Shown one piece after another: positions 1 to 64,000 of a DNA stretch of 64,000 nt (positions are counted from its first letter, which is position 1; each line of letters opens with the position of its first letter). The DNA comes from Planctomycetaceae bacterium (lineage in GTDB: Bacteria; Planctomycetota; Planctomycetia; Planctomycetales; Planctomycetaceae): assembly GCA_016795145.1 (NCBI GenBank), contig JAEUII010000159.1, positions 1 through 64,000 on the forward strand, read 5' to 3'. The notes beneath the pieces are model-generated. The model saw only the letters and a program-made list of their open reading frames with translations, searched no databases and had not been told where the DNA came from. The position numbers were made by a program, and so were the translations under genes.

Positions 1-1
1 T

Positions 2-3000
2 GGTTATCAGCGAACCACATTCGAAATCGAAGCGACCGTGCGCTCACAGGAGCTGGCAGCTGTCGAGACGACTGAGTATGTGAAGAACCGTAAGGAGCTT
101 GAAGAGAAGGTTGCTGCGGCACAGAGTGAAGTCACAAAGGCTGAGGCTGACCAGAAGGCTTTGTTCGACAAGCTGAAGGTTGCTGAACGTGCTGTGGAAG
201 CACTCGAAGTCGACTTGAAGTTCAAGAATGCGAAGCGTGACGAAGACCGAGCAAAATATGACCTTGCGATTCGTGACCAGTTATCTCCGGAACTGACCCA
301 GGCCCGTCTCGACGCATTCAATGAGCGTCAGAAGGCTTGTGACGAGATTCAAAAGCAGCTTGATGTCGCCAAGACAGAAGCGGAAGGCGTGGCCGCAGAA
401 GCAAAAGCGGTCACTGCATCTTATGACACGACAGTTGCGGCTCTTGACAAACTCAATTCCGAAGCCGAACGCGTCAGGACCGCGCTGGATAAGATCAAGC
501 CTTCCAACACGCTGTCTGCATGGAAACGTGCGATGATGGAATTGCCCATCATCGACGGTTTCAACTCGCACTTGAAGATTGTTCAGGACTGGGTTCCGAA
601 GCTGAAGATCACCTTGGGTGTTGCAAAGATCTCTCGATTTGATCGCTGTCGTACCTGTCATCAGAACATTGACAAGACCGGGGCTGGTGGTGTGCCGTCG
701 TTCCCTGCCGGTCATCCTTCCGATGACAATGTTGCGACTTGGGTTAAGGAAGGTAAGTTCCCTCAGCCATTCTCTACTCACCCGAATACGGAACTGTACT
801 GCTCAGCATCAAGCCCTCATTCCGTTGGGAAGTTCGGTTGCACGATTTGTCATGATGGCCAGGGTTCCGCGACGAGCTTTGGCAACGCTGAGCATACTCC
901 GAACGACCCAAATCTCGCTGACAAGTGGCATCATGAATACGGGTTTCACCCAAATCACTTCTGGGAGTACCCAATGCAGCCAAATCGATTCATTGAATCG
1001 ACCTGCATTAAGTGTCACCACAGTGTGACAGAACTGGGTGTCAATCCAAAGTTTGGTGCCTCCGCGCCAAAGGTGTTCAAGGGTTACCAGTTGATCCAGA
1101 AGTATGGTTGCTTCGGCTGCCACGAGATCAACGGTTACGATAGCGGTGTGGCGATCGGCCCGGATATGCGAATTGAGCCTCAGACGCCCGAAGAGGTCGC
1201 AAAGATCGCTGCCGATCCAACTCAGATCCAAGGAAAACTTCGCAAGGTTGGTCCAAGCCTGCGTCACATTGCTGCAAAGACCACTTCCAACTGGATTCAG
1301 TACTGGACTGAGATTCCTGGCCGGTTCCGACCGTCGACGAAGATGCCTCAGTTCTTCAGTCTTGCCGATCATCTTTCTCCTGAAGATGCCGCTGCGACAA
1401 AGCAGATGGAAGCGGTTGAACTGGCGGGTTTGGCATCAGTTCTTTTGAGCAACTCGCAGCCGATTGAGCTATTGAAGCCAAAAGAAGGCTACTCTGCAGA
1501 TGCTGAACGCGGAAAGCAGCTCTTCACTGAACGCGGTTGTCTTGCGTGTCACCAGCACTCGGCTGTTCCAGAATCGAAGGCAGATTTTGGGCCCAACATT
1601 TCTGACATCTATCAGAAGGTCAAACGCAACGCTGATAACCCGGCATTTAGCGACTGGCTGTACACCTGGATTCGTGATCCAGAGCGATATCACGCCAAGA
1701 CACGCATGCCGAACCTTTATCTGAATGCGTATCTGGATGTTGACGGCACGACAGAGATTGATCCGGCAGCGGACATTACAGCTTTCCTGCTGTCGCAGGG
1801 TCCAGCCGGGGAGTTTCCAGTTGCGGCTGTTGACGATGCTCAGCTGGACGCTTTGGTCCTCCTCTATCTGAAGAAGGGCCGGTTTGGAGAAGAAAAGGCG
1901 AAGGAGATTCTCTCGACTGGTCTCTATCCCCAGAAGAAGGCGGATGTGATCGGAGATGAAGTTGTACTAGCAACTGACGATGCTGCAGCCACAACGGACG
2001 CCGCAGCGTGGCGTGAGATGAAGCTGAAGTATGTTGGTCGAAAGACAATTTCACGCTATGGCTGTTACGCCTGCCATGACATGCCGGGCTACGAAGAGGC
2101 TCGCCCGATCGGCGTTGCTCTGCAGGACTGGGGTCGCAAGGACACCAGCAAACTGGGCTTCGAGCATATTGAAGAGTTCCTTCATCATCACGGAGAGCCT
2201 GAAGGCGCGGAGTTTGATTCTACGCATGCTCGAATTTCGACTGCGATGAAGAAGGCTGCTGCAGGTGGTGCCGCGAAAGGTCAGTTCACGCCGGAAGAAG
2301 AAGAGCGTGAGATGGGTGCTGCGTACTTCTTCGACAGCATGCAGCATCACGGCCGGCCGGGGTTTATCTGGCAGAAGCTTCGTGGACCTCGCACCTATGA
2401 CTACAAGAAGACGGAAACGAAGGGATACGACGAACGACTTCGTATGCCAAAGTTCCCGTTGAAGGATGATGAGATCGAAGCGATTGCGACGTTTGTTCTC
2501 GGACTCGTTGCTGAGCCGCCAGCGTCAGAGTATGTCTATACACCGGACGAACGTGCAAAGAACCGTATCGAAGGAGAGTTCCTCCTTGCTAAATACAACT
2601 GCACGGGCTGCCATCTGGTTGAGCTGCCAAAGGTGACCTTTGCAGCAGACCTTGAGCAGATCACTTCAACAGAACTTGGTGCGACAGATCATCCGGACGC
2701 CTTGCAGTTGCTGCTAAAATTGCGTCCTGCACGCCAGGGTCTGACTGGTGGTACCAAAGAGATTAAGGTCGATGATGAGAAGAAGCTGTTCCAGATTGCT
2801 TCGTTCCATGGACTGATTGCTTCAAAGCCGGACCCTGAAGAGGATCCTGAGTTTCGTGAGTACGGATTTGACGTTTGGGAAACTGTCGAGTTTGGGACAG
2901 GTGATGCCGCGAAGCGACTGCTTCCTGGAGCCCGACTGACATTCCTTGAATCTCAGATGGTCGAGTACAAGGAAGCTCGCGGCGGTGACTTTGCTCAGGT

Positions 3001-3727
3001 TCTCGTGGAGAAACTGATGGAGTCAAAGACTGGTGGTAATCGATCGCTTGCCTGGCAGGCGTCACCGCCACCGCTCTATCAGGAAGGAGTTAAGGTTCAG
3101 ACTCCATGGCTGTACCAGTTCCTGCTGGAGCCGGGCAAGATTCGATACACGACCGTGCTTCGAATGCCAAAGTTCAACATGAGCGAGCAGGAAGCCAGGA
3201 CTCTGGCCAATTACTTCGCTGCTGTAGATGGAGCCGAGTTCCCATATCAGGAGCAGGTGGCGACTGATAGCGATTACGTGGACAGTCGTCAGGCTGCTCT
3301 CGTGGCCGAAGGTGTCCTGAAGCCAGATCAGAAGTATCTGAACGAGTGCTGGAGCTTGCTCAATGGCCCGTTGTGTGTGAAATGCCATTCCGTTGGTGGT
3401 CGTAAATTCAAAGTCTCCGATCCAGCAAAAGATATTCAGGGACCAAACCTGAATGTCGTGCAGAATCGGTTGCGTTCGGACTGGGTCAAGCTGTGGCTGT
3501 ACAAGCCAACCTGGATTACCCCGTACACGTCGATGCCAGTGAACTATCCAAAGAACGCAACGCAGTTCCCTGATAAGTTCAATGCCAATGCGGATGCCCA
3601 TGTGATTGGGACTCGTGACGCGTTGATGAACTACTCACGTTTGTTTGAAGACCTCGGCCCAACGGTCTATGACCCACCGGCCGCTCCAGCAACTCCAGCA
3701 GCCGATGCTGCTGCCGGGGAGGAATAG
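2..3727 (+). CDS. Octaheme c-type cytochrome with N-terminal coiled coil (5' partial)
   Basis: The reading frame is open from base 2, so the first internal GTG (38) is probably not the true start and the gene is cut by the window edge. Counting from that GTG, residues about 5-160 are a charged, Ala/Glu/Lys-rich coiled coil. Eight CXXCH heme-c motifs follow at about residues 204, 268, 323, 358, 501, 676, 855 and 1113. Several RMPKF/KMPQF-type segments could supply axial Met ligands. The C-terminus is an Ala/Pro-rich tail. The protein should act outside the cytoplasmic membrane as an electron carrier; an N-terminal anchor or signal would lie upstream of the window. It is two bases from the next gene and heads a cluster encoding a heme-copper oxidase, so I infer that it links a bc-type or alternative quinol-oxidising complex to the oxidase. 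The cytochrome call is firm. The partner complex is inference. Confidence 0.9.
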   Translation, partial: GYQRTTFEIEATVRSQELAAVETTEYVKNRKELEEKVAAAQSEVTKAEADQKALFDKLKVAERAVEALEVDLKFKNAKRDEDRAKYDLAIRDQLSPELTQARLDAFNERQKACDEIQKQLDVAKTEAEGVAAEAKAVTASYDTTVAALDKLNSEAERVRTALDKIKPSNTLSAWKRAMMELPIIDGFNSHLKIVQDWVPKLKITLGVAKISRFDRCRTCHQNIDKTGAGGVPSFPAGHPSDDNVATWVKEGKFPQPFSTHPNTELYCSASSPHSVGKFGCTICHDGQGSATSFGNAEHTPNDPNLADKWHHEYGFHPNHFWEYPMQPNRFIESTCIKCHHSVTELGVNPKFGASAPKVFKGYQLIQKYGCFGCHEINGYDSGVAIGPDMRIEPQTPEEVAKIAADPTQIQGKLRKVGPSLRHIAAKTTSNWIQYWTEIPGRFRPSTKMPQFFSLADHLSPEDAAATKQMEAVELAGLASVLLSNSQPIELLKPKEGYSADAERGKQLFTERGCLACHQHSAVPESKADFGPNISDIYQKVKRNADNPAFSDWLYTWIRDPERYHAKTRMPNLYLNAYLDVDGTTEIDPAADITAFLLSQGPAGEFPVAAVDDAQLDALVLLYLKKGRFGEEKAKEILSTGLYPQKKADVIGDEVVLATDDAAATTDAAAWREMKLKYVGRKTISRYGCYACHDMPGYEEARPIGVALQDWGRKDTSKLGFEHIEEFLHHHGEPEGAEFDSTHARISTAMKKAAAGGAAKGQFTPEEEEREMGAAYFFDSMQHHGRPGFIWQKLRGPRTYDYKKTETKGYDERLRMPKFPLKDDEIEAIATFVLGLVAEPPASEYVYTPDERAKNRIEGEFLLAKYNCTGCHLVELPKVTFAADLEQITSTELGATDHPDALQLLLKLRPARQGLTGGTKEIKVDDEKKLFQIASFHGLIASKPDPEEDPEFREYGFDVWETVEFGTGDAAKRLLPGARLTFLESQMVEYKEARGGDFAQVLVEKLMESKTGGNRSLAWQASPPPLYQEGVKVQTPWLYQFLLEPGKIRYTTVLRMPKFNMSEQEARTLANYFAAVDGAEFPYQEQVATDSDYVDSRQAALVAEGVLKPDQKYLNECWSLLNGPLCVKCHSVGGRKFKVSDPAKDIQGPNLNVVQNRLRSDWVKLWLYKPTWITPYTSMPVNYPKNATQFPDKFNANADAHVIGTRDALMNYSRLFEDLGPTVYDPPAAPATPAADAAAGEE

Positions 3728-3729
3728 GT

Positions 3730-4581
3730 ATGAAGCTTCGTAGCGTAAATTGGTTTGGGTTGCTTGCTTTGGTCGCTGTGGGTTGCTCCGACGGCTATGG
3801 TGGCGGTGCTGGTGTGGTACCCGACGTGGTCTTTATCCCCGCTGATACTGCTGGTGCTGGTGAGACGGCTGCAGCAGGGGAGACCGTTGAAGCGGCTGGA
3901 TTTGGATCAATCACTGGTAAGGTGTCTTTGAGCGGCGATTTTTCACCCCTTGCTCCGCTGATCAAACAGGGGGCGGAGGTGAAGGACAAAGAAGTCTGTG
4001 CCGCAGTTGACATTCCGGATGAACGCCTGGTTGTCGGTGAAGGCAACGGTGTCGCGAATGTCTTTGTGTATTTGCCGAAAGCCCCGAAGGGCGGCAAGGC
4101 ACTTGAGACGCCAGCGGAACCGCTGGTGTTTGACCAGAAGAATTGTCGTTTCTTCCCACACTGTTCGATCGTGCCCGTGAAGCAAGTCGTGAAAGTGTTG
4201 AGCGACGATACCGTGGCTCACAACACTCATACTTTTCCGGCAAAGAATAACAGTGTGAATAACGGTGTGGCTCCTATGGACCGAGAGGGGAAGCTGACGT
4301 ATTCCCTCACGAAGTCCGAGAATACACCGTTCGCAATTAAATGTGACTATCACACATGGATGAACGCATGGCAGTTGCCTGTCGATCATCCATATGCAAC
4401 AGTGACTGACGCGAATGGCTCATTCACAATCGCGGACCTTCCTGCCGGAAAGCACACGTTTGTGGTATGGCATGAAGCGGCAGACGGAAACTACGTCGAG
4501 CGAAAGCTAGCGGTTGAAGTGAAAGCTGGCGAGACCACTGAAGTGAAGATCGATTACCCTGCGGCTCGGCTCAAGCTTTGA
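3730..4581 (+). CDS. Cupredoxin-like lipoprotein with carboxypeptidase-regulatory-like end
   Basis: This is a 283-aa protein starting two bases after the octaheme cytochrome stop, hence translationally linked to it. The N-terminus is a lipoprotein signal with lipobox LVAVGC, so the mature protein is lipid-anchored at Cys19. An Ala/Gly/Glu linker follows. The middle has the spaced ligands of a type-1 copper site: a His in HNTHTF and the loop CDYHTWM (Cys-x2-His-x2-Met), the short ligand loop known from amicyanin. The last 70 residues (DANGSFTIADLPAGKHTF) look like a carboxypeptidase-regulatory beta-sandwich. A role as a small copper electron shuttle between the cytochromes and subunit II is inferred from ligands and position. 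It could instead be a copper-delivery protein for CuA. Confidence 0.78.
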   Translation: MKLRSVNWFGLLALVAVGCSDGYGGGAGVVPDVVFIPADTAGAGETAAAGETVEAAGFGSITGKVSLSGDFSPLAPLIKQGAEVKDKEVCAAVDIPDERLVVGEGNGVANVFVYLPKAPKGGKALETPAEPLVFDQKNCRFFPHCSIVPVKQVVKVLSDDTVAHNTHTFPAKNNSVNNGVAPMDREGKLTYSLTKSENTPFAIKCDYHTWMNAWQLPVDHPYATVTDANGSFTIADLPAGKHTFVVWHEAADGNYVERKLAVEVKAGETTEVKIDYPAARLKL

Positions 4582-4644
4582 TGCTGGTTTGTTTGCAGGT
4601 CTTGTCCTGACGTTTTCCCTTAGTTGTTTTTGGGACAATTCGAG

Positions 4645-6054
4645 ATGTCAAAGGCACTCCGCCTTCGAAGCCTTGTTCTGACCAGCGCTTTAGCGCTGTC
4701 GGCAGGGTGTTCTGATTTTGATTCGGCGTTCGTTTACAGCGAGCGTACAACCAACCTGATGCCTGAGGCGCAGGATGGTTTCGAAGATGCGCCCGGTGTC
4801 AAACGCCTTGTCGATGACAAGTTTGGCAATCCACAACAGCTAAAGGCATGGTTGAAGTTGCCAGTGGATTTCGGTGGCAGCAGTGCGACCGTGGGTGAAA
4901 TCGTCGCTGACGCTGGTGGTGCCAAAGTAAAGCTGGTCGCTGTGGAAGGCGTCACATTGCCGGAGTCGGCGAAGAGCCTTCAGTTTGTTAGTGGTGCAGC
5001 GGCCGGCCAGAGTGTTGGGATTACTGCGTGGGACGCAAAAACGGGCGAAGCAACACTGGCAAGTCTTCCGGAAGCAGCTCCCGTTGCTGGAGACGCATGC
5101 AGTGTTGATGGCGGAGAAGTGCTGAAACAGGGACGCGTGCTTTACATGCGGCACTGCAGCCACTGCCATGGCAGTTCGGGTGACGGCAATGGTCCAACAG
5201 CCCAATACCTGAATCCTCGCCCTCGTGATTACCGCAACGGGGTGTTCAAGTTCACGTCGACGAACGATCTTTCAAAGGTCAGTCGTGACGACATCACACG
5301 CGTGTTGAAATACGGGATTCCCGGAACCTACATGCCATCATTTTTGCTGATGGAAGATTCCGAGATTCACGCGATCGTGGAATATGTTCGGTTCCTGTCG
5401 ATTCGTGGGGAGTACGAGCTCAAGCTTGTGGCAGAACTCACCGGCGATTATTCCGTGAAAGCTCTGGAGTCGCGTCAGGAAAAGCGATCGGAGATCGTGG
5501 ATGAATTGAAGAAGTTCCTCAAGGAAGACATGCCCGGCGCAGCGACTGGTGCTGGGGACGAACTCGCAGAGCAGTGGACTGCTGCCAACACTGAGGAAGC
5601 CAGGATCATTCCTTCGGTTCCTCGAGTGCCTGATACTGAAGAGTCACGACGTAAGGGACGAGAATTGTATCTGAGCAAAACGTTGAACTGTGCGGACTGT
5701 CATGGGATTGACGGTGCTGGCAACGGGCCGCAGACAATGGCCTTCGAAGATAAGGCTCATCCGATTACAGGGGTGAAGTACTCTGAGCCGGGACTGCATG
5801 ATGCCTGGGGTAATCTGAACCAGCCGAGAAATCTTCAGACGGGCATCTTCCGAGGCGGACGTCGGCCTATCGACTTGTTCTGTCGAATCCACGCCGGAAT
5901 CAAGGGCTCAGCAATGCCCTCATTCAAGAACACAGCTCACGAAGACATTTGGCATATTGTTAACTACGTCCTGAGTATCCAGTTTGAGTCAGAACCAGGC
6001 AGTGCTGGGGTAGCGGCAGCAGCGACTCCGGCTCCAGCGGCTGGTGCAGAGTGA
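4645..6054 (+). CDS. Diheme cytochrome c lipoprotein
   Basis: This is a 469-aa protein when started at ATG 4645; the frame extends to a TTG at 4624, but the ATG gives a clean lipoprotein signal (lipobox LALSAGC). Two heme-c motifs are visible: CSHCH in the middle and CADCH in the C-terminal third. Both are followed by the G-x-GNGP turn typical of cytochrome c class I domains and later by Met-ligand segments (YMPSF and AMPSF). Between the signal and the first heme lies a domain of about 120 residues with no recognised family. The tail is Ala/Pro-rich, like other proteins of this cluster. It sits between the copper lipoprotein and cox2, so it probably donates electrons directly to the CuA centre of the oxidase. 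Confidence 0.87.
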   Translation: MSKALRLRSLVLTSALALSAGCSDFDSAFVYSERTTNLMPEAQDGFEDAPGVKRLVDDKFGNPQQLKAWLKLPVDFGGSSATVGEIVADAGGAKVKLVAVEGVTLPESAKSLQFVSGAAAGQSVGITAWDAKTGEATLASLPEAAPVAGDACSVDGGEVLKQGRVLYMRHCSHCHGSSGDGNGPTAQYLNPRPRDYRNGVFKFTSTNDLSKVSRDDITRVLKYGIPGTYMPSFLLMEDSEIHAIVEYVRFLSIRGEYELKLVAELTGDYSVKALESRQEKRSEIVDELKKFLKEDMPGAATGAGDELAEQWTAANTEEARIIPSVPRVPDTEESRRKGRELYLSKTLNCADCHGIDGAGNGPQTMAFEDKAHPITGVKYSEPGLHDAWGNLNQPRNLQTGIFRGGRRPIDLFCRIHAGIKGSAMPSFKNTAHEDIWHIVNYVLSIQFESEPGSAGVAAAATPAPAAGAE

Positions 6055-6094
6055 TTTTTTCTGCGGACAGCACTTCCTGTTTGGAGAGATTGAA

Positions 6095-6910
6095 GTGAAG
6101 AAGTTTTGGGCATTGTTTTTCTGGTTCTGGCCGATCGTGGCTTTGTGGGTTTGCTTTGCTGCCCCAGGGAGAAACTGGTGGTTTCCATCTCCTCCAAAGT
6201 CAACACTCGGTCACCAGATCGACGGTTTGTTCTATCTGATTCTGATCATTGTTGCACTGACTTTTGTTGGAACAGAGGCCGCGCTGGGATACGTCATGTG
6301 GCGCGGTGCAACGAAGGATGCGTCAAGTAAAGCATGGTTTTCGCATGGAAGCCACAAGCTGGAAATCATCTGGACGATCGTGCCTGCATTCGTGCTCGTC
6401 TTCATCTCGCTGACACAGCTCGACGTGCTCGCAGACATCCGAGTGTTGTCGAAGTTCCCGGATGAAGCAAAAAAGGGTGCTCTTGCTGAAGTGACTGCGC
6501 GTCAGTTTGAATGGCGAATCCGCTATCCAAAACCTGGCACGATGTTGATGACGGATCCACAGCCCGGGGATTTGTATTTCGTCAATGAACTGCATGTGCC
6601 TGCTGCAGTTCCAACGATGGTGAATCTGCGAACTCAGGACGTTCAGCACGCATTCTTCGCTCCAAAACTCAGAGTGAAGCAGGACGCTGTTCCTGGGCTT
6701 GTGATTCCACTGTGGTTCGAGATCGAAGAAGCTGGAGAGTACGAGCTTCTTTGTGCCGAGCTTTGCGGCTGGGGTCATTACAAGATGAAGGCTCGAATCG
6801 TCGCCGATTCACCAAAGGGTGTATCGGACTATTTGACTCGACTTGAAGCAGAGCAGAATGAAGACGGTGTGGCGGAAGCTCCTGCCGGTGAAGAATCCGC
6901 AGAAGAGTAA
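6095..6910 (+). CDS. ctaC: Cytochrome c oxidase subunit II
   Basis: This is a 271-aa subunit II of a heme-copper oxidase. I chose GTG 6095 because a GGAG at 6083-6086 sits 8 bases upstream; the longer frame from 6044 would overlap the preceding gene. There are three hydrophobic stretches: an extra aromatic-rich N-terminal one, then the two usual helices (about residues 45-70 and 90-115). The periplasmic cupredoxin domain carries all the CuA ligands: His in DVQHAFF (about 185) and CAELCGWGHYKM (about 220-231) with two Cys, Glu, His and Met. No fused cytochrome c domain follows, which fits the separate cytochromes encoded upstream. The acidic tail resembles other C-termini in the cluster. The subunit accepts electrons from periplasmic carriers and passes them to heme a in subunit I. 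Confidence 0.95.
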   Translation: MKKFWALFFWFWPIVALWVCFAAPGRNWWFPSPPKSTLGHQIDGLFYLILIIVALTFVGTEAALGYVMWRGATKDASSKAWFSHGSHKLEIIWTIVPAFVLVFISLTQLDVLADIRVLSKFPDEAKKGALAEVTARQFEWRIRYPKPGTMLMTDPQPGDLYFVNELHVPAAVPTMVNLRTQDVQHAFFAPKLRVKQDAVPGLVIPLWFEIEEAGEYELLCAELCGWGHYKMKARIVADSPKGVSDYLTRLEAEQNEDGVAEAPAGEESAEE

Positions 6911-6966
6911 GTCCAGATCGTCCGTGTTGATTTGTCTTTGTTGTTAGTTTTTGATTGGTGCTCACT

Positions 6967-8817
6967 ATGGCAACCGTCACTCCAGCTCTCGATGCTCATG
7001 GACATTCGCATGACCATTCACATGGTCATCACGAGCAGAGCTTTATCTCAAAGTATGTGTTCTCCACAGACCATAAGGTGATCGGGATCCAATTCCTGAT
7101 CACAACAGTTTTGATGCTGATGGTTGGTGGAGCACTTGCACTTGCCGTTCGCTGGCAGTTGGCTTTTCCCTGGGAAAACATGCCAATCATCGGTAAGGCA
7201 TTCGGACTTTTTAAGACTGAAGGTGGTCAGATCAGTCCCGAGTTCTACACGATGCTGTTTACGATGCATGCATCCGTGATGATCTTTCTGGTCATCATCC
7301 CTGTGCTGGCCGGTGCCTTTGGTAACTTCCTCATTCCGCTCCAGATTGGGGCGGATGACATGGCGTTTCCGATTCTGAACATGCTCAGCTACTGGTTCAT
7401 GTGGCCGGCAATGTTCTGTTTTGCAGTGAGCTTTGTTGTCGGTGGTGCAACGGCAGGTCCTGGTAACGGTTGGACCTCCTATCCAGTTTTGTCTGATATT
7501 GCATCGGCTTCGCCAAGCTCAGGGGCTCCTCAGACCTGGTGGCTGCTCGGACTGACCCTGGTCGGTGTCTCCTCGATGATGGGATCGGTCAACTACATGA
7601 CCACGATCATCAATATGCGTGCACCAGGGATGACACTGTTTCGCATGCCGCTGACGATTTGGTCAATGTTCATCACTGCAATTCTTCAGGCATTCGCTCT
7701 GCCCGTTCTGACGGCTGCCGGCTTCATGCTGGTGTTCGACCGAATGAGTGAAATGCTCCCAACGGACATTCACTCGGTGTTCTTCGTTCCCGCGAACGTT
7801 GTGGTGAACAACGCTGCTCCGACGATTGGTGGCGGTCAGCCGCTGCTTTGGCAGCATCTGTTCTGGTTCTACTCACATCCGGCGGTCTACATCATGCTGC
7901 TGCCGGCGATGGGGATGGTGTCAGACATGTTGGCCTGCATGTGCCGAAAGCCAGTTTTCGGTTACAAGCCAATGGTTTACTCCATGGCTGCAATCGCCGG
8001 ACTTGGATTCATTGTCTGGGGCCATCACATGTTTACGAGCGGGATGAATCCGGCTCTCGGCATGACCTTCATGACGTCCACAATGATGATCGCACTTCCT
8101 TCTGCGATTAAGGTGTTTAACTGGATCGGAACGATCTGGGACGGCAACATTCAGTTCAATGCGGTCTTCCTGAACTGTGCCGCGTTCGTTGCTCTGTTCA
8201 TTGTTGGCGGATTGAGCGGAATTTTCATGGCGGCTGTACCGGTCGACATTTATTTCCACGACACGTACTTCATCGTTGCTCACTTCCACTACGTTCTGTT
8301 TGGTGCCACGCTGTTCGGTGTCTTCGCAGGCATCCAGTTCTGGTTCCCAAAGATGTTTGGACGAGAGATGAGCGACGGGGTGCAGAAAGCGCACTTCGTT
8401 TTGACCTTCATTGGAATGAACGGCACCTTCTTCCCGATGCACCTTCTTGGTATCGCGGGGATGCCACGACGATACGCAGATCCATACCTGCACGGGTATC
8501 TTGAACATCTGTTGCCGATGAATCAGTTCATGACCATCTCTGCAATTCTGATGGGATGTGCTCAGTTCCTTCTGCTTGGCAACTTCTTCTACAGCATGTT
8601 CTATGGAAAGAAGACGACTCGCAATCCATGGAACGCGAACGGTCTGGAGTGGAGTGCACCATCGCCTCCAGGACACGGCAACTTTGACGTGCCTCCAGTT
8701 TGCTACCGTGGTCCATACGAGTATTCCTCACCAGAAGCGGAAGCTCTTGGGCAGGACTTCATTTTGCAGACCACGGCGCCTCCGGCTGGTGTTGTTCGAG
8801 TAGCTCACGGTCACTGA
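6967..8817 (+). CDS. ctaD: Cytochrome c oxidase subunit I, A2-type
   Basis: This is a 616-aa catalytic subunit started at ATG 6967; an in-frame TTG at 6955 is less likely. A His-rich stretch (HGHSHDHSHGHH) precedes the first helix. Diagnostic motifs include MHASVMIF with the heme a His, the CuB/cross-link motif HPAVY, the paired CuB histidines in VWGHHMFTSGM, and AHFHYVLFG with the heme ligands. At the proton-channel position the sequence reads YSHPAVY instead of GHPEVY. In the usual classification of heme-copper oxidases this is the A2 subtype, where Tyr-Ser replaces the glutamate. The protein reduces oxygen to water and pumps protons. It lies between subunit II and the heme A synthesis genes in one probable transcription unit. 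Confidence 0.96.
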   Translation: MATVTPALDAHGHSHDHSHGHHEQSFISKYVFSTDHKVIGIQFLITTVLMLMVGGALALAVRWQLAFPWENMPIIGKAFGLFKTEGGQISPEFYTMLFTMHASVMIFLVIIPVLAGAFGNFLIPLQIGADDMAFPILNMLSYWFMWPAMFCFAVSFVVGGATAGPGNGWTSYPVLSDIASASPSSGAPQTWWLLGLTLVGVSSMMGSVNYMTTIINMRAPGMTLFRMPLTIWSMFITAILQAFALPVLTAAGFMLVFDRMSEMLPTDIHSVFFVPANVVVNNAAPTIGGGQPLLWQHLFWFYSHPAVYIMLLPAMGMVSDMLACMCRKPVFGYKPMVYSMAAIAGLGFIVWGHHMFTSGMNPALGMTFMTSTMMIALPSAIKVFNWIGTIWDGNIQFNAVFLNCAAFVALFIVGGLSGIFMAAVPVDIYFHDTYFIVAHFHYVLFGATLFGVFAGIQFWFPKMFGREMSDGVQKAHFVLTFIGMNGTFFPMHLLGIAGMPRRYADPYLHGYLEHLLPMNQFMTISAILMGCAQFLLLGNFFYSMFYGKKTTRNPWNANGLEWSAPSPPGHGNFDVPPVCYRGPYEYSSPEAEALGQDFILQTTAPPAGVVRVAHGH

Positions 8818-8834
8818 TAGAGCGGAAGTATTTC

Positions 8835-9788
8835 GTGTCTTCGGATGTTTCAACAGTCTCGCCTTTGCTCCGGAAGCTGGCTACCGCGACATGTCTTGTC
8901 GCGCTGCTGCCGATCGGAATGGGCGCGCTTGTAACGACGCTGAAGGCGGGAATGGCGTTTGCCGATTGGCCGTCGTCTGATGGCCACAACATGCTCCTCT
9001 ATCCGTGGTTTCGCGACTTTGCGACAAACACGGACAAGTTTGTAGAGCATGGACATCGCCTCGCAGGGATGTTGATTGGTTGTCTTTCGCTGGTGCTTAC
9101 CTTTGTTGGCCTGCGTTCGACCCAGAAATGGATCCGCGTTTTTGTTGTTGTGATCCTTCTGTCGGTCATCGGTCAAGGTCTGTTGGGCGGGGCTCGGGTG
9201 CTTATGAACGCCCAGGTCCTGGCAATGACTCACAGTTTGACGGGTGCCTTGTTCTTTACTCTTTGTGTCATATTCCGCCTGTTGCTCTCACAGAACAGGA
9301 ACTTGCAGAACACTGAGCAAAACCTTGGTTTGGCGGGCGCAGCGGTGACTGCAATTCTTCCCGTTGCTGTGCTGGCGCAATACGCAATTGGAGGAGTGCT
9401 GCGGCACTTGCACAATTTGAATTCGGAACACATTGCCGGAGCAATAGTTGTTTCGGTGCTCTCGGTTGTTGCTGTTTCAAACTTGCTGTTTGCAAACCTT
9501 AAGAGTCTTCGGTTTGCTGGCTTGTCTGTGATGATTTGTCTGCTGTTCCAGGTATGCCTCGGAATGGGATCGTGGGTGCTTCGGTTTGGTTGGGCGGACA
9601 TGGGATATGTCGCGACAGCAGGTTCATTGCCCCAGGCGGTCATCTGTTCGCTGCACACTGTGGTGGGAATGTTCCTGTTTGCCAGTGCGGCGGTTGCGTC
9701 ACTTCTCGTTGTTCAGCTGCACTGCCGCGGACAGCTTGCCTGCACGTCACTTTCTGGTTTCTCAACACAAGTTGGAGGAGCCACATGA
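8835..9788 (+). CDS. ctaA: Heme A synthase (CtaA/COX15)
   Basis: The protein is 317 aa if started at GTG 8835, which has a GGAAG about 7 bases upstream and lies just after the cox1 stop; a longer frame from 8700 would run deep inside cox1. About eight transmembrane helices are evident. Conserved histidines of the CtaA/COX15 family appear in EHGHRLAG, MTHSLTG, HNLNSEHIAG and SLHTVVG, which ligate heme in two pseudo-symmetric four-helix halves. The enzyme oxidises the C8 methyl of heme O to the formyl group of heme A. Its stop overlaps the ctaB start by four bases (ATGA at 9785-9788), so the two steps of heme A synthesis are translationally coupled. Confidence 0.9.
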   Translation: MSSDVSTVSPLLRKLATATCLVALLPIGMGALVTTLKAGMAFADWPSSDGHNMLLYPWFRDFATNTDKFVEHGHRLAGMLIGCLSLVLTFVGLRSTQKWIRVFVVVILLSVIGQGLLGGARVLMNAQVLAMTHSLTGALFFTLCVIFRLLLSQNRNLQNTEQNLGLAGAAVTAILPVAVLAQYAIGGVLRHLHNLNSEHIAGAIVVSVLSVVAVSNLLFANLKSLRFAGLSVMICLLFQVCLGMGSWVLRFGWADMGYVATAGSLPQAVICSLHTVVGMFLFASAAVASLLVVQLHCRGQLACTSLSGFSTQVGGAT

Positions 9789-10714
9789 GCACGGCAGCAA
9801 ATCCACCAATGCTGGCGGTATCGCGAGATGAGGCAACAGAGGTGCCCTGTTGTCTGCTTGCTGAGCTATGGCAAATGGCTCGGCCGCGAATCTTGGTTAT
9901 GTCAGCTGCGGCTATTGCAGGTGGATTTGTTCTCGCAAGTCCTGGGCCCCTGAGTTGGTTGACCCTGCTCGTTGCGATTCCTGCGATTTGCTGCTTTGTT
10001 GCCGCTTCGAGCGTCCTGAATCAGGTCATGGAATACCGCAGCGACCGCGAGATGGCGCGGACGGCGAATCGCCCGGTTGCAAGTGGGCGCGTGAGTCTGC
10101 TGACGGCAACATTGTTTGGTGTTGTTCTGTCGGTTGCCGGAGCGTCTGTGTTGTGGTGGATGGTGAACGCTCTGACGAGCGTGGCATCTTTCCTTACAAT
10201 GCTGTCTTATGTTCTGGTCTACACCCCGCTGAAACGTCGAAGCGTTTTCTGCACAACTGTTGGCGCGATTCCTGGAGCGATGCCGCCTGTACTGGGTTGG
10301 TTTGCGGCGGGTGGTTCTGCGTCGGTGGAAGCACTCGCTTTGTTTGCGATCTTCTTTGTGTGGCAGTTCCCTCACTTCCTGGCGATCGGCTGGATCTATC
10401 GAGAGCAGTATGAGAATGCCGGGCTGAAGATGCTTCCCTCGTATACAGATAATGGACGCAGGGCGGGGTGGATTGCTTTGTGTTATGCACTAGCGTTCGT
10501 CCCTGTCACGTGTGTCCCAAGATTTGTTGGCCTTGCCGGGCCTGGTTATTTGTCGGCCGCCGTAGTGTTATCGATTGGCTACCTCTGGCTCACTGTTCGC
10601 TTCTTTATGGAGCGGAGTGATGTGCGAGCGCGGCAGCTGATGGTTGGTTCGCTGATTTGTTTGCCAGTCCTGTTGTGTTGTCTCGTACTTGATTTCATCC
10701 GGCTCACAGCCTGA
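9785..10714 (+). CDS. ctaB: Protoheme IX farnesyltransferase (heme O synthase)
   Basis: This is a 309-aa UbiA-family membrane prenyltransferase. ATG 9785 overlaps the ctaA stop and has a strong GGAGG at 9774-9778; a longer upstream frame inside ctaA is rejected. The first Asp-rich prenyl-diphosphate site is recognisable as NQVMEYRSDREMARTANRP (about residues 79-97), followed by PVASGR, the classic heme O synthase signature. About eight to nine helices follow. The enzyme attaches a farnesyl group to heme b, making heme O, the substrate of CtaA. Its length matches the family (about 300 aa). Confidence 0.94.
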   Translation: MSTAANPPMLAVSRDEATEVPCCLLAELWQMARPRILVMSAAAIAGGFVLASPGPLSWLTLLVAIPAICCFVAASSVLNQVMEYRSDREMARTANRPVASGRVSLLTATLFGVVLSVAGASVLWWMVNALTSVASFLTMLSYVLVYTPLKRRSVFCTTVGAIPGAMPPVLGWFAAGGSASVEALALFAIFFVWQFPHFLAIGWIYREQYENAGLKMLPSYTDNGRRAGWIALCYALAFVPVTCVPRFVGLAGPGYLSAAVVLSIGYLWLTVRFFMERSDVRARQLMVGSLICLPVLLCCLVLDFIRLTA

Positions 10715-10774
10715 TGAAGAGTGTCCCTTCAGGTGGTGGTTGAACCATCTGACAAGAAATGATTCTGGATTGCC

Positions 10775-11827
10775 ATGTCACATTCACCTAAAGCTCCAGC
10801 CCTTCGAATGGGGATTCCAATTCCGAATTCAAAGCTCGGGATGTGGCTGTTCCTCGGCACGGAAATCATGTTCTTTACTGCGTTCATTGGTTCTTACATC
10901 GTCTTGCGGCTGGGATCGCCCGGCTGGCCGACGGACTCCAAAGATACGCACATCAACGTTTTGTTCGGCGGGGTGAATACCTTCGTTTTGATCGTATCCA
11001 GCTACTTTGTGGTTGTCGCTCACGAAGCGATGGCTCAAAAGAAGTACGCAAAGGCTCGCAGTTATTTGGGGCTGACCCTGCTTCTGGCCTTTGTCTTCCT
11101 GGGCATCAAAGCCCTCGAGTACAAAGGTAAGATTGATCATGACATCCTGCCGGGGCGAATTCCGGAAACGGCTACTCAGGCGATTGCGAAAGCGGATCGT
11201 CAGTTGGAGGCGATTGTACGAAGTCGCTTTTCGGAGTATTCGGCTGTAGGTGTTGTTAATGCAAACCCAGGCGACATTCTGGGGCTTTCTACTGAGATCG
11301 CAGGGCTACCAAAGGCCAATAAGCCGAAGGACATCGACGCTGGCACATTCAAGTTGTTCCAGGATCGCGCACCTGTTGACGCGAAGCTGTATTCCGAATG
11401 GCTCAACCTTCATCAGCACGTTGTTGCGAATGTTTCACTGTCGGTGCCTGCTGTACCTGCCGACTACCTGACTGCACGAGCATCGCTGAAGGAAGGGGAG
11501 AAGTTCCCGGAACTCGGTATCGCGGAAGTTCAGGACTACATCAACAAGTTGAAGACAAATGAGCAGTTTGGTGCCGACGTGTCAAAGGGCGTCTTTGAAC
11601 TGCATCCAATCGTTTACGGAAACATCTTCGCGTCCACATACTTCCTGATGACGGGTTTCCACGCTATCCACGTCATTGTAGGGATGATTCTGTTTGCAGT
11701 CGTATTGATGCAGAAGAACCTGGACGGGACGTGGACTGACTTCGTTGAAAACAGTGGACTGTACTGGCACTTCGTCGACCTTGTGTGGATCTTCCTCTTC
11801 CCACTTCTGTACATCGTGAAGTGGTAA
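10775..11827 (+). CDS. ctaE: Cytochrome c oxidase subunit III with large loop insertion
   Basis: This is a 350-aa subunit III. The start (ATG 10775) gives MSHSPKAP followed by the first helix ([15 protein letters not shown]). Family motifs are present: the opening helices with TEIMFFTAF, then LGIKALEY, and later [15 protein letters not shown] and [20 protein letters not shown]. Between LGIKALEY (ending about residue 116) and the helix starting near residue 280, a mostly polar segment of about 150 residues is inserted where the canonical protein has a short loop. The segment contains no heme motif. It presumably lies on the outer face and could contact the lipid-anchored cytochromes; this is inference. 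The 60-base gap after ctaB holds no obvious terminator. Confidence 0.93.
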
Positions 11828-11896
11828 TCTGAATCCAGTTGCTATCGTTTTCCAAACGCCGTTGTTGAAGTGTCGCTCATAAAGACGGACAGAGAA

Positions 11897-12307
11897 ATGT
11901 CACACGAATCACACGAAACTCATCACGTTAACTACCTGGGTGTGTTCTTTGTCCTGTGCATTTGCACCGCCCTTTCGGTGGCGTTCGACCTGCTGCATTT
12001 CCCCGCACCAGTCACGATTGTCCTGGTGCTTGCGGTCGCTTGTGCGAAAGCCATGTGCGTGATGATGTTCTTCATGCACCTGAAGTTCGAGGGCAACTGG
12101 AAGTTTGTACTTCTGGCTCCCACGACCATTCTGGCGATTGGCTTGCCACTGGCGTTGTTCCCGGACATTGGACGCTCCTATTACACCAACGTTGCTCCTC
12201 AGGTCACAACCTGGAAAGACGAAGTGGAAGCGTACAACAAGTCACATCATGGCGAAGAGCATCCAGAACCTACGGAGACTCCTGCTGGCGAAAAGCAGGG
12301 AGGCTGA
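11897..12307 (+). CDS. ctaF: Cytochrome c oxidase subunit IV (prokaryotic type)
   Basis: This is a 136-aa small membrane subunit. I chose ATG 11897 (MSHESHETHHVN) over a GTG at 11870. Three hydrophobic helices are visible, the second containing AKAMCVMMFFMHLKFE, the hallmark of the prokaryotic COX4 family, where the subunit packs at the edge of the oxidase. The N-terminus is His-rich and the C-terminus carries a Pro/Glu/Gly tail (TPAGEKQGG). It is the last gene of the oxidase cluster and is followed by a hairpin that probably ends transcription. Confidence 0.88.
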   Translation: MSHESHETHHVNYLGVFFVLCICTALSVAFDLLHFPAPVTIVLVLAVACAKAMCVMMFFMHLKFEGNWKFVLLAPTTILAIGLPLALFPDIGRSYYTNVAPQVTTWKDEVEAYNKSHHGEEHPEPTETPAGEKQGG

Positions 12308-12334
12308 TTCGGACCTTTCAGGACATTGCCTGCC

Positions 12335-13108
12335 TTAATCTGCAACACCCTGCTCGGCGATCGGTTGATTCCAGCAGGGTGTTTCTGTGTCTGCAACGTA
12401 GCTTTCGAGGAACTCGTGAGGGCGGAATCGGTTCTTGTAGTTCATCGATCCGCAGTTCTGAATGTAGTACCCCATGTAGAGGTAGTCTCTGGCGTTCTGT
12501 CGGCCGTTTTCAATTTCACACATGACTGAGTATGTGCCCAGGGCGTCGTCTCGCAGTGTCGGTTCGTGGAAGAAGTAGATGCTGGACATCACGTGCCTGG
12601 TCACATCCACAAGTCCAAGGGCAACCAGCTTCCCCTGTCTGCGATACTGGAATTCACGGGCAAATGAGAAATGTCCGTCGAGGAACGACTCAAAGTACTC
12701 TTCACGAGTGATCTCCCGGAATGGCCACTGTTTTCGATGGTGCATATCCAGGTGATAGCGGTTGTACAGGTCAATATGTTCATCACTGACTTTGGGCTTC
12801 TGCACAATGACTTCAATGTCAGTCACGGACTTGAAACAGCGACGCTGTGATTTTGAAGGCTGAAAGTCCTGAATCCGAATGCGAATGCTCTGACAGGCTC
12901 GACAGCCGCTGCAGGCTGGACGAAAGAGCGTCCGCCCAAACCGACGCCAACCTCTTGAAAGCAGTTGCTCATACCTCGCTTCTGTGAGCTTGTAGGCAAG
13001 TCGGTAAGTCATTCTCGACGTTTGAGCTGGCAGGTAGGAACATTGAGAGTCCTGCCCCTCAATTTCCATCTCCCAGATTTGATCATTCAATGTGAAGTCA
13101 CTGTTCAT
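12335..13108 (-). CDS. bpt: Aspartate/glutamate leucyltransferase (Bpt)
   Basis: The protein is 257 aa when started at the ATG ending at 13108, which has GGAG at 13118-13121 nine bases upstream; a GTG at 13129 is a weaker alternative. It matches the bacterial arginyl/leucyl-tRNA-protein transferase family: the N-terminal CSYLPAQTSRMTYRL and ACSGCRACQSIR segments (the Cys-rich ATE N-domain), and the C-terminal GNAT-like part with LVDVT, SSIYFFHEP, LGTYSVMCEIE, YMGYYIQNC and MNYKNRFRPHE. The enzyme transfers leucine from tRNA to proteins with N-terminal Asp or Glu, marking them for ClpS/ClpAP degradation under the N-end rule. It converges on the oxidase cluster and diverges from trpD. No clp genes are in the window. 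Confidence 0.93.
   Translation of the reverse strand: MNSDFTLNDQIWEMEIEGQDSQCSYLPAQTSRMTYRLAYKLTEARYEQLLSRGWRRFGRTLFRPACSGCRACQSIRIRIQDFQPSKSQRRCFKSVTDIEVIVQKPKVSDEHIDLYNRYHLDMHHRKQWPFREITREEYFESFLDGHFSFAREFQYRRQGKLVALGLVDVTRHVMSSIYFFHEPTLRDDALGTYSVMCEIENGRQNARDYLYMGYYIQNCGSMNYKNRFRPHEFLESYVADTETPCWNQPIAEQGVAD
12344..12383 (+). terminator. Hairpin ending the oxidase cluster, inside the bpt 3' end
   Basis: A perfect 11-bp inverted repeat, AACACCCTGCT (12344-12354) and AGCAGGGTGTT (12373-12383), has an 18-base loop and is followed on the + strand by a moderately T-rich TCTGTGTCT. It starts 37 bases after the ctaF stop. It lies within the last codons of the convergent bpt gene, so it may terminate the + strand transcript antisense to bpt. 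The U-tract is weak, so termination efficiency is uncertain. Confidence 0.55.
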
Positions 13109-13233
13109 CGCACTAGACTCCGTCTGCACGACGCGGAATTGATATTTGTACGAACCAGCATACGAAGGGTTCGAGACGCTCGCAAAGTCCGGGTGGTCAT
13201 TTCATCGACGTGTCTGTGGAGAAAGTCCGGGAG
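13109..13233. promoter_or_regulatory. Divergent bpt/trpD intergenic region
   Basis: This 125-base gap between the two divergent start codons must hold both promoters. I see the bpt Shine-Dalgarno on the - strand at 13118-13121 and a GGAG at 13218-13221 in front of trpD. I could not assign -35/-10 elements with confidence, and I see no leader peptide or tandem Trp codons that would suggest trp attenuation. Confidence 0.5.
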
Positions 13234-14262
13234 ATGAACGATTTGCTGAGATCGCCGATGGAGCGGCTCCTACGACAGGAGAACCTTTCACAGGAACAGG
13301 TTCGCGGTGTTGTCGGCGCTATTATGGACGGGCAGTGCGATCCGATTGAGATTGCCGCATTTCTCACCGCGCTTGCCATCAAATCACCACAGGCTGAAGA
13401 ACTTGCAGGAGCCGCGCAGGCGATGCGCGAACGAGCGACTCCGCTTCGTCCCGCTGTCCGGCCACTGCTGGATACGTGCGGCACGGGAGGAGATCAGCTT
13501 CATACCTTCAACATTAGTACAGCGACTGCGATCGTTGTGGCTGCATGCGGCGTTCGCGTTGCCAAGCATGGCAATCGAAGCGTTTCCAGCAAGAGCGGAT
13601 CAGCCGATGTGCTGGAGGCGCTCGGTGTCAACATTTCCCTGACGGCTCAACAGGCAACCGAGTGCCTTGATGCGATTGGGCTTTGCTTTTGCTTTGCTCC
13701 TCTGATTCACGGAGCGATGAAACATGCAGCACCGGTACGAAAACAGCTTGGTTTTCCGACCGTCTTTAATCTTCTTGGCCCCTTAACCAATCCGGCTTCA
13801 GCAGAGTACCAGTTGATTGGCACTAGTTCAGAATCGAAGGCTCAGCTACTGGCTCAGACAGTCGCTTTGCTTGGCACGGTTCGTACGCTTGTCGTCTGTG
13901 GTGCTTCACAACTGGACGAAGTAAGTCTCTGGGGACGAACACTGGTCTTCGATGTCACTGGAAGCGATATTGCGACGAGAGAATGGTCAGCCGCAGACTT
14001 TGGAATGCCGGAATGCACGCCGGCAGACCTCCGCATAGCATCCGCCGATGAAAGTGCCGCAGTCATCAGGAGGGTCCTGGAAGGCGTGCCGGGACCAGCA
14101 CTCAATATGGTCCTTGCAAATTCAGCGGCCGCCCTGTTCGCCGCAGGGCAGTGTTCGAGCCTTCATGACGGCGCTGAGACAGTTCGGGAACACGTGCTTT
14201 CCGGAGCAGCGAAATCAAAGCTGGAGGTTCTGGTTCGAACAACACAGGCCCTGAAGTCATAA
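13234..14262 (+). CDS. trpD: Anthranilate phosphoribosyltransferase
   Basis: This is a 342-aa protein from ATG 13234, with GGAG 12 bases upstream; the frame extends to GTG 13210, which would add 8 residues. The glycine-rich PRPP-binding GTGGD motif, the KHGNRSVSSKSGSADVLEALG segment, MKHAAPVRKQLGFPT and FNLLGPLTNP are all diagnostic for TrpD. It catalyses the second step of tryptophan synthesis, joining anthranilate to PRPP to give phosphoribosylanthranilate. It stands alone here, without other trp genes, and is followed after 34 bases by an unrelated protein in the same direction, which suggests scattered trp genes in this genome. Confidence 0.96.
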   Translation: MNDLLRSPMERLLRQENLSQEQVRGVVGAIMDGQCDPIEIAAFLTALAIKSPQAEELAGAAQAMRERATPLRPAVRPLLDTCGTGGDQLHTFNISTATAIVVAACGVRVAKHGNRSVSSKSGSADVLEALGVNISLTAQQATECLDAIGLCFCFAPLIHGAMKHAAPVRKQLGFPTVFNLLGPLTNPASAEYQLIGTSSESKAQLLAQTVALLGTVRTLVVCGASQLDEVSLWGRTLVFDVTGSDIATREWSAADFGMPECTPADLRIASADESAAVIRRVLEGVPGPALNMVLANSAAALFAAGQCSSLHDGAETVREHVLSGAAKSKLEVLVRTTQALKS

Positions 14263-14296
14263 CCAGCCGACGAGTCACTAGCGAAGTGTTCTTCAC

Positions 14297-14947
14297 ATGA
14301 ATCAAATCGTGCCGCCATCGTTTCTCTTTCATTATTCCCTCGGCATGCCGAAGGAGGAACGTCTGCCTGGACCAAAGGGAGCGATGATTCCTGCTGCGAT
14401 CCCGCCCTTGATGATTCCCTCGTCATTGAATTCCTCAGAACAGCGTTTTCAGTTGCGTGCTGCATGGAGCGAGGATGGCATTGCTCTTTCAGTGAAGGTG
14501 CAGGGTAAATCCTCGGAACCATCCGGAACCTGGACGAACCTCCGGGACTCCGACTATCTGTTCGTCTGCATCAACACTCGGCATAACACGAACGTGCATC
14601 GTGTCACGGAGTTTTGCCTGGCATTTCAGGTTCTGGTTCGCGACGAAGACAACCAGGATTCACCTTCGATCAAATTCTATGAGTATGCTCAGAGAGCCAC
14701 GAAAGTGAATTTCGATCCACGGCGATGTCGTGCTGAGTCAAAGATGCACGACAAAGGATATCAGCTTGAGCTGTGGGTCCCCGCCTCACAGATTCCGGGA
14801 TTCGGCGACGCGATGGAGATTGGTCACATCGGCTTCTACCTCATTGTCCACGATGCAGACCGTGGCGAATTTCCACTCAGCGTGGGAGGGGATTTTCCAG
14901 TCACTCACGACCCCTCAACATGGATCCAACTGGATTTGCAGTCGTAA
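14297..14947 (+). CDS. CBM9/DOMON-like beta-sandwich protein of unknown role
   Basis: This is a 216-aa protein with no signal peptide or membrane segment. The pattern of a short N-terminal lead, then RFQLRAAWSEDGIALSVKV, DSDYLFVCINTR, GYQLELWVPASQIPGF and IGFYLIVHDAD resembles the carbohydrate-binding family 9/DOMON fold found in many planctomycete proteins. This is fold-level recognition by pattern only. It follows trpD by 34 bases on the same strand and is probably co-transcribed. A cytosolic ligand-binding role is possible, but I cannot name a substrate. Confidence 0.6.
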   Translation: MNQIVPPSFLFHYSLGMPKEERLPGPKGAMIPAAIPPLMIPSSLNSSEQRFQLRAAWSEDGIALSVKVQGKSSEPSGTWTNLRDSDYLFVCINTRHNTNVHRVTEFCLAFQVLVRDEDNQDSPSIKFYEYAQRATKVNFDPRRCRAESKMHDKGYQLELWVPASQIPGFGDAMEIGHIGFYLIVHDADRGEFPLSVGGDFPVTHDPSTWIQLDLQS

Positions 14948-15046
14948 CGGCATTGTCCCTCCACTTCGACAATCACTCTTGCGGATTGCATTGGATCCTG
15001 CAGGAATAAGGGCAAAGAACACTGCGGGGAACAGCTGAACTGCTGG

Positions 15047-16705
15047 TTATTGATCGAGACTTCCATCAAGGATCGATGGCTCGAATCCTCGGCCGAGTTC
15101 CGTCAGGTCCCGCTGAAACATGATGCGTGGCGGCGTTTTCGAGGCGTCGATGAGGGCCTCGAGGCGCGTGGTCGGACCGCCCTGATCGAAATGACCAACA
15201 ACCTGAAACGAAAAAACATCCCCGCTGGTGGTGAGCCACGGGCCCAGTCGCTTGAAGGTAGGCAGATCCACGATTCCTTCGGTCAGCAGCCAGACGGGCG
15301 ATCGGCGCGTCGTCATGATCTGTTCTGACATGCCCCCGGCATCTGTCACAGGTCTTGCCGCAATGATCGCATCAGCGATTGACTCTGTCATATCCGGCAT
15401 AGCGAGCAAGACTTCCCGCGGTGCCATGTTGATATTGATACGGCCGTCGATGTATTCGTCGTTGAGTGTTGTCAGGTTCTCTTCCAGGATAAGCATCTGC
15501 TCCAGAAGACCCGCAGGATCAGAGGACTGCCACGGGCTCGCAAGAGTTTGCATCGCTCCATTAATCTCAACCTGCACTTCCGCATCGATCAGGTCGTAGA
15601 TGGATCGAAATGATGCAGTCGGTGGTTCCGAAAGATCGAGCCCGTTACGAGTGACTTTCCCGAGTTCACCGTTCGAAATGTTCTTGGCGATCCAGTCGAC
15701 CAGCTGTTGCTGCTCAATGGTGAGTTTCCCCTGAGCCTGTGAGTCCGCTTTTTGGTCTCCGGTCATGCGATAACCGGTGATGAAGACGGCAGTCTCCACG
15801 TCGAACGACTCGGCCAGAAAGTCGTGCATTTCTGCCACGATACCGTTGTTGAGATTGATCTTCTTGTCACCCGTGCTGAGCGTATTTCTTTCGCGGCTCG
15901 AAACAGTGAGATAGTCGCGAAACCCGAGATCAAGGATTCCGTCCTCATTGTCATTTGGCAGACTCTTTGCCCCATCATCTTCATTGGGATCGAGCCGACC
16001 ATTTCTGTTTCCATCTTCGCCGTAGAACAGCAACGGCGTCACACCCTGGACCTGGAGCAATTCATCGATCGATTCCATCGGAGCGTTGCGAGCAGAATAG
16101 GGAATCGCGAGATTTTCGTAGGTTGCGTTCTCCGCTCCCCCAGTTCGAGGCTCCTCGTCGCTGTCGATCCAGTCAAGAATGGCGTTACAGATCTCTTCAG
16201 ACATATTGGGGATGAATGACACTGCTGTGAAAGCATCGCTTGTGTCGTCTGTGTCGTTCTCAAACTCCAGTAGTCGGTTGATGTTGAATTTTGCGGTCTC
16301 CGTCAGCAACCCTGAACGGGGCAGTGTATCGGCCGATCCTGCAATGCCAGGAGTCACCACGGAGAAACGCACCTGACCCACGGCCTCTTCTGCCTCTCCC
16401 ATCGCGTGATTGTAAAATCGTGATGGGTCATGATAGAGGTCCAGGGTTGAGTCTGAGAGTCTCATGGCGACCACGCTGGCGACGTATTCAACGCCCGATT
16501 CTGCCGCCAGGCGTGCTTCCACGTCGCGTCCAAACATCCCCGCTGCGCGATGTTCTGTTTCCATTGTCGTGAGGTAACTGTAAGCACCAAATGACAGCAG
16601 CATCACCACAACGGTAACCACGAGCAGCACAAAACCGCGTCGCACCCGCCGGCTTCCCAAAGCCATGCCGTTCTTCGCAGCGGAAACGTGTTTCGGGAGT
16701 CTCAC
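15047..16705 (-). CDS. gspK: Type II secretion minor pseudopilin GspK
   Basis: This is a 552-aa protein, the last gene of the gsp operon. A basic leader of about 24 residues ends in RRG, followed by the helix FVLLVVTVVVMLLSFGAYSYL. Position 5 of the mature protein is not glutamate, as expected for GspK, the tip pseudopilin. The long C-terminal part contains two helix-hairpin-helix-like segments, for example INMAPREVLLAMPDMTESIA, and Asp-rich loops (DGNRNGRLDPNEDD) that could bind calcium. It is longer than typical GspK (about 330 aa). The start ATG overlaps the gspJ stop by four bases. It should cap the pseudopilus together with GspI and GspJ. Confidence 0.85.
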   Translation of the reverse strand: MRLPKHVSAAKNGMALGSRRVRRGFVLLVVTVVVMLLSFGAYSYLTTMETEHRAAGMFGRDVEARLAAESGVEYVASVVAMRLSDSTLDLYHDPSRFYNHAMGEAEEAVGQVRFSVVTPGIAGSADTLPRSGLLTETAKFNINRLLEFENDTDDTSDAFTAVSFIPNMSEEICNAILDWIDSDEEPRTGGAENATYENLAIPYSARNAPMESIDELLQVQGVTPLLFYGEDGNRNGRLDPNEDDGAKSLPNDNEDGILDLGFRDYLTVSSRERNTLSTGDKKINLNNGIVAEMHDFLAESFDVETAVFITGYRMTGDQKADSQAQGKLTIEQQQLVDWIAKNISNGELGKVTRNGLDLSEPPTASFRSIYDLIDAEVQVEINGAMQTLASPWQSSDPAGLLEQMLILEENLTTLNDEYIDGRININMAPREVLLAMPDMTESIADAIIAARPVTDAGGMSEQIMTTRRSPVWLLTEGIVDLPTFKRLGPWLTTSGDVFSFQVVGHFDQGGPTTRLEALIDASKTPPRIMFQRDLTELGRGFEPSILDGSLDQ

Positions 16706-17634
16706 AGAAGTGTCTCCGCGACAAATGGCTCTGCGACCGGAATCGGCACAACCATACGATGAGTTGTTTCCGGAAACGCGTAGGGATCTTCACTATCGGC
16801 ATTCAGCGCATCGCTGGCGGATTCCAGATTTCGCAGCGTCAATGTGACTTCAATCGCTTTCGGCAAGTCATTGAGCGCCGTACTGTCCCATTCTTCAAGC
16901 CATTCAATCCCGTCGAAGTAACGAAACTGTATTGCTGACACTTCTTTCGCCTGGAGTTTTGCTGCAGACAACTGAGGATACTCTTCGGCCGTTTCCACTG
17001 CGGTACTAAGCCCGTACAAATCCCCTGCGACACGAGCCAGTCCGATTGCCCCGGATTCTGCACCAGGTGCTTCTCGATCTGCGATGGCAGAACCAAGCCC
17101 GCCGCCAGATTTGCTGGCCATCAGATAGCGAATGATCATCAGATCGCCGGTACGCTGATCTGCGGACGTCAGTTCCTGGGCTGACACATAACCCAGATAC
17201 CTGTCGGGGCGACTGACAAACAGCTGCAGGTCCGTCGACGTTCCGACAAGTCCGCTGGTGTATGTCGTCGAAACAGTTTCCGGGTCGATAGTGGATTCCC
17301 CATACGCGTTGCCATCCAGTTCAGTGGTCTGCGTCGTGTCTTCTTCCTCTTCTTCCACTGCGGTCTGTTTGACAAACACGACCGACTGGATATCCCGAGT
17401 AATCTGTCGCAATAATGCTCGAGCCACCTGCTGACGTTCGATTTCTTCGTGGCTGTCCAGCTGAAGATCAAAATAGATTTTCATCGCGGAGTAAAGGGCG
17501 GTCATTAGCAGCCCGGTCAGTCCGACTGCAATCATCAGTTCCAGGAGAGTAAAGCCGGCACGCGATGAATGCTGCAGTCCGTGACCTGGGCCGCGCGTCG
17601 CCATTCTGCCTCGGTGAAGCCTGTCGATCATCAT
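16702..17634 (-). CDS. gspJ: Minor pseudopilin GspJ-like
   Basis: This is a 310-aa protein with a leader of about 27 residues ending in RAG, then FTLLELMIAVGLTGLLMTALY: a type IV prepilin signal with the required Gly at -1 and Glu at +5. The C-terminal globular part is larger than usual and includes an acidic Glu/Thr-rich loop (EEEEEDTTQTTE). It overlaps gspI upstream and gspK downstream by four bases each, so the three minor pseudopilins are coupled in translation. The J assignment rests on order (H-I-J-K) and size, since the globular domains diverge strongly. Confidence 0.8.
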   Translation of the reverse strand: MMIDRLHRGRMATRGPGHGLQHSSRAGFTLLELMIAVGLTGLLMTALYSAMKIYFDLQLDSHEEIERQQVARALLRQITRDIQSVVFVKQTAVEEEEEDTTQTTELDGNAYGESTIDPETVSTTYTSGLVGTSTDLQLFVSRPDRYLGYVSAQELTSADQRTGDLMIIRYLMASKSGGGLGSAIADREAPGAESGAIGLARVAGDLYGLSTAVETAEEYPQLSAAKLQAKEVSAIQFRYFDGIEWLEEWDSTALNDLPKAIEVTLTLRNLESASDALNADSEDPYAFPETTHRMVVPIPVAEPFVAETLL

Positions 17635-18095
17635 TCAGACTCCTGCATGGCAGCATCCAGAAAGATCTGCGGATCTCTCATGTAGCGAACCAGCGAAAAT
17701 GCCGCGTTCGGGTTGTCACCGTTTGGTTTATGTTCCACTACAACGGTCACCTGCAAGAGGCCGGTGACGCCACCATCGGTGACCTCCGCACTCCACTCCC
17801 ATGTTCCCTCTTCGTCGTCAGAGAACTTGTTCCCGTCTGATGACGTGGCTTCACTTACACCGCTGACAATTTCTCCCATGACTGCTTCACACCGCAACAC
17901 CGCTTCCGACTGAAGCCTCGCGGCAATCTCCGAACGCTGTCCTGTGTTCAGGGCGAACATAATCACGGTCAATGCGCCGAGAAAGATTGCGACTGAGATC
18001 AGAACTTCCAGGAGCGAAAGTCCTCGCCTCCGATCGGCATGCGATGATCTTTTCGCCAGCGGCCTATGATTCGGACGTTTGATAACGGAGATCAT
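17631..18095 (-). CDS. gspI: Minor pseudopilin GspI-like
   Basis: This is a 154-aa protein with a basic leader ending in RRG and the helix LSLLEVLISVAIFLGALTVIMFAL, a class III (prepilin peptidase) signal with Glu at +5. A small globular domain follows, ending near a segment that fits a pilin beta-sheet (WEWSAEVTDGG). It has four-base overlaps with gspH and gspJ. By position and length it is GspI, which forms the tip complex with J and K. Confidence 0.8.
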   Translation of the reverse strand: MISVIKRPNHRPLAKRSSHADRRRGLSLLEVLISVAIFLGALTVIMFALNTGQRSEIAARLQSEAVLRCEAVMGEIVSGVSEATSSDGNKFSDDEEGTWEWSAEVTDGGVTGLLQVTVVVEHKPNGDNPNAAFSLVRYMRDPQIFLDAAMQESE

Positions 18096-18703
18096 TGCGA
18101 TTCCTCCATTACAAACACCTGAGTCGCCCGAACAGCTCCGGTTAGTCCGCGCACGGAGATTTCCGATGTGCGTCGATCCGTCGTCATGATACGGAACGTT
18201 CGGTCTTCTGCTGTCCCGTCGAACCGGAAGACAATCGGTTTCGACCAGGTCTTGCCTGCCAGTTCACCCGCATTCGACAGCTGGTTAAACGCTTCGGCTT
18301 CCAGGTTTTCCGCACCGGATTCGTCACCGTCCATTGCTGCAATCATGAGTTCTTCGTCGAGCTCACCGGACTCCAGAGCCACTCGAATGTCTTCCGTGTC
18401 TTCTGAATAATTGTTCGCGAGGCCAGGATTAGGCTCGGCCGGTATCGCGACAAAGAACTGTCCGTTCACCTCGTACCGAAAATGATAGTCAACCCCCGCT
18501 TCGATCGCGTAACGTCGAGCATTTGCGAGAGTCTCTCGAACAAGGTCAGCAGCTTCCTGGACTTTGCCATTCTTTAATCGGTCCATCATCGGCGGAACAG
18601 CGATGGACGTGACCGTGATGAGGATCGCCAGTACCAGCATCAGCTCAAACAGCGAAAAAGCGCTGCGAACTCCAGGAGTTGGGATGGATGCGACCCGTTT
18701 CAC
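18092..18703 (-). CDS. gspH: Minor pseudopilin GspH-like
   Basis: This is a 203-aa protein. The hydrophobic helix starts at FSLFELMLVLAILITVTSIAVPPMMDRL with Glu at +5, but the residue before it is Ala (VRSA) rather than the usual Gly, an unusual prepilin peptidase site. The C-terminal domain (AADLVRETLANARRYAIEAG, then beta strands) matches the GspH/FimT pattern. It starts 133 bases after the gspG stop, downstream of a strong terminator, and overlaps gspI by four bases. Confidence 0.82.
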   Translation of the reverse strand: MKRVASIPTPGVRSAFSLFELMLVLAILITVTSIAVPPMMDRLKNGKVQEAADLVRETLANARRYAIEAGVDYHFRYEVNGQFFVAIPAEPNPGLANNYSEDTEDIRVALESGELDEELMIAAMDGDESGAENLEAEAFNQLSNAGELAGKTWSKPIVFRFDGTAEDRTFRIMTTDRRTSEISVRGLTGAVRATQVFVMEESQ

Positions 18704-18755
18704 AGTTCACCAAATTCAGAGGTAGCTGATTCAGGACGGCGACCCAAAAACAACA

Positions 18756-18795
18756 CGGCCCCACCGAGAGGTCTGAAACACTCCCGTTGGGGCCG
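18756..18795 (-). terminator. Intrinsic terminator between gspG and gspH
   Basis: Read on the - strand, an 8-bp perfect stem (CGGCCCCA with TGGGGCCG, + strand 18756-18763 and 18788-18795) is followed inward by six more pairs including one wobble, with a 10-base loop. Immediately 3' is a T-rich run ending in five Ts (18746-18750 on the opposite strand). It is a textbook Rho-independent terminator 42 bases after gspG and 53 bases before gspH, so it should let the major pseudopilin be made in excess over the minor ones. Confidence 0.85.
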
Positions 18796-18836
18796 AAACG
18801 TCTTCCTGATTTCGAGCCTTCCGGGAAGGCACAGAA

Positions 18837-19325
18837 CTATTTGTTTGTGTTGGCGATGCTCGTCCAGTTGTTGATGTCATCCCCTTCGCCACCATTGTCC
18901 TGCTGGTCTGGTCCGCTTGACCAAACGGCCGGCTTCAGAGCGTTCGATTTCTTGCTGTGGCCGTCGCCATTCCATTCGTAGTGCAGAACATTTCCCCAGG
19001 CGTCAGTTGGAAGTTCGCCCATATATGGAGGCAGCTTTCGTCCTTTATATGGCTGAGGATTCATCATCTGATCCCAGGCTTCCTGTCCGCTCGCCTTCAG
19101 GTAAGTGCCGTCGTGGTCAGCCGCCCAGGCACCGACTGGTGTTTTCTCAACCGACTTAATTGTGGCTTCCGTGGCCATGATATTGGCCTTCTGCTGCTGT
19201 CCCACAAGGTTCGGGACAACCATCGCTGCAATGACAAGAATAATGGCCAGCACGATCAGCAGTTCAAGAAGAGTGAAACCACCGCGATCGTGTCGGGACA
19301 CCAAAATGACGTTTTGCTTTTTCAT
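18837..19325 (-). CDS. gspG: Major pseudopilin GspG
   Basis: This is a 162-aa protein. The leader ends in DRGG, then FTLLELLIVLAIILVIAAMVVPNL with Glu at +5. The C-terminal half has the GspG calcium-site pattern: LPTDAWGNVLHYEWNGDG and then WSSGPDQQDNGGEGDDINNW, where the Asp residues and backbone ligate calcium in known GspG structures. It polymerises into the pseudopilus that pushes substrates out. It is followed by a strong terminator and preceded by a 137-base gap that could hold its own promoter. Confidence 0.93.
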   Translation of the reverse strand: MKKQNVILVSRHDRGGFTLLELLIVLAIILVIAAMVVPNLVGQQQKANIMATEATIKSVEKTPVGAWAADHDGTYLKASGQEAWDQMMNPQPYKGRKLPPYMGELPTDAWGNVLHYEWNGDGHSKKSNALKPAVWSSGPDQQDNGGEGDDINNWTSIANTNK

Positions 19326-19462
19326 GATCTATGCTCGTTCGAAGACATTCAAAAAGTTCTGATTCCATTCGGGTCAGGAACAAATCCCCGTTTCCGGCTA
19401 AACACCGGAGCACCCACAAATGGATCTGCGGACGACACTAATTCGTTCAGAAATCTCAATCA

Positions 19463-20671
19463 TTACGCAGTTGCTGACATATTCAACACGGGAAGCAACA
19501 ATGCCGCAATCACAAAGGTCACAACGACGGCCATGACCAGCAACATCGCCGGTTCCAGGAGTCGCACAACCATCTCGATTCGTCGGCTGGTGCGTTTCTC
19601 CAGGTTGTCCGCTACGCCGATCAGCACATTCTCCAGATTATTGGCCTCTTCGCCAACAGCAATCATCTCAATCAGGTCACGGGAAAACTGGCCGCTGGCT
19701 CGAAGTGGAACCGCCAGCGACTCACCACTACTGACGTTATCCGCAGCGTTTCCAATTGCCTCCGCAAGTACAACATTGCCGCTAGCGTCTTTGGCAATGC
19801 GCAGTGACTGAAGAATGGGGACTCCGTTTCGCAACAGTGTGCCAAGCATTCGGCAGAAGCGAGCAACAGCCAGACTCTGGAGAATCCCTCCGAGTCCCGG
19901 CACTTTCAGTTTCCAGAGATCCAGTAGCCTGGTCCCCTCAGGGGTCTGAAAGTAGTAGATGATCCCGCCAATTACGCCACACACACCAAGCGCTACAAGG
20001 ATACCATGCTGCTGAATCACGTTGCTGATCCCCAGCAGCGTCGTTGTGGCCCAGGGCAGCGAGCCCTGATCCTTCATGCGCGCAAAGATTGCTTCGAACT
20101 CCGGAACGAACCAGACCATCATCACGGTCACAATGGTAAAGCCAACGATCATCAGGAACAGTGGATACACCATTGCCCCGGTGACCTTCCCCTTGAGTTC
20201 TTCCTGATGCTCGTTGAACGCAGCGATCCGGGCCAGAACTTCTTCAAGGAAACCACCTTCCTCGCCGGCCTTCACCATACTGACCGACAGGAAGTTGAAC
20301 GTTCTGGGATGACGCCGCATAGCATCATTCAGACGGCTACCATCGGCAACCTGTTCCCGGACATCCTGAACGACCGCCCTGAGTACCGGCTGGGAGGTTT
20401 GTTCTTCCAGTAACTGCAGCGAGCGGAGCAGCGGGACCCCCGACTTGAGCAGGTCGGCCAGCTGATTATAGAACACCGTCAGGTACCGCGAGGCCACTCG
20501 GCGGGAACCAGCGGCGGCCTGCTGTTTTGCGGATTCCGAAAGTGCGACACTGATGGGAAACAAACTGCGCGACGTGAGCACTGCCAGCGCATCTTTCTCG
20601 CTGGTTGCACTTAAGGTTCCGGACACCTGCTTTCCGGAGAGCTCACGAGCCTGATATTTGAATTCCGGCAT
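19463..20671 (-). CDS. gspF: Type II secretion inner-membrane platform protein GspF
   Basis: This is a 402-aa protein with two GspF/PilC cytoplasmic helical domains (about 65-165 and 270-370) and three transmembrane helices (about 168-190, 218-238, 375-397). Family signatures are visible: FYNQLADLLKSGVPLLRSLQLL in the first domain, MVKAGEEGGFLEEVLARIA, and FCRMLGTLLRNGVPILQSL with IAVGEEANNLENVL in the second. The length matches the family (about 400 aa). It is the membrane platform that couples the GspE ATPase to pseudopilus assembly. It lies 65 bases downstream of gspE. Confidence 0.95.
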   Translation of the reverse strand: MPEFKYQARELSGKQVSGTLSATSEKDALAVLTSRSLFPISVALSESAKQQAAAGSRRVASRYLTVFYNQLADLLKSGVPLLRSLQLLEEQTSQPVLRAVVQDVREQVADGSRLNDAMRRHPRTFNFLSVSMVKAGEEGGFLEEVLARIAAFNEHQEELKGKVTGAMVYPLFLMIVGFTIVTVMMVWFVPEFEAIFARMKDQGSLPWATTTLLGISNVIQQHGILVALGVCGVIGGIIYYFQTPEGTRLLDLWKLKVPGLGGILQSLAVARFCRMLGTLLRNGVPILQSLRIAKDASGNVVLAEAIGNAADNVSSGESLAVPLRASGQFSRDLIEMIAVGEEANNLENVLIGVADNLEKRTSRRIEMVVRLLEPAMLLVMAVVVTFVIAALLLPVLNMSATA

Positions 20672-20736
20672 GGTTCGTTACTGACTGTCTCAAATCACTC
20701 GGTACCTGCAATCCCTGTCATTCCGCAGCAGTTCTT

Positions 20737-22422
20737 CTAGCCAACAATGTCGCCCCGCGTAATTCGTACGACTTCATCCACGCTTGTGACTCCCGCGATG
20801 ACTTGTTCCCAGCCACTCGACCGGAGAGTTGTCATTCCCGCCTTCAACGCGTAATCACGAATATCCGTGCTGCTCTTCTGTTCGACGCACATGCGTTGAA
20901 TTACAGGATCAGTTCTCAGCAATTCGAACACACCAATTCGTCCTGCGTATCCAGTGTCGCGGCATTCTCGGCACCCTTTTGGTTCATAAACGACGTCAGT
21001 CTGGTCCGAAGGAATGTCTGCGGGAAGGTCCATCTTGCTGAGAGGAGTTGCGACTTTGCAGTGCGGACACAGTCGACGAACAAGTCGCTGAGCCAGAATA
21101 CCCTCGACCGTGCTGGCCACGAGGTAAGGTTCCACGCCCATATCCACCAGTCGAGTGAACGCGCTGGGGGCATCATTGGTGTGGAGTGTGCTGAATACCA
21201 GGTGTCCGGTGAGGGAGGCCTGAATCGCAGCCTGAGCTGTTTCACCGTCTCGAATTTCTCCGATCAGCACCACATCCGGGTCATGTCGAAGAATGCTTCG
21301 AAGACCTGCAGCGAAGGTCAACCCGATTCGACTGTGCACCTGAATCTGGCTGATGCCATCCATCTGATATTCGACTGGGTCTTCTACTGTGATGATCTTG
21401 ATCGTCGGGTCTTTGATTTCGTTTAACGCGCTGTAGAGGGTTGTTGACTTACCGCTACCGGTAGGACCAGTGACCAGGACAATTCCGTGCGGAAGATCGA
21501 TCAGCTGTCGATAGATCTTCGAGACGGAGGGAGGCATCCCCACAGCTTTCAGGTCGAACTTCATTCGAGCTTTATCCAAAAGTCGCATGACGACACCTTC
21601 GCCATGCAACATTGGAATAATGGACACTCGAACGTCGACTTCTCGTCCGGAGACTCGCAGCTTGATACGTCCGTCCTGAGGCAGACGCTTTTCGGCGATG
21701 TTCAGGTGCGACATGATCTTCAGGCGTGTCACAATCGCGTTATAGAACTGAGCAATTTCGGGAGGTGTTGGCTGGACTCGCAGCATTCCGTCCAGACGAA
21801 ACCGCACGCGCATCCCGTTTTCCTGCGGCTCGATGTGGACGTCACTGGTCTGCAGCTTGACGGCTTCCATCAGCAGCTCGTTAACCAGTTTGATCACCGA
21901 CGGTGCCTGAGCACCTTCTGCAAGTTCGCCAAAATCTTCGTTGATCTCTTCGAGCAGCTCAATGCCTTCTTCGCTGCGCCGGCGAACAAGTTCATTGATC
22001 GTGTCACCACCCACACCCAGCAGTTCATGAATGCGACTGCCGAGTTCACCACTTCGGGTCAATACTGGGGAGAGTTTGAAGCCACTGACGGTGCTAAGCT
22101 CGTCGAGCCCTTCAAGGTTCAGCGGGTCTGCTGTTGCAACAACGACATGGCCGTTCTGTCGGTAAAGTGGCAGCAACGAATGGCGATAGATCGCTGACGT
22201 TGGGAATTTCGTCAGCAGATCAGTGTCGACCTGAATCTCTTTCAGGTCGACATAGTCCATTCCAAATTCGGTCGACAGGGTCCTCAGCAGCTTGTCTTCA
22301 GTGATAGCGCCCGTCTTGATCAGAGCCTGGTCGATCCGCATGCCACCATGAGCGTCACGAGCAGACTGAACCTGTTCGCGGGTGACAATGCCTTCGTTAA
22401 CAAGAAGCTGACCGAGTTCCAT
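20737..22422 (-). CDS. gspE: Type II secretion ATPase GspE
   Basis: This is a 561-aa secretion ATPase. An N-terminal MshEN/T2SSE_N region (about 1-150) precedes the N2 and ATPase domains. Walker [11 protein letters not shown] lies near residue 316, the Walker B segment [13 protein letters not shown] near 384, and the His-box [15 protein letters not shown] follows. Two Cys pairs (CPHC about 454, CREC about 485) form the zinc site of GspE/PilB proteins. It powers pseudopilus assembly at the cytoplasmic face with GspF. No gspL (its usual membrane anchor) is found in the cluster. It could equally be annotated PilB-like, but the H-I-J-K neighbours favour T2SS. Confidence 0.94.
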
Positions 22423-22499
22423 TGCAGGTCTTTGGCACGGTTAAGGACAAACGAAAAGAACGTCGCAACATCGATGATTCGGCTGGTTCGAGTCGGCCA

Positions 22500-25400
22500 C
22501 TATCGGCCGCCTCGTCCTCCTCCGAAACCACCGCCACCAAATCCGCCACCACCCATTCCGCCGCCACCGAAACCACCTCGTCCGCCACCGAATCCGCCGC
22601 CACCAAAGGGGCTCATTCCACCGCCGCCGAATGGTGATGCACCAGTTGCACCGCCACTCGATCGCTGACGCATACGGTCCTGCATCATCTGCTGGAATGG
22701 ATCGGTTGCTGGTTGAGCATTGTTGCTTGGGGTGTTTCCACCGTTGTTGCTGTTGGAATTCCCTGAAGTAGACGGTCGACTGGCACTTGTCGTGACGCGA
22801 GGAAACAATGACTGAAGCGACTGCTGAACCATTCCCGCATCCGCATGCTTCAACTGCACGACTCGAATTGTGCGGTTTGCCTTCTGAGCTGCGAGGTCCT
22901 GTTCTTTGACCATCGCACTGACCTTGGTAAAGAGTGCTTCGCTGGACGAAACAATCAGTGAACTGGTCTGCCGGTCGATCGCAATTGTCATCTGCACTCC
23001 CTGAGGCTCGTTGCGATTTCCACCGCCACCGCCGCCTCCGAACATCTGAGCCAAAGGATTATTCTGCTGCTGACGACCGCCAGCGGGTTCGAGATATGGT
23101 TTGAAGGCGTCGTTCACCATCGTCGCCATGTCGTCGATATCGGCATACAGGACTTCGATGCGCCGAGGCTGCAGTTCGCGAAGTGATTCCGGGATATCGT
23201 TCGAATCCAGAACCTCAAGAAGCTTCTCTGCTTCATCGACAGCAGACTGAGGTCCAGTGATGAAGAGTGAATTCGAACGAGCATCGGGGATGATTCGCAG
23301 TGTCTGTGGATTCATGCCGATCCCCGACAATCCGGTCATATTCGATACGGAGTCAGTAATTGGGCGAAACATGCTGCCAAGGCTGAAGCCACTATCTGCA
23401 GCTGTACTTGTCACACTGCTGCTTGGGATCAGCTGCTCAAGAAGGGCGGCCGTTTCCGTAGCGTCGGAAGCCTGAAGGTAGAACACTGTCCAGCGCGTTC
23501 GATAGGGAACGGACTGCTGAAGAAAGTCCATCGTCTCCTCAAGCCGGTCCAGAGCATCTTCGTCTTCAGACAGCAGTAGCAATTCGTCGCCATCCACGAC
23601 GATCTGAATTCCATCAATTCGAGCGGAAGTTGACGGTTCATCCTGAGCACTCACGGGAATGTATCCACGTTTGGTGGTTCGCTCGCTGGCGGCCTGTGGA
23701 TCGATCGCCTGAGGCTTGACGTTCTGGCCCTGATCGTATCCCCGTTCTTCTGTTTCCAAACCTTCGCCTGGTTTTGAAGGAGTTTTCAGGTCACGAATTG
23801 GTCCGGTCTTTTGGGGGACAACAATTCGAATGGGGGTCTTCTCTTCTGACTCCCATTCCTTCTGCAGGTACTGGAAGAACTCGTTCGGGTCTCGTCCGCG
23901 AAGTGAATAGCGACGAATCGTTCCGCCTTCGCCCTTAGTGCGAACTCCCGTGCCTGGTTCGCCAAGGTCCAGCAGTACTTTCTTGATTTGTTCCACCTGC
24001 GCAGCAGAACCCTTCACAATGATTCGGTTGCCGTACAGGTCTGTTTCAACGGTTGGAGCTGCTGTGCCTTCTGACACAAACAGATTCCGAAGCGTTGCCG
24101 CTGCACTCAGAGGATCCATTTTCACCAGAGGAATGACAGCAACTGAACCCGCTGCACCACTTCCATCTGTAAATGCTCTGATCCATTCCGCAACCGTTTC
24201 GTGCTGTCGAGCTGTCGCAAAGATGTGAACTGTTCCTGCCTGACCGTCTTCGTTGACGACAACGCCGGGCATCATGGCGGTAATGCTCTGAGCCACCTGA
24301 TCTGCTCGACCGGCAACCTTATAGACTTTCAGGTACGGTCCTGTGTTGTCTTCACGTGAGAATTTCTCGCCGCCTGGTCCTTCAGAGATATCAATCGCCT
24401 TGACGATTTCTTCGACCAGTTTCTGTTCGTCAGGTGAAGCCGTCACCAGCAAACTATTGGTGCGGGTATCTGAGAAGACCTTGATCGTGGCCGCTGCAGT
24501 TGGAGCCGCTGCGGGCTGGAATGGACTTCCGCCGCGACGATCGCCGCCAGCACCTGCACTGACATTTGCAACACCCTGTCGCATCCCAAACTGAGCAAGA
24601 AGCATGAACTCCGCTTCTTCGACGTTGATGTTCTTGAGGTAATAAGACTTGAACTCCAGTGCTTCCTTTCGCTTCTTCAGCGAACTGTCGATGTAGGTCT
24701 TGATGCGACGAAGATTGGAGCCGGTATCGGCGATAATGATCGTTCCCGTTTGAGTAAAGGCTGTCATCGCTCCGAGCGGCCCAAGCAACTGTTCCACTTC
24801 CTGAGCCATAACGCCGACATCAAGCTTCTCCAGAGGAATCTCGATGCGAACCACTTCGTTCTCACCAATCGTGTGAGCACCGTCAGTGACCGCCATCAAG
24901 TCGTCGACAGCCACATCGCGAATCAGGTTTGGTGGAATTGGCTTTGCGACGTTGACGCATACGAGGAACTTATCCTTCACGATCAGCGTATAGCCTTTAC
25001 GCTGAAGATATCCGTTCAGAATGTCCATCGCCTGAGTGGCAGTGTATTCGTTCGTGTCGATATGGCTGAGCGTTCCAGGTGGCGTCACTGTCAGGTCCAG
25101 CGTGTAGCCAGCCCCGGTCGCAAAATTCTGCAACAGTTGATCCCAGGGCGCGTAACGAAAATTGAATGAGAACTTCTCAATCTTCTCACCCTGTTCGATT
25201 GCTGTGTCTGAACCAAAGCTTGAAACCACCTCGGCACCAGCCGGCGGCATCTCGGTCGCCCCTGATGCACTGGCCGTGGTTGGAGCTGCACCGGGAGCTG
25301 GAACAGTGCCTGGCGGCGTTGGCACATTTGTCGGGACGGACGCTACTGTCGCCTGAGTATCCCACTTGCCCTTTTGTTCCGGTGTCAGAACGGCCAGGAA

Positions 25401-25943
25401 TTTGTCGTCCCATTCTTTGCGGAACGCATCACGTTGTTCAGGTGTTACACTAATGCCAAGAGCATCGGACGCTTTCTTTCGTTCGTCCATCAGTGCTGTG
25501 ACCTGCTTCTTCTGATCGTCCGTTAGCGCGAGGTCGGTCGCGACCCGGGCGTCAGAAAGTGCTCGCCCACCGGTTCGCTGGATGTACAACGATCGCAACA
25601 GCTTCAACTGCCGATCATCAAGAACCGCAAACACAGCCCCTGATGCTTCTTCCTTGGCTTTCTGCAGAGCAGCCTGCATCTCTTCGCGAATCTTTGTTCG
25701 CTCCGCTTCTTCCTTCACTTCCTTCATGCGAGTCAAATACGGTTCGAAAAACGATGTTGGCGGAGAACCACCTTTCATCGCTTCTGCGAGCCGAGTGGAC
25801 TGCTGTTCTGAAAGCTGGAGCTGCTCCAGCACTTCATTGCTTCGAAGCAATTCCGCTTCAGCCCCACTGCCTTGAGCAAATGCATGGGATGTGCCGCAAA
25901 GTGCTGCCACGACAATGACCAAGAATCGAAGACGTCCGACCAT
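22500..25943 (-). CDS. Secretin-like N-domain protein without visible barrel (GspD-like)
   Basis: The protein is 1147 aa from the ATG ending at 25943; the frame extends to a TTG at 25979 that overlaps a palindrome and is rejected. Residues 1-24 are a signal peptide (cleavage after AFAQ). Residues about 30-210 form a helical LTxxQ-containing region (LTDDQKKQV, LTPEQKGKW) reminiscent of Spy/CpxP. About 255-335 looks like an STN/N0 domain. At least six secretin N-type (NolW-like) modules follow to about 1050, with the recurring pattern I-x-D-x-R-x-N-SL-xV (DTRTNSLLV, DARSNSLFI, DRQTSSLIV). The last 50 residues are Gly-rich. I find no segment like the conserved secretin barrel motif (VP-x-L-G-D-I-P-x-L-G). 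It heads the gsp operon, so it probably fills part of the GspD role or stacks on another secretin. Confidence 0.8.
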   Translation of the reverse strand: MVGRLRFLVIVVAALCGTSHAFAQGSGAEAELLRSNEVLEQLQLSEQQSTRLAEAMKGGSPPTSFFEPYLTRMKEVKEEAERTKIREEMQAALQKAKEEASGAVFAVLDDRQLKLLRSLYIQRTGGRALSDARVATDLALTDDQKKQVTALMDERKKASDALGISVTPEQRDAFRKEWDDKFLAVLTPEQKGKWDTQATVASVPTNVPTPPGTVPAPGAAPTTASASGATEMPPAGAEVVSSFGSDTAIEQGEKIEKFSFNFRYAPWDQLLQNFATGAGYTLDLTVTPPGTLSHIDTNEYTATQAMDILNGYLQRKGYTLIVKDKFLVCVNVAKPIPPNLIRDVAVDDLMAVTDGAHTIGENEVVRIEIPLEKLDVGVMAQEVEQLLGPLGAMTAFTQTGTIIIADTGSNLRRIKTYIDSSLKKRKEALEFKSYYLKNINVEEAEFMLLAQFGMRQGVANVSAGAGGDRRGGSPFQPAAAPTAAATIKVFSDTRTNSLLVTASPDEQKLVEEIVKAIDISEGPGGEKFSREDNTGPYLKVYKVAGRADQVAQSITAMMPGVVVNEDGQAGTVHIFATARQHETVAEWIRAFTDGSGAAGSVAVIPLVKMDPLSAAATLRNLFVSEGTAAPTVETDLYGNRIIVKGSAAQVEQIKKVLLDLGEPGTGVRTKGEGGTIRRYSLRGRDPNEFFQYLQKEWESEEKTPIRIVVPQKTGPIRDLKTPSKPGEGLETEERGYDQGQNVKPQAIDPQAASERTTKRGYIPVSAQDEPSTSARIDGIQIVVDGDELLLLSEDEDALDRLEETMDFLQQSVPYRTRWTVFYLQASDATETAALLEQLIPSSSVTSTAADSGFSLGSMFRPITDSVSNMTGLSGIGMNPQTLRIIPDARSNSLFITGPQSAVDEAEKLLEVLDSNDIPESLRELQPRRIEVLYADIDDMATMVNDAFKPYLEPAGGRQQQNNPLAQMFGGGGGGGNRNEPQGVQMTIAIDRQTSSLIVSSSEALFTKVSAMVKEQDLAAQKANRTIRVVQLKHADAGMVQQSLQSLFPRVTTSASRPSTSGNSNSNNGGNTPSNNAQPATDPFQQMMQDRMRQRSSGGATGASPFGGGGMSPFGGGGFGGGRGGFGGGGMGGGGFGGGGFGGGRGGR
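22503..22665 (-). repeat. Gly-rich C-terminal repeat tract of the secretin-like protein
   Basis: The last 50 or so codons repeat short GGGGFGGG, GGGGMSP and GGRGG units. At the DNA level this appears as a run of CCACC/GCCACC-type triplets on the + strand. The product is a flexible low-complexity tail. Confidence 0.8.
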
Positions 25944-26410
25944 TATAGATCTCGCGGTAAATTTGTTCAGTGTGAACAAATGCTCTAAACGAATACAGGC
26001 TGTATGATTCGAAAAGTCGACCAGGTTTCACCAGTTCTCTGCACAGAATGCCTTGAAAATGGAAAGTCAGGGGAAATTGCGATGACCTTACCGATCAGGC
26101 CGAAAGAACTTGGAAAAATCAGTCGAAATTCGAAGTGCCTGGCTCGGTGAACCCATTTTTTGCGTTCCGTAGCCCTCAAACCCGGCTGACGTCTGAAAGA
26201 GTCTGCCAAATTTTGAAAACTCACGAATCGTCCGTCCGGGCTTCGGGTTTATGATCCTTAAGCGGTGACGCGCCTCAGGGATGAGCCTCGGGGTTACCGT
26301 GAATTTGAAATAGGTTCGAATCTCAAAGGAATTCCTGCGAACTTTTTAGGTCGTCGGCATCGATTTGCAAAACTGATCGACGGCATAAAGGTTCTGGAGT
26401 CGTTCTCGCC
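25944..26410. promoter_or_regulatory. Divergent intergenic region, gsp operon / EF-hand gene
   Basis: These 467 bases separate the divergent secretin-like gene (-) and the Gly-rich EF-hand gene (+). They contain the palindrome at 25961-25981. A 79-codon frame inside the region (25985-26224) looks like chance. I see no tRNA, no riboswitch I recognise and no clear sigma-70 promoter, although both promoters must be here. Confidence 0.6.
25961..25981. promoter_or_regulatory. Perfect palindrome upstream of the gsp operon (operator candidate)
   Basis: The arms ATTTGTTCA (25961-25969) and TGAACAAAT (25973-25981) are perfect inverted repeats around a GTG spacer. The site ends 17 bases before the ATG of the secretin-like gene. 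Its size and symmetry fit a dimeric repressor or activator site. The stem is too AT-rich and lacks the U-run needed for a terminator. Confidence 0.55.
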
Positions 26411-27610
26411 ATGAAGCGTTTGTTCACATCTTTGGCTGCATTTTTGTTTCTCGCGTCCGCCGTGTCTGCTCAGGAGGGACGCGGTTTCGGGGGAGACCGT
26501 GGGGACCGTGGTGGCCGTGGATTTGGCGGTGGCGGTGGCAGCGACCGAGGTGGTTTCGGTGGGGGTGGCGGATTCGGCGGGGACCGTGGAAGCGACCGAG
26601 GTGGTTTTGGCCGCGGCGGATTCGGTGGCGGTGGTCCTGGTGGGATGAGTCCAGGCGGGATGAGCCCCGGCGGTTTTGGCGGAGGTGGCTTTTCACCCGG
26701 CGGTATGTCTCCTGGTGGATTTGGTGGCGGCGGTTTCGGAGGTGGGGGCTTTGGTGGAGGTGGTTTCGGTGGCGGGGGCAGCGACCGTGGGAGCCGCTTT
26801 GGCTCCATGATGGACTCAAACGGAAACGGCAAAGTTGACCAGGAAGAACTTGATCGCATGCCATCCTTTGTGAAGGACATGATGGCTCAGCGCGGCATTA
26901 CTCTGACAGCTGGCATGTCGATCGACGACATGCGCAACAACATGCGACAGGGATTTTCAGGCGGGGGTCAACCCGGAAGCCCAAATCAGCCAGGGCAACC
27001 AAACCAGCCCGGGCAGAACAACAATGGTCAGGCCAAAGCGCTGGCTCCTTACAAGATGAAGCCAAAACCTTCCATCATCACCGCATTGCCGCCAGCCTAT
27101 TCGGATGTTGATACGGACTTTGACGGGCAGCTCGCCATGCATGAATGGATGATGACTCGCCGAACGGATATCGAGATCTTCGACGATCTGGATCTGGACG
27201 GCGACGGGTACCTCATCCCAGACGAACTCCTGCTTGCCGAAGCGGCGAATTCTCAGCAAGTTGCGGCTGCGGAAAAGCCACGACTTACCATTGTTTCGGC
27301 GACACCGACCCGAGTGACTCAGTCCCCAAATGACTCTCGAGGAGATCGTGGTGACCGGGGAGATCGAGGCGGTCGAGGAGATAATCGCGGCGGGGAGAAT
27401 AACGACAACAATGGCGGCGAAGCAGCAATGGCTGGCAGCTATTTCTCACGTCTCGATACGGACCAGAATGGTACGATTTCCGGCAATGAATGGCAGGAGA
27501 GCCGGCGAGTCCGCGGCATGTTTGAGCAGGCAGGAATTCCGCTGTCCGACATGAATTTGCAGCAATTCACAGAGAACCTTGCCAAGGTCAGCGGCAATCA
27601 GAGACAGTAG
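26411..27610 (+). CDS. Exported Gly-rich protein with four EF-hand loops
   Basis: This is a 399-aa protein. The signal peptide is residues 1-20 (AVSA-Q). Residues about 22-133 are Gly/Arg/Asp-rich repeats such as GGDRGDRGGRG, GSDRGG and SPGGMSPGGFGGGG. Four canonical calcium-binding EF-hand loops follow: DSNGNGKVDQEE, DTDFDGQLAMHE, DLDGDGYLIPDE and DTDQNGTISGNE. A second DRGDRGDRGGRG patch lies near residues 312-325. It is therefore an extracytoplasmic calcium-binding protein, perhaps structural or regulatory. It diverges from the gsp operon and shares GGMSP/GGGGF repeats with the secretin-like tail, hinting at a related location. The function is unknown. Confidence 0.85.
   Translation: MKRLFTSLAAFLFLASAVSAQEGRGFGGDRGDRGGRGFGGGGGSDRGGFGGGGGFGGDRGSDRGGFGRGGFGGGGPGGMSPGGMSPGGFGGGGFSPGGMSPGGFGGGGFGGGGFGGGGFGGGGSDRGSRFGSMMDSNGNGKVDQEELDRMPSFVKDMMAQRGITLTAGMSIDDMRNNMRQGFSGGGQPGSPNQPGQPNQPGQNNNGQAKALAPYKMKPKPSIITALPPAYSDVDTDFDGQLAMHEWMMTRRTDIEIFDDLDLDGDGYLIPDELLLAEAANSQQVAAAEKPRLTIVSATPTRVTQSPNDSRGDRGDRGDRGGRGDNRGGENNDNNGGEAAMAGSYFSRLDTDQNGTISGNEWQESRRVRGMFEQAGIPLSDMNLQQFTENLAKVSGNQRQ
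26467..26800 (+). repeat. Gly-rich repeat tract in the EF-hand protein gene
   Basis: Degenerate tandem repeats of GGN and GGTGGNTTNGG units code for GGFGGGG, GSDRGG and SPGGM. The N-terminal region after the signal peptide is built almost wholly from them. Confidence 0.8.
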
Positions 27611-27770
27611 AGGCGATCATCCGAAAATCGTCTTGGCGTAATTGCCCGTGCCGTATAGAGTTCGGGCGTACGAGGTCCCCGGGGCGGTTCTCAAATCGCC
27701 ATAAGGCAGGCTGGGTGGGATTCCAGTTTTGCACACATCGCGGGGCTCGTCGTGACTCTGGCGATCGAAA

Positions 27771-28259
27771 ATGGAATTCAATATTCGCCCTGTAGGGAAA
27801 TCCTGCGCGAAATCGGGACGGCAGTTTCGTCCCGGGGAATTTTGCTGGTCGGTGCTTGTCGAAAAGGACGGGCAGCTGCAGCGGCAGGATATTGCTGAAG
27901 ACGCCTGGGAAGGTCCGCCCACCGGAGCAATCGGGCACTGGCGATGCCAGGTCACAGGTGTCGCAGAAACCAGTCGGCCGAAGTTCGATGCCGATTCGCT
28001 GTTCGATTATTTCCTGCAGCTCAACGATTCCCCCAACATTGTTCAGCAGCAGTATCGCTATGTGCTCGCCCTGCTTCTTTTGCGAAAGAGGCGACTCATC
28101 CTGGAAGAAGTCGTGACGATCGATGATCGGCCAACGATGCGGCTGGTTGGCAGTGGCGGAGAGGGCCCGTTTGATGTGCCGGAAGAAGAACTCTCCGAAG
28201 ATCAGATCGACCGGCTTCAACAGCAACTATTTGATACCGGACGATCTATAGCGGCGTGA
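27771..28259 (+). CDS. Small protein of unknown function
   Basis: This is a 162-aa protein that I do not recognise. The N-terminus has MEFNIRPVGKSCAKSGRQFRPGEFCWSVL, with two cysteines that could form a small metal or redox site. It is followed by an acidic central region, a helical stretch YVLALLLLRKRRLILEEVV that is amphipathic rather than transmembrane, and an acidic C-terminal helix. There is no signal peptide, so it is probably cytoplasmic. It precedes a lipoprotein gene by 40 bases on the same strand and may be co-transcribed. A 212-codon frame on the opposite strand covers the same bases but has shadow-like composition. Confidence 0.65.
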   Translation: MEFNIRPVGKSCAKSGRQFRPGEFCWSVLVEKDGQLQRQDIAEDAWEGPPTGAIGHWRCQVTGVAETSRPKFDADSLFDYFLQLNDSPNIVQQQYRYVLALLLLRKRRLILEEVVTIDDRPTMRLVGSGGEGPFDVPEEELSEDQIDRLQQQLFDTGRSIAA

Positions 28260-28299
28260 CAGACGCCTGGCCTTTGTCTTGATGCTTCGTCATTCCTGA

Positions 28300-29382
28300 A
28301 TGAGTTCCTCGATGTCACGATTCCTCTTCCTTTCGATCTTCCTGATGACAGCGTGTGGCTGCATCTTTGGAAAGAAGGAAGAGGCACCAATGGTGGTGGA
28401 CCCTGTTCTTCCGCAGACGATGGGGCGTCATGAGCTGGTCGACTATCTGAATTCCCAGTGCGAGGGACTCACATCCTGGCGATCTCGCGATACGAACGTG
28501 CATGTTCGTACGCCACAGATTCCGATGCCGCAGAAGCTTCGTGGCACACTGGCATGTTCTGCTCCCAGTAACTTTCGGCTGAGTGCGAGTAATGTACTTG
28601 CCATGGCGGACTTTGGATCCAACGAAGACCTTTGCTGGGCCTATGCAAAGCCTGGCGAATCTGTGGTGTTGACCTGGCGACATGAAGACTCGCACTTGCT
28701 GCGTCATGTGCCTGGCGGTCTGCCTCGACTTGAACCAGAGTGGCTGATGACCATCCTGGGAATTCGTCCTCTGAACGCTGATGACTACGAGGTTCAGAAT
28801 CCACCTTCCGGGTCCAGAGAGATCTGGCTTGTCGATGTGGAGGATGTTGATGGTTCAACACTTCGACGAGTCATCAAAGTGGACACACTCCATGGAGTTG
28901 TTCGCGAGCATGCTCTTTATGACGGTGATGGTGTCGCGTTGCTTCGTGCGCAGCTTTCGAATTATCGAAACTGCAATGGAGCGAAGCTGCCGCATGAGGT
29001 GAAGATTTCGTTCCCTGTCCATGAAACGGAACTGACACTCACGTTCAACAACGTCGAAACAAACTGCTCGATTCCGCCGGTCGTCTGGACTCCGCCACGA
29101 GGGGCCAATCTTGAATATGTGGACGTTGGGGACATGGTTCGGCGTCAACTGGAATACGACAGTCAGAATCGCTGGAATGGTGGTACCGATCAGCAGCTGA
29201 AGAGAGAACCACACGATCCATTTTCCGCAGACCCAGGAGCCCCAATCCTGCAAACGGGGACGGAGAAGGAGCTTGAGGACATCCCGCAGTTTGATGATCC
29301 CGGGACCGCGCCAACGTTCGACATTCCTCGCAAGCCGCGTCGCAGTGGTCTAAGGCGGCTATGGCCGTGGGGCTCCGGTTGA
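28300..29382 (+). CDS. Lipoprotein with LolA-like features
   Basis: This is a 360-aa protein. The N-terminus MSSSMSRFLFLSIFLMTACGC is a lipoprotein signal with a TACG-type lipobox; the second Met (codon 5) is an equally good start. The body has repeated beta-hairpin-like segments, such as KLRGTLACSAPSNFRLSASN, SREIWLVDVEDVDGSTLRRV and LPHEVKISFPVHETELTLTF. These resemble LolA/DUF4292-type proteins that cup lipids, but this is only pattern similarity. The C-terminus is basic and Pro-rich. It probably sits on the periplasmic face of a membrane. The next gene, an AGE-family epimerase, is 108 bases downstream. Confidence 0.68.
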   Translation: MSSSMSRFLFLSIFLMTACGCIFGKKEEAPMVVDPVLPQTMGRHELVDYLNSQCEGLTSWRSRDTNVHVRTPQIPMPQKLRGTLACSAPSNFRLSASNVLAMADFGSNEDLCWAYAKPGESVVLTWRHEDSHLLRHVPGGLPRLEPEWLMTILGIRPLNADDYEVQNPPSGSREIWLVDVEDVDGSTLRRVIKVDTLHGVVREHALYDGDGVALLRAQLSNYRNCNGAKLPHEVKISFPVHETELTLTFNNVETNCSIPPVVWTPPRGANLEYVDVGDMVRRQLEYDSQNRWNGGTDQQLKREPHDPFSADPGAPILQTGTEKELEDIPQFDDPGTAPTFDIPRKPRRSGLRRLWPWGSG

Positions 29383-29490
29383 TTTGACTCGGCATCCTTC
29401 GTCTCCGCCAAGAAAATGCAGGCCGATTTGTTGCGTTAGGTGAACGGAGACGGCTCAACCAAATCGATACGACCAGCGGCAGCTACCGGT

Positions 29491-30687
29491 ATGAATCAAT
29501 CGACATTGCAGCAGCTCTCGGAGTTCTATGAAAGAACGCTGCTTGAGGATTGCCTGCCATTCTGGTTCCCTCGTTGTGTCGATCATGAGCATGGCGGCTA
29601 TCTGCATTGCGTTGACCGTGATGGCAAACTTGTCGACACAGACAAGTCCATCTGGGCTCAGGGGCGCATGAGCTGGATGCTGGCCAGCCTGGCCAGTGAT
29701 CCGTTCCTCGCCTCACATTCCTGCCGGGACGACTGGGACAGATGGTCGACAGCGGGAACGACATTCCTTGAGAAACATGGATTTGATCGTCACACCGCAA
29801 ACAGTGACGGTCGTATGTTCTTCCACGTGACTCGCGACGGACGCCCGATTCGAAAGCGGCGCTATGCCTATAGTGAATCATTTGCAGCGATTGCGTTTGC
29901 CGCACAGGCGCGGCTTAGGTCCTGCGACGCGTTCGCGAATCAGGCGATGGAGCTGTTCCGTTTTTTCGTTCGATGGAATTTTACTCCCGGGCTGATGCCA
30001 CCCAAGTCCACAGACGTCCGGCCATCGATTGGTCTCGCGCCTCGAATGATCACGATCGTAACGGCTCAGGAGCTTCGCGACTGTCTTGGCGAACACGATG
30101 AGCTGACACGATGGATTGACCGGTGCATTGACGAGATCGAGCAGTGGTTTGTGAAGCCGGACTTGAGATGTGTGATGGAGTCGGTCGCGCCGAATGGTGA
30201 GATGCTTGACCATTTTGATGGCCGCACACTAAATCCCGGGCATGCGATCGAAGGAGCCTGGTTCATTCTTCGCGAGGCTCAGCATCGCAAAGATTCTCAG
30301 CTTGTTCAGCTTGGTTGCAAAATGCTGGACTGGATGTGGGAGCGAGGCTGGGATCAGGAACACGGCGGCCTGCTGTACTTCTGCGATGTTCATGGCCGGC
30401 CTGTACAGGAATACTGGCACGACATGAAATTCTGGTGGCCGCATGATGAAGCTTTGATTGCAACACTTTTTGCCTGGAAGCTCACCGGCGAACAGCGATA
30501 CTTGGACTGGCATCACACGCTAAAGCAATGGGCGTTTCAGCACTTCGCCGACCCGGAGTTCGGTGAATGGTTCGGCTACCTGCACAGAGATGGTTCACGA
30601 TCCTCAACGCTGAAGGGCAATCTCTGGAAGAGCGCGTTTCATCATCCACGAGCGCTGCACTGGTGCTGGAAGCTGACACGATCCTGA
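29491..30687 (+). CDS. AGE-family N-acylglucosamine 2-epimerase-like enzyme
   Basis: The protein is 398 aa from ATG 29491 (an in-frame GTG at 29440 is less likely). It has the (alpha/alpha)6-barrel signatures of the AGE family: FWFPRCVDHEHGGYLHCVDRDG near the N-terminus, KSIWAQGRMSWML, and WERGWDQEHGGLLYFCDVHG, with EYWHDMKFWWPHDEAL carrying the catalytic-site His and Glu residues. The length matches the family (about 390-420 aa). Family members interconvert N-acetylglucosamine and N-acetylmannosamine, cellobiose/mannobiose or mannose/fructose; the substrate cannot be read from sequence here. No transport or sugar-kinase genes are adjacent. It converges on the VWA gene, with 19 bases between the two stops. 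Confidence 0.88.
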   Translation: MNQSTLQQLSEFYERTLLEDCLPFWFPRCVDHEHGGYLHCVDRDGKLVDTDKSIWAQGRMSWMLASLASDPFLASHSCRDDWDRWSTAGTTFLEKHGFDRHTANSDGRMFFHVTRDGRPIRKRRYAYSESFAAIAFAAQARLRSCDAFANQAMELFRFFVRWNFTPGLMPPKSTDVRPSIGLAPRMITIVTAQELRDCLGEHDELTRWIDRCIDEIEQWFVKPDLRCVMESVAPNGEMLDHFDGRTLNPGHAIEGAWFILREAQHRKDSQLVQLGCKMLDWMWERGWDQEHGGLLYFCDVHGRPVQEYWHDMKFWWPHDEALIATLFAWKLTGEQRYLDWHHTLKQWAFQHFADPEFGEWFGYLHRDGSRSSTLKGNLWKSAFHHPRALHWCWKLTRS

Positions 30688-30706
30688 GATGCTGCTTTGT
30701 CAGATC

Positions 30707-33349
30707 TTACCGGCCTGCTGCCGTTGTCTTCCGAGCCGGGAAATGTAGTGCGAATTCGATGCGACGAAGTGCCACGTCGAGAATCAGCAGAATGGCAGCC
30801 AATGTCAGGAGTGTTGGCCAGAGCGGAGTTGGTCTCAGGGCCCATTTGCCGGGTTGCTGATAGATGTCCTTTGGCTGAGGATTGAATTTTCCTCCCGACA
30901 CCGCGGCGACATTTTCCAGAAGCTTCTCATTGGAGGGCTGAATGCGCAGCTCATCGCTATAACCGACCATGAGCCCTCGGGACTGACGCTGCAGTACCTG
31001 TTCATTCTGCTTCAGTCCAATCTCGACGTTGTAAGCGCCGGACTGTTCCGTTGGGAAACTGCTGGTGTATCGACCGGGAGCGGTCTGCTGCAATGTCACC
31101 TTTTGTCGCTGGAGAAGCGGGTTGATGACGGTGAGTTCGATCTGTGCGTTATTCAGGAACTGCCCCACGTCGCTGACAGCATCCACCGAAAGCGTGGCTG
31201 TTCGGTCTCGCCGTTCCATCGCGATCTGGATTCCTTTGGATTCACTCTTTCGCATGGTTTGACGAACCACCTGAGTCCAGAACTTTCCATAACCAGGCCA
31301 CGTCAGCCATTCGGCGGCCCATCGGCTTTTCGCATCTGAAGTGAATGCCGCAGTCATGCCCAGCCCATATCGCCACCAGGCAAGCAGAGGGTCGCCCTTT
31401 TCCGTGGCCAGGATCACTTCGCTTGTGGGCTTTGGGCGTGTCATCACATAACCCAGCAGGAACGGAGACGATTCCATGTCGATCTCAGCCAGTGCCTTTG
31501 TAGCCCGGATGACCTGAGGTACGAAGGGCTGTTCATCAATCGCCGATTTGCTGGCGGTGATCGTTTCCTTGGCAAAAATCTGGGGAACTTGTGACGGGTC
31601 TTCAGCGAGGTGATAGCGGCCTTTTCCGATCTTGGCGATGGATTCGAGGAGCTCCGTGTCAGCCCCGCCCAGAGCAACGGTCGACACCGTCATTCGTGCG
31701 GAAGCCATTTGCTGGGCCATGCCTTCAAAGTCACCAGGATTCGACTGGCCATCAGTGAGCATGATGACATGTTTTAGCTTTGCTGACGTTCCACTCAGAA
31801 TCTCAAACGCCTGTTCCATCGAAGGAAACATGCTTGTCCCGCCACCGGGCTCAATGCGAGAAATCTCATCGCTGATTTTCCCTTTGTTGGCCGCTGACTG
31901 CATCTCACTGATCACGTATGGCTGATCATCAAATGCCAGAACGGCAACCTGATCGCGATTGCCGAGAAGTTCGACGGCCGACTGAGCGGCAGTCTTCGCC
32001 ATTTCCAGAGGATCGCCCTGCATCGAGCCAGATCGGTCGATAATCAGCACCATTGCCAGCGACGGCTTCTCCTTCTCCTTTTCGAAGTCACTTCGAACCG
32101 GAAGAATCTCTTCCAGAGCACTCTTGTAGTAGCCGCCGAGCCCAAACGACTGCTCGCCGCCCAGCATGATAAACCCGCCGCCGAGTTCCTGAACGTACGT
32201 TCGGGCAATCTCCATCTGCTGTTGTGTTAATGCAGTGGCGGGCACGTTGGAGAGGATCAATAGTTCGTAGTTCTGCAGGCCGGCCAGAGTATCAGGCATA
32301 CCTTGCGGAGGTCGCACATCGGCCTGAATGCCCTCGTCTTCCAGTGCATAAGCCAGTTCGCGAATCAGGTTTGGATCACTCTCGATAATCAGGACGCGTG
32401 GCTTACCAGCAGTGTAAACGAGTCCCGCTTCGGCGTTGTTGTCCAGCAATGTGTCCTGCTGAAGTCCGGAGACGCGAACCTTGAAGGCGGCCATCCGATC
32501 GCGTTCGACGGACTGTTGAAAGCGGAAACGATTCTCTCCGGCTTTGAACGACTTCTTTTCGCTGACGACTTTGTGATCACCTCGGAAAACTTCGATGAGA
32601 CCTTCGTCGTCATGATTCGAATACACCGCGACATCAACAAAGAAGGGCTCGCCTTCGCGAACTTCTGCAGGAACATTCACCTGCGAGACCTGGACTTCCG
32701 GTTCCGTTCGCGACGGGAGCACAACAGTCGACACCGGGATACGGCTTCGGGAGGCGGTGGAGAGTACGTCGCGCGCGGTTTCGTTCCCGTCCGACAGAAC
32801 AACGATTTGAGGAACATACCCGGGCGGAATGAATCCTGCAGCCGTTTCGATAGCGGTAGACAAGTCAGTTCCGTCGCGCAGCGCCTTTTGCTCTGAAGTC
32901 AGGGGCGGTGCGGCAGCCGAATCTTTTGATTCCTTCTTGTTGCTCTGAGGTCCTGGTTCGACAAGTGTCGGACGGTCTCCGAAGTCCAGCGGCTCTGTCT
33001 GGACTTTTCCGGACTTTGCGCCAAATGGCATAAAGGCGACTTCATGACGTCCTTTGCTTTCGGTAGCACTCTTCAGAAATTCCTGTGCCTGCTTTTGTGC
33101 GTTCTCACCGATGCTCTGACTTTGATCGACAACAAAAACAACATACTGATCACTCGCACGGTGCAGCCACGTCAGCCCGGCAAGACTTAGTACCAGCAAC
33201 AAGGCAATGATACTGCGCATCACAAGAGACACGATGCGCTGTGAACGCGGAAAATCGCTGAGGCTTCGAATGAACCAATATGCCAGCACACAACCGATCG
33301 GAACGATCAGAATGAGCATCGCTGGTCTTGTAAATTCAAACGGAAGCAT
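30707..33349 (-). CDS. Dual-VWA membrane protein with GATase-like domain
   Basis: This is an 880-aa protein. Two helices at about 10-27 and 39-62 anchor the N-terminus, and a third lies near 847-872. The first VWA-like domain has the MIDAS motif DQSQS at residue 75. A class I glutamine-amidotransferase-like Rossmann segment lies at about 316-415 (KPRVLIIESDPN through GGGFIMLGGEQSFGLGGY), without the catalytic Cys. A second, canonical VWA with DRSGS (about 437) and MLTDGQSNPGD follows, then a beta-rich region. It is the last gene of the MoxR-DUF58-VWA operon. Such proteins are thought to act with MoxR ATPases as chaperone or assembly systems at the membrane; the client is unknown. Confidence 0.85.
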   Translation of the reverse strand: MLPFEFTRPAMLILIVPIGCVLAYWFIRSLSDFPRSQRIVSLVMRSIIALLLVLSLAGLTWLHRASDQYVVFVVDQSQSIGENAQKQAQEFLKSATESKGRHEVAFMPFGAKSGKVQTEPLDFGDRPTLVEPGPQSNKKESKDSAAAPPLTSEQKALRDGTDLSTAIETAAGFIPPGYVPQIVVLSDGNETARDVLSTASRSRIPVSTVVLPSRTEPEVQVSQVNVPAEVREGEPFFVDVAVYSNHDDEGLIEVFRGDHKVVSEKKSFKAGENRFRFQQSVERDRMAAFKVRVSGLQQDTLLDNNAEAGLVYTAGKPRVLIIESDPNLIRELAYALEDEGIQADVRPPQGMPDTLAGLQNYELLILSNVPATALTQQQMEIARTYVQELGGGFIMLGGEQSFGLGGYYKSALEEILPVRSDFEKEKEKPSLAMVLIIDRSGSMQGDPLEMAKTAAQSAVELLGNRDQVAVLAFDDQPYVISEMQSAANKGKISDEISRIEPGGGTSMFPSMEQAFEILSGTSAKLKHVIMLTDGQSNPGDFEGMAQQMASARMTVSTVALGGADTELLESIAKIGKGRYHLAEDPSQVPQIFAKETITASKSAIDEQPFVPQVIRATKALAEIDMESSPFLLGYVMTRPKPTSEVILATEKGDPLLAWWRYGLGMTAAFTSDAKSRWAAEWLTWPGYGKFWTQVVRQTMRKSESKGIQIAMERRDRTATLSVDAVSDVGQFLNNAQIELTVINPLLQRQKVTLQQTAPGRYTSSFPTEQSGAYNVEIGLKQNEQVLQRQSRGLMVGYSDELRIQPSNEKLLENVAAVSGGKFNPQPKDIYQQPGKWALRPTPLWPTLLTLAAILLILDVALRRIEFALHFPARKTTAAGR

Positions 33350-33367
33350 GGGATCTCAATACACCAA

Positions 33368-33393
33368 AACTCGATTGACCAACTCGATTGACC
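33368..33393. repeat. Tandem 13-bp direct repeat
   Basis: AACTCGATTGACC occurs twice back to back in the 66-base gap between the two VWA genes, followed by a third partial AAC. It could be a recent microduplication upstream of the distal VWA gene. No function is evident. Confidence 0.7.
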
Positions 33394-33415
33394 AACACTG
33401 ATGTGAGCTGCAGGA

Positions 33416-35572
33416 CTAGGCGATGAATCGCCTGTGGAACAGGAACCATTCAACACACGTCAGCACGACCGCAATGAACGCAAGGTAGTACCAAAGAGGT
33501 CGGCTAAACCAGTTTTCAGCAATGCTCGATTTCGACTGAAGTGCCACCAGATCGGCATTCGGTCGCAGATCAGTTTCACGTTCGCTGGCAAGATTGACAG
33601 CGATGGATGTCAGTACATTCTCTGCCTGATTGTCATCGATCGAAGTGACACCTGTCGGAACCGCCACCGATGGTGCTGCGTCGCCACGCTGCACCGTCCA
33701 GATTCCGGGTTCGTTCAGAGGGCCGGCGATGATGGTGCCGCTTTCCAGATCACCGTCGGCATCGACTGAGACAGGAACCTGAACGGCTTTACCTGAAGGA
33801 TTGAAAAGGGAAACGTAGCGACCCGTTCCTGACAACTTTGGATCAGGACCCGGAACCTTGCCGAGTGGCACAGTCAACGGAGCCAGTGAACCCGTTGCCA
33901 CGGAAGTTTGAAGTTCCCCCGTTGTGCCGGAAAACCATCCCAGGGCATTTGCGACCATGATCGGAAAAGCCGTGCGAAACGCCAGATCGCTCCGGTCGAG
34001 ATTCACACTCAGCACAAGACATTTGCCGGATGGTCGATTGAGTTGCGAATAAACGTCTTCGCCACTGATGGTCTTCGCCAGCGAATGCACGGGTGACTTG
34101 TATTTGAGGAGCCGTGCTTCCGGGAACAGGACGTTGTCCAGGCGGATATGATTCATCAATGGAGAATCCTTGTCCTGATCTGTGACAAGTGGATTCTCCA
34201 GCACATCGCCGAGTTCCCACAGGTCACAGCCCGACGCCGGATCGATGACAAGCACATTTCCATCCGGGATCTTTTCAGGAACTTTTCCGTGCAGTACAAC
34301 GATCGAGTTCGCAGGCCATTGATTGCCTGTTGGAAATTCCTTCACCACCGAGACATTGACCAGCGGATTCGCTTCGAACACCTTTTGAAGGAACAGGTTT
34401 CCTGGCGTCACGATCAGCACGTTCTGGACCTTGCGTCCGGGTAGCAGTGCCCACGCAACGTTGTCGGTGGCGAGAGCATCCAGAGTCGCATTGGTGCCCG
34501 AAGACTCTGGCGACTTCGAGTCAACTACTGATGACTTTTCCGTCGCCGACGGGTCACTTTGCTGAAGAGCAACCTGCGTGATCTCTGCCTTCAGTCGACC
34601 ACCTTCCAGTGATGTTTTTTCAAATGACCGAGACCACTTTTCCTCGGGCTTCAGTTTGAGTGGGACGACATCAACGGGAATATCATCCAGTGACAGTTCA
34701 AGCCGACAGGTGATCGTTTCGAACGAACTGTTCTGAACGCTGACCAGGATCTCATAGCCGACAGGATCAATCAGACTTCTGCGAGCCTGAAACTGTGTGA
34801 TGCCAAGATTCGACGAGTCCGTCCCGAAGACTCGGTATTGAACTTCCACCTCCGCCTTTTTCTCCGGGGCGGCGGTGGATGCCGTCTTGTCTTCAGTTGC
34901 AGGCAAAGCCGTCGAGGCAACGTCAGTTGCGAGGTCAGATGCTGCCGCTTCTTCGCCCGAGATTTTGTCCACGGCAGCGGGAACGTTGACGCAAACGTCA
35001 GACAGTACGACGACCTGCCCGTGAGCCTGATCGCCAACAAGCTGCCTGCCAAGTGCAATCGCAGAGTTCAGTTCGGTGGGAAGATCCGAAGGGGCAACGT
35101 TTGAGATGACTTCACGCAGCGTTGGTACGTGCCCCGTCATGCCGATTAGCACTTCCGGTGTTTCTCCGGCAAGCACGACTGCGGCCTGGTCCCGAAATCG
35201 AAGCCCATTGACAATGTTCTGAGCTTCACGTTTTGCTGCTTCAAGGCGACTGGGTGAAACATCGGCCGCACGCATGCTGGCGGAGTTGTCGATGATCAGA
35301 ACAATTCTGCGGGCCTGAAGCAGCTGCCATGAAAAATAGGGGTCCGCAACAGCAAGCATCAGCAGAAGCAACATCAGCAACTGCAGCAGAAGCGACAGCA
35401 GGTGACGAAATTGTTGCCAGATGGATCTCGGCGGCTTCTCTTCGTAGATCTGCTTCCAGAACAGGTTCGTCGAAACGGGTACTCGCCTGAGCCGTACCTT
35501 CAGAATGTACAGCGCAATGATTGGCAGTGCGATGACTGACAGGATCAATGCGAATGGGTAGGCGAGTGACAT
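33416..35572 (-). CDS. BatA-type VWA membrane protein
   Basis: This is a 718-aa protein with the BatA/aerotolerance N-terminal domain: a helix at 4-24, LRRVPVSTNLFWKQ, then a second helix at about 57-77 and a VWA domain with MIDAS DNSAS at residue 95. A long periplasmic beta-rich region follows, including a Ser/Thr/Ala-rich linker (about 230-260), and a C-terminal helix near residue 700 ends in LFHRRFIA. It is the third gene of the MoxR operon, with 58 bases to the DUF58 gene and 66 to the dual-VWA gene. In Bat-like systems these membrane VWA proteins form complexes with MoxR. Confidence 0.87.
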   Translation of the reverse strand: MSLAYPFALILSVIALPIIALYILKVRLRRVPVSTNLFWKQIYEEKPPRSIWQQFRHLLSLLLQLLMLLLLMLAVADPYFSWQLLQARRIVLIIDNSASMRAADVSPSRLEAAKREAQNIVNGLRFRDQAAVVLAGETPEVLIGMTGHVPTLREVISNVAPSDLPTELNSAIALGRQLVGDQAHGQVVVLSDVCVNVPAAVDKISGEEAAASDLATDVASTALPATEDKTASTAAPEKKAEVEVQYRVFGTDSSNLGITQFQARRSLIDPVGYEILVSVQNSSFETITCRLELSLDDIPVDVVPLKLKPEEKWSRSFEKTSLEGGRLKAEITQVALQQSDPSATEKSSVVDSKSPESSGTNATLDALATDNVAWALLPGRKVQNVLIVTPGNLFLQKVFEANPLVNVSVVKEFPTGNQWPANSIVVLHGKVPEKIPDGNVLVIDPASGCDLWELGDVLENPLVTDQDKDSPLMNHIRLDNVLFPEARLLKYKSPVHSLAKTISGEDVYSQLNRPSGKCLVLSVNLDRSDLAFRTAFPIMVANALGWFSGTTGELQTSVATGSLAPLTVPLGKVPGPDPKLSGTGRYVSLFNPSGKAVQVPVSVDADGDLESGTIIAGPLNEPGIWTVQRGDAAPSVAVPTGVTSIDDNQAENVLTSIAVNLASERETDLRPNADLVALQSKSSIAENWFSRPLWYYLAFIAVVLTCVEWFLFHRRFIA

Positions 35573-35630
35573 AGTTTCAGGAAATCATCACGAACACAGT
35601 ATGACGGAAGAATCAGACGCGACTTTTGCT

Positions 35631-36506
35631 CTAACGACCAGCTCCGGTTTCTCTCATCATCCGCATGATGAGATCATCGAAGCGAACAACAGACGGTGAC
35701 TGAGTACAGCCGAGCGAATAGGTATTGCAGTACTCACGAACGGAAATTTGATGTTGCTGAAAGAGTTCTTTGTAGGCCTTCAGATTGCGTTCCGTCACGG
35801 TGACCTTGCGGATGGACTCCGATTCCATATCCACAAGTTCCGCATCACCGAGCAATGCAGGATCGGCTTCTTTTGGGTCGTGCAGTTGAATCACATGGGC
35901 ATCGAACCGACGATATCGCAACTGGTCCAGCCCACGTTGAAATCCATGCTCATCAAAAAGATCTGAGACCACAACAGCGAGCCCGGTGCGTGCTCCACGG
36001 TGAAGAAGCCCCTGCACGGCCTTTTCCAGATTCGTGTCCTGGCCGCTTGTCGGCAGGTCTTCAAGAAACTTCATGATCGGAAGAATGCGAGCCTTCCCAC
36101 GAGTCACCGGGAGTTCTGCGATGATTCCGTCGGCATAGGCCACGATTCCGATTCGGTCAAGATCCGCCAGTGCGATGTACGCCAGTGCTGCCACCAGGTG
36201 ACGAGCAAGATCGAACTTGGCGGGATTTCCGAAACCCATGCTGCGAGAACAATCCAGAAGCAGGTAAACATGAAGATCCTGCTCCTCCTGGAACCGCTTC
36301 AGAAGAAGATCCCCGTGTCTCGCATAAATGTTCCAGTCGAGGTACCGCAGATCATCGCCATTGTTGTATTCGCGGTGATCTGAAAACTCGATCCCGGAAC
36401 CCATCTGCATTGTTCTTCGCTGTGCCAGCAACTGACCTCGAAATACACGTTTCGATATGATCGAAAGGTATTCGACGCGAGTCAGAAAATCCGGGGGAAA
36501 CAGCAT
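35631..36506 (-). CDS. DUF58 protein with VWA-like fold
   Basis: The protein is 291 aa from the ATG ending at 36506 (MLFPPDFLTRVEYL); an extended frame to 36563 adds an unlikely 19 residues. The DUF58 signature REYNNGDDLRYLDWN lies at about 45-59, and the VWA-type DCSRS at residue 85. There is no membrane helix, so this is the soluble form often encoded directly after MoxR. It lies 76 bases downstream of moxR and 58 upstream of the BatA-type gene. The family is consistently linked to MoxR ATPases and thought to bind clients. No individual function is known. Confidence 0.92.
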   Translation of the reverse strand: MLFPPDFLTRVEYLSIISKRVFRGQLLAQRRTMQMGSGIEFSDHREYNNGDDLRYLDWNIYARHGDLLLKRFQEEQDLHVYLLLDCSRSMGFGNPAKFDLARHLVAALAYIALADLDRIGIVAYADGIIAELPVTRGKARILPIMKFLEDLPTSGQDTNLEKAVQGLLHRGARTGLAVVVSDLFDEHGFQRGLDQLRYRRFDAHVIQLHDPKEADPALLGDAELVDMESESIRKVTVTERNLKAYKELFQQHQISVREYCNTYSLGCTQSPSVVRFDDLIMRMMRETGAGR

Positions 36507-36582
36507 GATGAAGACTATACGGGGCAGGGATAATGCAAGCGGGAAGAGAATCTGCTGAAGCAACCGTCGCAGCGAACGTTGC

Positions 36583-37593
36583 TCACGCTGCAGCCAGAGC
36601 GTCTTCTTTGATATCCGTCAGCATCTTCTGAATGACTTCGTCAGCACTGATGCCTTCCGCCTGACCTTCGAAGTTCAGGATCATTCGGTGGCGAAGCACA
36701 GGCAGTGCCATCGACTTCAGGTCATCACGAGCAACGTGATAGCGATGATCCAGGATGGCTCGAATTTTGGCCCCAAGAATCAGAGCCTGAAGTCCTCGAG
36801 GACTTGAGCCGTAGCGAACGTACTTCTTTGCCGCGGCAGAGGCCAGTTCGTGTTCAGGATGTGTCGCAACCACCAGGGCGATGCCGTATCGGCGCACGTC
36901 GTTGGCAATCGGGATCATGCGCGCCAATGCAGACATTTGCAGGATTCGATCACCATTCAGGACGGCTTCTGCCTTGGGTTTCAGATTCTCCGTTGTGCGG
37001 TCCAGAATGGTCTCGAGGTCCGACACTTTTGGGTATTTCACCAGCAATTTCACGAAGAATCGGTCCAGCTGGGCTTCGGGAAGCGGATAAGTCCCTTCCA
37101 TTTCCAGCGGGTTCTGAGTCGCCATGACAAAGAACGGTTCAGACAATCGGTGAGTGACACCAGCCACCGTGACGCTGTGTTCCTGCATGGCTTCCAGCAG
37201 TGCCGACTGAGTCTTTGGAGTCGCGCGGTTGATTTCGTCGGCCAGGAGCACGTTGGCGAACAGTGGTCCTTTTTGAAATTCAAAGTACTTGCGACCGTCG
37301 CCCGACTCAGCGATGACCTGTGTTCCGACCAGGTCGGCGGGCATCAGGTCAGGAGTAAACTGGATTCGATGAAAATCCAGGTGCAGTGCGTCGGCCAGTG
37401 TTCGGACGGTCAGTGTTTTGCCCAGACCAGGAACACCTTCCAGCAAGACGTGGCCACCGGCAACCAATGCAATGAGCGTATCGTCGAGAATCTCCTGCTG
37501 GCCTACGATGACTTTTGAGATCTCGTTCTTCAGACGCTGAAAGTCTTTTCGAAAATCATCCAGTTGCTGCTTCAGTTGATCGTCGACGCTCAT
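36583..37593 (-). CDS. moxR: MoxR-family AAA+ ATPase
   Basis: This is a 336-aa protein. Walker A GVPGLGKT is at 53-60, Walker B VLLADEINRA ends near residue 123, sensor 1 is in MATQNPLEMEGTYPLPEAQLDRF, and the lid region carries KYVRYGSSPRGLQALILGAK, all typical of MoxR. A GGAAAAGCGGA Shine-Dalgarno region precedes the ATG on the - strand. It heads the operon moxR-DUF58-BatA-VWA and diverges from the first giant TPR gene. MoxR ATPases remodel or insert cofactors into partner proteins, often through VWA domain adaptors. Confidence 0.95.
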   Translation of the reverse strand: MSVDDQLKQQLDDFRKDFQRLKNEISKVIVGQQEILDDTLIALVAGGHVLLEGVPGLGKTLTVRTLADALHLDFHRIQFTPDLMPADLVGTQVIAESGDGRKYFEFQKGPLFANVLLADEINRATPKTQSALLEAMQEHSVTVAGVTHRLSEPFFVMATQNPLEMEGTYPLPEAQLDRFFVKLLVKYPKVSDLETILDRTTENLKPKAEAVLNGDRILQMSALARMIPIANDVRRYGIALVVATHPEHELASAAAKKYVRYGSSPRGLQALILGAKIRAILDHRYHVARDDLKSMALPVLRHRMILNFEGQAEGISADEVIQKMLTDIKEDALAAA

Positions 37594-37861
37594 TCCGCTT
37601 TTCCACTGGTCTGGTTTGCTGATGCTGCTACCAATTCCTGCATCGTGACGATTGCCAGATTGGTTCCGCGATCAAGCGACTTGTTGGTTCGAAACTGCCG
37701 TCGAAGTATCCACGGCAGGATATCGGGTGTCTAGCAACCCCAATTTCCTTTTGGTACTTTTGCCTTACACCCGCAGTGCGAGTCACCATAACAACGAGTG
37801 ACGATTTGGCAATGCCGCACTGAACAGCGTTGAATGCAATGCCTCGACCGGAGCAACTTCT
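37594..37861. promoter_or_regulatory. Divergent region between moxR and the giant TPR gene
   Basis: These 268 bases must hold promoters for the MoxR operon and the first giant gene. An inverted repeat, CTGCCGT (37695-37701) and ACGGCAG (37712-37718), has a 10-base spacer and may be an operator. GGAG at 37850-37853, 8 bases before ATG 37862, fixes the start of the giant gene. No convincing -10/-35 pair was identified. Confidence 0.5.
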
Positions 37862-40800
37862 ATGGTTCTGACGACGCGCAGCGAGCACGGATGCTATTCT
37901 CCGGCTCGCCTCTTCTCCCTGGCCGTCCTGCTCGCTTCTGTGGTTATGCTGGCAACCGCAAGTCGAATGACGAGCAAAGCCGCTGCGGATGAACCAGTGG
38001 ATGAAACAAGTGAACAAAGTGAAGCTGAGGCCGCGCAGGTGAAGGCGGCCGAACGGTTTCTCACCGTCCTTGAAAAAGCTCCTCGCCGCGGCACGGCGCT
38101 TGATCGGGTCTACGGTCATCATGTGGAATTCGGAACACTTGATCAGTTCATCGCGAAACTGAAGGAGAAAACGGAGAAGACTCCTGACGACGGCACGTCG
38201 TGGATGCTGCTGGGGCTTTTGGAGTCTCAGCGAGGTCAGGATGCGTCTGCCGCCGACGCATTCACCAAAGCCGAAACTCTCAGGCCGACAGATGCCCTGG
38301 CCTCGTATTATCTCGGTCAGTCACTGGTGCGTATCGGGCAGAATGCGGAGGCCGTTGCCGCCATGGAACGTGCCATTGATCGCAAGCCACAGCGAATGGA
38401 TGTGCTGGAGATCTTTCAGCAACTTGGACGGATGCACCAGCGTGCTCAACGGAATGAAGATGCTCTGAAGGTCTGGACCAGACTCGAAGAAATGTTCCCT
38501 GACGACCCACGCGTCCTCGAACAAATCGCGGTCACGCTCGCAGAAGAAGGTGCTCTGGAGCCGGCGTTGACTCGGTACGAGCGACTCGCAAAGATTGAAA
38601 CAGACGACTACCGCAAGACGATGAGCCTCGTGGCTGTGGCAGAGCTGAAAGTTCGCAGTGGCAAAAAGGAAGAAGGTCTGCGGGATCTTGAAGCGGTGCT
38701 GGCGGAGCTTGATCCGGAAGGCTGGCTGTATCGCGATGTGCGTCGCCGAGTTGACGACGTCTTCCTGAAAATCGGCGATCAGGATGGACTTGTTTCCTAT
38801 TACGAATCGTGGCTGGCAAGTCATCCCGAAGATGTGGAAGGCATGTCTCGGCTTGCAAAGTTCCTGGCTCAGGCGGCTCGAGTTCCCGAAGCGGCAAAGT
38901 GGATGGAGAAGGCTTTGAAGCTTGCCCCGTCTCGCGCGGACCTTCGCAAAGCGTTTATCGATCAGCTTGTGGATGATCAGAGAATTCCCGAAGCCCTGCA
39001 GCAGTATTCCCTGCTGGTTGAGGCAGCTCCGGCCAATACGGACTTTCTTCGCGACTGGGGCAAACTGGTTCTGAAGGACAAGAGCCAGGACCTTGAAGTG
39101 CGAAAGAAGGAAGCGACTCGCATTTGGAATCTGATGCTGGCTTCAAAGGGCGACGACCCGCTGATGGTTTCTCAGGTTGCGGATCTGTTTCGCCAGTCCG
39201 ACATGAAGGAGGAAGCACTGGCTCTGTACGAAAAGGCGGTCACTCTGGCACCGGCGGATCCTCAGTACAGGGAGTATCTCGGCGAGTTCTACCACATCCT
39301 GAAACGCAAAGACGACGCTCTGGCGACATGGGCTTCGATTGCAGAAGGCTCCAACAGAACGGTAGAGAATCTCGTTCGACTGGCGGAGGTCTATAACAGC
39401 TTTGGCTATCAGGACCAGGCTCTGGCAACCATCGCCGAGGCCTGTGTGCTTGAACCAAAGGAGTATGGTCTGCAGATGCGGTCTGCGGAGTACCATATGC
39501 GAGCGGCAAAGTACGACGACGCTCTGCGGTATGTGGATGCAGCTCAGCCGCTGGCAGAAACAGAGGAAGATCGTGACGAACTGATTCGTCAGCGAATTGA
39601 GATCCTTCAGAGCAGCGAGAAACTGGACGAAGAGATCGCAGCTATCGAAAAGCGTCTTGAAGCGTCGCCGGAGAAAACGGCTGGAGACTGGACATTGCTG
39701 GCTCGATACTACGAAGCCGGTCGTCGCTGGGTGCAGGCGCAGCAGTCCATCGATGCCGCACTTGCTGTTGATGCGAAGTCTGTTTCAGCGCTGACGGCTG
39801 CCGCACGGATCGGGGAATCATCCGGCGATTATGGTCGGGCGGCGGGCTACAGCCAGCAACTCGCGGAGATCGACCGTCGTTCGCGCGGGGACCACCTGAT
39901 GAACGTGGCTCGGCTGATGTCTCAGATGGGGAAGTCTGATGAAGCTCTGAAGGCGGCGAATGAGCTGATCATTTCCGCACCGGGGAATACTGATAACTAC
40001 GAGTTCTATGCGCAGCTTTGCTTCCGGCTTGGCAAATCCGATGAAGGACTGGAAGCACTTCGCAAGGCGGCTCGCATCAATCCGAATGAACCGCAGCTGA
40101 TGATGGCACTGGCATCGGCTCTTGCCACACAGATGCGAACGACGGAAGCGATCGAAGTGTATTGGCGAGCGTTCGAAAAGTCGGATGGGATTGAGGATCG
40201 AACAACGCTGACGGAGAAGCTGACTCCTTTGTATCTGCAGCTCAATCAGTTCGAACAGCTGATTGAGCGATTTGAACGAGATCGCCGTGAAGAGGACAAA
40301 CGTCGCGAAATGACCATTTGCCTCGCTCAGGCTCATCAGACCGCTGGCGATCTTACAACGGCCCGTCAGGAACTGGAACAGCTCCTCAGCGGAAATACTC
40401 GTGATACAAACCTGCTGCAGCAGTTATCAAAGTTGTGTGAAGCATCCGGTGATGTGGATGCTGCGATCAACTATCAGCGGCAGCTTGTCACCATCGCACC
40501 GGGACAGGAGAGTGAGTTTCCTCTGGTGAAGCTGCTTCAGGCTCGCGGCAGTTCGGATGAAGCCATGGAGATCCTTATCAGGCTGACGGCACGTGAAGAA
40601 GATCCCGCACGTCTGCTTCGCAATATCGATTCGCTGCTGAACCAGGGGGCCTTTGAAGCAGTCATTCGAATCACCGAACCACTTCTCTCCCAGCAGCGCG
40701 AAGACTGGGAGTTGCTGTATCGCGAAGGTTTGGCCTGGGCGAAGCTGAACAAGCCGGAGGAAGCAACGATTCGCTTCAACCGAATTCTGGATTTGTCGAT

Positions 40801-43800
40801 TCCATTCGACACGCTTGGCATCTACGCGGAAGATCGATTCAAGCGAGATCTTGCGAAGGCGAAGTCCGAGAACCTGAAAGGAAATCAGACTGCAGGACCG
40901 CAAAAGATAACTCCCATTCGGATGACGAGTTACAGCAGCCTGGTGATGCGAGCCACCGGGCTCCGCAACGAGGATTACTATTCCTCATCGTCGCAGGCCT
41001 TGCAGGTCTGGACGCCTGGCGAGTTTGGGACAGCACGTATGGCGTGCATCGGCTGGCTGATGAAGTTCGAATCGATGAGTCAGCAGGGCACTTCATCGGA
41101 AACGACGGCAGCAACATCGACAGCAACGAGCACGACCGAAAACCTGACAGAGTCAGCGGCGACAACAGCTGATGCCAAACCTAAGCAGGGAGTGCTGGAG
41201 CGATTTGCAGCGGCTGGCCAGGCACCAAATGCTTCCGATGATCGCGTCTTCGACTGGATCTTTGCCGCATCGCTCAAGCAGGACCTTCCATCGATCTTCC
41301 AGGCGACTCGACAACTGGCAAAGAAGGGAACTCGGGAGTATCAGCAGTACTTCCTTTCTTCGCTCTCGAACCGAAACCTGAGGACCGCGAATCGGCAGCG
41401 AAGCGGCGAGGATGGCAAATCGGAGGAGACTCCGCTCGATGAGGAAGATCTTGCTTTGATGATGCACTGCTACACAGAGCTGCTGAAGAGAGACAAGAAC
41501 GGCGAAATGGTTCCCGCTGGTGATATCGTCTATTCGAGCGATGGAACGGCCTATGTCAATATCGGGGGACGTTACGTTCTTCTTGACGGACCGGCTGGCG
41601 GCAGAGGATCCTTGATGAGCGTCGTTAAGGAATTGCGTTTGGCGGGAAAAACCGAGGAAGCCGATCGCCTGTTCGCTGAGTTCGTTGCTGCCATCAAGAC
41701 ACCGTCAGAACAGTCATTTCTTATTGCGCAAAGGCTTCAGGAAGACAAACTCGAAGAGCTTCCGGTGATGTTTGACAAACTGTGCACCATGATTTCGGCT
41801 GATCTTGATGTGCCAGGAAATCCTAAGAATGGAGCGATCTCAGTTTCCCGCGGTGCCACATCGGTGCTCATCGGCGTTGGCATGCAGTGGATTGGGCGGT
41901 TGGGCGAGGCGGAAGAAAATGCAAGAATTGTTGAGTTTGTTGACCGATCCCTCGATTTGCTGTCCCGTGACTGTAAGCGTCAACTGGATCTGCTGAACAA
42001 AGCATCCCAGCAGCAGCGCCAGCAGGCACAACAGAACTATGGACAGATCGGATTGTCATGGTACTACGGAAAGCAGTCACAGTACGTGGAGATTGAATTT
42101 CCAGTGCCCGGTCGCTGGATGAGCTATGCCTCACTGCAACTGCTCAGACAGACGTACGAAGTGTTTCAACGTAACGAAGTGGTTCCGGATCTTGTCGCAC
42201 TGTTGCGAAAGCGTGTCGAGAAAGCACCGCCGGAACATCTTCCATTCGAGCAGATGCACCTTGCTTCCGTGCTGTGGTGGTCGGGTGAGCAGGACGATGC
42301 CGTGGAACTTATCGCTGCAGTGCTGAGCCAGGACAAAGCCGAACTGTCGTCACAGTTTGAGCTTGTTGCATTGCGGCAGCAGCAGGGGGATTTTGACGAA
42401 GCCCTGACCTTGCTGGATTCCATCGCAGCCCGTGACCAGAAGACACTCGTCAACCGTGAACTCCAGGCGTTGAATCTTGCAGAACGTGTCGCTGATTATG
42501 ACCGTGCCAGGACCGCGGCGGAACGACTTTTCGGACTTCGCCTGGACGCGCAGACTCAGACGGGGCTCTCAGTTTCTCTGCGACGTCTTGGCATGAACGA
42601 TCTGGCCGATGCCGTGCTGCGTCGATCTGAACGGCAGGCAGGCAACCAGCCCGCATCGCTGGCTTCGTTGATGTTGCTGTATCAGGGACAGGGGCAAACC
42701 GAGAAAGCTTCGCAGCTGGCCCGAATGCTGCTCCAACGCACGAAATCACCGATTTCACTGAACGCGCCGATCGTTTCACGCGGTCAGATGCGAGCCTCAG
42801 GCGACTCGAACCGTACACAGGCCATTCTGCTTCTGCGGCAGACTGGGGAGTTGAAGTCGCTCATCGAGAAGCTGGAAGCACAGCGGGAACGAAATCCGGA
42901 CAACAGTCGCATCGTCGAACAGCTGATTGAGTTCTACAGCAACAGTGCTCAGAAGGACAAAGTGATTCCCCTTCTGGAAGCCGCCATTCGCCAGCATCCG
43001 GATTCTGCGAGCCTGCATCTTCAGCTGGCGAAGGAGTATCAGCAGTCCAACAAGGCGAAGGAAGCGTGCGATCAATATTTGGTGGTGATGGAACGTTCGC
43101 CGAATGTGATCTTCAGCGACTTTTATGAGATCCGCAATCTGTTTCGAACGGCCAACAGGAACGAAGACATTCTGAAGGTGCTGAAGAAAGTCGATTTGAA
43201 GAGTATTTCTCAGCCGTACTATGTGGTGGATCTCGTCGGTGACATGCTGAATGAAACGAATGCCGGCGACATCACCTTTGAACTTGCAGAGAAGATCTTT
43301 GAACAGCTGCCGCACTATCGCTCGAACATGCTGTCATCGATCAATTCGGCAGAGATCTGGAAGTCAGATCGGTTCTTCCGGCTTGGACTTCAGATGCTGA
43401 TTCCAACTGACGCGGAACTCAAATCGCAGCCCTGGTCCGGGTTTGAAGTGTATTCCTATAGCCAGGGCGGACGAGTCAATTCCCGAATCGAAGGACTGCT
43501 TTCAAGCCTGCGAGAATCTCCTCGCTACGGTGAGGTTCGCAAAGCGATTGAAGATCGTGTGCAGAAGGCTCCGGAATGGTTTGGAGGTCGAGCGATCCTG
43601 GCATCTCTGGATTTTCATAGTGGCAAGCGTGAAGAAGGACTCAAGCAGTTTCTGGCTCTCGCCAACGATCCGATGGTTAGAAAATCGATGACGTCCGATG
43701 CGGAGCGCATGGTGGGACAGGAACTTCTTGCCGCAGCCTCCGGGAATGAGTCTGCCGGGATCGCTGGCAATAATGATCCAAAGACGCTGGAAACGGCGCT

Positions 43801-46800
43801 GGAACTGCTTGTCCGGTCATACCAATCCACACAATCGAACGAGGAGTTTGAGTACACTCCCGGCTTCCTGCTGATCGAAGCCTACATCAAACTTGGTCGA
43901 AAAGACGACGCTCGCAAACTTCTGCAGACTGCATTGTCCCAACGAAGCTCGGGAAGTCAGGCCGATTACGATGCATATAAGAAAGTGAACAATGCTGTCC
44001 AGGTCGCGCAACAATTGACTCGGCTGCAGCTTCATGTTGATGCACTGAAGGTCTATTCGGGACTGATGAGCGATGAGGCGACTCTGCGACTTGCGGATTC
44101 GTGGAACGGCCGTACCGACTATTATCTAAACATCGCTCAGAACGGCTTGACTGAGAGCCTGAAGCAGCTGCAGGGAGCGGAAGCAAAGGACGCCATCGGC
44201 ACATTGCTCACTGACCGAAAAGCTGTCAGCAATGCAGATCAAAAGTCCAATGGCATCGACACCGTGCTGGACGTGATGCCATTCATCCCTTCAACAGTGA
44301 TGGCGTCCATCAGCAGTTCCCCTCAGGACTCAGACTCCGACTCCGAGGATGCGGTAAAGCGATCAGGCATTCATTGCGGCCTGGTCTCGCTGCTCACAAA
44401 ACTCTCGGAAGACCCGCAGATTCAGTCAGCGATTCACTCGCGTCTGCAGGAACTGGCGGACAAATACCCCGCCGATACTTCTGTCGCCCTCGTTCGAGCT
44501 GGCATGTTGGTTCATTCCAAAGATCCGGGAGCAAACTCCGCGGTTGATACTCTCTTGAAACTGCTGGAGGCTCACCCTCTGGAAGAAGTGGCCCCAGGCC
44601 GTCGTCCCAATTCGCGACAGAGGAAGGAAGCCGCGCCGGACATTTTGCTATGGATCATTGCCAAACCTGTCCTGGCATCGGACCCTGCCTCTGCTTCCGG
44701 AACCGCCCTGGCGACGCGTGCTTTGCAGGCGGCCGAGAGGCAGGATTCGCTGGCACCGGCGTCTCAGATTCTGATGGGATGGTCACAGATTCTGCTGGAA
44801 GCGGGGAATCGCCCGGAAGCGGAATCTCAGCTTCGTCGGCTTCTGGAAATCTCAACGGTCCGTCCAAAACGGAAAGCCGCAGCGCAGCCTCCAGGCGGAC
44901 CTCGTCCGGTCCCGGGAAGGCCAGTTCCGCAGGCGGTCCCTGTCCGCGATGGCAGCGCGGGGGGCGAGCCGCCGGCGGAGCTTCGAAATGACGCTCTTCC
45001 GCTGAGACTCAAGTCAATGATTGCAATGGTCAGTCTTGCAAGTGTGATGTGCGCTGACCCGGCATCTGCTGCCTGCGCCGCTTTGCCTGTGTCGGTCCTG
45101 AGTTTTCAGGAAGGGGCCGTGGTACCTCAGCGTGCTGCGTCCGAGAACGTGGGTGATACGGAGAAGAAGGCAGAGATCATTCCCCCGCTCACGATCTCCC
45201 AGTTTCGACTTGCGATGCGGGTGGCTCTGGTCGCCGCAGAAAACGACATGGTGGACTTGTCGATTGCAGCGATTCGCGAGGCTCTGGCTGGAGGCAGTCC
45301 ACTGCCTGATCCCGTGGTTAACAGAGCAAACGGGATGGCCGGAAGGATGAGCTCCAGTCCTTCAGGCGAGGACCAGTCGCAGTTTGATGAACAGGTTGCT
45401 TCGTCACTCAAGATGGTCATCGCGAAATGGGATGGTGATCAGTATCCAGCCTCCGAGGTTTACGATCTCCTGACGCGGCTGGTGTTTCCGGCGTCGCGAC
45501 CAGCAGACATCCTTCTGTTTCCTGATTACTCCGGATTGCGCGATGCATCCCCGGAGAGTATTGCGTCAACGCTTGTGACGTGGACGATTCGTGCAGGCCG
45601 ACAGGATGAACTTCGCAAGCTGTTGAATGATCGCAGTCAGTCTGGCTCAGTGATCAAATCATCGGTCGTCCATGTGCTGCTCGACCTTGAGCTGAAGCAG
45701 ACGAGTGGAACGGCGGATCGATTGAAATCCATCAAGGATCTTCTGAGCCAATCGCCGGATCCCGAGTCGATCCGGCTGGCGTGTCTTGCGGCGATTCCGT
45801 CAGCGTCGGACCCTCAGTTAAAGCCAGAGGCAATGCCGATCCTGAAGCTGGCGATGATGACACCGGGTGCTAATGGTCAGAGTGAAAACCTTGGCCTGGG
45901 AGAACTGGATCGGCTTGTGACCGAATGGCTTGCGGAAGCCAATGATCTGGCGGCCCTCCAGCAGCACTTCGACGCCGTCCTTGCGGCAAATCAGGCCAAC
46001 TATGCACGATACAGCGGTGACTATGGAAGTTACATGCAATGGAACGCCCTTGCGAATGTTGCCTCACAGGCCTCTCGCGTGAAGGCGATTGATATTGCAC
46101 TCGACTATATGGGACGTACAGTTGACCTGCGTGTGGACGACTACCAACTCCCGCGTCTCGAGACGCCACTGGCAATTGTCGTTCGCCATTTCAGAGCGAT
46201 GGATTCGCAGAAGCGTTATGAAGCATGGCGTGACTGGACTATGCCAAAGGAAGGCCGTCAGACGGTTCGGTTGGTCTGCCACTCGATTCCAGCCGTGCCT
46301 CAAGTGCCAGGTCTCGACAAGACTAAGGTCGTCCAGGCGCTGGATGGCTCAGCAATTCTCTGCAACCTGACAGAACTGGTGCAAAGCGCGAAGGAAGCAA
46401 ACTGCCTCTCAGATCTCGAAGGACTCGCGAAGAAGGCCTACGATGAAAAGCTCCCGAACGCAGACTATCTCTGGATGATCCTGCAGCTTGAGAAGGAGAA
46501 CAGGGAGTTTCTGACGACGGCCTATCCCAACTTTCTGAAGTCACTGTCTGAACGAAGGAAGGGCATCAACGACGAGGGACCGTTTTGTGACTTTCTTATC
46601 GTGTACAAGTGCCTCCAGTCGAACGCATTGAATGAGATAGCGCTGAACTTTGGGTTTCATGAAACTCGAAAGCTGTTTCAGGATAACGGCGGCTCCTCAA
46701 TGCTGTCGCACCTTCATCGGGAGTTTGGTGCGAGATTCGCCAGCAGGACAGGCAGCACACTCTTTAGTGCTCCGCCGTCATTCGTCCAGGCAACTCCGCA

Positions 46801-49768
46801 GGAGGTTCAATCCTTCGAGTTCGACGATGTCACGAATCGCTGGTTGTCCGATGGCAAAGCGATTTATCACTTCGGTGGAGTGTATCAGAATGCTCTGTGG
46901 CTCAACTGGCCCATCGAAGGCGACTTCGAGTTCAGCGTGGACTGTCTGGAGAACTACTGGGGCGAATGCGACACTGGCTACGGCGGACTTTTTGTGACGA
47001 CCAACGGCTGGAGCGACACCAGAATCAGCAACTTCACAGGAGGCGATGAAGTCTCACTGCCTCGAGTCGCCCGACGCGGCGTCCCGTCGTTCAATCGAGT
47101 GACAATTCAGTCCAAAGAAGGAGTCGTTCGATTCCTGAGTAACAATAATGTTGTTTACGAAGAGAAGCTCACAGGTGCAGCGCCCTGGCTGGCACTCTTC
47201 ACAGAAGGCAGCAAACTGTCCGTCTACCGAAATGCGGTTCTGTCCGGGTCGCCACGAATTCCGAAGCAGGTCAACCTGCTCGCAGGCGACAGCCTCATCG
47301 GCTGGGTTGCCGCTGGACAGGGCACGACACCAAAGCCGCGACTCCTGTCCCAGAAGGTCACCGATCCTGACAGCTCGCTCAGCTATTACCAGCGTGAAGC
47401 ACGTCAGCCAGCGTCCTGGAATGTTCAGAACGGAGTACTCGAGGCGAAGGGAGTGGCATTGCCAAAACCAGAGCGTATTCGAACTATCAGTGGTTTGACT
47501 TACGAGCGGCCTCTTCTTGAAGGAGAGACAATCTCGTGGGAGGCATGGCTTGATCAGGATAAGTTCGGAGCATCACCAGCACTCGGTCAGCTGGCGTTCA
47601 TGATGACAACGCAGGGTGTTAAGTCAGTGTCGCGAACGTACAGTTCGTTCGATGCAAATGTTCTCGGTCTGAAGCCGGGCCTGCCTGTTTCCGCGACCTC
47701 GGAGGAAAGTGGTTCTGGCAGCAATTCAGACACGCTGCCCGTCAGGAATGCGGAATGGAACAGGATCACCCTGTCGCGAAATAATGGCAGGGTGATTGTC
47801 ACCCTGAATGATGTAGTGGTCCATGACGAAGAAGTTCCGAAGTTGACCACTTTCCATCCAGGAATCTGCCGCTTTGTTGATCAGTCGGTCAGGATCCGAA
47901 ACATCACTCTGACAGGTTCATGGCCGTCGGAAGTGACAGAGGACATGAAGACGTCGCTGTTTCATCTCACAACGCCGATGACTGCACAGGATCGCAGCGT
48001 CATTAACAAGATGCTCCCCGAAGTGTATTTCCGGGAACAGATCACCAGCATGATGGAAGCCTGTCGCAGCATAGAGCCTCAGGAGGCTTACCTGCTGCTT
48101 CACGGCTGGGTGCTGCCCAATGAAGAACACGATGACTACCGCCTCGGATTTCGACTGGCCTCGTACTCGCCGGAGAATGATCTGGCACAGAAGACTTCGG
48201 ACGACCTGCACAGCCCGGCTCTGGAACTTGTCAGGGTCGCCAAACAGGCCAATCAGCTGGAAGCTCTGCACCAGGATCTTCAGCAAAGAACGGCGAATGA
48301 CCCTCAGGGGCAGCGAGATCTTGCGGCACTTCGATTTCTTGTGGCGGTCGAAAAGGGAGATATGACGGCCGCGGAAACCATGCTGAAGAACATCCTGGAA
48401 GTCTTCGGCAAGGGACTTCCGAAGTCGATATCTTCGCAGCACCGGGCCGCGGAACTTTTGGTCGTCTGGAAGGGCATGGAAGTGCCTTCCCTGCTTCCTG
48501 CCATCACGGACCTCGCAACGCGAATCAGAGATGCCGAGCGAACGGAAGAACGGTCGGACAGTGAGCTGTTCTCGAAGATTGCTCATAGCCTTCCGGGGCG
48601 AATCGCAATCTTGAGTGCTCCGGCAACACCGACTTCTGCGTCTGCCCAATGGGTTCAGGTTCCCTACCTCAAACCGGACCAGCGTTATCATGGCTATCGA
48701 ACTTCTGAGTGGAAGATTGAGAACGCGACGGCGACTCATGTGCCGGCGGAAACCTGGTCACAGCTCTGGTTCCAGTCACCGTTGACCGGCAAGTTCGAGA
48801 TCACAGCGGATCGGTCTACGTTCGGCTGGGGAGAATGCGTGATCTCCTATGGCATGTTCAGCGCGGAGCCTCGATATGATGCCAAGGCAGTTCGGACGAT
48901 TCGATTGATGCACAGCGCGACCGAAATTGAAACAGCCCCAAAGCTTCCGGAGTGGAAGAACATGGCCGCGTTTCGGATCGTTGTCGACGGTCGAAGACTT
49001 ACCACATTTACGAACGGTGTGCAGATCCATGATGCTGCCTTCAATGCGGCCCCCAGTCCCTGGATCGTTCTTCAGGCCGATCAGCCGGGGAATGAATGTC
49101 GAATCACAAACCTGCGAATCACAGGGACACCCGAGATCCCGGACGAGATTGATTTGATCGACATGGCTGACTGGAATTGCTGGCGGGCTGACATCTTCGA
49201 AGAATCGCATTCCTTTTCGAATGAACCGAACTCCCCCTGGCGCAAGTCCGGGAATGAGATCGTGGCGAAAGCTCTGCCTGAAGGGGCACGTACACGACAG
49301 AGCCTGCTGCACTATCAGCGACCGATGCTGGAAGATGGTGTGATCGAATTTGAAACATTTTGGGAACCCGGAGTCACGGAAGTTCATCCCTGTGTTGGGC
49401 GAAGTGTCGTCATGATTTCGTCGGATGGCGCGAAGCTTCATCAACTGACCGAAGCCCAGTATGAGTCAAGAGAACTGGCAATTGACAACGAATCTCCCAT
49501 TGCCGGGGCGGCAGTTCCTGAGTTGAAGTTGAAAGACTGGAACCGAGTTCGTTTGTCACTCAAAGGAGACCAGCTCACCGTCAGTGTGAACGAGAAGGAC
49601 ATCGCCACGGTCACGATCTCAGAGCCGCCTTCTGAACGGTTCTTTGGGTTATTCCACTATTCAAACAAGACGGCGTCTCGAGTCCGCAACTTGAAATACC
49701 GAGGGGAATGGCCGAAGACTCTGCCAGCCATTGCAGAGCAGGTTCTGGCAAAGCCTGATGGGCAATAG
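37862..49768 (+). CDS. Giant exported TPR / jelly-roll protein A (3968 aa)
   Basis: This is one uninterrupted frame of 11.9 kb. An N-terminal hydrophobic segment (about 17-33) with AAA-D near residue 42 looks like a signal peptide. A motif GTALDRVYGHHVE at about 80 opens the family-specific region. Tetratricopeptide-type helical repeats then run through most of residues 100-2950 (for example ALYEKAVTLAPADPQYREYL). They are broken by a Ser/Thr-rich linker (about 1078-1105) and a Pro-rich linker (about 2337-2377). The C-terminal quarter has four beta-sandwich modules in two pairs (about 2985-3140 with 3180-3357, and 3596-3770 with 3770-3960) separated by a helical block. The pairs repeat motifs such as GDFEFS and E-x-x-W-E-P-G-x-x-x-x-H-P-x-x-G-R. 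The modules resemble planctomycete DUF1583 and LamG-like domains. It is probably a surface or periplasmic scaffold; no function is known. Confidence 0.85.
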   Translation: MVLTTRSEHGCYSPARLFSLAVLLASVVMLATASRMTSKAAADEPVDETSEQSEAEAAQVKAAERFLTVLEKAPRRGTALDRVYGHHVEFGTLDQFIAKLKEKTEKTPDDGTSWMLLGLLESQRGQDASAADAFTKAETLRPTDALASYYLGQSLVRIGQNAEAVAAMERAIDRKPQRMDVLEIFQQLGRMHQRAQRNEDALKVWTRLEEMFPDDPRVLEQIAVTLAEEGALEPALTRYERLAKIETDDYRKTMSLVAVAELKVRSGKKEEGLRDLEAVLAELDPEGWLYRDVRRRVDDVFLKIGDQDGLVSYYESWLASHPEDVEGMSRLAKFLAQAARVPEAAKWMEKALKLAPSRADLRKAFIDQLVDDQRIPEALQQYSLLVEAAPANTDFLRDWGKLVLKDKSQDLEVRKKEATRIWNLMLASKGDDPLMVSQVADLFRQSDMKEEALALYEKAVTLAPADPQYREYLGEFYHILKRKDDALATWASIAEGSNRTVENLVRLAEVYNSFGYQDQALATIAEACVLEPKEYGLQMRSAEYHMRAAKYDDALRYVDAAQPLAETEEDRDELIRQRIEILQSSEKLDEEIAAIEKRLEASPEKTAGDWTLLARYYEAGRRWVQAQQSIDAALAVDAKSVSALTAAARIGESSGDYGRAAGYSQQLAEIDRRSRGDHLMNVARLMSQMGKSDEALKAANELIISAPGNTDNYEFYAQLCFRLGKSDEGLEALRKAARINPNEPQLMMALASALATQMRTTEAIEVYWRAFEKSDGIEDRTTLTEKLTPLYLQLNQFEQLIERFERDRREEDKRREMTICLAQAHQTAGDLTTARQELEQLLSGNTRDTNLLQQLSKLCEASGDVDAAINYQRQLVTIAPGQESEFPLVKLLQARGSSDEAMEILIRLTAREEDPARLLRNIDSLLNQGAFEAVIRITEPLLSQQREDWELLYREGLAWAKLNKPEEATIRFNRILDLSIPFDTLGIYAEDRFKRDLAKAKSENLKGNQTAGPQKITPIRMTSYSSLVMRATGLRNEDYYSSSSQALQVWTPGEFGTARMACIGWLMKFESMSQQGTSSETTAATSTATSTTENLTESAATTADAKPKQGVLERFAAAGQAPNASDDRVFDWIFAASLKQDLPSIFQATRQLAKKGTREYQQYFLSSLSNRNLRTANRQRSGEDGKSEETPLDEEDLALMMHCYTELLKRDKNGEMVPAGDIVYSSDGTAYVNIGGRYVLLDGPAGGRGSLMSVVKELRLAGKTEEADRLFAEFVAAIKTPSEQSFLIAQRLQEDKLEELPVMFDKLCTMISADLDVPGNPKNGAISVSRGATSVLIGVGMQWIGRLGEAEENARIVEFVDRSLDLLSRDCKRQLDLLNKASQQQRQQAQQNYGQIGLSWYYGKQSQYVEIEFPVPGRWMSYASLQLLRQTYEVFQRNEVVPDLVALLRKRVEKAPPEHLPFEQMHLASVLWWSGEQDDAVELIAAVLSQDKAELSSQFELVALRQQQGDFDEALTLLDSIAARDQKTLVNRELQALNLAERVADYDRARTAAERLFGLRLDAQTQTGLSVSLRRLGMNDLADAVLRRSERQAGNQPASLASLMLLYQGQGQTEKASQLARMLLQRTKSPISLNAPIVSRGQMRASGDSNRTQAILLLRQTGELKSLIEKLEAQRERNPDNSRIVEQLIEFYSNSAQKDKVIPLLEAAIRQHPDSASLHLQLAKEYQQSNKAKEACDQYLVVMERSPNVIFSDFYEIRNLFRTANRNEDILKVLKKVDLKSISQPYYVVDLVGDMLNETNAGDITFELAEKIFEQLPHYRSNMLSSINSAEIWKSDRFFRLGLQMLIPTDAELKSQPWSGFEVYSYSQGGRVNSRIEGLLSSLRESPRYGEVRKAIEDRVQKAPEWFGGRAILASLDFHSGKREEGLKQFLALANDPMVRKSMTSDAERMVGQELLAAASGNESAGIAGNNDPKTLETALELLVRSYQSTQSNEEFEYTPGFLLIEAYIKLGRKDDARKLLQTALSQRSSGSQADYDAYKKVNNAVQVAQQLTRLQLHVDALKVYSGLMSDEATLRLADSWNGRTDYYLNIAQNGLTESLKQLQGAEAKDAIGTLLTDRKAVSNADQKSNGIDTVLDVMPFIPSTVMASISSSPQDSDSDSEDAVKRSGIHCGLVSLLTKLSEDPQIQSAIHSRLQELADKYPADTSVALVRAGMLVHSKDPGANSAVDTLLKLLEAHPLEEVAPGRRPNSRQRKEAAPDILLWIIAKPVLASDPASASGTALATRALQAAERQDSLAPASQILMGWSQILLEAGNRPEAESQLRRLLEISTVRPKRKAAAQPPGGPRPVPGRPVPQAVPVRDGSAGGEPPAELRNDALPLRLKSMIAMVSLASVMCADPASAACAALPVSVLSFQEGAVVPQRAASENVGDTEKKAEIIPPLTISQFRLAMRVALVAAENDMVDLSIAAIREALAGGSPLPDPVVNRANGMAGRMSSSPSGEDQSQFDEQVASSLKMVIAKWDGDQYPASEVYDLLTRLVFPASRPADILLFPDYSGLRDASPESIASTLVTWTIRAGRQDELRKLLNDRSQSGSVIKSSVVHVLLDLELKQTSGTADRLKSIKDLLSQSPDPESIRLACLAAIPSASDPQLKPEAMPILKLAMMTPGANGQSENLGLGELDRLVTEWLAEANDLAALQQHFDAVLAANQANYARYSGDYGSYMQWNALANVASQASRVKAIDIALDYMGRTVDLRVDDYQLPRLETPLAIVVRHFRAMDSQKRYEAWRDWTMPKEGRQTVRLVCHSIPAVPQVPGLDKTKVVQALDGSAILCNLTELVQSAKEANCLSDLEGLAKKAYDEKLPNADYLWMILQLEKENREFLTTAYPNFLKSLSERRKGINDEGPFCDFLIVYKCLQSNALNEIALNFGFHETRKLFQDNGGSSMLSHLHREFGARFASRTGSTLFSAPPSFVQATPQEVQSFEFDDVTNRWLSDGKAIYHFGGVYQNALWLNWPIEGDFEFSVDCLENYWGECDTGYGGLFVTTNGWSDTRISNFTGGDEVSLPRVARRGVPSFNRVTIQSKEGVVRFLSNNNVVYEEKLTGAAPWLALFTEGSKLSVYRNAVLSGSPRIPKQVNLLAGDSLIGWVAAGQGTTPKPRLLSQKVTDPDSSLSYYQREARQPASWNVQNGVLEAKGVALPKPERIRTISGLTYERPLLEGETISWEAWLDQDKFGASPALGQLAFMMTTQGVKSVSRTYSSFDANVLGLKPGLPVSATSEESGSGSNSDTLPVRNAEWNRITLSRNNGRVIVTLNDVVVHDEEVPKLTTFHPGICRFVDQSVRIRNITLTGSWPSEVTEDMKTSLFHLTTPMTAQDRSVINKMLPEVYFREQITSMMEACRSIEPQEAYLLLHGWVLPNEEHDDYRLGFRLASYSPENDLAQKTSDDLHSPALELVRVAKQANQLEALHQDLQQRTANDPQGQRDLAALRFLVAVEKGDMTAAETMLKNILEVFGKGLPKSISSQHRAAELLVVWKGMEVPSLLPAITDLATRIRDAERTEERSDSELFSKIAHSLPGRIAILSAPATPTSASAQWVQVPYLKPDQRYHGYRTSEWKIENATATHVPAETWSQLWFQSPLTGKFEITADRSTFGWGECVISYGMFSAEPRYDAKAVRTIRLMHSATEIETAPKLPEWKNMAAFRIVVDGRRLTTFTNGVQIHDAAFNAAPSPWIVLQADQPGNECRITNLRITGTPEIPDEIDLIDMADWNCWRADIFEESHSFSNEPNSPWRKSGNEIVAKALPEGARTRQSLLHYQRPMLEDGVIEFETFWEPGVTEVHPCVGRSVVMISSDGAKLHQLTEAQYESRELAIDNESPIAGAAVPELKLKDWNRVRLSLKGDQLTVSVNEKDIATVTISEPPSERFFGLFHYSNKTASRVRNLKYRGEWPKTLPAIAEQVLAKPDGQ

Positions 49769-49859
49769 TTGACGTTACTCAGATGCGGGTGAATTCGAGG
49801 ACTGCAGCCCTCGAACACGTGGCCTCGATTGAGCGGGTGCGATTGAAGGAAGTGTGTGA

Positions 49860-52800
49860 ATGGACAAGTTTCGCCTGCGATCAATCTGTGCTCTTAGCGG
49901 GTTGATTGGGTCACTGATTGCTGCTGAGAATGTCGGCCTGACGTCAAGCGTGGCTGAGTGTCATGCGGCGATGCCTGATGAGGCAGATGAAACGGCAGTC
50001 GAACAGGCAAAAGTCCTTTCTCGCTTCATGTCTGTTCTCGAAAAGACGCCGCGACGTGGTACCGCTCTCGATCGTGTTTATGGCCACCATGTTGAAAATG
50101 GAACGCTGAAGTCCTTCCTCGCAGAACTCCGGGCGAAACTGGAGAAGACTCCGCAGGACGCGGCATCGTGGATGTTGCTTGGCCTGCTGGAATCTCAGCG
50201 AGGTCAGGACGCGGCTGCGGCCGAGGCGTTCGCGAAAGCGGAACCACTTCGTCCTGCAGACCCGCTGGTGTCGTTCTATCTTGCTCAGTCACAGATTCGA
50301 ATCGGCTTGAATCAGGAAGCCATCGCCGCGCTCGAACGCGCGATCGAACGTAAGCCACAACGGTCCGATGCGGTTGAGATCTTCCAGCAGCTTGGCCGAC
50401 TCTATCAGCGTTCTCAGAAGCTGGCAGAGGCCACCCGTGTCTGGCAGCGACTGGAAGAAATCTATCCGGATGATGTTCGTGTGCTGGAACAGATCGCCAC
50501 ATCTTTGCAGGAAGAAGGCGATCTCTCCGAGGCGATCACGCGATTTCAGAGAGTCGCTGAGCTGACGAGCGATGACTATCAGAAGACCAACAGCCTGATT
50601 CAGGTCGCTGCCTTGCAGATTCAAAGCGGGCAAAAGGAACAGGGGCTGGCCGGCTTTGAGCAGCTTCTTTCAACGCTCGACCCGGACAGCTGGCTTGCAG
50701 CCCAGGTTCGCGAACGGATCGAGAATGTCTACCTGGATAATGGCGATCAGGATGGCCTGGTGAAGTACTATGAAGACTGGATTCAACAGCATCCAGAAGA
50801 TCTCCTGGCTATGTCTCGTCTGGCACAGTTTCTGAACTCGTGCGCACGCACGGCTGAAGCGATTGTGTGGCAGGAAAAGATCATTCAGCGAGCACCCTCG
50901 AGAGTAGATTTTCGCCAGCAGCTGATCGATCTCTACCTGACTCAGGGGCAAGCCGCTTTGGCATTGAAGCAGTACGAGTTACTCCATGAGCAGGCTCCAC
51001 AGGACGCCGAGATACTTCGCAGCTGGGGACAAGTCGCGCTGAAAGATCCATCGAAGTCCGCGGAAGAACGACAAAAGGAAGCGGCCAGGATCTGGAATCT
51101 CATCGTCGCTGCAAAAGCAACTGATCCGCTGACAGCCGCTCAGACGGCAGAGCTCTTTCAGCAGGCGCAGATGTTTTCGCAGGCTCGAGCACTGTACGAA
51201 AAGGCTGTCAGCCTGGCTCCGGATGATCCGCAGTATCGGGAGTACCTTGGCGAATTCCTGCACCTTCAGAAACAGCCTGCGGAAGCCCTCCGAGTCTGGC
51301 GTGAAATTGCGGCTGGTCCCCGTCGAACAGCGGAGAGTCTCGCCAGCGTTGCGAGGCTCTGCAGCAAGTTTGGCTACCGTGCTGAAGCGGCAGATTTGAT
51401 CAGCGAGGCATGCGAATTATCCACCGATGATTTTGCGCTGAGGCTCACTGCGGCGGAGTATCTTTCTGCAGTGCAGAACTTTGATAAGTCTCTTGCGTTG
51501 CTGATAGATGCGGGACGTCTGGCTGAGACGGAAGAAGAGCGGGATGTTGTCATTCGTAACCGTCTTGATGTGCTCGGGGAATCGGGGAAACTTCAGGCGG
51601 AAACGGCAGCGTTGGCTGCTCGCATTGCTGCTCTTGCCGAGGCGACAGAGCAGGACTGGATCTTGCTTGCACGATACTATGAGGCGACAGAGGCGATCGA
51701 TGAGGCGACGGCAGCGGCTGATCGAGCCTTGCGGATCAACGAGCGATCCGTTCCCGCACTGACTCTTGCCGCGCGGCTGAGAGAAGCCGCAGGGGATTAT
51801 GCGAAGTCGGCAGAGTATTCACGGCAGCTGGCCATCACAGATCGGCGTTCTGCCACAACGCACCTGAAGAATGTTGCGACACTTGAGGCTGCTCTCGGAA
51901 ACGTGCAGCAGGCCATCCTCGCCGCGGAAGCTATGGTGGAATCGGCACCGGGAAGCACTTCATCATACGACTTTCTGGCCGACATCTGCTTTCGCTTTGG
52001 TCAGAACGATCGGGGAATGAAGGCATTGCGCGAAGCCGTCAGGATCAGTGGTGACGATCCGGAGATGACGATCAAACTTGCAACCGTCCTGTCGCAGCAA
52101 CTGCAGACGGAAGAGGCTGTCGAGGTGTATTGGCGAGCCTTCGAGAAGTTCGAATCGATCGATGACCGAACCTCGCTGATTGACAAACTGGTTCCACTGT
52201 ATCAGGAACTCAACCAGGTCGACTCGCTGCTTGGCCGACTCGAACGCGCTCGAAGTGACGAACGGCAGCGTCGATCGATGACCATCTGTCTTGCTCAGGC
52301 CTGGCAGTCGCTTGGAGACTTGGGGCTTGCGAGAACAGAACTGGAGAAGCTCCTCGTTCAGGAATCTCGCGACACTCGTCTACTCAAGCAGCTGGCGACG
52401 GTTTGCAGAGACATGGAAGATCTCGGGGCCGCGATACGTTACCAGCAACAGCTTGTGGCGATTGCTGATGGCGAAGAAACAGAAATTCCGCTGGCCCTTA
52501 TGCTCAGGGACCAGGGAAACTCTGAGCAGGCGAACGAGATCCTGCAACGGCTCGCGCTGCGGCAGGCAGATCCGGTCGAGCGACTCAGAGCAGTCGATCA
52601 TCTCCTGAAGGCTGGCGCATTTGAAAACGCTCTTCGGATTCTTGAACCGTGGCTGAGCAGAGAGCCAGAGAACTGGGAACTCATCTTCCGCGACGGGTTA
52701 GCACGTTCCGGACTTGGACAGGATGAGACAGCTCAGGCCCGATTTCAGAGTCTCCTTGCGATCGATCTGCCGCTGACGACACGTGGAGCCATTTTCGAAA

Positions 52801-55800
52801 AGGAGATGAAGGGAAGAGTGTCCGGAGCGGGCCAGGGGTCGGAGACAACGATGCCGAACATAGCGTCCGGTATCTCGGCCATCGACGCCTATCAGATGAC
52901 CACGCGACTTCAGGATCTGACTGGGATCGACGATGACTACGTGTCGTGGCCTGACGCAGTCCTCTCTCCTCGCACCTTTGCCGAAGCGCGAATTCTCAGT
53001 TTCATTTTCAACAGACAACGCGAAGTCACGCCCCCGAATCCTGCTGCGGGAACCTTCCCTCAAACCGGGGCATACGGAGACAGCACGCAATCAACGACGG
53101 GCTTGTCGACAGAGCAGTTTGACAAGTTCTGCGTTCAGCTCATCGAGCCCGAAACGGATTCTGTTTCCCGCATGATCCGACTTGCCCGGCAGAATGATCC
53201 TTCGGCAGGTTTGCTGGCATTGCTCTCGCTGATTCCCCGAAACGGTTCCACAATTTGGGACGTTGAACTGGCCTCTCCGGACCGAAAACTCAGCGAGGAC
53301 GAACTCACGATCATTGTGGAAGCCCACAACAGGTTCCTTCGAAGCGGTGAGGACATCGTGTATACGCGTTTGGCTCCGTTTCTTTCCCACCGCCCAAACG
53401 GCGACTTTTTGGCGATCGAAGGATTCCGGGGCGTGGTCTTTAGTCCTGGTGTCCGCGTCTTCACAGGCTTTGTGATTTCGGAACTTCGGTTGGCTGGTCA
53501 GATCGGCGAAAGCGAGAAGCTGCTGAATGAAGTGCTTGCTGCTTCCAGAACAGCAGACGACTTCGCCGGCAATATGTATTTGCTCGTCGAGTTGAAGAAG
53601 TTCGACCGCGTGCCTGCGGAATACAGTCGGTGGCTTGAAGCAGCACGAAAGGAATTCGCTCAGACCATTCCCATCGGAAACAGCCCAGTCAAAGCCACGT
53701 CCGATCAAAGGTTCCGCGCGACGATTGCTTTGAATCGGTGGATCGCTTCCCTCGCGCAGCAGAACCAGAATGATCAGATTCTGAGCGTTCTGAGTGATTA
53801 CCTGAATCTTGTGCAGTCACCTGGATTCAAAGCGGATGGGTTCGACCGCCGTTTGCAACGGATTCTGCCGCAGATCTTCGTCGGCCAAAAACAGTTTAGT
53901 GTTCAACTTGATAATTTCCCGGGCAGCACCGATGTTCCTGCGGCCTCCAACCTCGTCCTTGCTCAGGCTTACAGGTCATTGCTGCTGAATGATGCAGAAG
54001 ATCTGTTGGTGCGAGCATTGTCAGATCGCATCCGAAATGCCAATGGCGATGCAAAGTTCGCTGAACAGCTATGTCTGGCACAGGTCTTCAACTGGATGGG
54101 CGATACGGAGTCGATGTTTGAACTGCTGACTGCGGCAGCAACGTCAAGGAGTTCCGGAGCCGAGGCGGCATTTCAACTTGCTGAGCTCCATCTGCTGCAG
54201 GGCAATTTTGATGAGGCACTGACCTGGCTGGATCGGGTTTCACCAGCAAACCAGCAGGCACTCCTAAGGCGAGAATGTGCGGTACTGGTCCTGGCGAAGA
54301 GGCTTGGCGACTATCGAAGGGCGTCGACGGCCGTTGAGAAACTACTCGGGCTTCGACTGGACCCGGAAAGAGAACAGTATCTGATCGAAGCGGCTCGATC
54401 GCTGGGCATGAAAGAGGCCGTTTCAGCCCTGATGCGACGGCGAGAACGAGCGACAGGAAATCAACCTGATGCCCTCGAGGAGCGAATGACGCTCGATGTT
54501 CAACATGGGGATCATGAAAACGCCGAGAGACTTGCACGCAGAATTCTGCAACTGACTCAGAGTCGGCGTATGACTGGTACGTTGTTTCGCCAAAATCGCA
54601 ACCACCGGGGAAGTCCTAGCAGGCAGGCTGCTCTGCTAGTCCTGAAAGAAGGCGGTGACCTCGAGGAAATGGTTGCAAGTCTGGTCAAGCGTCTCGAGCA
54701 ATCGCCGGATTCCGTGCAATTGTGGGATCAACTCATTGAGATGGCGACGTTCAGTGGAACGCCGGAGCCTGTGCTGAAGTTCCTTGAAGCAGCCACGAAA
54801 CAACGTCCCGAGAACGTGAATCTGCGACTGGCTTACATAAGGCTACTGGAAAACTCTGAGCGGGGCGACGAAGCATTTCAGCACTACGAGTATCTGCTAA
54901 AGCAATCGATCAACGCGCTGAGTTTCTTTGACTTGGATCATGTTTACAATCGCTTTCGTGGAGCTGGGAAGCTGGACATGCTCGTGGACTCTGTGCTGGC
55001 AGCCGAGAGTGGTGATTTCGCTGACCCCGCGATTCAGTATGAGATCGCTCGCAGAATTTTCGCCTGGGATTCTGATCAATCGCTCGGAAAGAAACTTCTC
55101 GACAACATCGTTCAGAGAAACTCAACGTTTGTACGTCGATGGAAGATGGGGAACGACATATTCTGGAAGAGTGACCTCTATTTTTCGAAGTCACTTCTCC
55201 GACTGATGCCGAACCAGCAGCGGATTCTCGAAGATCCCTGGTGCGGGTTGAATCTTGCCGAGAAAGAGTGGAACTTGTCTCACGCGCTCTATTTTGCAAC
55301 GACGACGGAAAGAGCCAATGAATTCCGAACACTCCTCGAGCGGCAGTTGAGCGAGACCCCCGAATGGAACGGTGGAGTCGCAATTCTGGCATTGCTGAAT
55401 CTGTCGACGGACCAGCGACCTTCCGCCATTGAGACGCTTCGTGAGTATGCAGCGGACGCAGATCGCCTTCAGGATATGCCGGCAGACGTTTGCTGGAGAC
55501 TGGGCACGGCGCTGGATGCGACAAGGGAATCCCAGGCTCTGGCTACCAGGTTCGTGGAGAGTGCGATTCGAAAGGAATGGCTTCTGGATGGGCGAATCTC
55601 GCAGTCTGCCGAACAGCATTTCAGGACGCTGGCGGAAAGTGGTCGCACAGAAGAGGCGAAATCCCTGGTTTTGCCCATACTCGATACGCACCGTTCGGAT
55701 GCCGAGTCGCCGGAATGGGTTCGTGTTAACAACGTGCTGACGGCGGCAGAGCTTTTTGGAGCAAGCGGCTTGCGTTCTGACACAATCCGATTGCTGACCA

Positions 55801-58800
55801 GAATTTTGAAAGATCCGAAAGCCGCCTCCATCGCCTCTCAGTACAAGCCAGATGAAGCAGACTGGAACCGTACCACCATTGGAGATTATGTGGACATCCG
55901 AGAGGGCGTGCGTGACGACATCGCCGCACACCTTGAGGAGCTCAAAGGGGACGAGCTGACTCAGGCGATCGCTGAAGTGCTGAGTCTCGCGCCCTCGCTG
56001 GACGATGGTGGCCGTGTTGACCTTCTGCTGAGCCTGTCGTATTCAGACGAGCTATTGCTGTCGGATCGAATCTTGATTCTGAACAGCTACCTTCTGGACA
56101 CGCTGGCCAAAAAGTGCGATTCGGATGATCTGCGTCAGAAGTTGATTCCGCAGATTGATTCACTCTGCCAGGAATACCCGGATGATGTTTCCGTCGGCGT
56201 TCTTCGAACGGCGTTGTTGCTGAGGATTGAAGACCCCCGAGGAATCGACTGTGTCAGCGATCTCGTGCGACGCGTCACACAGTCGCCCCTCCCCAAACCT
56301 GCAGCCACGCAGGTTCCTTCCCGACGTCTCCTGCAACAATCGACTTCTTATCGAGCACTCTGGCTGGTCGCACGAGTCCTGATCGAACGGGATCTCCGTC
56401 CTTCGGATTCGGAGTTTCTTGCTCGCACTGCTGTTGATGCTGCATTACTCGACACCAAATCATCCGATGCGGAAGCGATCCTGCTGGACCAGTCCAGGCT
56501 GCTGATGAAAAAGAAGCAGTTTCAAGCGGCCGAAAAGGCGCTTCTGCAGTACCTCGCAATTTATACCCCCAGACGCCGCTTTCTGGATGCCGATCTGATC
56601 GCCAATGTCGCACCACCCGAAGTTAGTGTTCCAGGTGGGGTGACGGGGGAGTTCGGGGAAGCTTCTGCGATGTCCACCGCGAATCATCCGATGCGCCTTC
56701 CACAGTTCGAGGAGGTCATGCGTATCGCGAAGATGGCGGCTGTGAATGGGATGCCCACCTTGTCTCAACGCGCGGTGCGAAGGGCGTTTGCCGCAGGCTT
56801 TCCTGTGCCGGAACAATCCAGCCAGATGAACGCCAGTCCGTGGGATGACATGGAAGTCCTCCGGCATCTTGTGGGAGCGGACAGTGAGTTCCGGGAACGA
56901 CAAAGTGCTGTTTCGAGCCTGAATGGTGTAATCGCCCATTGGCATGGCCCTTCATACGAGCCTTCGGAAGTCTCAAAGATCCTGGAATCTCTGGTGTTTC
57001 CGGCGAGTCATCCCCGTGATATTGAACTCTTCACGCAGGATGATCAATTGAAGTATGCGATTGTGGATAACCTTGGTGTTCCGCTGATTTCGTGGGCACT
57101 ACTCGCAGGGAGGGAGAATCAGCTGCGTTCTCAGATCGAAGCGCGCAAGGCCACGGACCCGGTCGCGGCGTTCGTTCTTTCTGGGCTTCTTAACCTGGCC
57201 GTGGAAAATACACCCGGGGCTCAGTCTGATCTGCTGGCGCTGAGAACAATGGTGCTCGAAGAAAAATCAACGACCGTGGTCCAGCTGGCCTGCCACGCAG
57301 CCATTCCGTCGGCAAAGCACAAAGCACTGGTGCAAACGGCCGGTGACATTCTTGAGGTGGCAGTTCAGCAATCGTGGGCCGAGCCTGACAGCAACGATGA
57401 TGAGACAGTCTTCAGTGCCTTGGGACAGCTGTACCATCGAACGAGGGCACAAACTGGCAACCTGGCTGTACTTGAGAAGCAGGTCGAAGAGCGACTGCAG
57501 CGGGACTATGACAGCGTTCAATTCTCGCTCAGACTTCACGAACGAGTGGCCAAATTCGAGCAAGCGGCGAACGAAGCAGCCCGGGTTCAAGCGCCCTCAA
57601 CAGCGATGAAGTTCCTCGGCGTAGCCTGCGATCAGTCGATGGATGCGGAGCCCCCAAAAACACAACCTGCGGTTGCGTTCGTGACGAACTATCTTCGTTC
57701 ACTCGAACCTCGGGAGCGTTACGAAAGATGGCGTGACTGGACCTTGCAAATAGACCAGCGGAAGTCGATTCGAGTCGCAGCGGAGGTTGTCCCTCGGATT
57801 CACATTCCGGATGCTCTTCTCGATTCGTACAGACAGAAGAATCGCCTGCCCGACCGTCTCCTGTTATGTAACCTGACTGAACTCGTCGACGCGGCCGCAG
57901 CCTGCGCGGCACTTGATGAATTGCAAACCGCCGTACTGAAGGCAGACCAGGAGAACGTGCAGTTCGCAAAGCACCTGCTTCTGCTAATTGAGCTGCGAAA
58001 GGGCGAATCAGGCGAAGTTAGCAGGCAAGGCGAGATTCGTAAGCAATTTGATGAGATGCTCAGACGGAATCAAAGAACAACGAAGGATGTTCAGGCGATC
58101 GCTGTGCTCGCACTCGAGTTAGTGCACGACCGTCGATTTGTCGCAGACTTGACTCAGAGAGCGGCAGCGATTGAGAACTCTGTTGCGGACATTGAAGCAC
58201 TTCAGGAACTGATCAGTCATGAATTCTCCCACGCCAATTGTCTGGCATTGGATCCGAAACGGTCCACCGTCACTTCTGTCGACTCACTGTGGAGCCCGGT
58301 CCTGTCTGAGGTCACCGTTCCCAACAGGACTCACTGGCGTCGAGCGGCCAATGTGCTTGTTGGCTTGAGTGGAAGTGAGATGGATGGACTGCTGCTTAAT
58401 CTTCCTCTTCACGGCGATTTCGAGTTTTCAATGGAAGTGCTGAACACGCACAGGAGAGCATTCGCCGGGTTTGGAGGTGTGCTGGCGAGCATCAATGAAA
58501 AGCAATTTCGTGTCCAGGATTTCTTTGGAAAAGACGCTGTGGCCGTGCCGGGAGACGTTTCCAAAAACACAGGCGTCTGGGACCGAACGTCGCTTCAGAT
58601 TAAGGACGGCATGATTCGCTATTTCCTCAACGGAGAACTGCGTTTTGAAGAGCCTGCTGTGTCCGCTGTCCCATGGCTGGTGCTTTCCAATGGCGGCACC
58701 GGTACGACGGTCGTCAGAAACCTGGAAGTCCAGGGGACGCCGCAGGTTCTTCCGGAAGTCAACCTGATCGATCAGGATCGACTTGATGGATGGAGTTGTT

Positions 58801-61800
58801 CTGTCTTCGGAGAAGCTCGACCAACACCCAGACTGGCTTCTGCTTTGGATTCTACGAACGGACGGCAGATTGTCCCGGAGCCTTTTGGCTGGCCCGTCTG
58901 GCACATCGATCAAGGTATCCTGATCGGAGATGCTCGGCCGCATGTTCCACCTGGTGAACAAAGCTGGCTCTCCCATTGCCGAGCTCTGCGGACAGGCGAT
59001 CGACTTTCATACGAGTTCTTCTACCAGCCAGGTGGAATGGTGGCTCATCCTTCGATCGGGCAAAGGGCTGTTCTTCTGTCCCCGGAGGGCGTGAAGTCAC
59101 ACTGGATTCTCCCACCAGGCTTTGAACAGGAACTAATGGCACTTCCGTCAGACAATCAGTTCGAAGAACCAGAGTTCGTTGTGGCTCAGGGACCTCTGGC
59201 CCTCAAACCCGACGACTGGAATCAGGTCGAACTGCATTACGATGTGAATCTGATTCACGTCTGGCTGAATGGTGAAGTCGTGTTCCGTCTGCCAGTAACG
59301 GAACAAACGGATCTTCGGCCGGGCATCTTCCGTTACAAACGGCAGGGGACTCGCGTTCGAAATCTTGTGCTGAAAGGTGATTGGCCGAAGACGTGGGACA
59401 ATTCGTTTGTCACGAACCTCACTGCTGGTCTGCCTGCCTCCTCTGCAGACGATTCCAAAGCGATCGCTGCATTGCTCCCTCGGACCTTTCTTGCGGATTC
59501 CGTTTCTGAAGTGCTCTCGCAAGGTGCCACTCCGGAATCTCCGCAACAGTCCTTTGAACGACTGAGAGCCTGGGTACTGCCGAATGAACAGCATGAGGAC
59601 TTCCGACTGCTCTATCAGAATCAGGGGCCATCCAAAATCCTGTCGCCCGCGATGGAACTTGTGGCCCTTGCGTCCAAAACGGACGGACTGAATGCCCTTG
59701 AGCAGGACGTGCGAAAGATCGAGTGCAAAACCGGGGTTAGTCGCCGGTCAAAGACAAGCCTTCTGGCCTTGATCGCGATCGCCAGGCAAGACTGGCCCGG
59801 CGCGAAGCAGTTGTGTGCGGAACTGTCGGCAGACCTCAATCACAACATCCCGGAACTCGTGCTTCTGGACACGGAAGCTCCCGAGTATCTCGTTGCATGG
59901 GAGGCCTCTTCTCATGCAGAGTTACGGATGGAAGCCAGGGAACTGTGGTATTGGTTGCAGAAATTGGATGACGAGAGCATTGCCAGCCCGCTGTATTCCA
60001 TTCGGGACTTGCAAGCGCGTCAGGAAAGACTTTTTCGCCACCATGTCGGTACCTCACCGCCAGAGCACTTGACCCAGTGGCAAGCAGCAGCCTGGCCCCT
60101 GGCGAGTTCCTGGGAGTTCAGCTCCACGACGGAGGACTGGGATTTTGTGAAGGGAGAAGCGAGATTTCAGAATGCCAGGAGACACAGTTTCCTGTTCTTC
60201 CAGTCCCCGCTTGAAGGTCAGTTTGAGGTTCATTTCCGTCAGCGAATACGAAGTGAATTGGCACTTGTCTGGGGTGACACGTCAACGCTTCCCCGGCGTG
60301 AACTCATCGAGCATCTGGCAAATGAGACAGCACAGAATTCGGCTTCGGAAGATGAAGTACCGATCGGTGCCGCAGCAGCCGCCAGGGCCGCGGATCGATT
60401 GGCGGATGTCCGCCTCATCGTCAACGAAAAACAGATATCGATCTTCGTCGACGGAAAGAAAATCCATTCCGATGAATCTCGTCGCCCCTGCGATCCCTGG
60501 CTGATCCTTCACGGGAAAAACAAGGCGATCATCGAGGACGTTAGGATCATTGGCACACCTCGAATTCCGGTAGAACTCGATTTGCTTGCGTCTGCTCACC
60601 TTAATTGCTGGCAAACGAGATCACACAATGTAGACCGAGGCGATGACAACAAAGGGAGAACAAGCGACTGGCGCAGATCCGGAGACGAACTTGTCGTCGC
60701 CCGCTCGGAACCGGACGAAGCGGCCGTCGATCCTTTGATGTACATTCGTCCGATGCTGGAAGATGGTGAGCTCGAGTATGAAGTGTTCTGGGAACCGGGC
60801 CGACTGGAGTGTTCGCCGGCGATCGGAAAGACAGCCATTCTTCTCACGGCAAACGGACCAAAACTGCAGAAAATTCTGGATCAGAGCGATAGTGCTCATC
60901 TGGTGGCCATCGACAATCCTGATCAGATCCTCTCCGCCGTCAGTTCCATCTCTTTCAGGAATGATGACTGGAACAAAGTGCGCCTGACTCTTCAGAAAGA
61001 TGTCGCGACGGTCTTTGTAAATGACGTCCAGGTTGTGTCGCTGAAAGTACCCGAATCCCCGTCGGAGCGTCACTTTCGATTTGTTCGGCTAGCCACAGAG
61101 ACCGGCAGTCGACTCCGACAGATCATATACCGAGGGCAATGGCCAACAGAGCTGCCTCCGGTCAAGGACCAGCAATTGAGTCTTCCGCCAGACTCGCTCT
61201 CCGCTCCGCAGGAGAGTCAGGACTGGACCATGGAAGAACTGGATCTTCGGTTACCGCAGGATTCGGTAAAGCCATCGAGCATTCAGCTTCAAATTCTGCC
61301 TGAAGCCGTTGTCCCTTCAGAGACCGGTCTTGTCGTCAACACCATCAACACGGTTGGACAACCGACAGCACCGATTCGAATTCTGTTTCCGCCGAAGGAC
61401 AACTTCATAGCGACGGTCGGCTTCCAGGATTTAGAGGCGACGGCAAGCGACGCAGCTGCTTCAGCGGGCTTTGAATTCAGCCTCACGTCGGCCAGTCTGC
61501 CAGGAGAATCCATCGTGCTGGCTCTGGAACGACAATCCGACGGGCCCCGTTTTGTTTCATCGTGGCCGCGCTGGAACCGTCCGTCCGACAACGGGTCTGT
61601 CAGCGAGGAACGATTCAGTCTTCCCGCGAGTTCGAACGCAGGACGCCTGCGTTTCATTCGACGGGGAACTCAACTTTTCGTCATGTACTCCGAGGCCGGA
61701 AGTGAGAGCTTCCGTCTGATGAACTCGTACTTTGTCGGTGACAGACCATTCGAGACGCTGGAAGTCACTGGACACGCAGCAGCATCAGCACCAGCATCAG

Positions 61801-61871
61801 CACCTGAGGCCGCAAAGAACAAATGCTCAATTATGCTCAACCGATTTGAACTCCAGGCTCCGAAACGCTGA
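49860..61871 (+). CDS. Giant exported TPR / jelly-roll protein B (4003 aa)
   Basis: This is a tandem paralogue of protein A, starting 91 bases after it, with AAGGAAG about 8 bases before ATG 49860. The N-terminus has a signal-like hydrophobic stretch (about 8-21), then the same GTALDRVYGHHVE motif and a collinear TPR region; by eye the first 300 residues are about half identical to A. The beta-sandwich pairs lie at about 2810-2990 with 3010-3180, and 3417-3580 with 3580-3767. The shared helical block contains AWVLPNEQHEDFRL (HGWVLPNEEHDDYRL in A). B has an extra C-terminal domain of about 220 residues (3780-4003) that looks like a fifth jelly roll, plus a low-complexity AASAPASAPEAA patch. 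Its function is unknown; the duplication argues for distinct but related clients or binding targets. Confidence 0.85.
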   Translation: MDKFRLRSICALSGLIGSLIAAENVGLTSSVAECHAAMPDEADETAVEQAKVLSRFMSVLEKTPRRGTALDRVYGHHVENGTLKSFLAELRAKLEKTPQDAASWMLLGLLESQRGQDAAAAEAFAKAEPLRPADPLVSFYLAQSQIRIGLNQEAIAALERAIERKPQRSDAVEIFQQLGRLYQRSQKLAEATRVWQRLEEIYPDDVRVLEQIATSLQEEGDLSEAITRFQRVAELTSDDYQKTNSLIQVAALQIQSGQKEQGLAGFEQLLSTLDPDSWLAAQVRERIENVYLDNGDQDGLVKYYEDWIQQHPEDLLAMSRLAQFLNSCARTAEAIVWQEKIIQRAPSRVDFRQQLIDLYLTQGQAALALKQYELLHEQAPQDAEILRSWGQVALKDPSKSAEERQKEAARIWNLIVAAKATDPLTAAQTAELFQQAQMFSQARALYEKAVSLAPDDPQYREYLGEFLHLQKQPAEALRVWREIAAGPRRTAESLASVARLCSKFGYRAEAADLISEACELSTDDFALRLTAAEYLSAVQNFDKSLALLIDAGRLAETEEERDVVIRNRLDVLGESGKLQAETAALAARIAALAEATEQDWILLARYYEATEAIDEATAAADRALRINERSVPALTLAARLREAAGDYAKSAEYSRQLAITDRRSATTHLKNVATLEAALGNVQQAILAAEAMVESAPGSTSSYDFLADICFRFGQNDRGMKALREAVRISGDDPEMTIKLATVLSQQLQTEEAVEVYWRAFEKFESIDDRTSLIDKLVPLYQELNQVDSLLGRLERARSDERQRRSMTICLAQAWQSLGDLGLARTELEKLLVQESRDTRLLKQLATVCRDMEDLGAAIRYQQQLVAIADGEETEIPLALMLRDQGNSEQANEILQRLALRQADPVERLRAVDHLLKAGAFENALRILEPWLSREPENWELIFRDGLARSGLGQDETAQARFQSLLAIDLPLTTRGAIFEKEMKGRVSGAGQGSETTMPNIASGISAIDAYQMTTRLQDLTGIDDDYVSWPDAVLSPRTFAEARILSFIFNRQREVTPPNPAAGTFPQTGAYGDSTQSTTGLSTEQFDKFCVQLIEPETDSVSRMIRLARQNDPSAGLLALLSLIPRNGSTIWDVELASPDRKLSEDELTIIVEAHNRFLRSGEDIVYTRLAPFLSHRPNGDFLAIEGFRGVVFSPGVRVFTGFVISELRLAGQIGESEKLLNEVLAASRTADDFAGNMYLLVELKKFDRVPAEYSRWLEAARKEFAQTIPIGNSPVKATSDQRFRATIALNRWIASLAQQNQNDQILSVLSDYLNLVQSPGFKADGFDRRLQRILPQIFVGQKQFSVQLDNFPGSTDVPAASNLVLAQAYRSLLLNDAEDLLVRALSDRIRNANGDAKFAEQLCLAQVFNWMGDTESMFELLTAAATSRSSGAEAAFQLAELHLLQGNFDEALTWLDRVSPANQQALLRRECAVLVLAKRLGDYRRASTAVEKLLGLRLDPEREQYLIEAARSLGMKEAVSALMRRRERATGNQPDALEERMTLDVQHGDHENAERLARRILQLTQSRRMTGTLFRQNRNHRGSPSRQAALLVLKEGGDLEEMVASLVKRLEQSPDSVQLWDQLIEMATFSGTPEPVLKFLEAATKQRPENVNLRLAYIRLLENSERGDEAFQHYEYLLKQSINALSFFDLDHVYNRFRGAGKLDMLVDSVLAAESGDFADPAIQYEIARRIFAWDSDQSLGKKLLDNIVQRNSTFVRRWKMGNDIFWKSDLYFSKSLLRLMPNQQRILEDPWCGLNLAEKEWNLSHALYFATTTERANEFRTLLERQLSETPEWNGGVAILALLNLSTDQRPSAIETLREYAADADRLQDMPADVCWRLGTALDATRESQALATRFVESAIRKEWLLDGRISQSAEQHFRTLAESGRTEEAKSLVLPILDTHRSDAESPEWVRVNNVLTAAELFGASGLRSDTIRLLTRILKDPKAASIASQYKPDEADWNRTTIGDYVDIREGVRDDIAAHLEELKGDELTQAIAEVLSLAPSLDDGGRVDLLLSLSYSDELLLSDRILILNSYLLDTLAKKCDSDDLRQKLIPQIDSLCQEYPDDVSVGVLRTALLLRIEDPRGIDCVSDLVRRVTQSPLPKPAATQVPSRRLLQQSTSYRALWLVARVLIERDLRPSDSEFLARTAVDAALLDTKSSDAEAILLDQSRLLMKKKQFQAAEKALLQYLAIYTPRRRFLDADLIANVAPPEVSVPGGVTGEFGEASAMSTANHPMRLPQFEEVMRIAKMAAVNGMPTLSQRAVRRAFAAGFPVPEQSSQMNASPWDDMEVLRHLVGADSEFRERQSAVSSLNGVIAHWHGPSYEPSEVSKILESLVFPASHPRDIELFTQDDQLKYAIVDNLGVPLISWALLAGRENQLRSQIEARKATDPVAAFVLSGLLNLAVENTPGAQSDLLALRTMVLEEKSTTVVQLACHAAIPSAKHKALVQTAGDILEVAVQQSWAEPDSNDDETVFSALGQLYHRTRAQTGNLAVLEKQVEERLQRDYDSVQFSLRLHERVAKFEQAANEAARVQAPSTAMKFLGVACDQSMDAEPPKTQPAVAFVTNYLRSLEPRERYERWRDWTLQIDQRKSIRVAAEVVPRIHIPDALLDSYRQKNRLPDRLLLCNLTELVDAAAACAALDELQTAVLKADQENVQFAKHLLLLIELRKGESGEVSRQGEIRKQFDEMLRRNQRTTKDVQAIAVLALELVHDRRFVADLTQRAAAIENSVADIEALQELISHEFSHANCLALDPKRSTVTSVDSLWSPVLSEVTVPNRTHWRRAANVLVGLSGSEMDGLLLNLPLHGDFEFSMEVLNTHRRAFAGFGGVLASINEKQFRVQDFFGKDAVAVPGDVSKNTGVWDRTSLQIKDGMIRYFLNGELRFEEPAVSAVPWLVLSNGGTGTTVVRNLEVQGTPQVLPEVNLIDQDRLDGWSCSVFGEARPTPRLASALDSTNGRQIVPEPFGWPVWHIDQGILIGDARPHVPPGEQSWLSHCRALRTGDRLSYEFFYQPGGMVAHPSIGQRAVLLSPEGVKSHWILPPGFEQELMALPSDNQFEEPEFVVAQGPLALKPDDWNQVELHYDVNLIHVWLNGEVVFRLPVTEQTDLRPGIFRYKRQGTRVRNLVLKGDWPKTWDNSFVTNLTAGLPASSADDSKAIAALLPRTFLADSVSEVLSQGATPESPQQSFERLRAWVLPNEQHEDFRLLYQNQGPSKILSPAMELVALASKTDGLNALEQDVRKIECKTGVSRRSKTSLLALIAIARQDWPGAKQLCAELSADLNHNIPELVLLDTEAPEYLVAWEASSHAELRMEARELWYWLQKLDDESIASPLYSIRDLQARQERLFRHHVGTSPPEHLTQWQAAAWPLASSWEFSSTTEDWDFVKGEARFQNARRHSFLFFQSPLEGQFEVHFRQRIRSELALVWGDTSTLPRRELIEHLANETAQNSASEDEVPIGAAAAARAADRLADVRLIVNEKQISIFVDGKKIHSDESRRPCDPWLILHGKNKAIIEDVRIIGTPRIPVELDLLASAHLNCWQTRSHNVDRGDDNKGRTSDWRRSGDELVVARSEPDEAAVDPLMYIRPMLEDGELEYEVFWEPGRLECSPAIGKTAILLTANGPKLQKILDQSDSAHLVAIDNPDQILSAVSSISFRNDDWNKVRLTLQKDVATVFVNDVQVVSLKVPESPSERHFRFVRLATETGSRLRQIIYRGQWPTELPPVKDQQLSLPPDSLSAPQESQDWTMEELDLRLPQDSVKPSSIQLQILPEAVVPSETGLVVNTINTVGQPTAPIRILFPPKDNFIATVGFQDLEATASDAAASAGFEFSLTSASLPGESIVLALERQSDGPRFVSSWPRWNRPSDNGSVSEERFSLPASSNAGRLRFIRRGTQLFVMYSEAGSESFRLMNSYFVGDRPFETLEVTGHAAASAPASAPEAAKNKCSIMLNRFELQAPKR

Positions 61872-61911
61872 GCAGCAGAATCATGGAAGATCCATTCGGA
61901 GATCCTGGTCG

Positions 61912-62955
61912 ATGACTCAGCGAAAACGGACATTCCTGATCTTGCTGGTGACAGCGTCTGCCTTTCTGGTCATCTCGCTGCTGGACAGACAGATGTGGCC
62001 GCATCGGTTTGCGCTGGGGATCCCGTTTGTTCTGGCCGTCGTTTGCGTTGCTGTGGGCGTGATTGAACTGAATGGCGGTGAGTTAAAGCGGCGATTGTGT
62101 TCCGGGGTTTCAACTCCATCCACATCGCCGATTTGGTTCGGATGCGCGACGCTTGCGTGGAATCTCACCACGCTCTTCATTGAATCGTCTTACAGCCGCA
62201 CTGGCATTTTTCTGCTGTCGACGGTCATGTGCCTCCTGACTGGTTTTGCATTGACGGTGTCAGGGTATCAGTGGTTGTCGAATGGCCCGGTGTTTCAGCC
62301 GCATGAACCAGAAGACTCCAGGAACCACGCTGCACTGACCAGCAAGTGGTCACGCGCAAACGCAGTTGGACTAATTGCCTGTGTGATGGCCGTTTCTGCG
62401 ATCCTGCAGTTGGCGATTGCGTTGCCGAGGATTGCTGCGAGCCAGAGACGCGACTGGGACGCACAGTTCTTTATTAGTGACCTCGGCCAGGGACCGCGAG
62501 GCGATGAGTTTACAATGGCGATGTCATGGTTCGGGCTGATGATGTTTGCGTTCTTTCTGAACTTCCTGGCCCACCATCAGCAGTTCCCATCCGCTTCAAT
62601 TCGAATGGCATTCTTTGGAAGCATGGCGGTGGCGGGCATCATCGGTGTCGGACTCTGGGATCTTCGTTCGCCTGTGCATTATGTCGCCGTCGCAGTCTGG
62701 GGAATCGCGGCTATTGTGGCGGCCAGCAGTTCGGTTCCGACTTCTCAGGGGCTCCGGTCGCTGTTTATCTGCAAGTGGCTCGCCCGACTGGCATCTCTCA
62801 CCTATGGATCGCTGATGATCGGGCTGCTTTGGATCCCGGAGTTTCGGGCGCCATGCATCGTTGCTCAGAGGATCGCCGTTGGAGTCTTGCTGCTTTGGTT
62901 TGGGCGTGTCTGGTTCATTGTCTTCGCCGGTTCTCTTCCGCAGCGAGCCCAGTAA
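61912..62955 (+). CDS. Polytopic membrane protein of unknown function
   Basis: The protein is 347 aa from ATG 61912, with GGAG at 61899-61902; the longer frame to 61732 overlaps giant gene B and is rejected. About ten hydrophobic segments are evident (for example TFLILLVTASAFLVISLL, FALGIPFVLAVVCVAVGVIEL and IAVGVLLLWFGRVWFIVFAG), with one short polar domain after the fifth (RDWDAQFFISDLGQGPRGDE). I do not recognise a family. It follows giant gene B by 40 bases and may be co-transcribed, so it could serve the giant proteins or be independent. It converges on the LRR gene. Confidence 0.75.
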   Translation: MTQRKRTFLILLVTASAFLVISLLDRQMWPHRFALGIPFVLAVVCVAVGVIELNGGELKRRLCSGVSTPSTSPIWFGCATLAWNLTTLFIESSYSRTGIFLLSTVMCLLTGFALTVSGYQWLSNGPVFQPHEPEDSRNHAALTSKWSRANAVGLIACVMAVSAILQLAIALPRIAASQRRDWDAQFFISDLGQGPRGDEFTMAMSWFGLMMFAFFLNFLAHHQQFPSASIRMAFFGSMAVAGIIGVGLWDLRSPVHYVAVAVWGIAAIVAASSSVPTSQGLRSLFICKWLARLASLTYGSLMIGLLWIPEFRAPCIVAQRIAVGVLLLWFGRVWFIVFAGSLPQRAQ

Positions 62956-62974
62956 CGGACTTTCGCTGGTCACA

Positions 62975-64000
62975 TCATGGGAACACTGTGACTGACTTCC
63001 TGTTGCGAAACATTTGTTCGGCTTCTTCTTTGGTCCAGTCCAATGTGTCATTCCAGTAGAGCATTATTGTGCTGAGATTCGGGATCTGCAGCAGTTGTTC
63101 AAGTCCCGCTCGACGGATGTGGGAACTTGCGGTCAGTGTATGGAGTTGTGACATTCTGCTGATCAACGAAATCGCATCGTCCTGAAGTGGCGTGTTACTG
63201 ATGTCGAGCACTTTCAGGGATGGCAGGTCCGGAAGTTCGGTGAGCAGATCTGACTGGATCTCCGCTGCCCAGAACGAACAGTTTCGCAGCTTGGGCAGTT
63301 GCGACAGGTGCAGAACTCTGGCAGTCGAATGCTCCTGGATCGTGAGTTGTTCAAGCTGCGGAAGATTCGAGAGACGAACCACATCGAGCCTCGTGAAACC
63401 GGAAAACACATTGGTCACGCGAGGGCAGTCTTCGACCAAAAAAGTCTGAACTGTTGATTCTGAAAGGTCCGTGAGTCGCAGTTGAGAGCACTGATGAATA
63501 CGAAGCTGATCCAGGGTACTAAGAGAAACGCTGAGCGTGTCCAGTGAATCAGAGCGGGAAAGTTCCAGCTCCTTAATGTTGCAGTCCCTGAAGGACAACC
63601 GCTTCAGCCGAACCCGTGCTTTCCATGCAACTCGTTCGCTGAGTCGGAGTCGCCGAAACTGCAGATTCTCCAGTCTTCCAGAGTTCACGGCGGCCTGCAC
63701 GGACTGCTGTGTCAGATTCTGGCCGCCACAATCCAGAGACCTCAGCCGTCTGGCTGTCAGGATCGATTGAAGCTGCCTGTCGGTGAGATCTGCTTCCTCA
63801 AGGATCAAGCCTTCCAGTTTGGGCAGGCGACCAAGCTCTTCAGACAGCGTGTCGCTTATTGCCGCAACCGGCAGATGAAGCCATGTGAGGGACGTCAGAG
63901 TCCTGAGTCCGCCCGCAAATTCCGTGCATGCTTCAGGGCTGTGGACATGCAATGTCAGTCGTGACAGATCAGTCAGGCCGTAAAGATCCGTTGATTCCAG
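62975..64000 (-). CDS. Leucine-rich-repeat protein (5' partial)
   Basis: The frame is open to the right edge; the TTG at 63950-63952 is internal, and upstream codons continue the repeat (LTDLSRLTLHV). About 340 residues are visible. Repeats of about 22-26 residues with L-x-x-L-x-L patterns (LPKLEGLILEEADLTD, RLRSLDCGGQNLT, LPSLKVLDISNTPLQDD) mark an LRR solenoid of the loose kind common in planctomycetes. The visible C-terminus ends in SVTVFP without membrane anchors, and any signal peptide lies outside the window. Nineteen bases separate its stop from the convergent membrane-protein gene. Its role is unknown, probably protein binding. Confidence 0.8.
   Translation of the reverse strand: MESTDLYGLTDLSRLTLHVHSPEACTEFAGGLRTLTSLTWLHLPVAAISDTLSEELGRLPKLEGLILEEADLTDRQLQSILTARRLRSLDCGGQNLTQQSVQAAVNSGRLENLQFRRLRLSERVAWKARVRLKRLSFRDCNIKELELSRSDSLDTLSVSLSTLDQLRIHQCSQLRLTDLSESTVQTFLVEDCPRVTNVFSGFTRLDVVRLSNLPQLEQLTIQEHSTARVLHLSQLPKLRNCSFWAAEIQSDLLTELPDLPSLKVLDISNTPLQDDAISLISRMSQLHTLTASSHIRRAGLEQLLQIPNLSTIMLYWNDTLDWTKEEAEQMFRNRKSVTVFP

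Follow-up and report, generated by a model that had tools for sequence, protein, structure and literature searches.

Two adjacent giant genes beside a MoxR-VWA gene cluster

The window, the whole stretch of 64,000 nucleotides of planctomycete DNA that we analyzed, contains two uninterrupted reading frames of about 12 kb, giant A and giant B, which lie on the same strand with a gap of 91 bp between them (Table 1). A sequence-only reading of this DNA had described the two as adjacent paralogous genes, and ORF translation found both frames open at exactly the positions it gave. BLAST and a global alignment showed A and B to be collinear from the N-terminus to the end of A, with 34.7% identity over 3700 aligned positions; identity was 48-57% in the first ~1000 residues and, save for one 44% block, mostly 20-37% beyond. 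The segments that had been listed as shared, including WVLPNE, were present in the translations of both genes.

Divergence by codon position followed the order third > first > second when A was compared with B and when either was compared with the giant of genome G294. Between A and B the third position had diverged by 0.68 and the second by 0.44, and between A and G294 the corresponding values were 0.62 and 0.29. This order indicates purifying selection on both frames and bears out the earlier supposition of strong selection. Many other genomes carry orthologues that are open over 3600-4500 aa, which excludes a sequencing or assembly artefact for the giant family, including the frame-splitting error against which the sequence-only reading had cautioned. 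It is hardly conceivable that A and B are just long ORFs of an ordinary kind without a special function: planctomycetes are rich in TPR proteins, but this explanation is refuted by the codon-position pattern and, as described below, by conservation across families and the class, linkage and co-occurrence.

With a hydrophobic N-terminal segment on each (hydropathy), the giants look like exported proteins, as had been proposed. A promoter and terminator scan of positions 37500-50000 returned sites no more frequently than in shuffled sequence.

The genes for a MoxR-type ATPase, a DUF58 protein, a BatA-type VWA protein and a VWA/GATase protein run divergently from A, and the MIDAS motif DxSxS is intact in every VWA-type protein of this module. 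By analogy with Borrelia BB0173, the VWA domain of which was shown to be periplasmic (PMC5700661), we infer that the two large VWA proteins (BatA-type and VWA/GATase) would be inner-membrane proteins with their VWA domains in the periplasm. A sixth component, a coiled-coil membrane protein of ~500 aa, is found beside the module in relatives. Pfam gave no significant match for it, and in the window's own genome its gene sits on a different contig (C253).

Table 1. Features of the giant genes and their neighbors (window coordinates; residue numbers refer to the encoded protein)
Feature	Coordinates	Strand	Description	Basis
VWA/GATase1-like membrane protein	30707..33349	-	two MIDAS motifs, three predicted membrane segments	Pfam, hydropathy
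BatA-type VWA protein	33416..35572	-	BatA N-terminal domain, MIDAS (DNSAS), three predicted membrane segments	PF07584 35.5 bits (cut-off 25.9), VWA_2, hydropathy
DUF58 protein	35631..36563	-	VWA fold, MIDAS motif; beside moxR	PF01882 140.9 bits, motif
MoxR-type AAA+ ATPase	36583..37593	-	336 aa; Walker A GVPGLGKT and Walker B (VLLADEI) intact	Pfam AAA_3 212 bits, motifs
Divergent intergenic region moxR-A	37594..37861	.	268 bp; close divergent moxR-giant pairing kept in many genomes	sequence
Giant A	37862..49768	+	3968 aa; N-terminal hydrophobic segment, TPR/helical-repeat solenoid, two ConA-type jelly-roll pairs	ORF, Pfam, AlphaFold2 models
Putative Sec signal peptide of A	37862..37990	+	hydrophobic residues 15-33, AAADE-like end	hydropathy window
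Best-conserved part of A, residues 60-1000	38039..40861	+	TPR core common to long (3200-4500 aa) and short (about 1850-2800 aa) members	conservation, Pfam TPR, alignments
Helical repeats of A, residues 1780-2890	43199..46531	+	without Pfam family; modelled helical solenoid	AlphaFold2
Pro-rich linker of A, residues 2340-2436	44879..45169	+	probably disordered, ~100 residues	pLDDT <50, sequence
Jelly-roll 1 of A, residues 2977-3151	46790..47314	+	includes DUF1581	model, Pfam
Jelly-roll 2 of A, residues 3186-3351	47417..47914	+	DUF1583_N	model, family match
Helical spacer of A, residues 3360-3585	47939..48616	+	between jelly-roll pairs; bears WVLPNE motif	model, alignment
Jelly-roll 3 of A, residues 3597-3758	48650..49135	+		model
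Jelly-roll 4 of A, residues 3793-3948	49238..49705	+	DUF1583_N, top match to Pfam family (Pfam residues 3813-3952)	model, Pfam, fold matches
Giant B	49860..61871	+	4003 aa; tandem paralogue of A, long branch	ORF, collinear alignment, tree
Jelly-roll pairs of B, residues 2820-3776	58317..61187	+		alignment with A 2990-3965
Fifth C-terminal domain of B, residues ~3830-4003	61347..61868	+	DUF1583, PF07622, E 4.6e-5, barely above cut-off	Pfam

Domain architecture of the giants

Pfam reported TPRs, two DUF1581 and two DUF1583_N domains in both giants and an additional DUF1583 that closes B. The TPRs lie in the N-terminal part and again near residues 1400-1750, while DUF1581 and DUF1583_N occupy the C-terminal quarter, with scores above the curated cut-offs (209 bits for DUF1583_N and 93 bits for DUF1581 in A; 163.7 and 81 bits in B). 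Among 27 long members, identity per 100 residues was 38-58% in residues 100-1000 and 13-49% elsewhere, the block at 1501-1600 being the one exception to the low conservation outside the N-terminal part.

AlphaFold2 modelled residues 1780-2890 of A (23 sequences) as helical repeats throughout (pLDDT 77), and the closest solved folds are TPR and HEAT solenoids. The model of residues 2880-3968 (24 sequences; pLDDT 80, pTM 0.76) contains four jelly-rolls, arranged as two pairs that flank a helical spacer. Both models support the architecture first proposed from the letters, in which a helical-repeat stretch of about 2800 residues leads into paired sandwiches at the end. Several other family members run ~220 residues or more past jelly-roll 4, like B, which suggests that the fifth domain was probably lost in A and G294.

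The last jelly-roll pair of A matched the folds of DUF1080/3-keto-glycoside enzymes and CBM66 (Z 13-14; 9fbe, 3hbk, 4azz), and the two-domain BT3469 (4jqt) came first in both fold-match lists for the A jelly-rolls. The DUF1080/3-keto-glycoside hydratase-eliminases and CBM66 share the ConA-type jelly-roll with the giants, but at 10-16% identity. PF06439 (3-keto-disaccharide hydrolase, DUF1080) scored 45.4 and 42.4 bits against a cut-off of 26.8, covering positions 103-185 (A) and 116-159 (B) of a profile of 187. When a profile of the C-terminal alignment was run against PDB sequences, the matches were weak at most (best RBL4, E 0.003; next putative glycosyl hydrolases). Glycan binding by the jelly-rolls is a putative function suggested by this resemblance alone, and a shared fold shows no function.

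The jelly-roll domains belong to catalogued Pfam families without described function, DUF1581 (PF07619), DUF1583_N (PF20407) and DUF1583 (PF07622), the entries of which cover the C-terminal quarter of the giants only. A literature search on DUF1581/1582/1583 found no functional paper. The initial impression that such proteins have no known role was thus half right: no biochemical role is assigned to them, but their C-terminal domains are catalogued and the family is widespread in Planctomycetia, cultured strains included.

Co-inheritance of the giant and the MoxR-VWA module

We scored the giant in 198 genomes of the class by a match to a profile of its N-terminal region, which was present in 46. 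Orthologues of the VWA/GATase protein were told from ~30%-identical paralogues by a cut-off that was set afterwards in the gap between E 1.1e-122 and 9e-116; the divergent proteins of G430 and G472 (36-40% identity) were counted as orthologues, with the same gene set and an adjacent giant in both genomes. Giant and VWA/GATase occurred together in 44 genomes, the giant only in two, VWA/GATase only in none, and neither in 152 (Fisher p about 4e-42, kinship ignored). The two giant-only genomes are G450 (81% complete) and G461 (9% contaminated). Because kinship affects this count, we also cite the six genera that hold both states (g7, g13, g223, g236, g266, and g277), in none of which giant and VWA/GATase were discordant. 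A search for co-occurrence with moxR, DUF58 and VWA genes had been suggested by the sequence-only reading; the link is real, and far stronger than that reading could foresee.

In a panel of 80 genomes, the coiled-coil protein matched all 42 giant-bearing genomes and none of the 38 others. MoxR in general is ubiquitous, with about 12 paralogues per genome. An orthologue of the module's own MoxR (62-100% identity, E 1.1e-137 or better) was found in 41 of the 42 giant-bearing genomes, the exception being G360, and the controls of the panel had MoxR paralogues only.

These data show that the six genes, encoding the giant, MoxR, DUF58, the BatA-type VWA protein, VWA/GATase and the coiled-coil protein, are inherited as a unit and are mostly encoded together. 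Co-functioning of the giant and the MoxR-VWA module is well supported. Since the family is almost always inherited along with the five genes of a membrane chaperone set, the giants seem to supply the extracytoplasmic component that was missing from an envelope machine of a known kind. It is this genomic context, the co-inheritance of giants with a MoxR-VWA module, that is new here. The claim of an undescribed system holds in part: the giants belong to a real module, but the pair alone is no system, one giant is usual, and planctomycetes are already known for giant genes (PMC5177795).

The same counts bear on the proposal that the giants capture substrates, as lectins or adhesins on the surface or as carbohydrate enzymes, with the MoxR-VWA cluster merely a frequent neighbor. 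The ConA/DUF1080/CBM66 fold is consistent with such a role, surface proteins or PKS/NRPS are said to be the products of most bacterial giant genes (PMC5177795), and short DUF1583 proteins exist without the module (the G291 tandem array, below). However, the split of 44 versus 0 versus 2 genomes, with no discordance in any of the six mixed genera, is not a matter of chance neighborhood, and the Pfam 3-keto-disaccharide hydrolase match spans part of its profile only. We regard this explanation as quite improbable.

Gene order in relatives

In 29 of the 44 genomes, no more than 13.5 kb separates the giant from MoxR or VWA/GATase; it is typically divergent from MoxR, and in 19 genomes the distance from the MoxR match to the giant N-terminal match is 357-592 bp. 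In the other 15 genomes the genes are mostly on separate contigs of draft assemblies; in G453 the giant is unlinked, about 220 kb from the module. Among named genomes, searched with a narrow giant alignment, MoxR, DUF58 or VWA was within 10 kb at 47 of 80 loci. The order MoxR-DUF58-BatA-VWA/GATase is retained next to the giant in Kolteria novifilia Pan216 (CP036279), Limnoglobus roseus PX52, Laterigemmans baculatus JC640 and many MAGs, and sequence relatives include MAGs labelled Planctomycetaceae and Fuerstiella. A collinear, one-strand order giant-MoxR-DUF58-BatA-VWA is found in G428, G430, G472, and G011, which are deep branches (G011 is outside the class). In G158, another genome from outside the class, the same genes are arranged divergently and the giant has 2370 aa.

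A type II secretion-like set (GspK-like protein, pseudopilins, GspF, GspE, and secretin) occupies positions 15047-25979 of the window, about 12 kb from the giants. We dropped these genes, at 15-26 kb, from the module because the conserved neighbors in the relatives' loci that we read are the MoxR-VWA genes instead. Positions 14297-14947 encode a 216-aa protein with a 45%-identical homologue directly downstream of a TPR-type giant in G297, and positions 26411-27610 encode a secreted-looking protein with Gly/Arg-rich tracts and EF-hands.

Variation in the family and the second copy

Members of about 1850-2300 aa adjoin MoxR too (G313, G446, and G466), and BLAST found no match between these short members and the jelly-roll region of A. 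This suggests that the TPR part is the core of the family and that the lectin part looks optional.

The module usually has one giant, and among the neighborhoods that we read, a tandem second copy occurs in this window only. The tree joins B to A, G294, and G368 at a fork that has support 92 and is shown as unresolved, and the branch of B is about fourfold longer than that of A (1.16 versus 0.28). From these lengths, B would be a fast-diverging second copy. Two long giants are kept apart in G412, G444, and G465. In G315 a second giant next to the VWA/GATase gene (G315:C1:2901380-2903575) is broken by an in-frame stop, and an intact copy of 4262 aa lies elsewhere in the genome. Three genomes of one genus (G297, G304, and G307) have a VWA/GATase orthologue at 70-76% identity and shorter TPR-type giants only, at other loci (G297:C27, C68, and C101); the long giant has apparently been lost or replaced there. 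A further giant, 73% identical to A and accompanied by the full module, is on CAMAVB010000001.1, a MAG titled Candidatus Kuenenia stuttgartiensis. This label is probably wrong, as the contig is apparently the same as that of G294, which shares the window's genus.

Comparison with known systems

Bat clusters unite MoxR, DUF58, VWA and TPR proteins, for which a large complex has been proposed (PMC3557215, PMC5700661). With the Bat clusters of Bacteroides and spirochaetes the module shares the combination of MoxR, DUF58, a BatA-domain VWA membrane protein, a second VWA protein and a TPR component; its MoxR has the Walker motifs, its DUF58 gene is adjacent, and its BatA/VWA proteins are membrane-anchored and carry MIDAS. 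Unlike Bat, the TPR component is an exported-looking protein of 1850-4500 aa with optional ConA domains, there are extra GATase-like and coiled-coil components, and the genes are mostly divergent rather than in a single operon. BatD (PF13584) had no match in the window's genome, G368, G152, G428, or G430, and in G318, G477, and G335 it is located far from the module. Because the search of this genome yielded no BatD, we call the module Bat-like and not a Bat operon. As to BatC/BatE orthology, the NCBIfam BatC match of B was far under its cut-off. Every giant score was likewise under the cut-off for the TPR equivalogs PrsT, MamA, LapB, PilW, and BcsC; rejected on these grounds were the XrtA/PEP-CTERM PrsT TPR protein (TIGR02917; 183 and 171 bits against 312) and the magnetosome protein MamA (NF040959; 137 and 129 bits against 200).

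The vWA-MoxR ternary conflict systems (PMC7159879) also combine MoxR, VWA and a third protein, and an immunity role for the module could be argued from its TPR-bearing third protein and from a bpMoxR Pfam match above cut-off, though AAA_3 scores four times higher. Unlike those systems, the module has membrane-anchored VWA proteins without recognised effector domains, an exported-looking third component and a composition that is stable across deep divergence, and a PADLOC defence search gave weak and partial matches only. We consider an immunity function very improbable. Pfam searches of the neighbors, PADLOC and a comparison of the architecture with PMC7159879 revealed neither the required effector domain nor a VMAP, iSTAND, FtsH or beta-propeller third component, and assignment to these systems was rejected.

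Giant genes (>5 kb) are a typical planctomycete trait (PMC5177795, PMC12288469). The main text of these two papers does not mention TPR, MoxR or DUF15xx; the genome of Kolteria novifilia Pan216 contains the module.

A possible role as an envelope scaffold

With middling confidence, we favor a reading in which a Bat-like MoxR-VWA module serves as an envelope chaperone and has the giants as its exported partner. Its TPR partner would have turned into a giant solenoid with a putative glycan-binding end that acts as a scaffold and tethers the machine. MoxR would form a cytosolic AAA+ ring that acts with the VWA/MIDAS proteins. Two of these, BatA-type and VWA/GATase, would be held in the inner membrane with their VWA domains toward the periplasm. 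The giant would be exported through Sec, and its N-terminal TPR superhelix (residues ~60-1000) may dock on the VWA domains or on their clients. The variable C-terminal jelly-roll pairs would reach outward and probably bind envelope glycans or glycoproteins. As a long scaffold, the giant could thereby keep the chaperone machine attached to whichever surface or envelope layer it assembles or repairs. The co-inheritance, the linkage, the intact ATPase and metal-binding motifs and the architecture of solenoid and jelly-rolls are the observations behind this proposal, whereas export, docking and glycan binding are inferred. Weighing against a scaffold are the unlinked copies (G453, and other contigs in several genomes) and the lack of a counterpart of B beside A elsewhere.

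The chief rival is that the giants are a dedicated client, which the MoxR-VWA machine folds, metal-loads or assembles and which then acts on its own as an envelope or surface protein. Co-inheritance alone fits either reading. MoxR-VWA pairs have been described as chaperone and co-chaperone acting on substrates (PMC7159879), a solenoid of 4000 residues would require folding help, and the giant precedes MoxR collinearly in four genomes. On the other hand, conservation is highest in the TPR core, which is shared with shorter members and resembles a protein-binding platform rather than the active part of a client, and second giants lie away from the module in several genomes. We consider a client role possible but rather unlikely.

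A bolder form of the scaffold proposal is a planctomycete-specific envelope machine, in which an exported TPR superhelix of ~4000 residues would bridge an unusually wide periplasm and couple the inner-membrane MoxR-VWA ATPase system to outer layers that bear glycans; the TPR core would dock, and exchangeable lectin pairs would serve as a reading head. This version is speculative and, in our estimate, unlikely.

MoxR-VWA (Bat-type) clusters are widespread, but few of their clients and extracytoplasmic partners are known; the giant family is a concrete candidate partner. Planctomycete giant genes and the function-less DUF1581/DUF1583 domains in turn gain a context from the module. We nominate the cultured carriers Kolteria novifilia Pan216, Limnoglobus roseus PX52 and Laterigemmans baculatus for testing.

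DUF1583-type proteins at other loci

Five tandem short DUF1583-type genes (909-1944 aa) are present at G291:C1:3169999-3189068, apparently adjoining a sigma-factor-like gene, in a genome that has neither a giant nor the MoxR and VWA orthologues. This array is a separate use of the giants' C-terminal domains. In the window's own genome, a DUF1583_N protein of 1643 aa (G000:C448:12207-17138) adjoins genes for a putative NiFe hydrogenase large subunit and a maturation protease.
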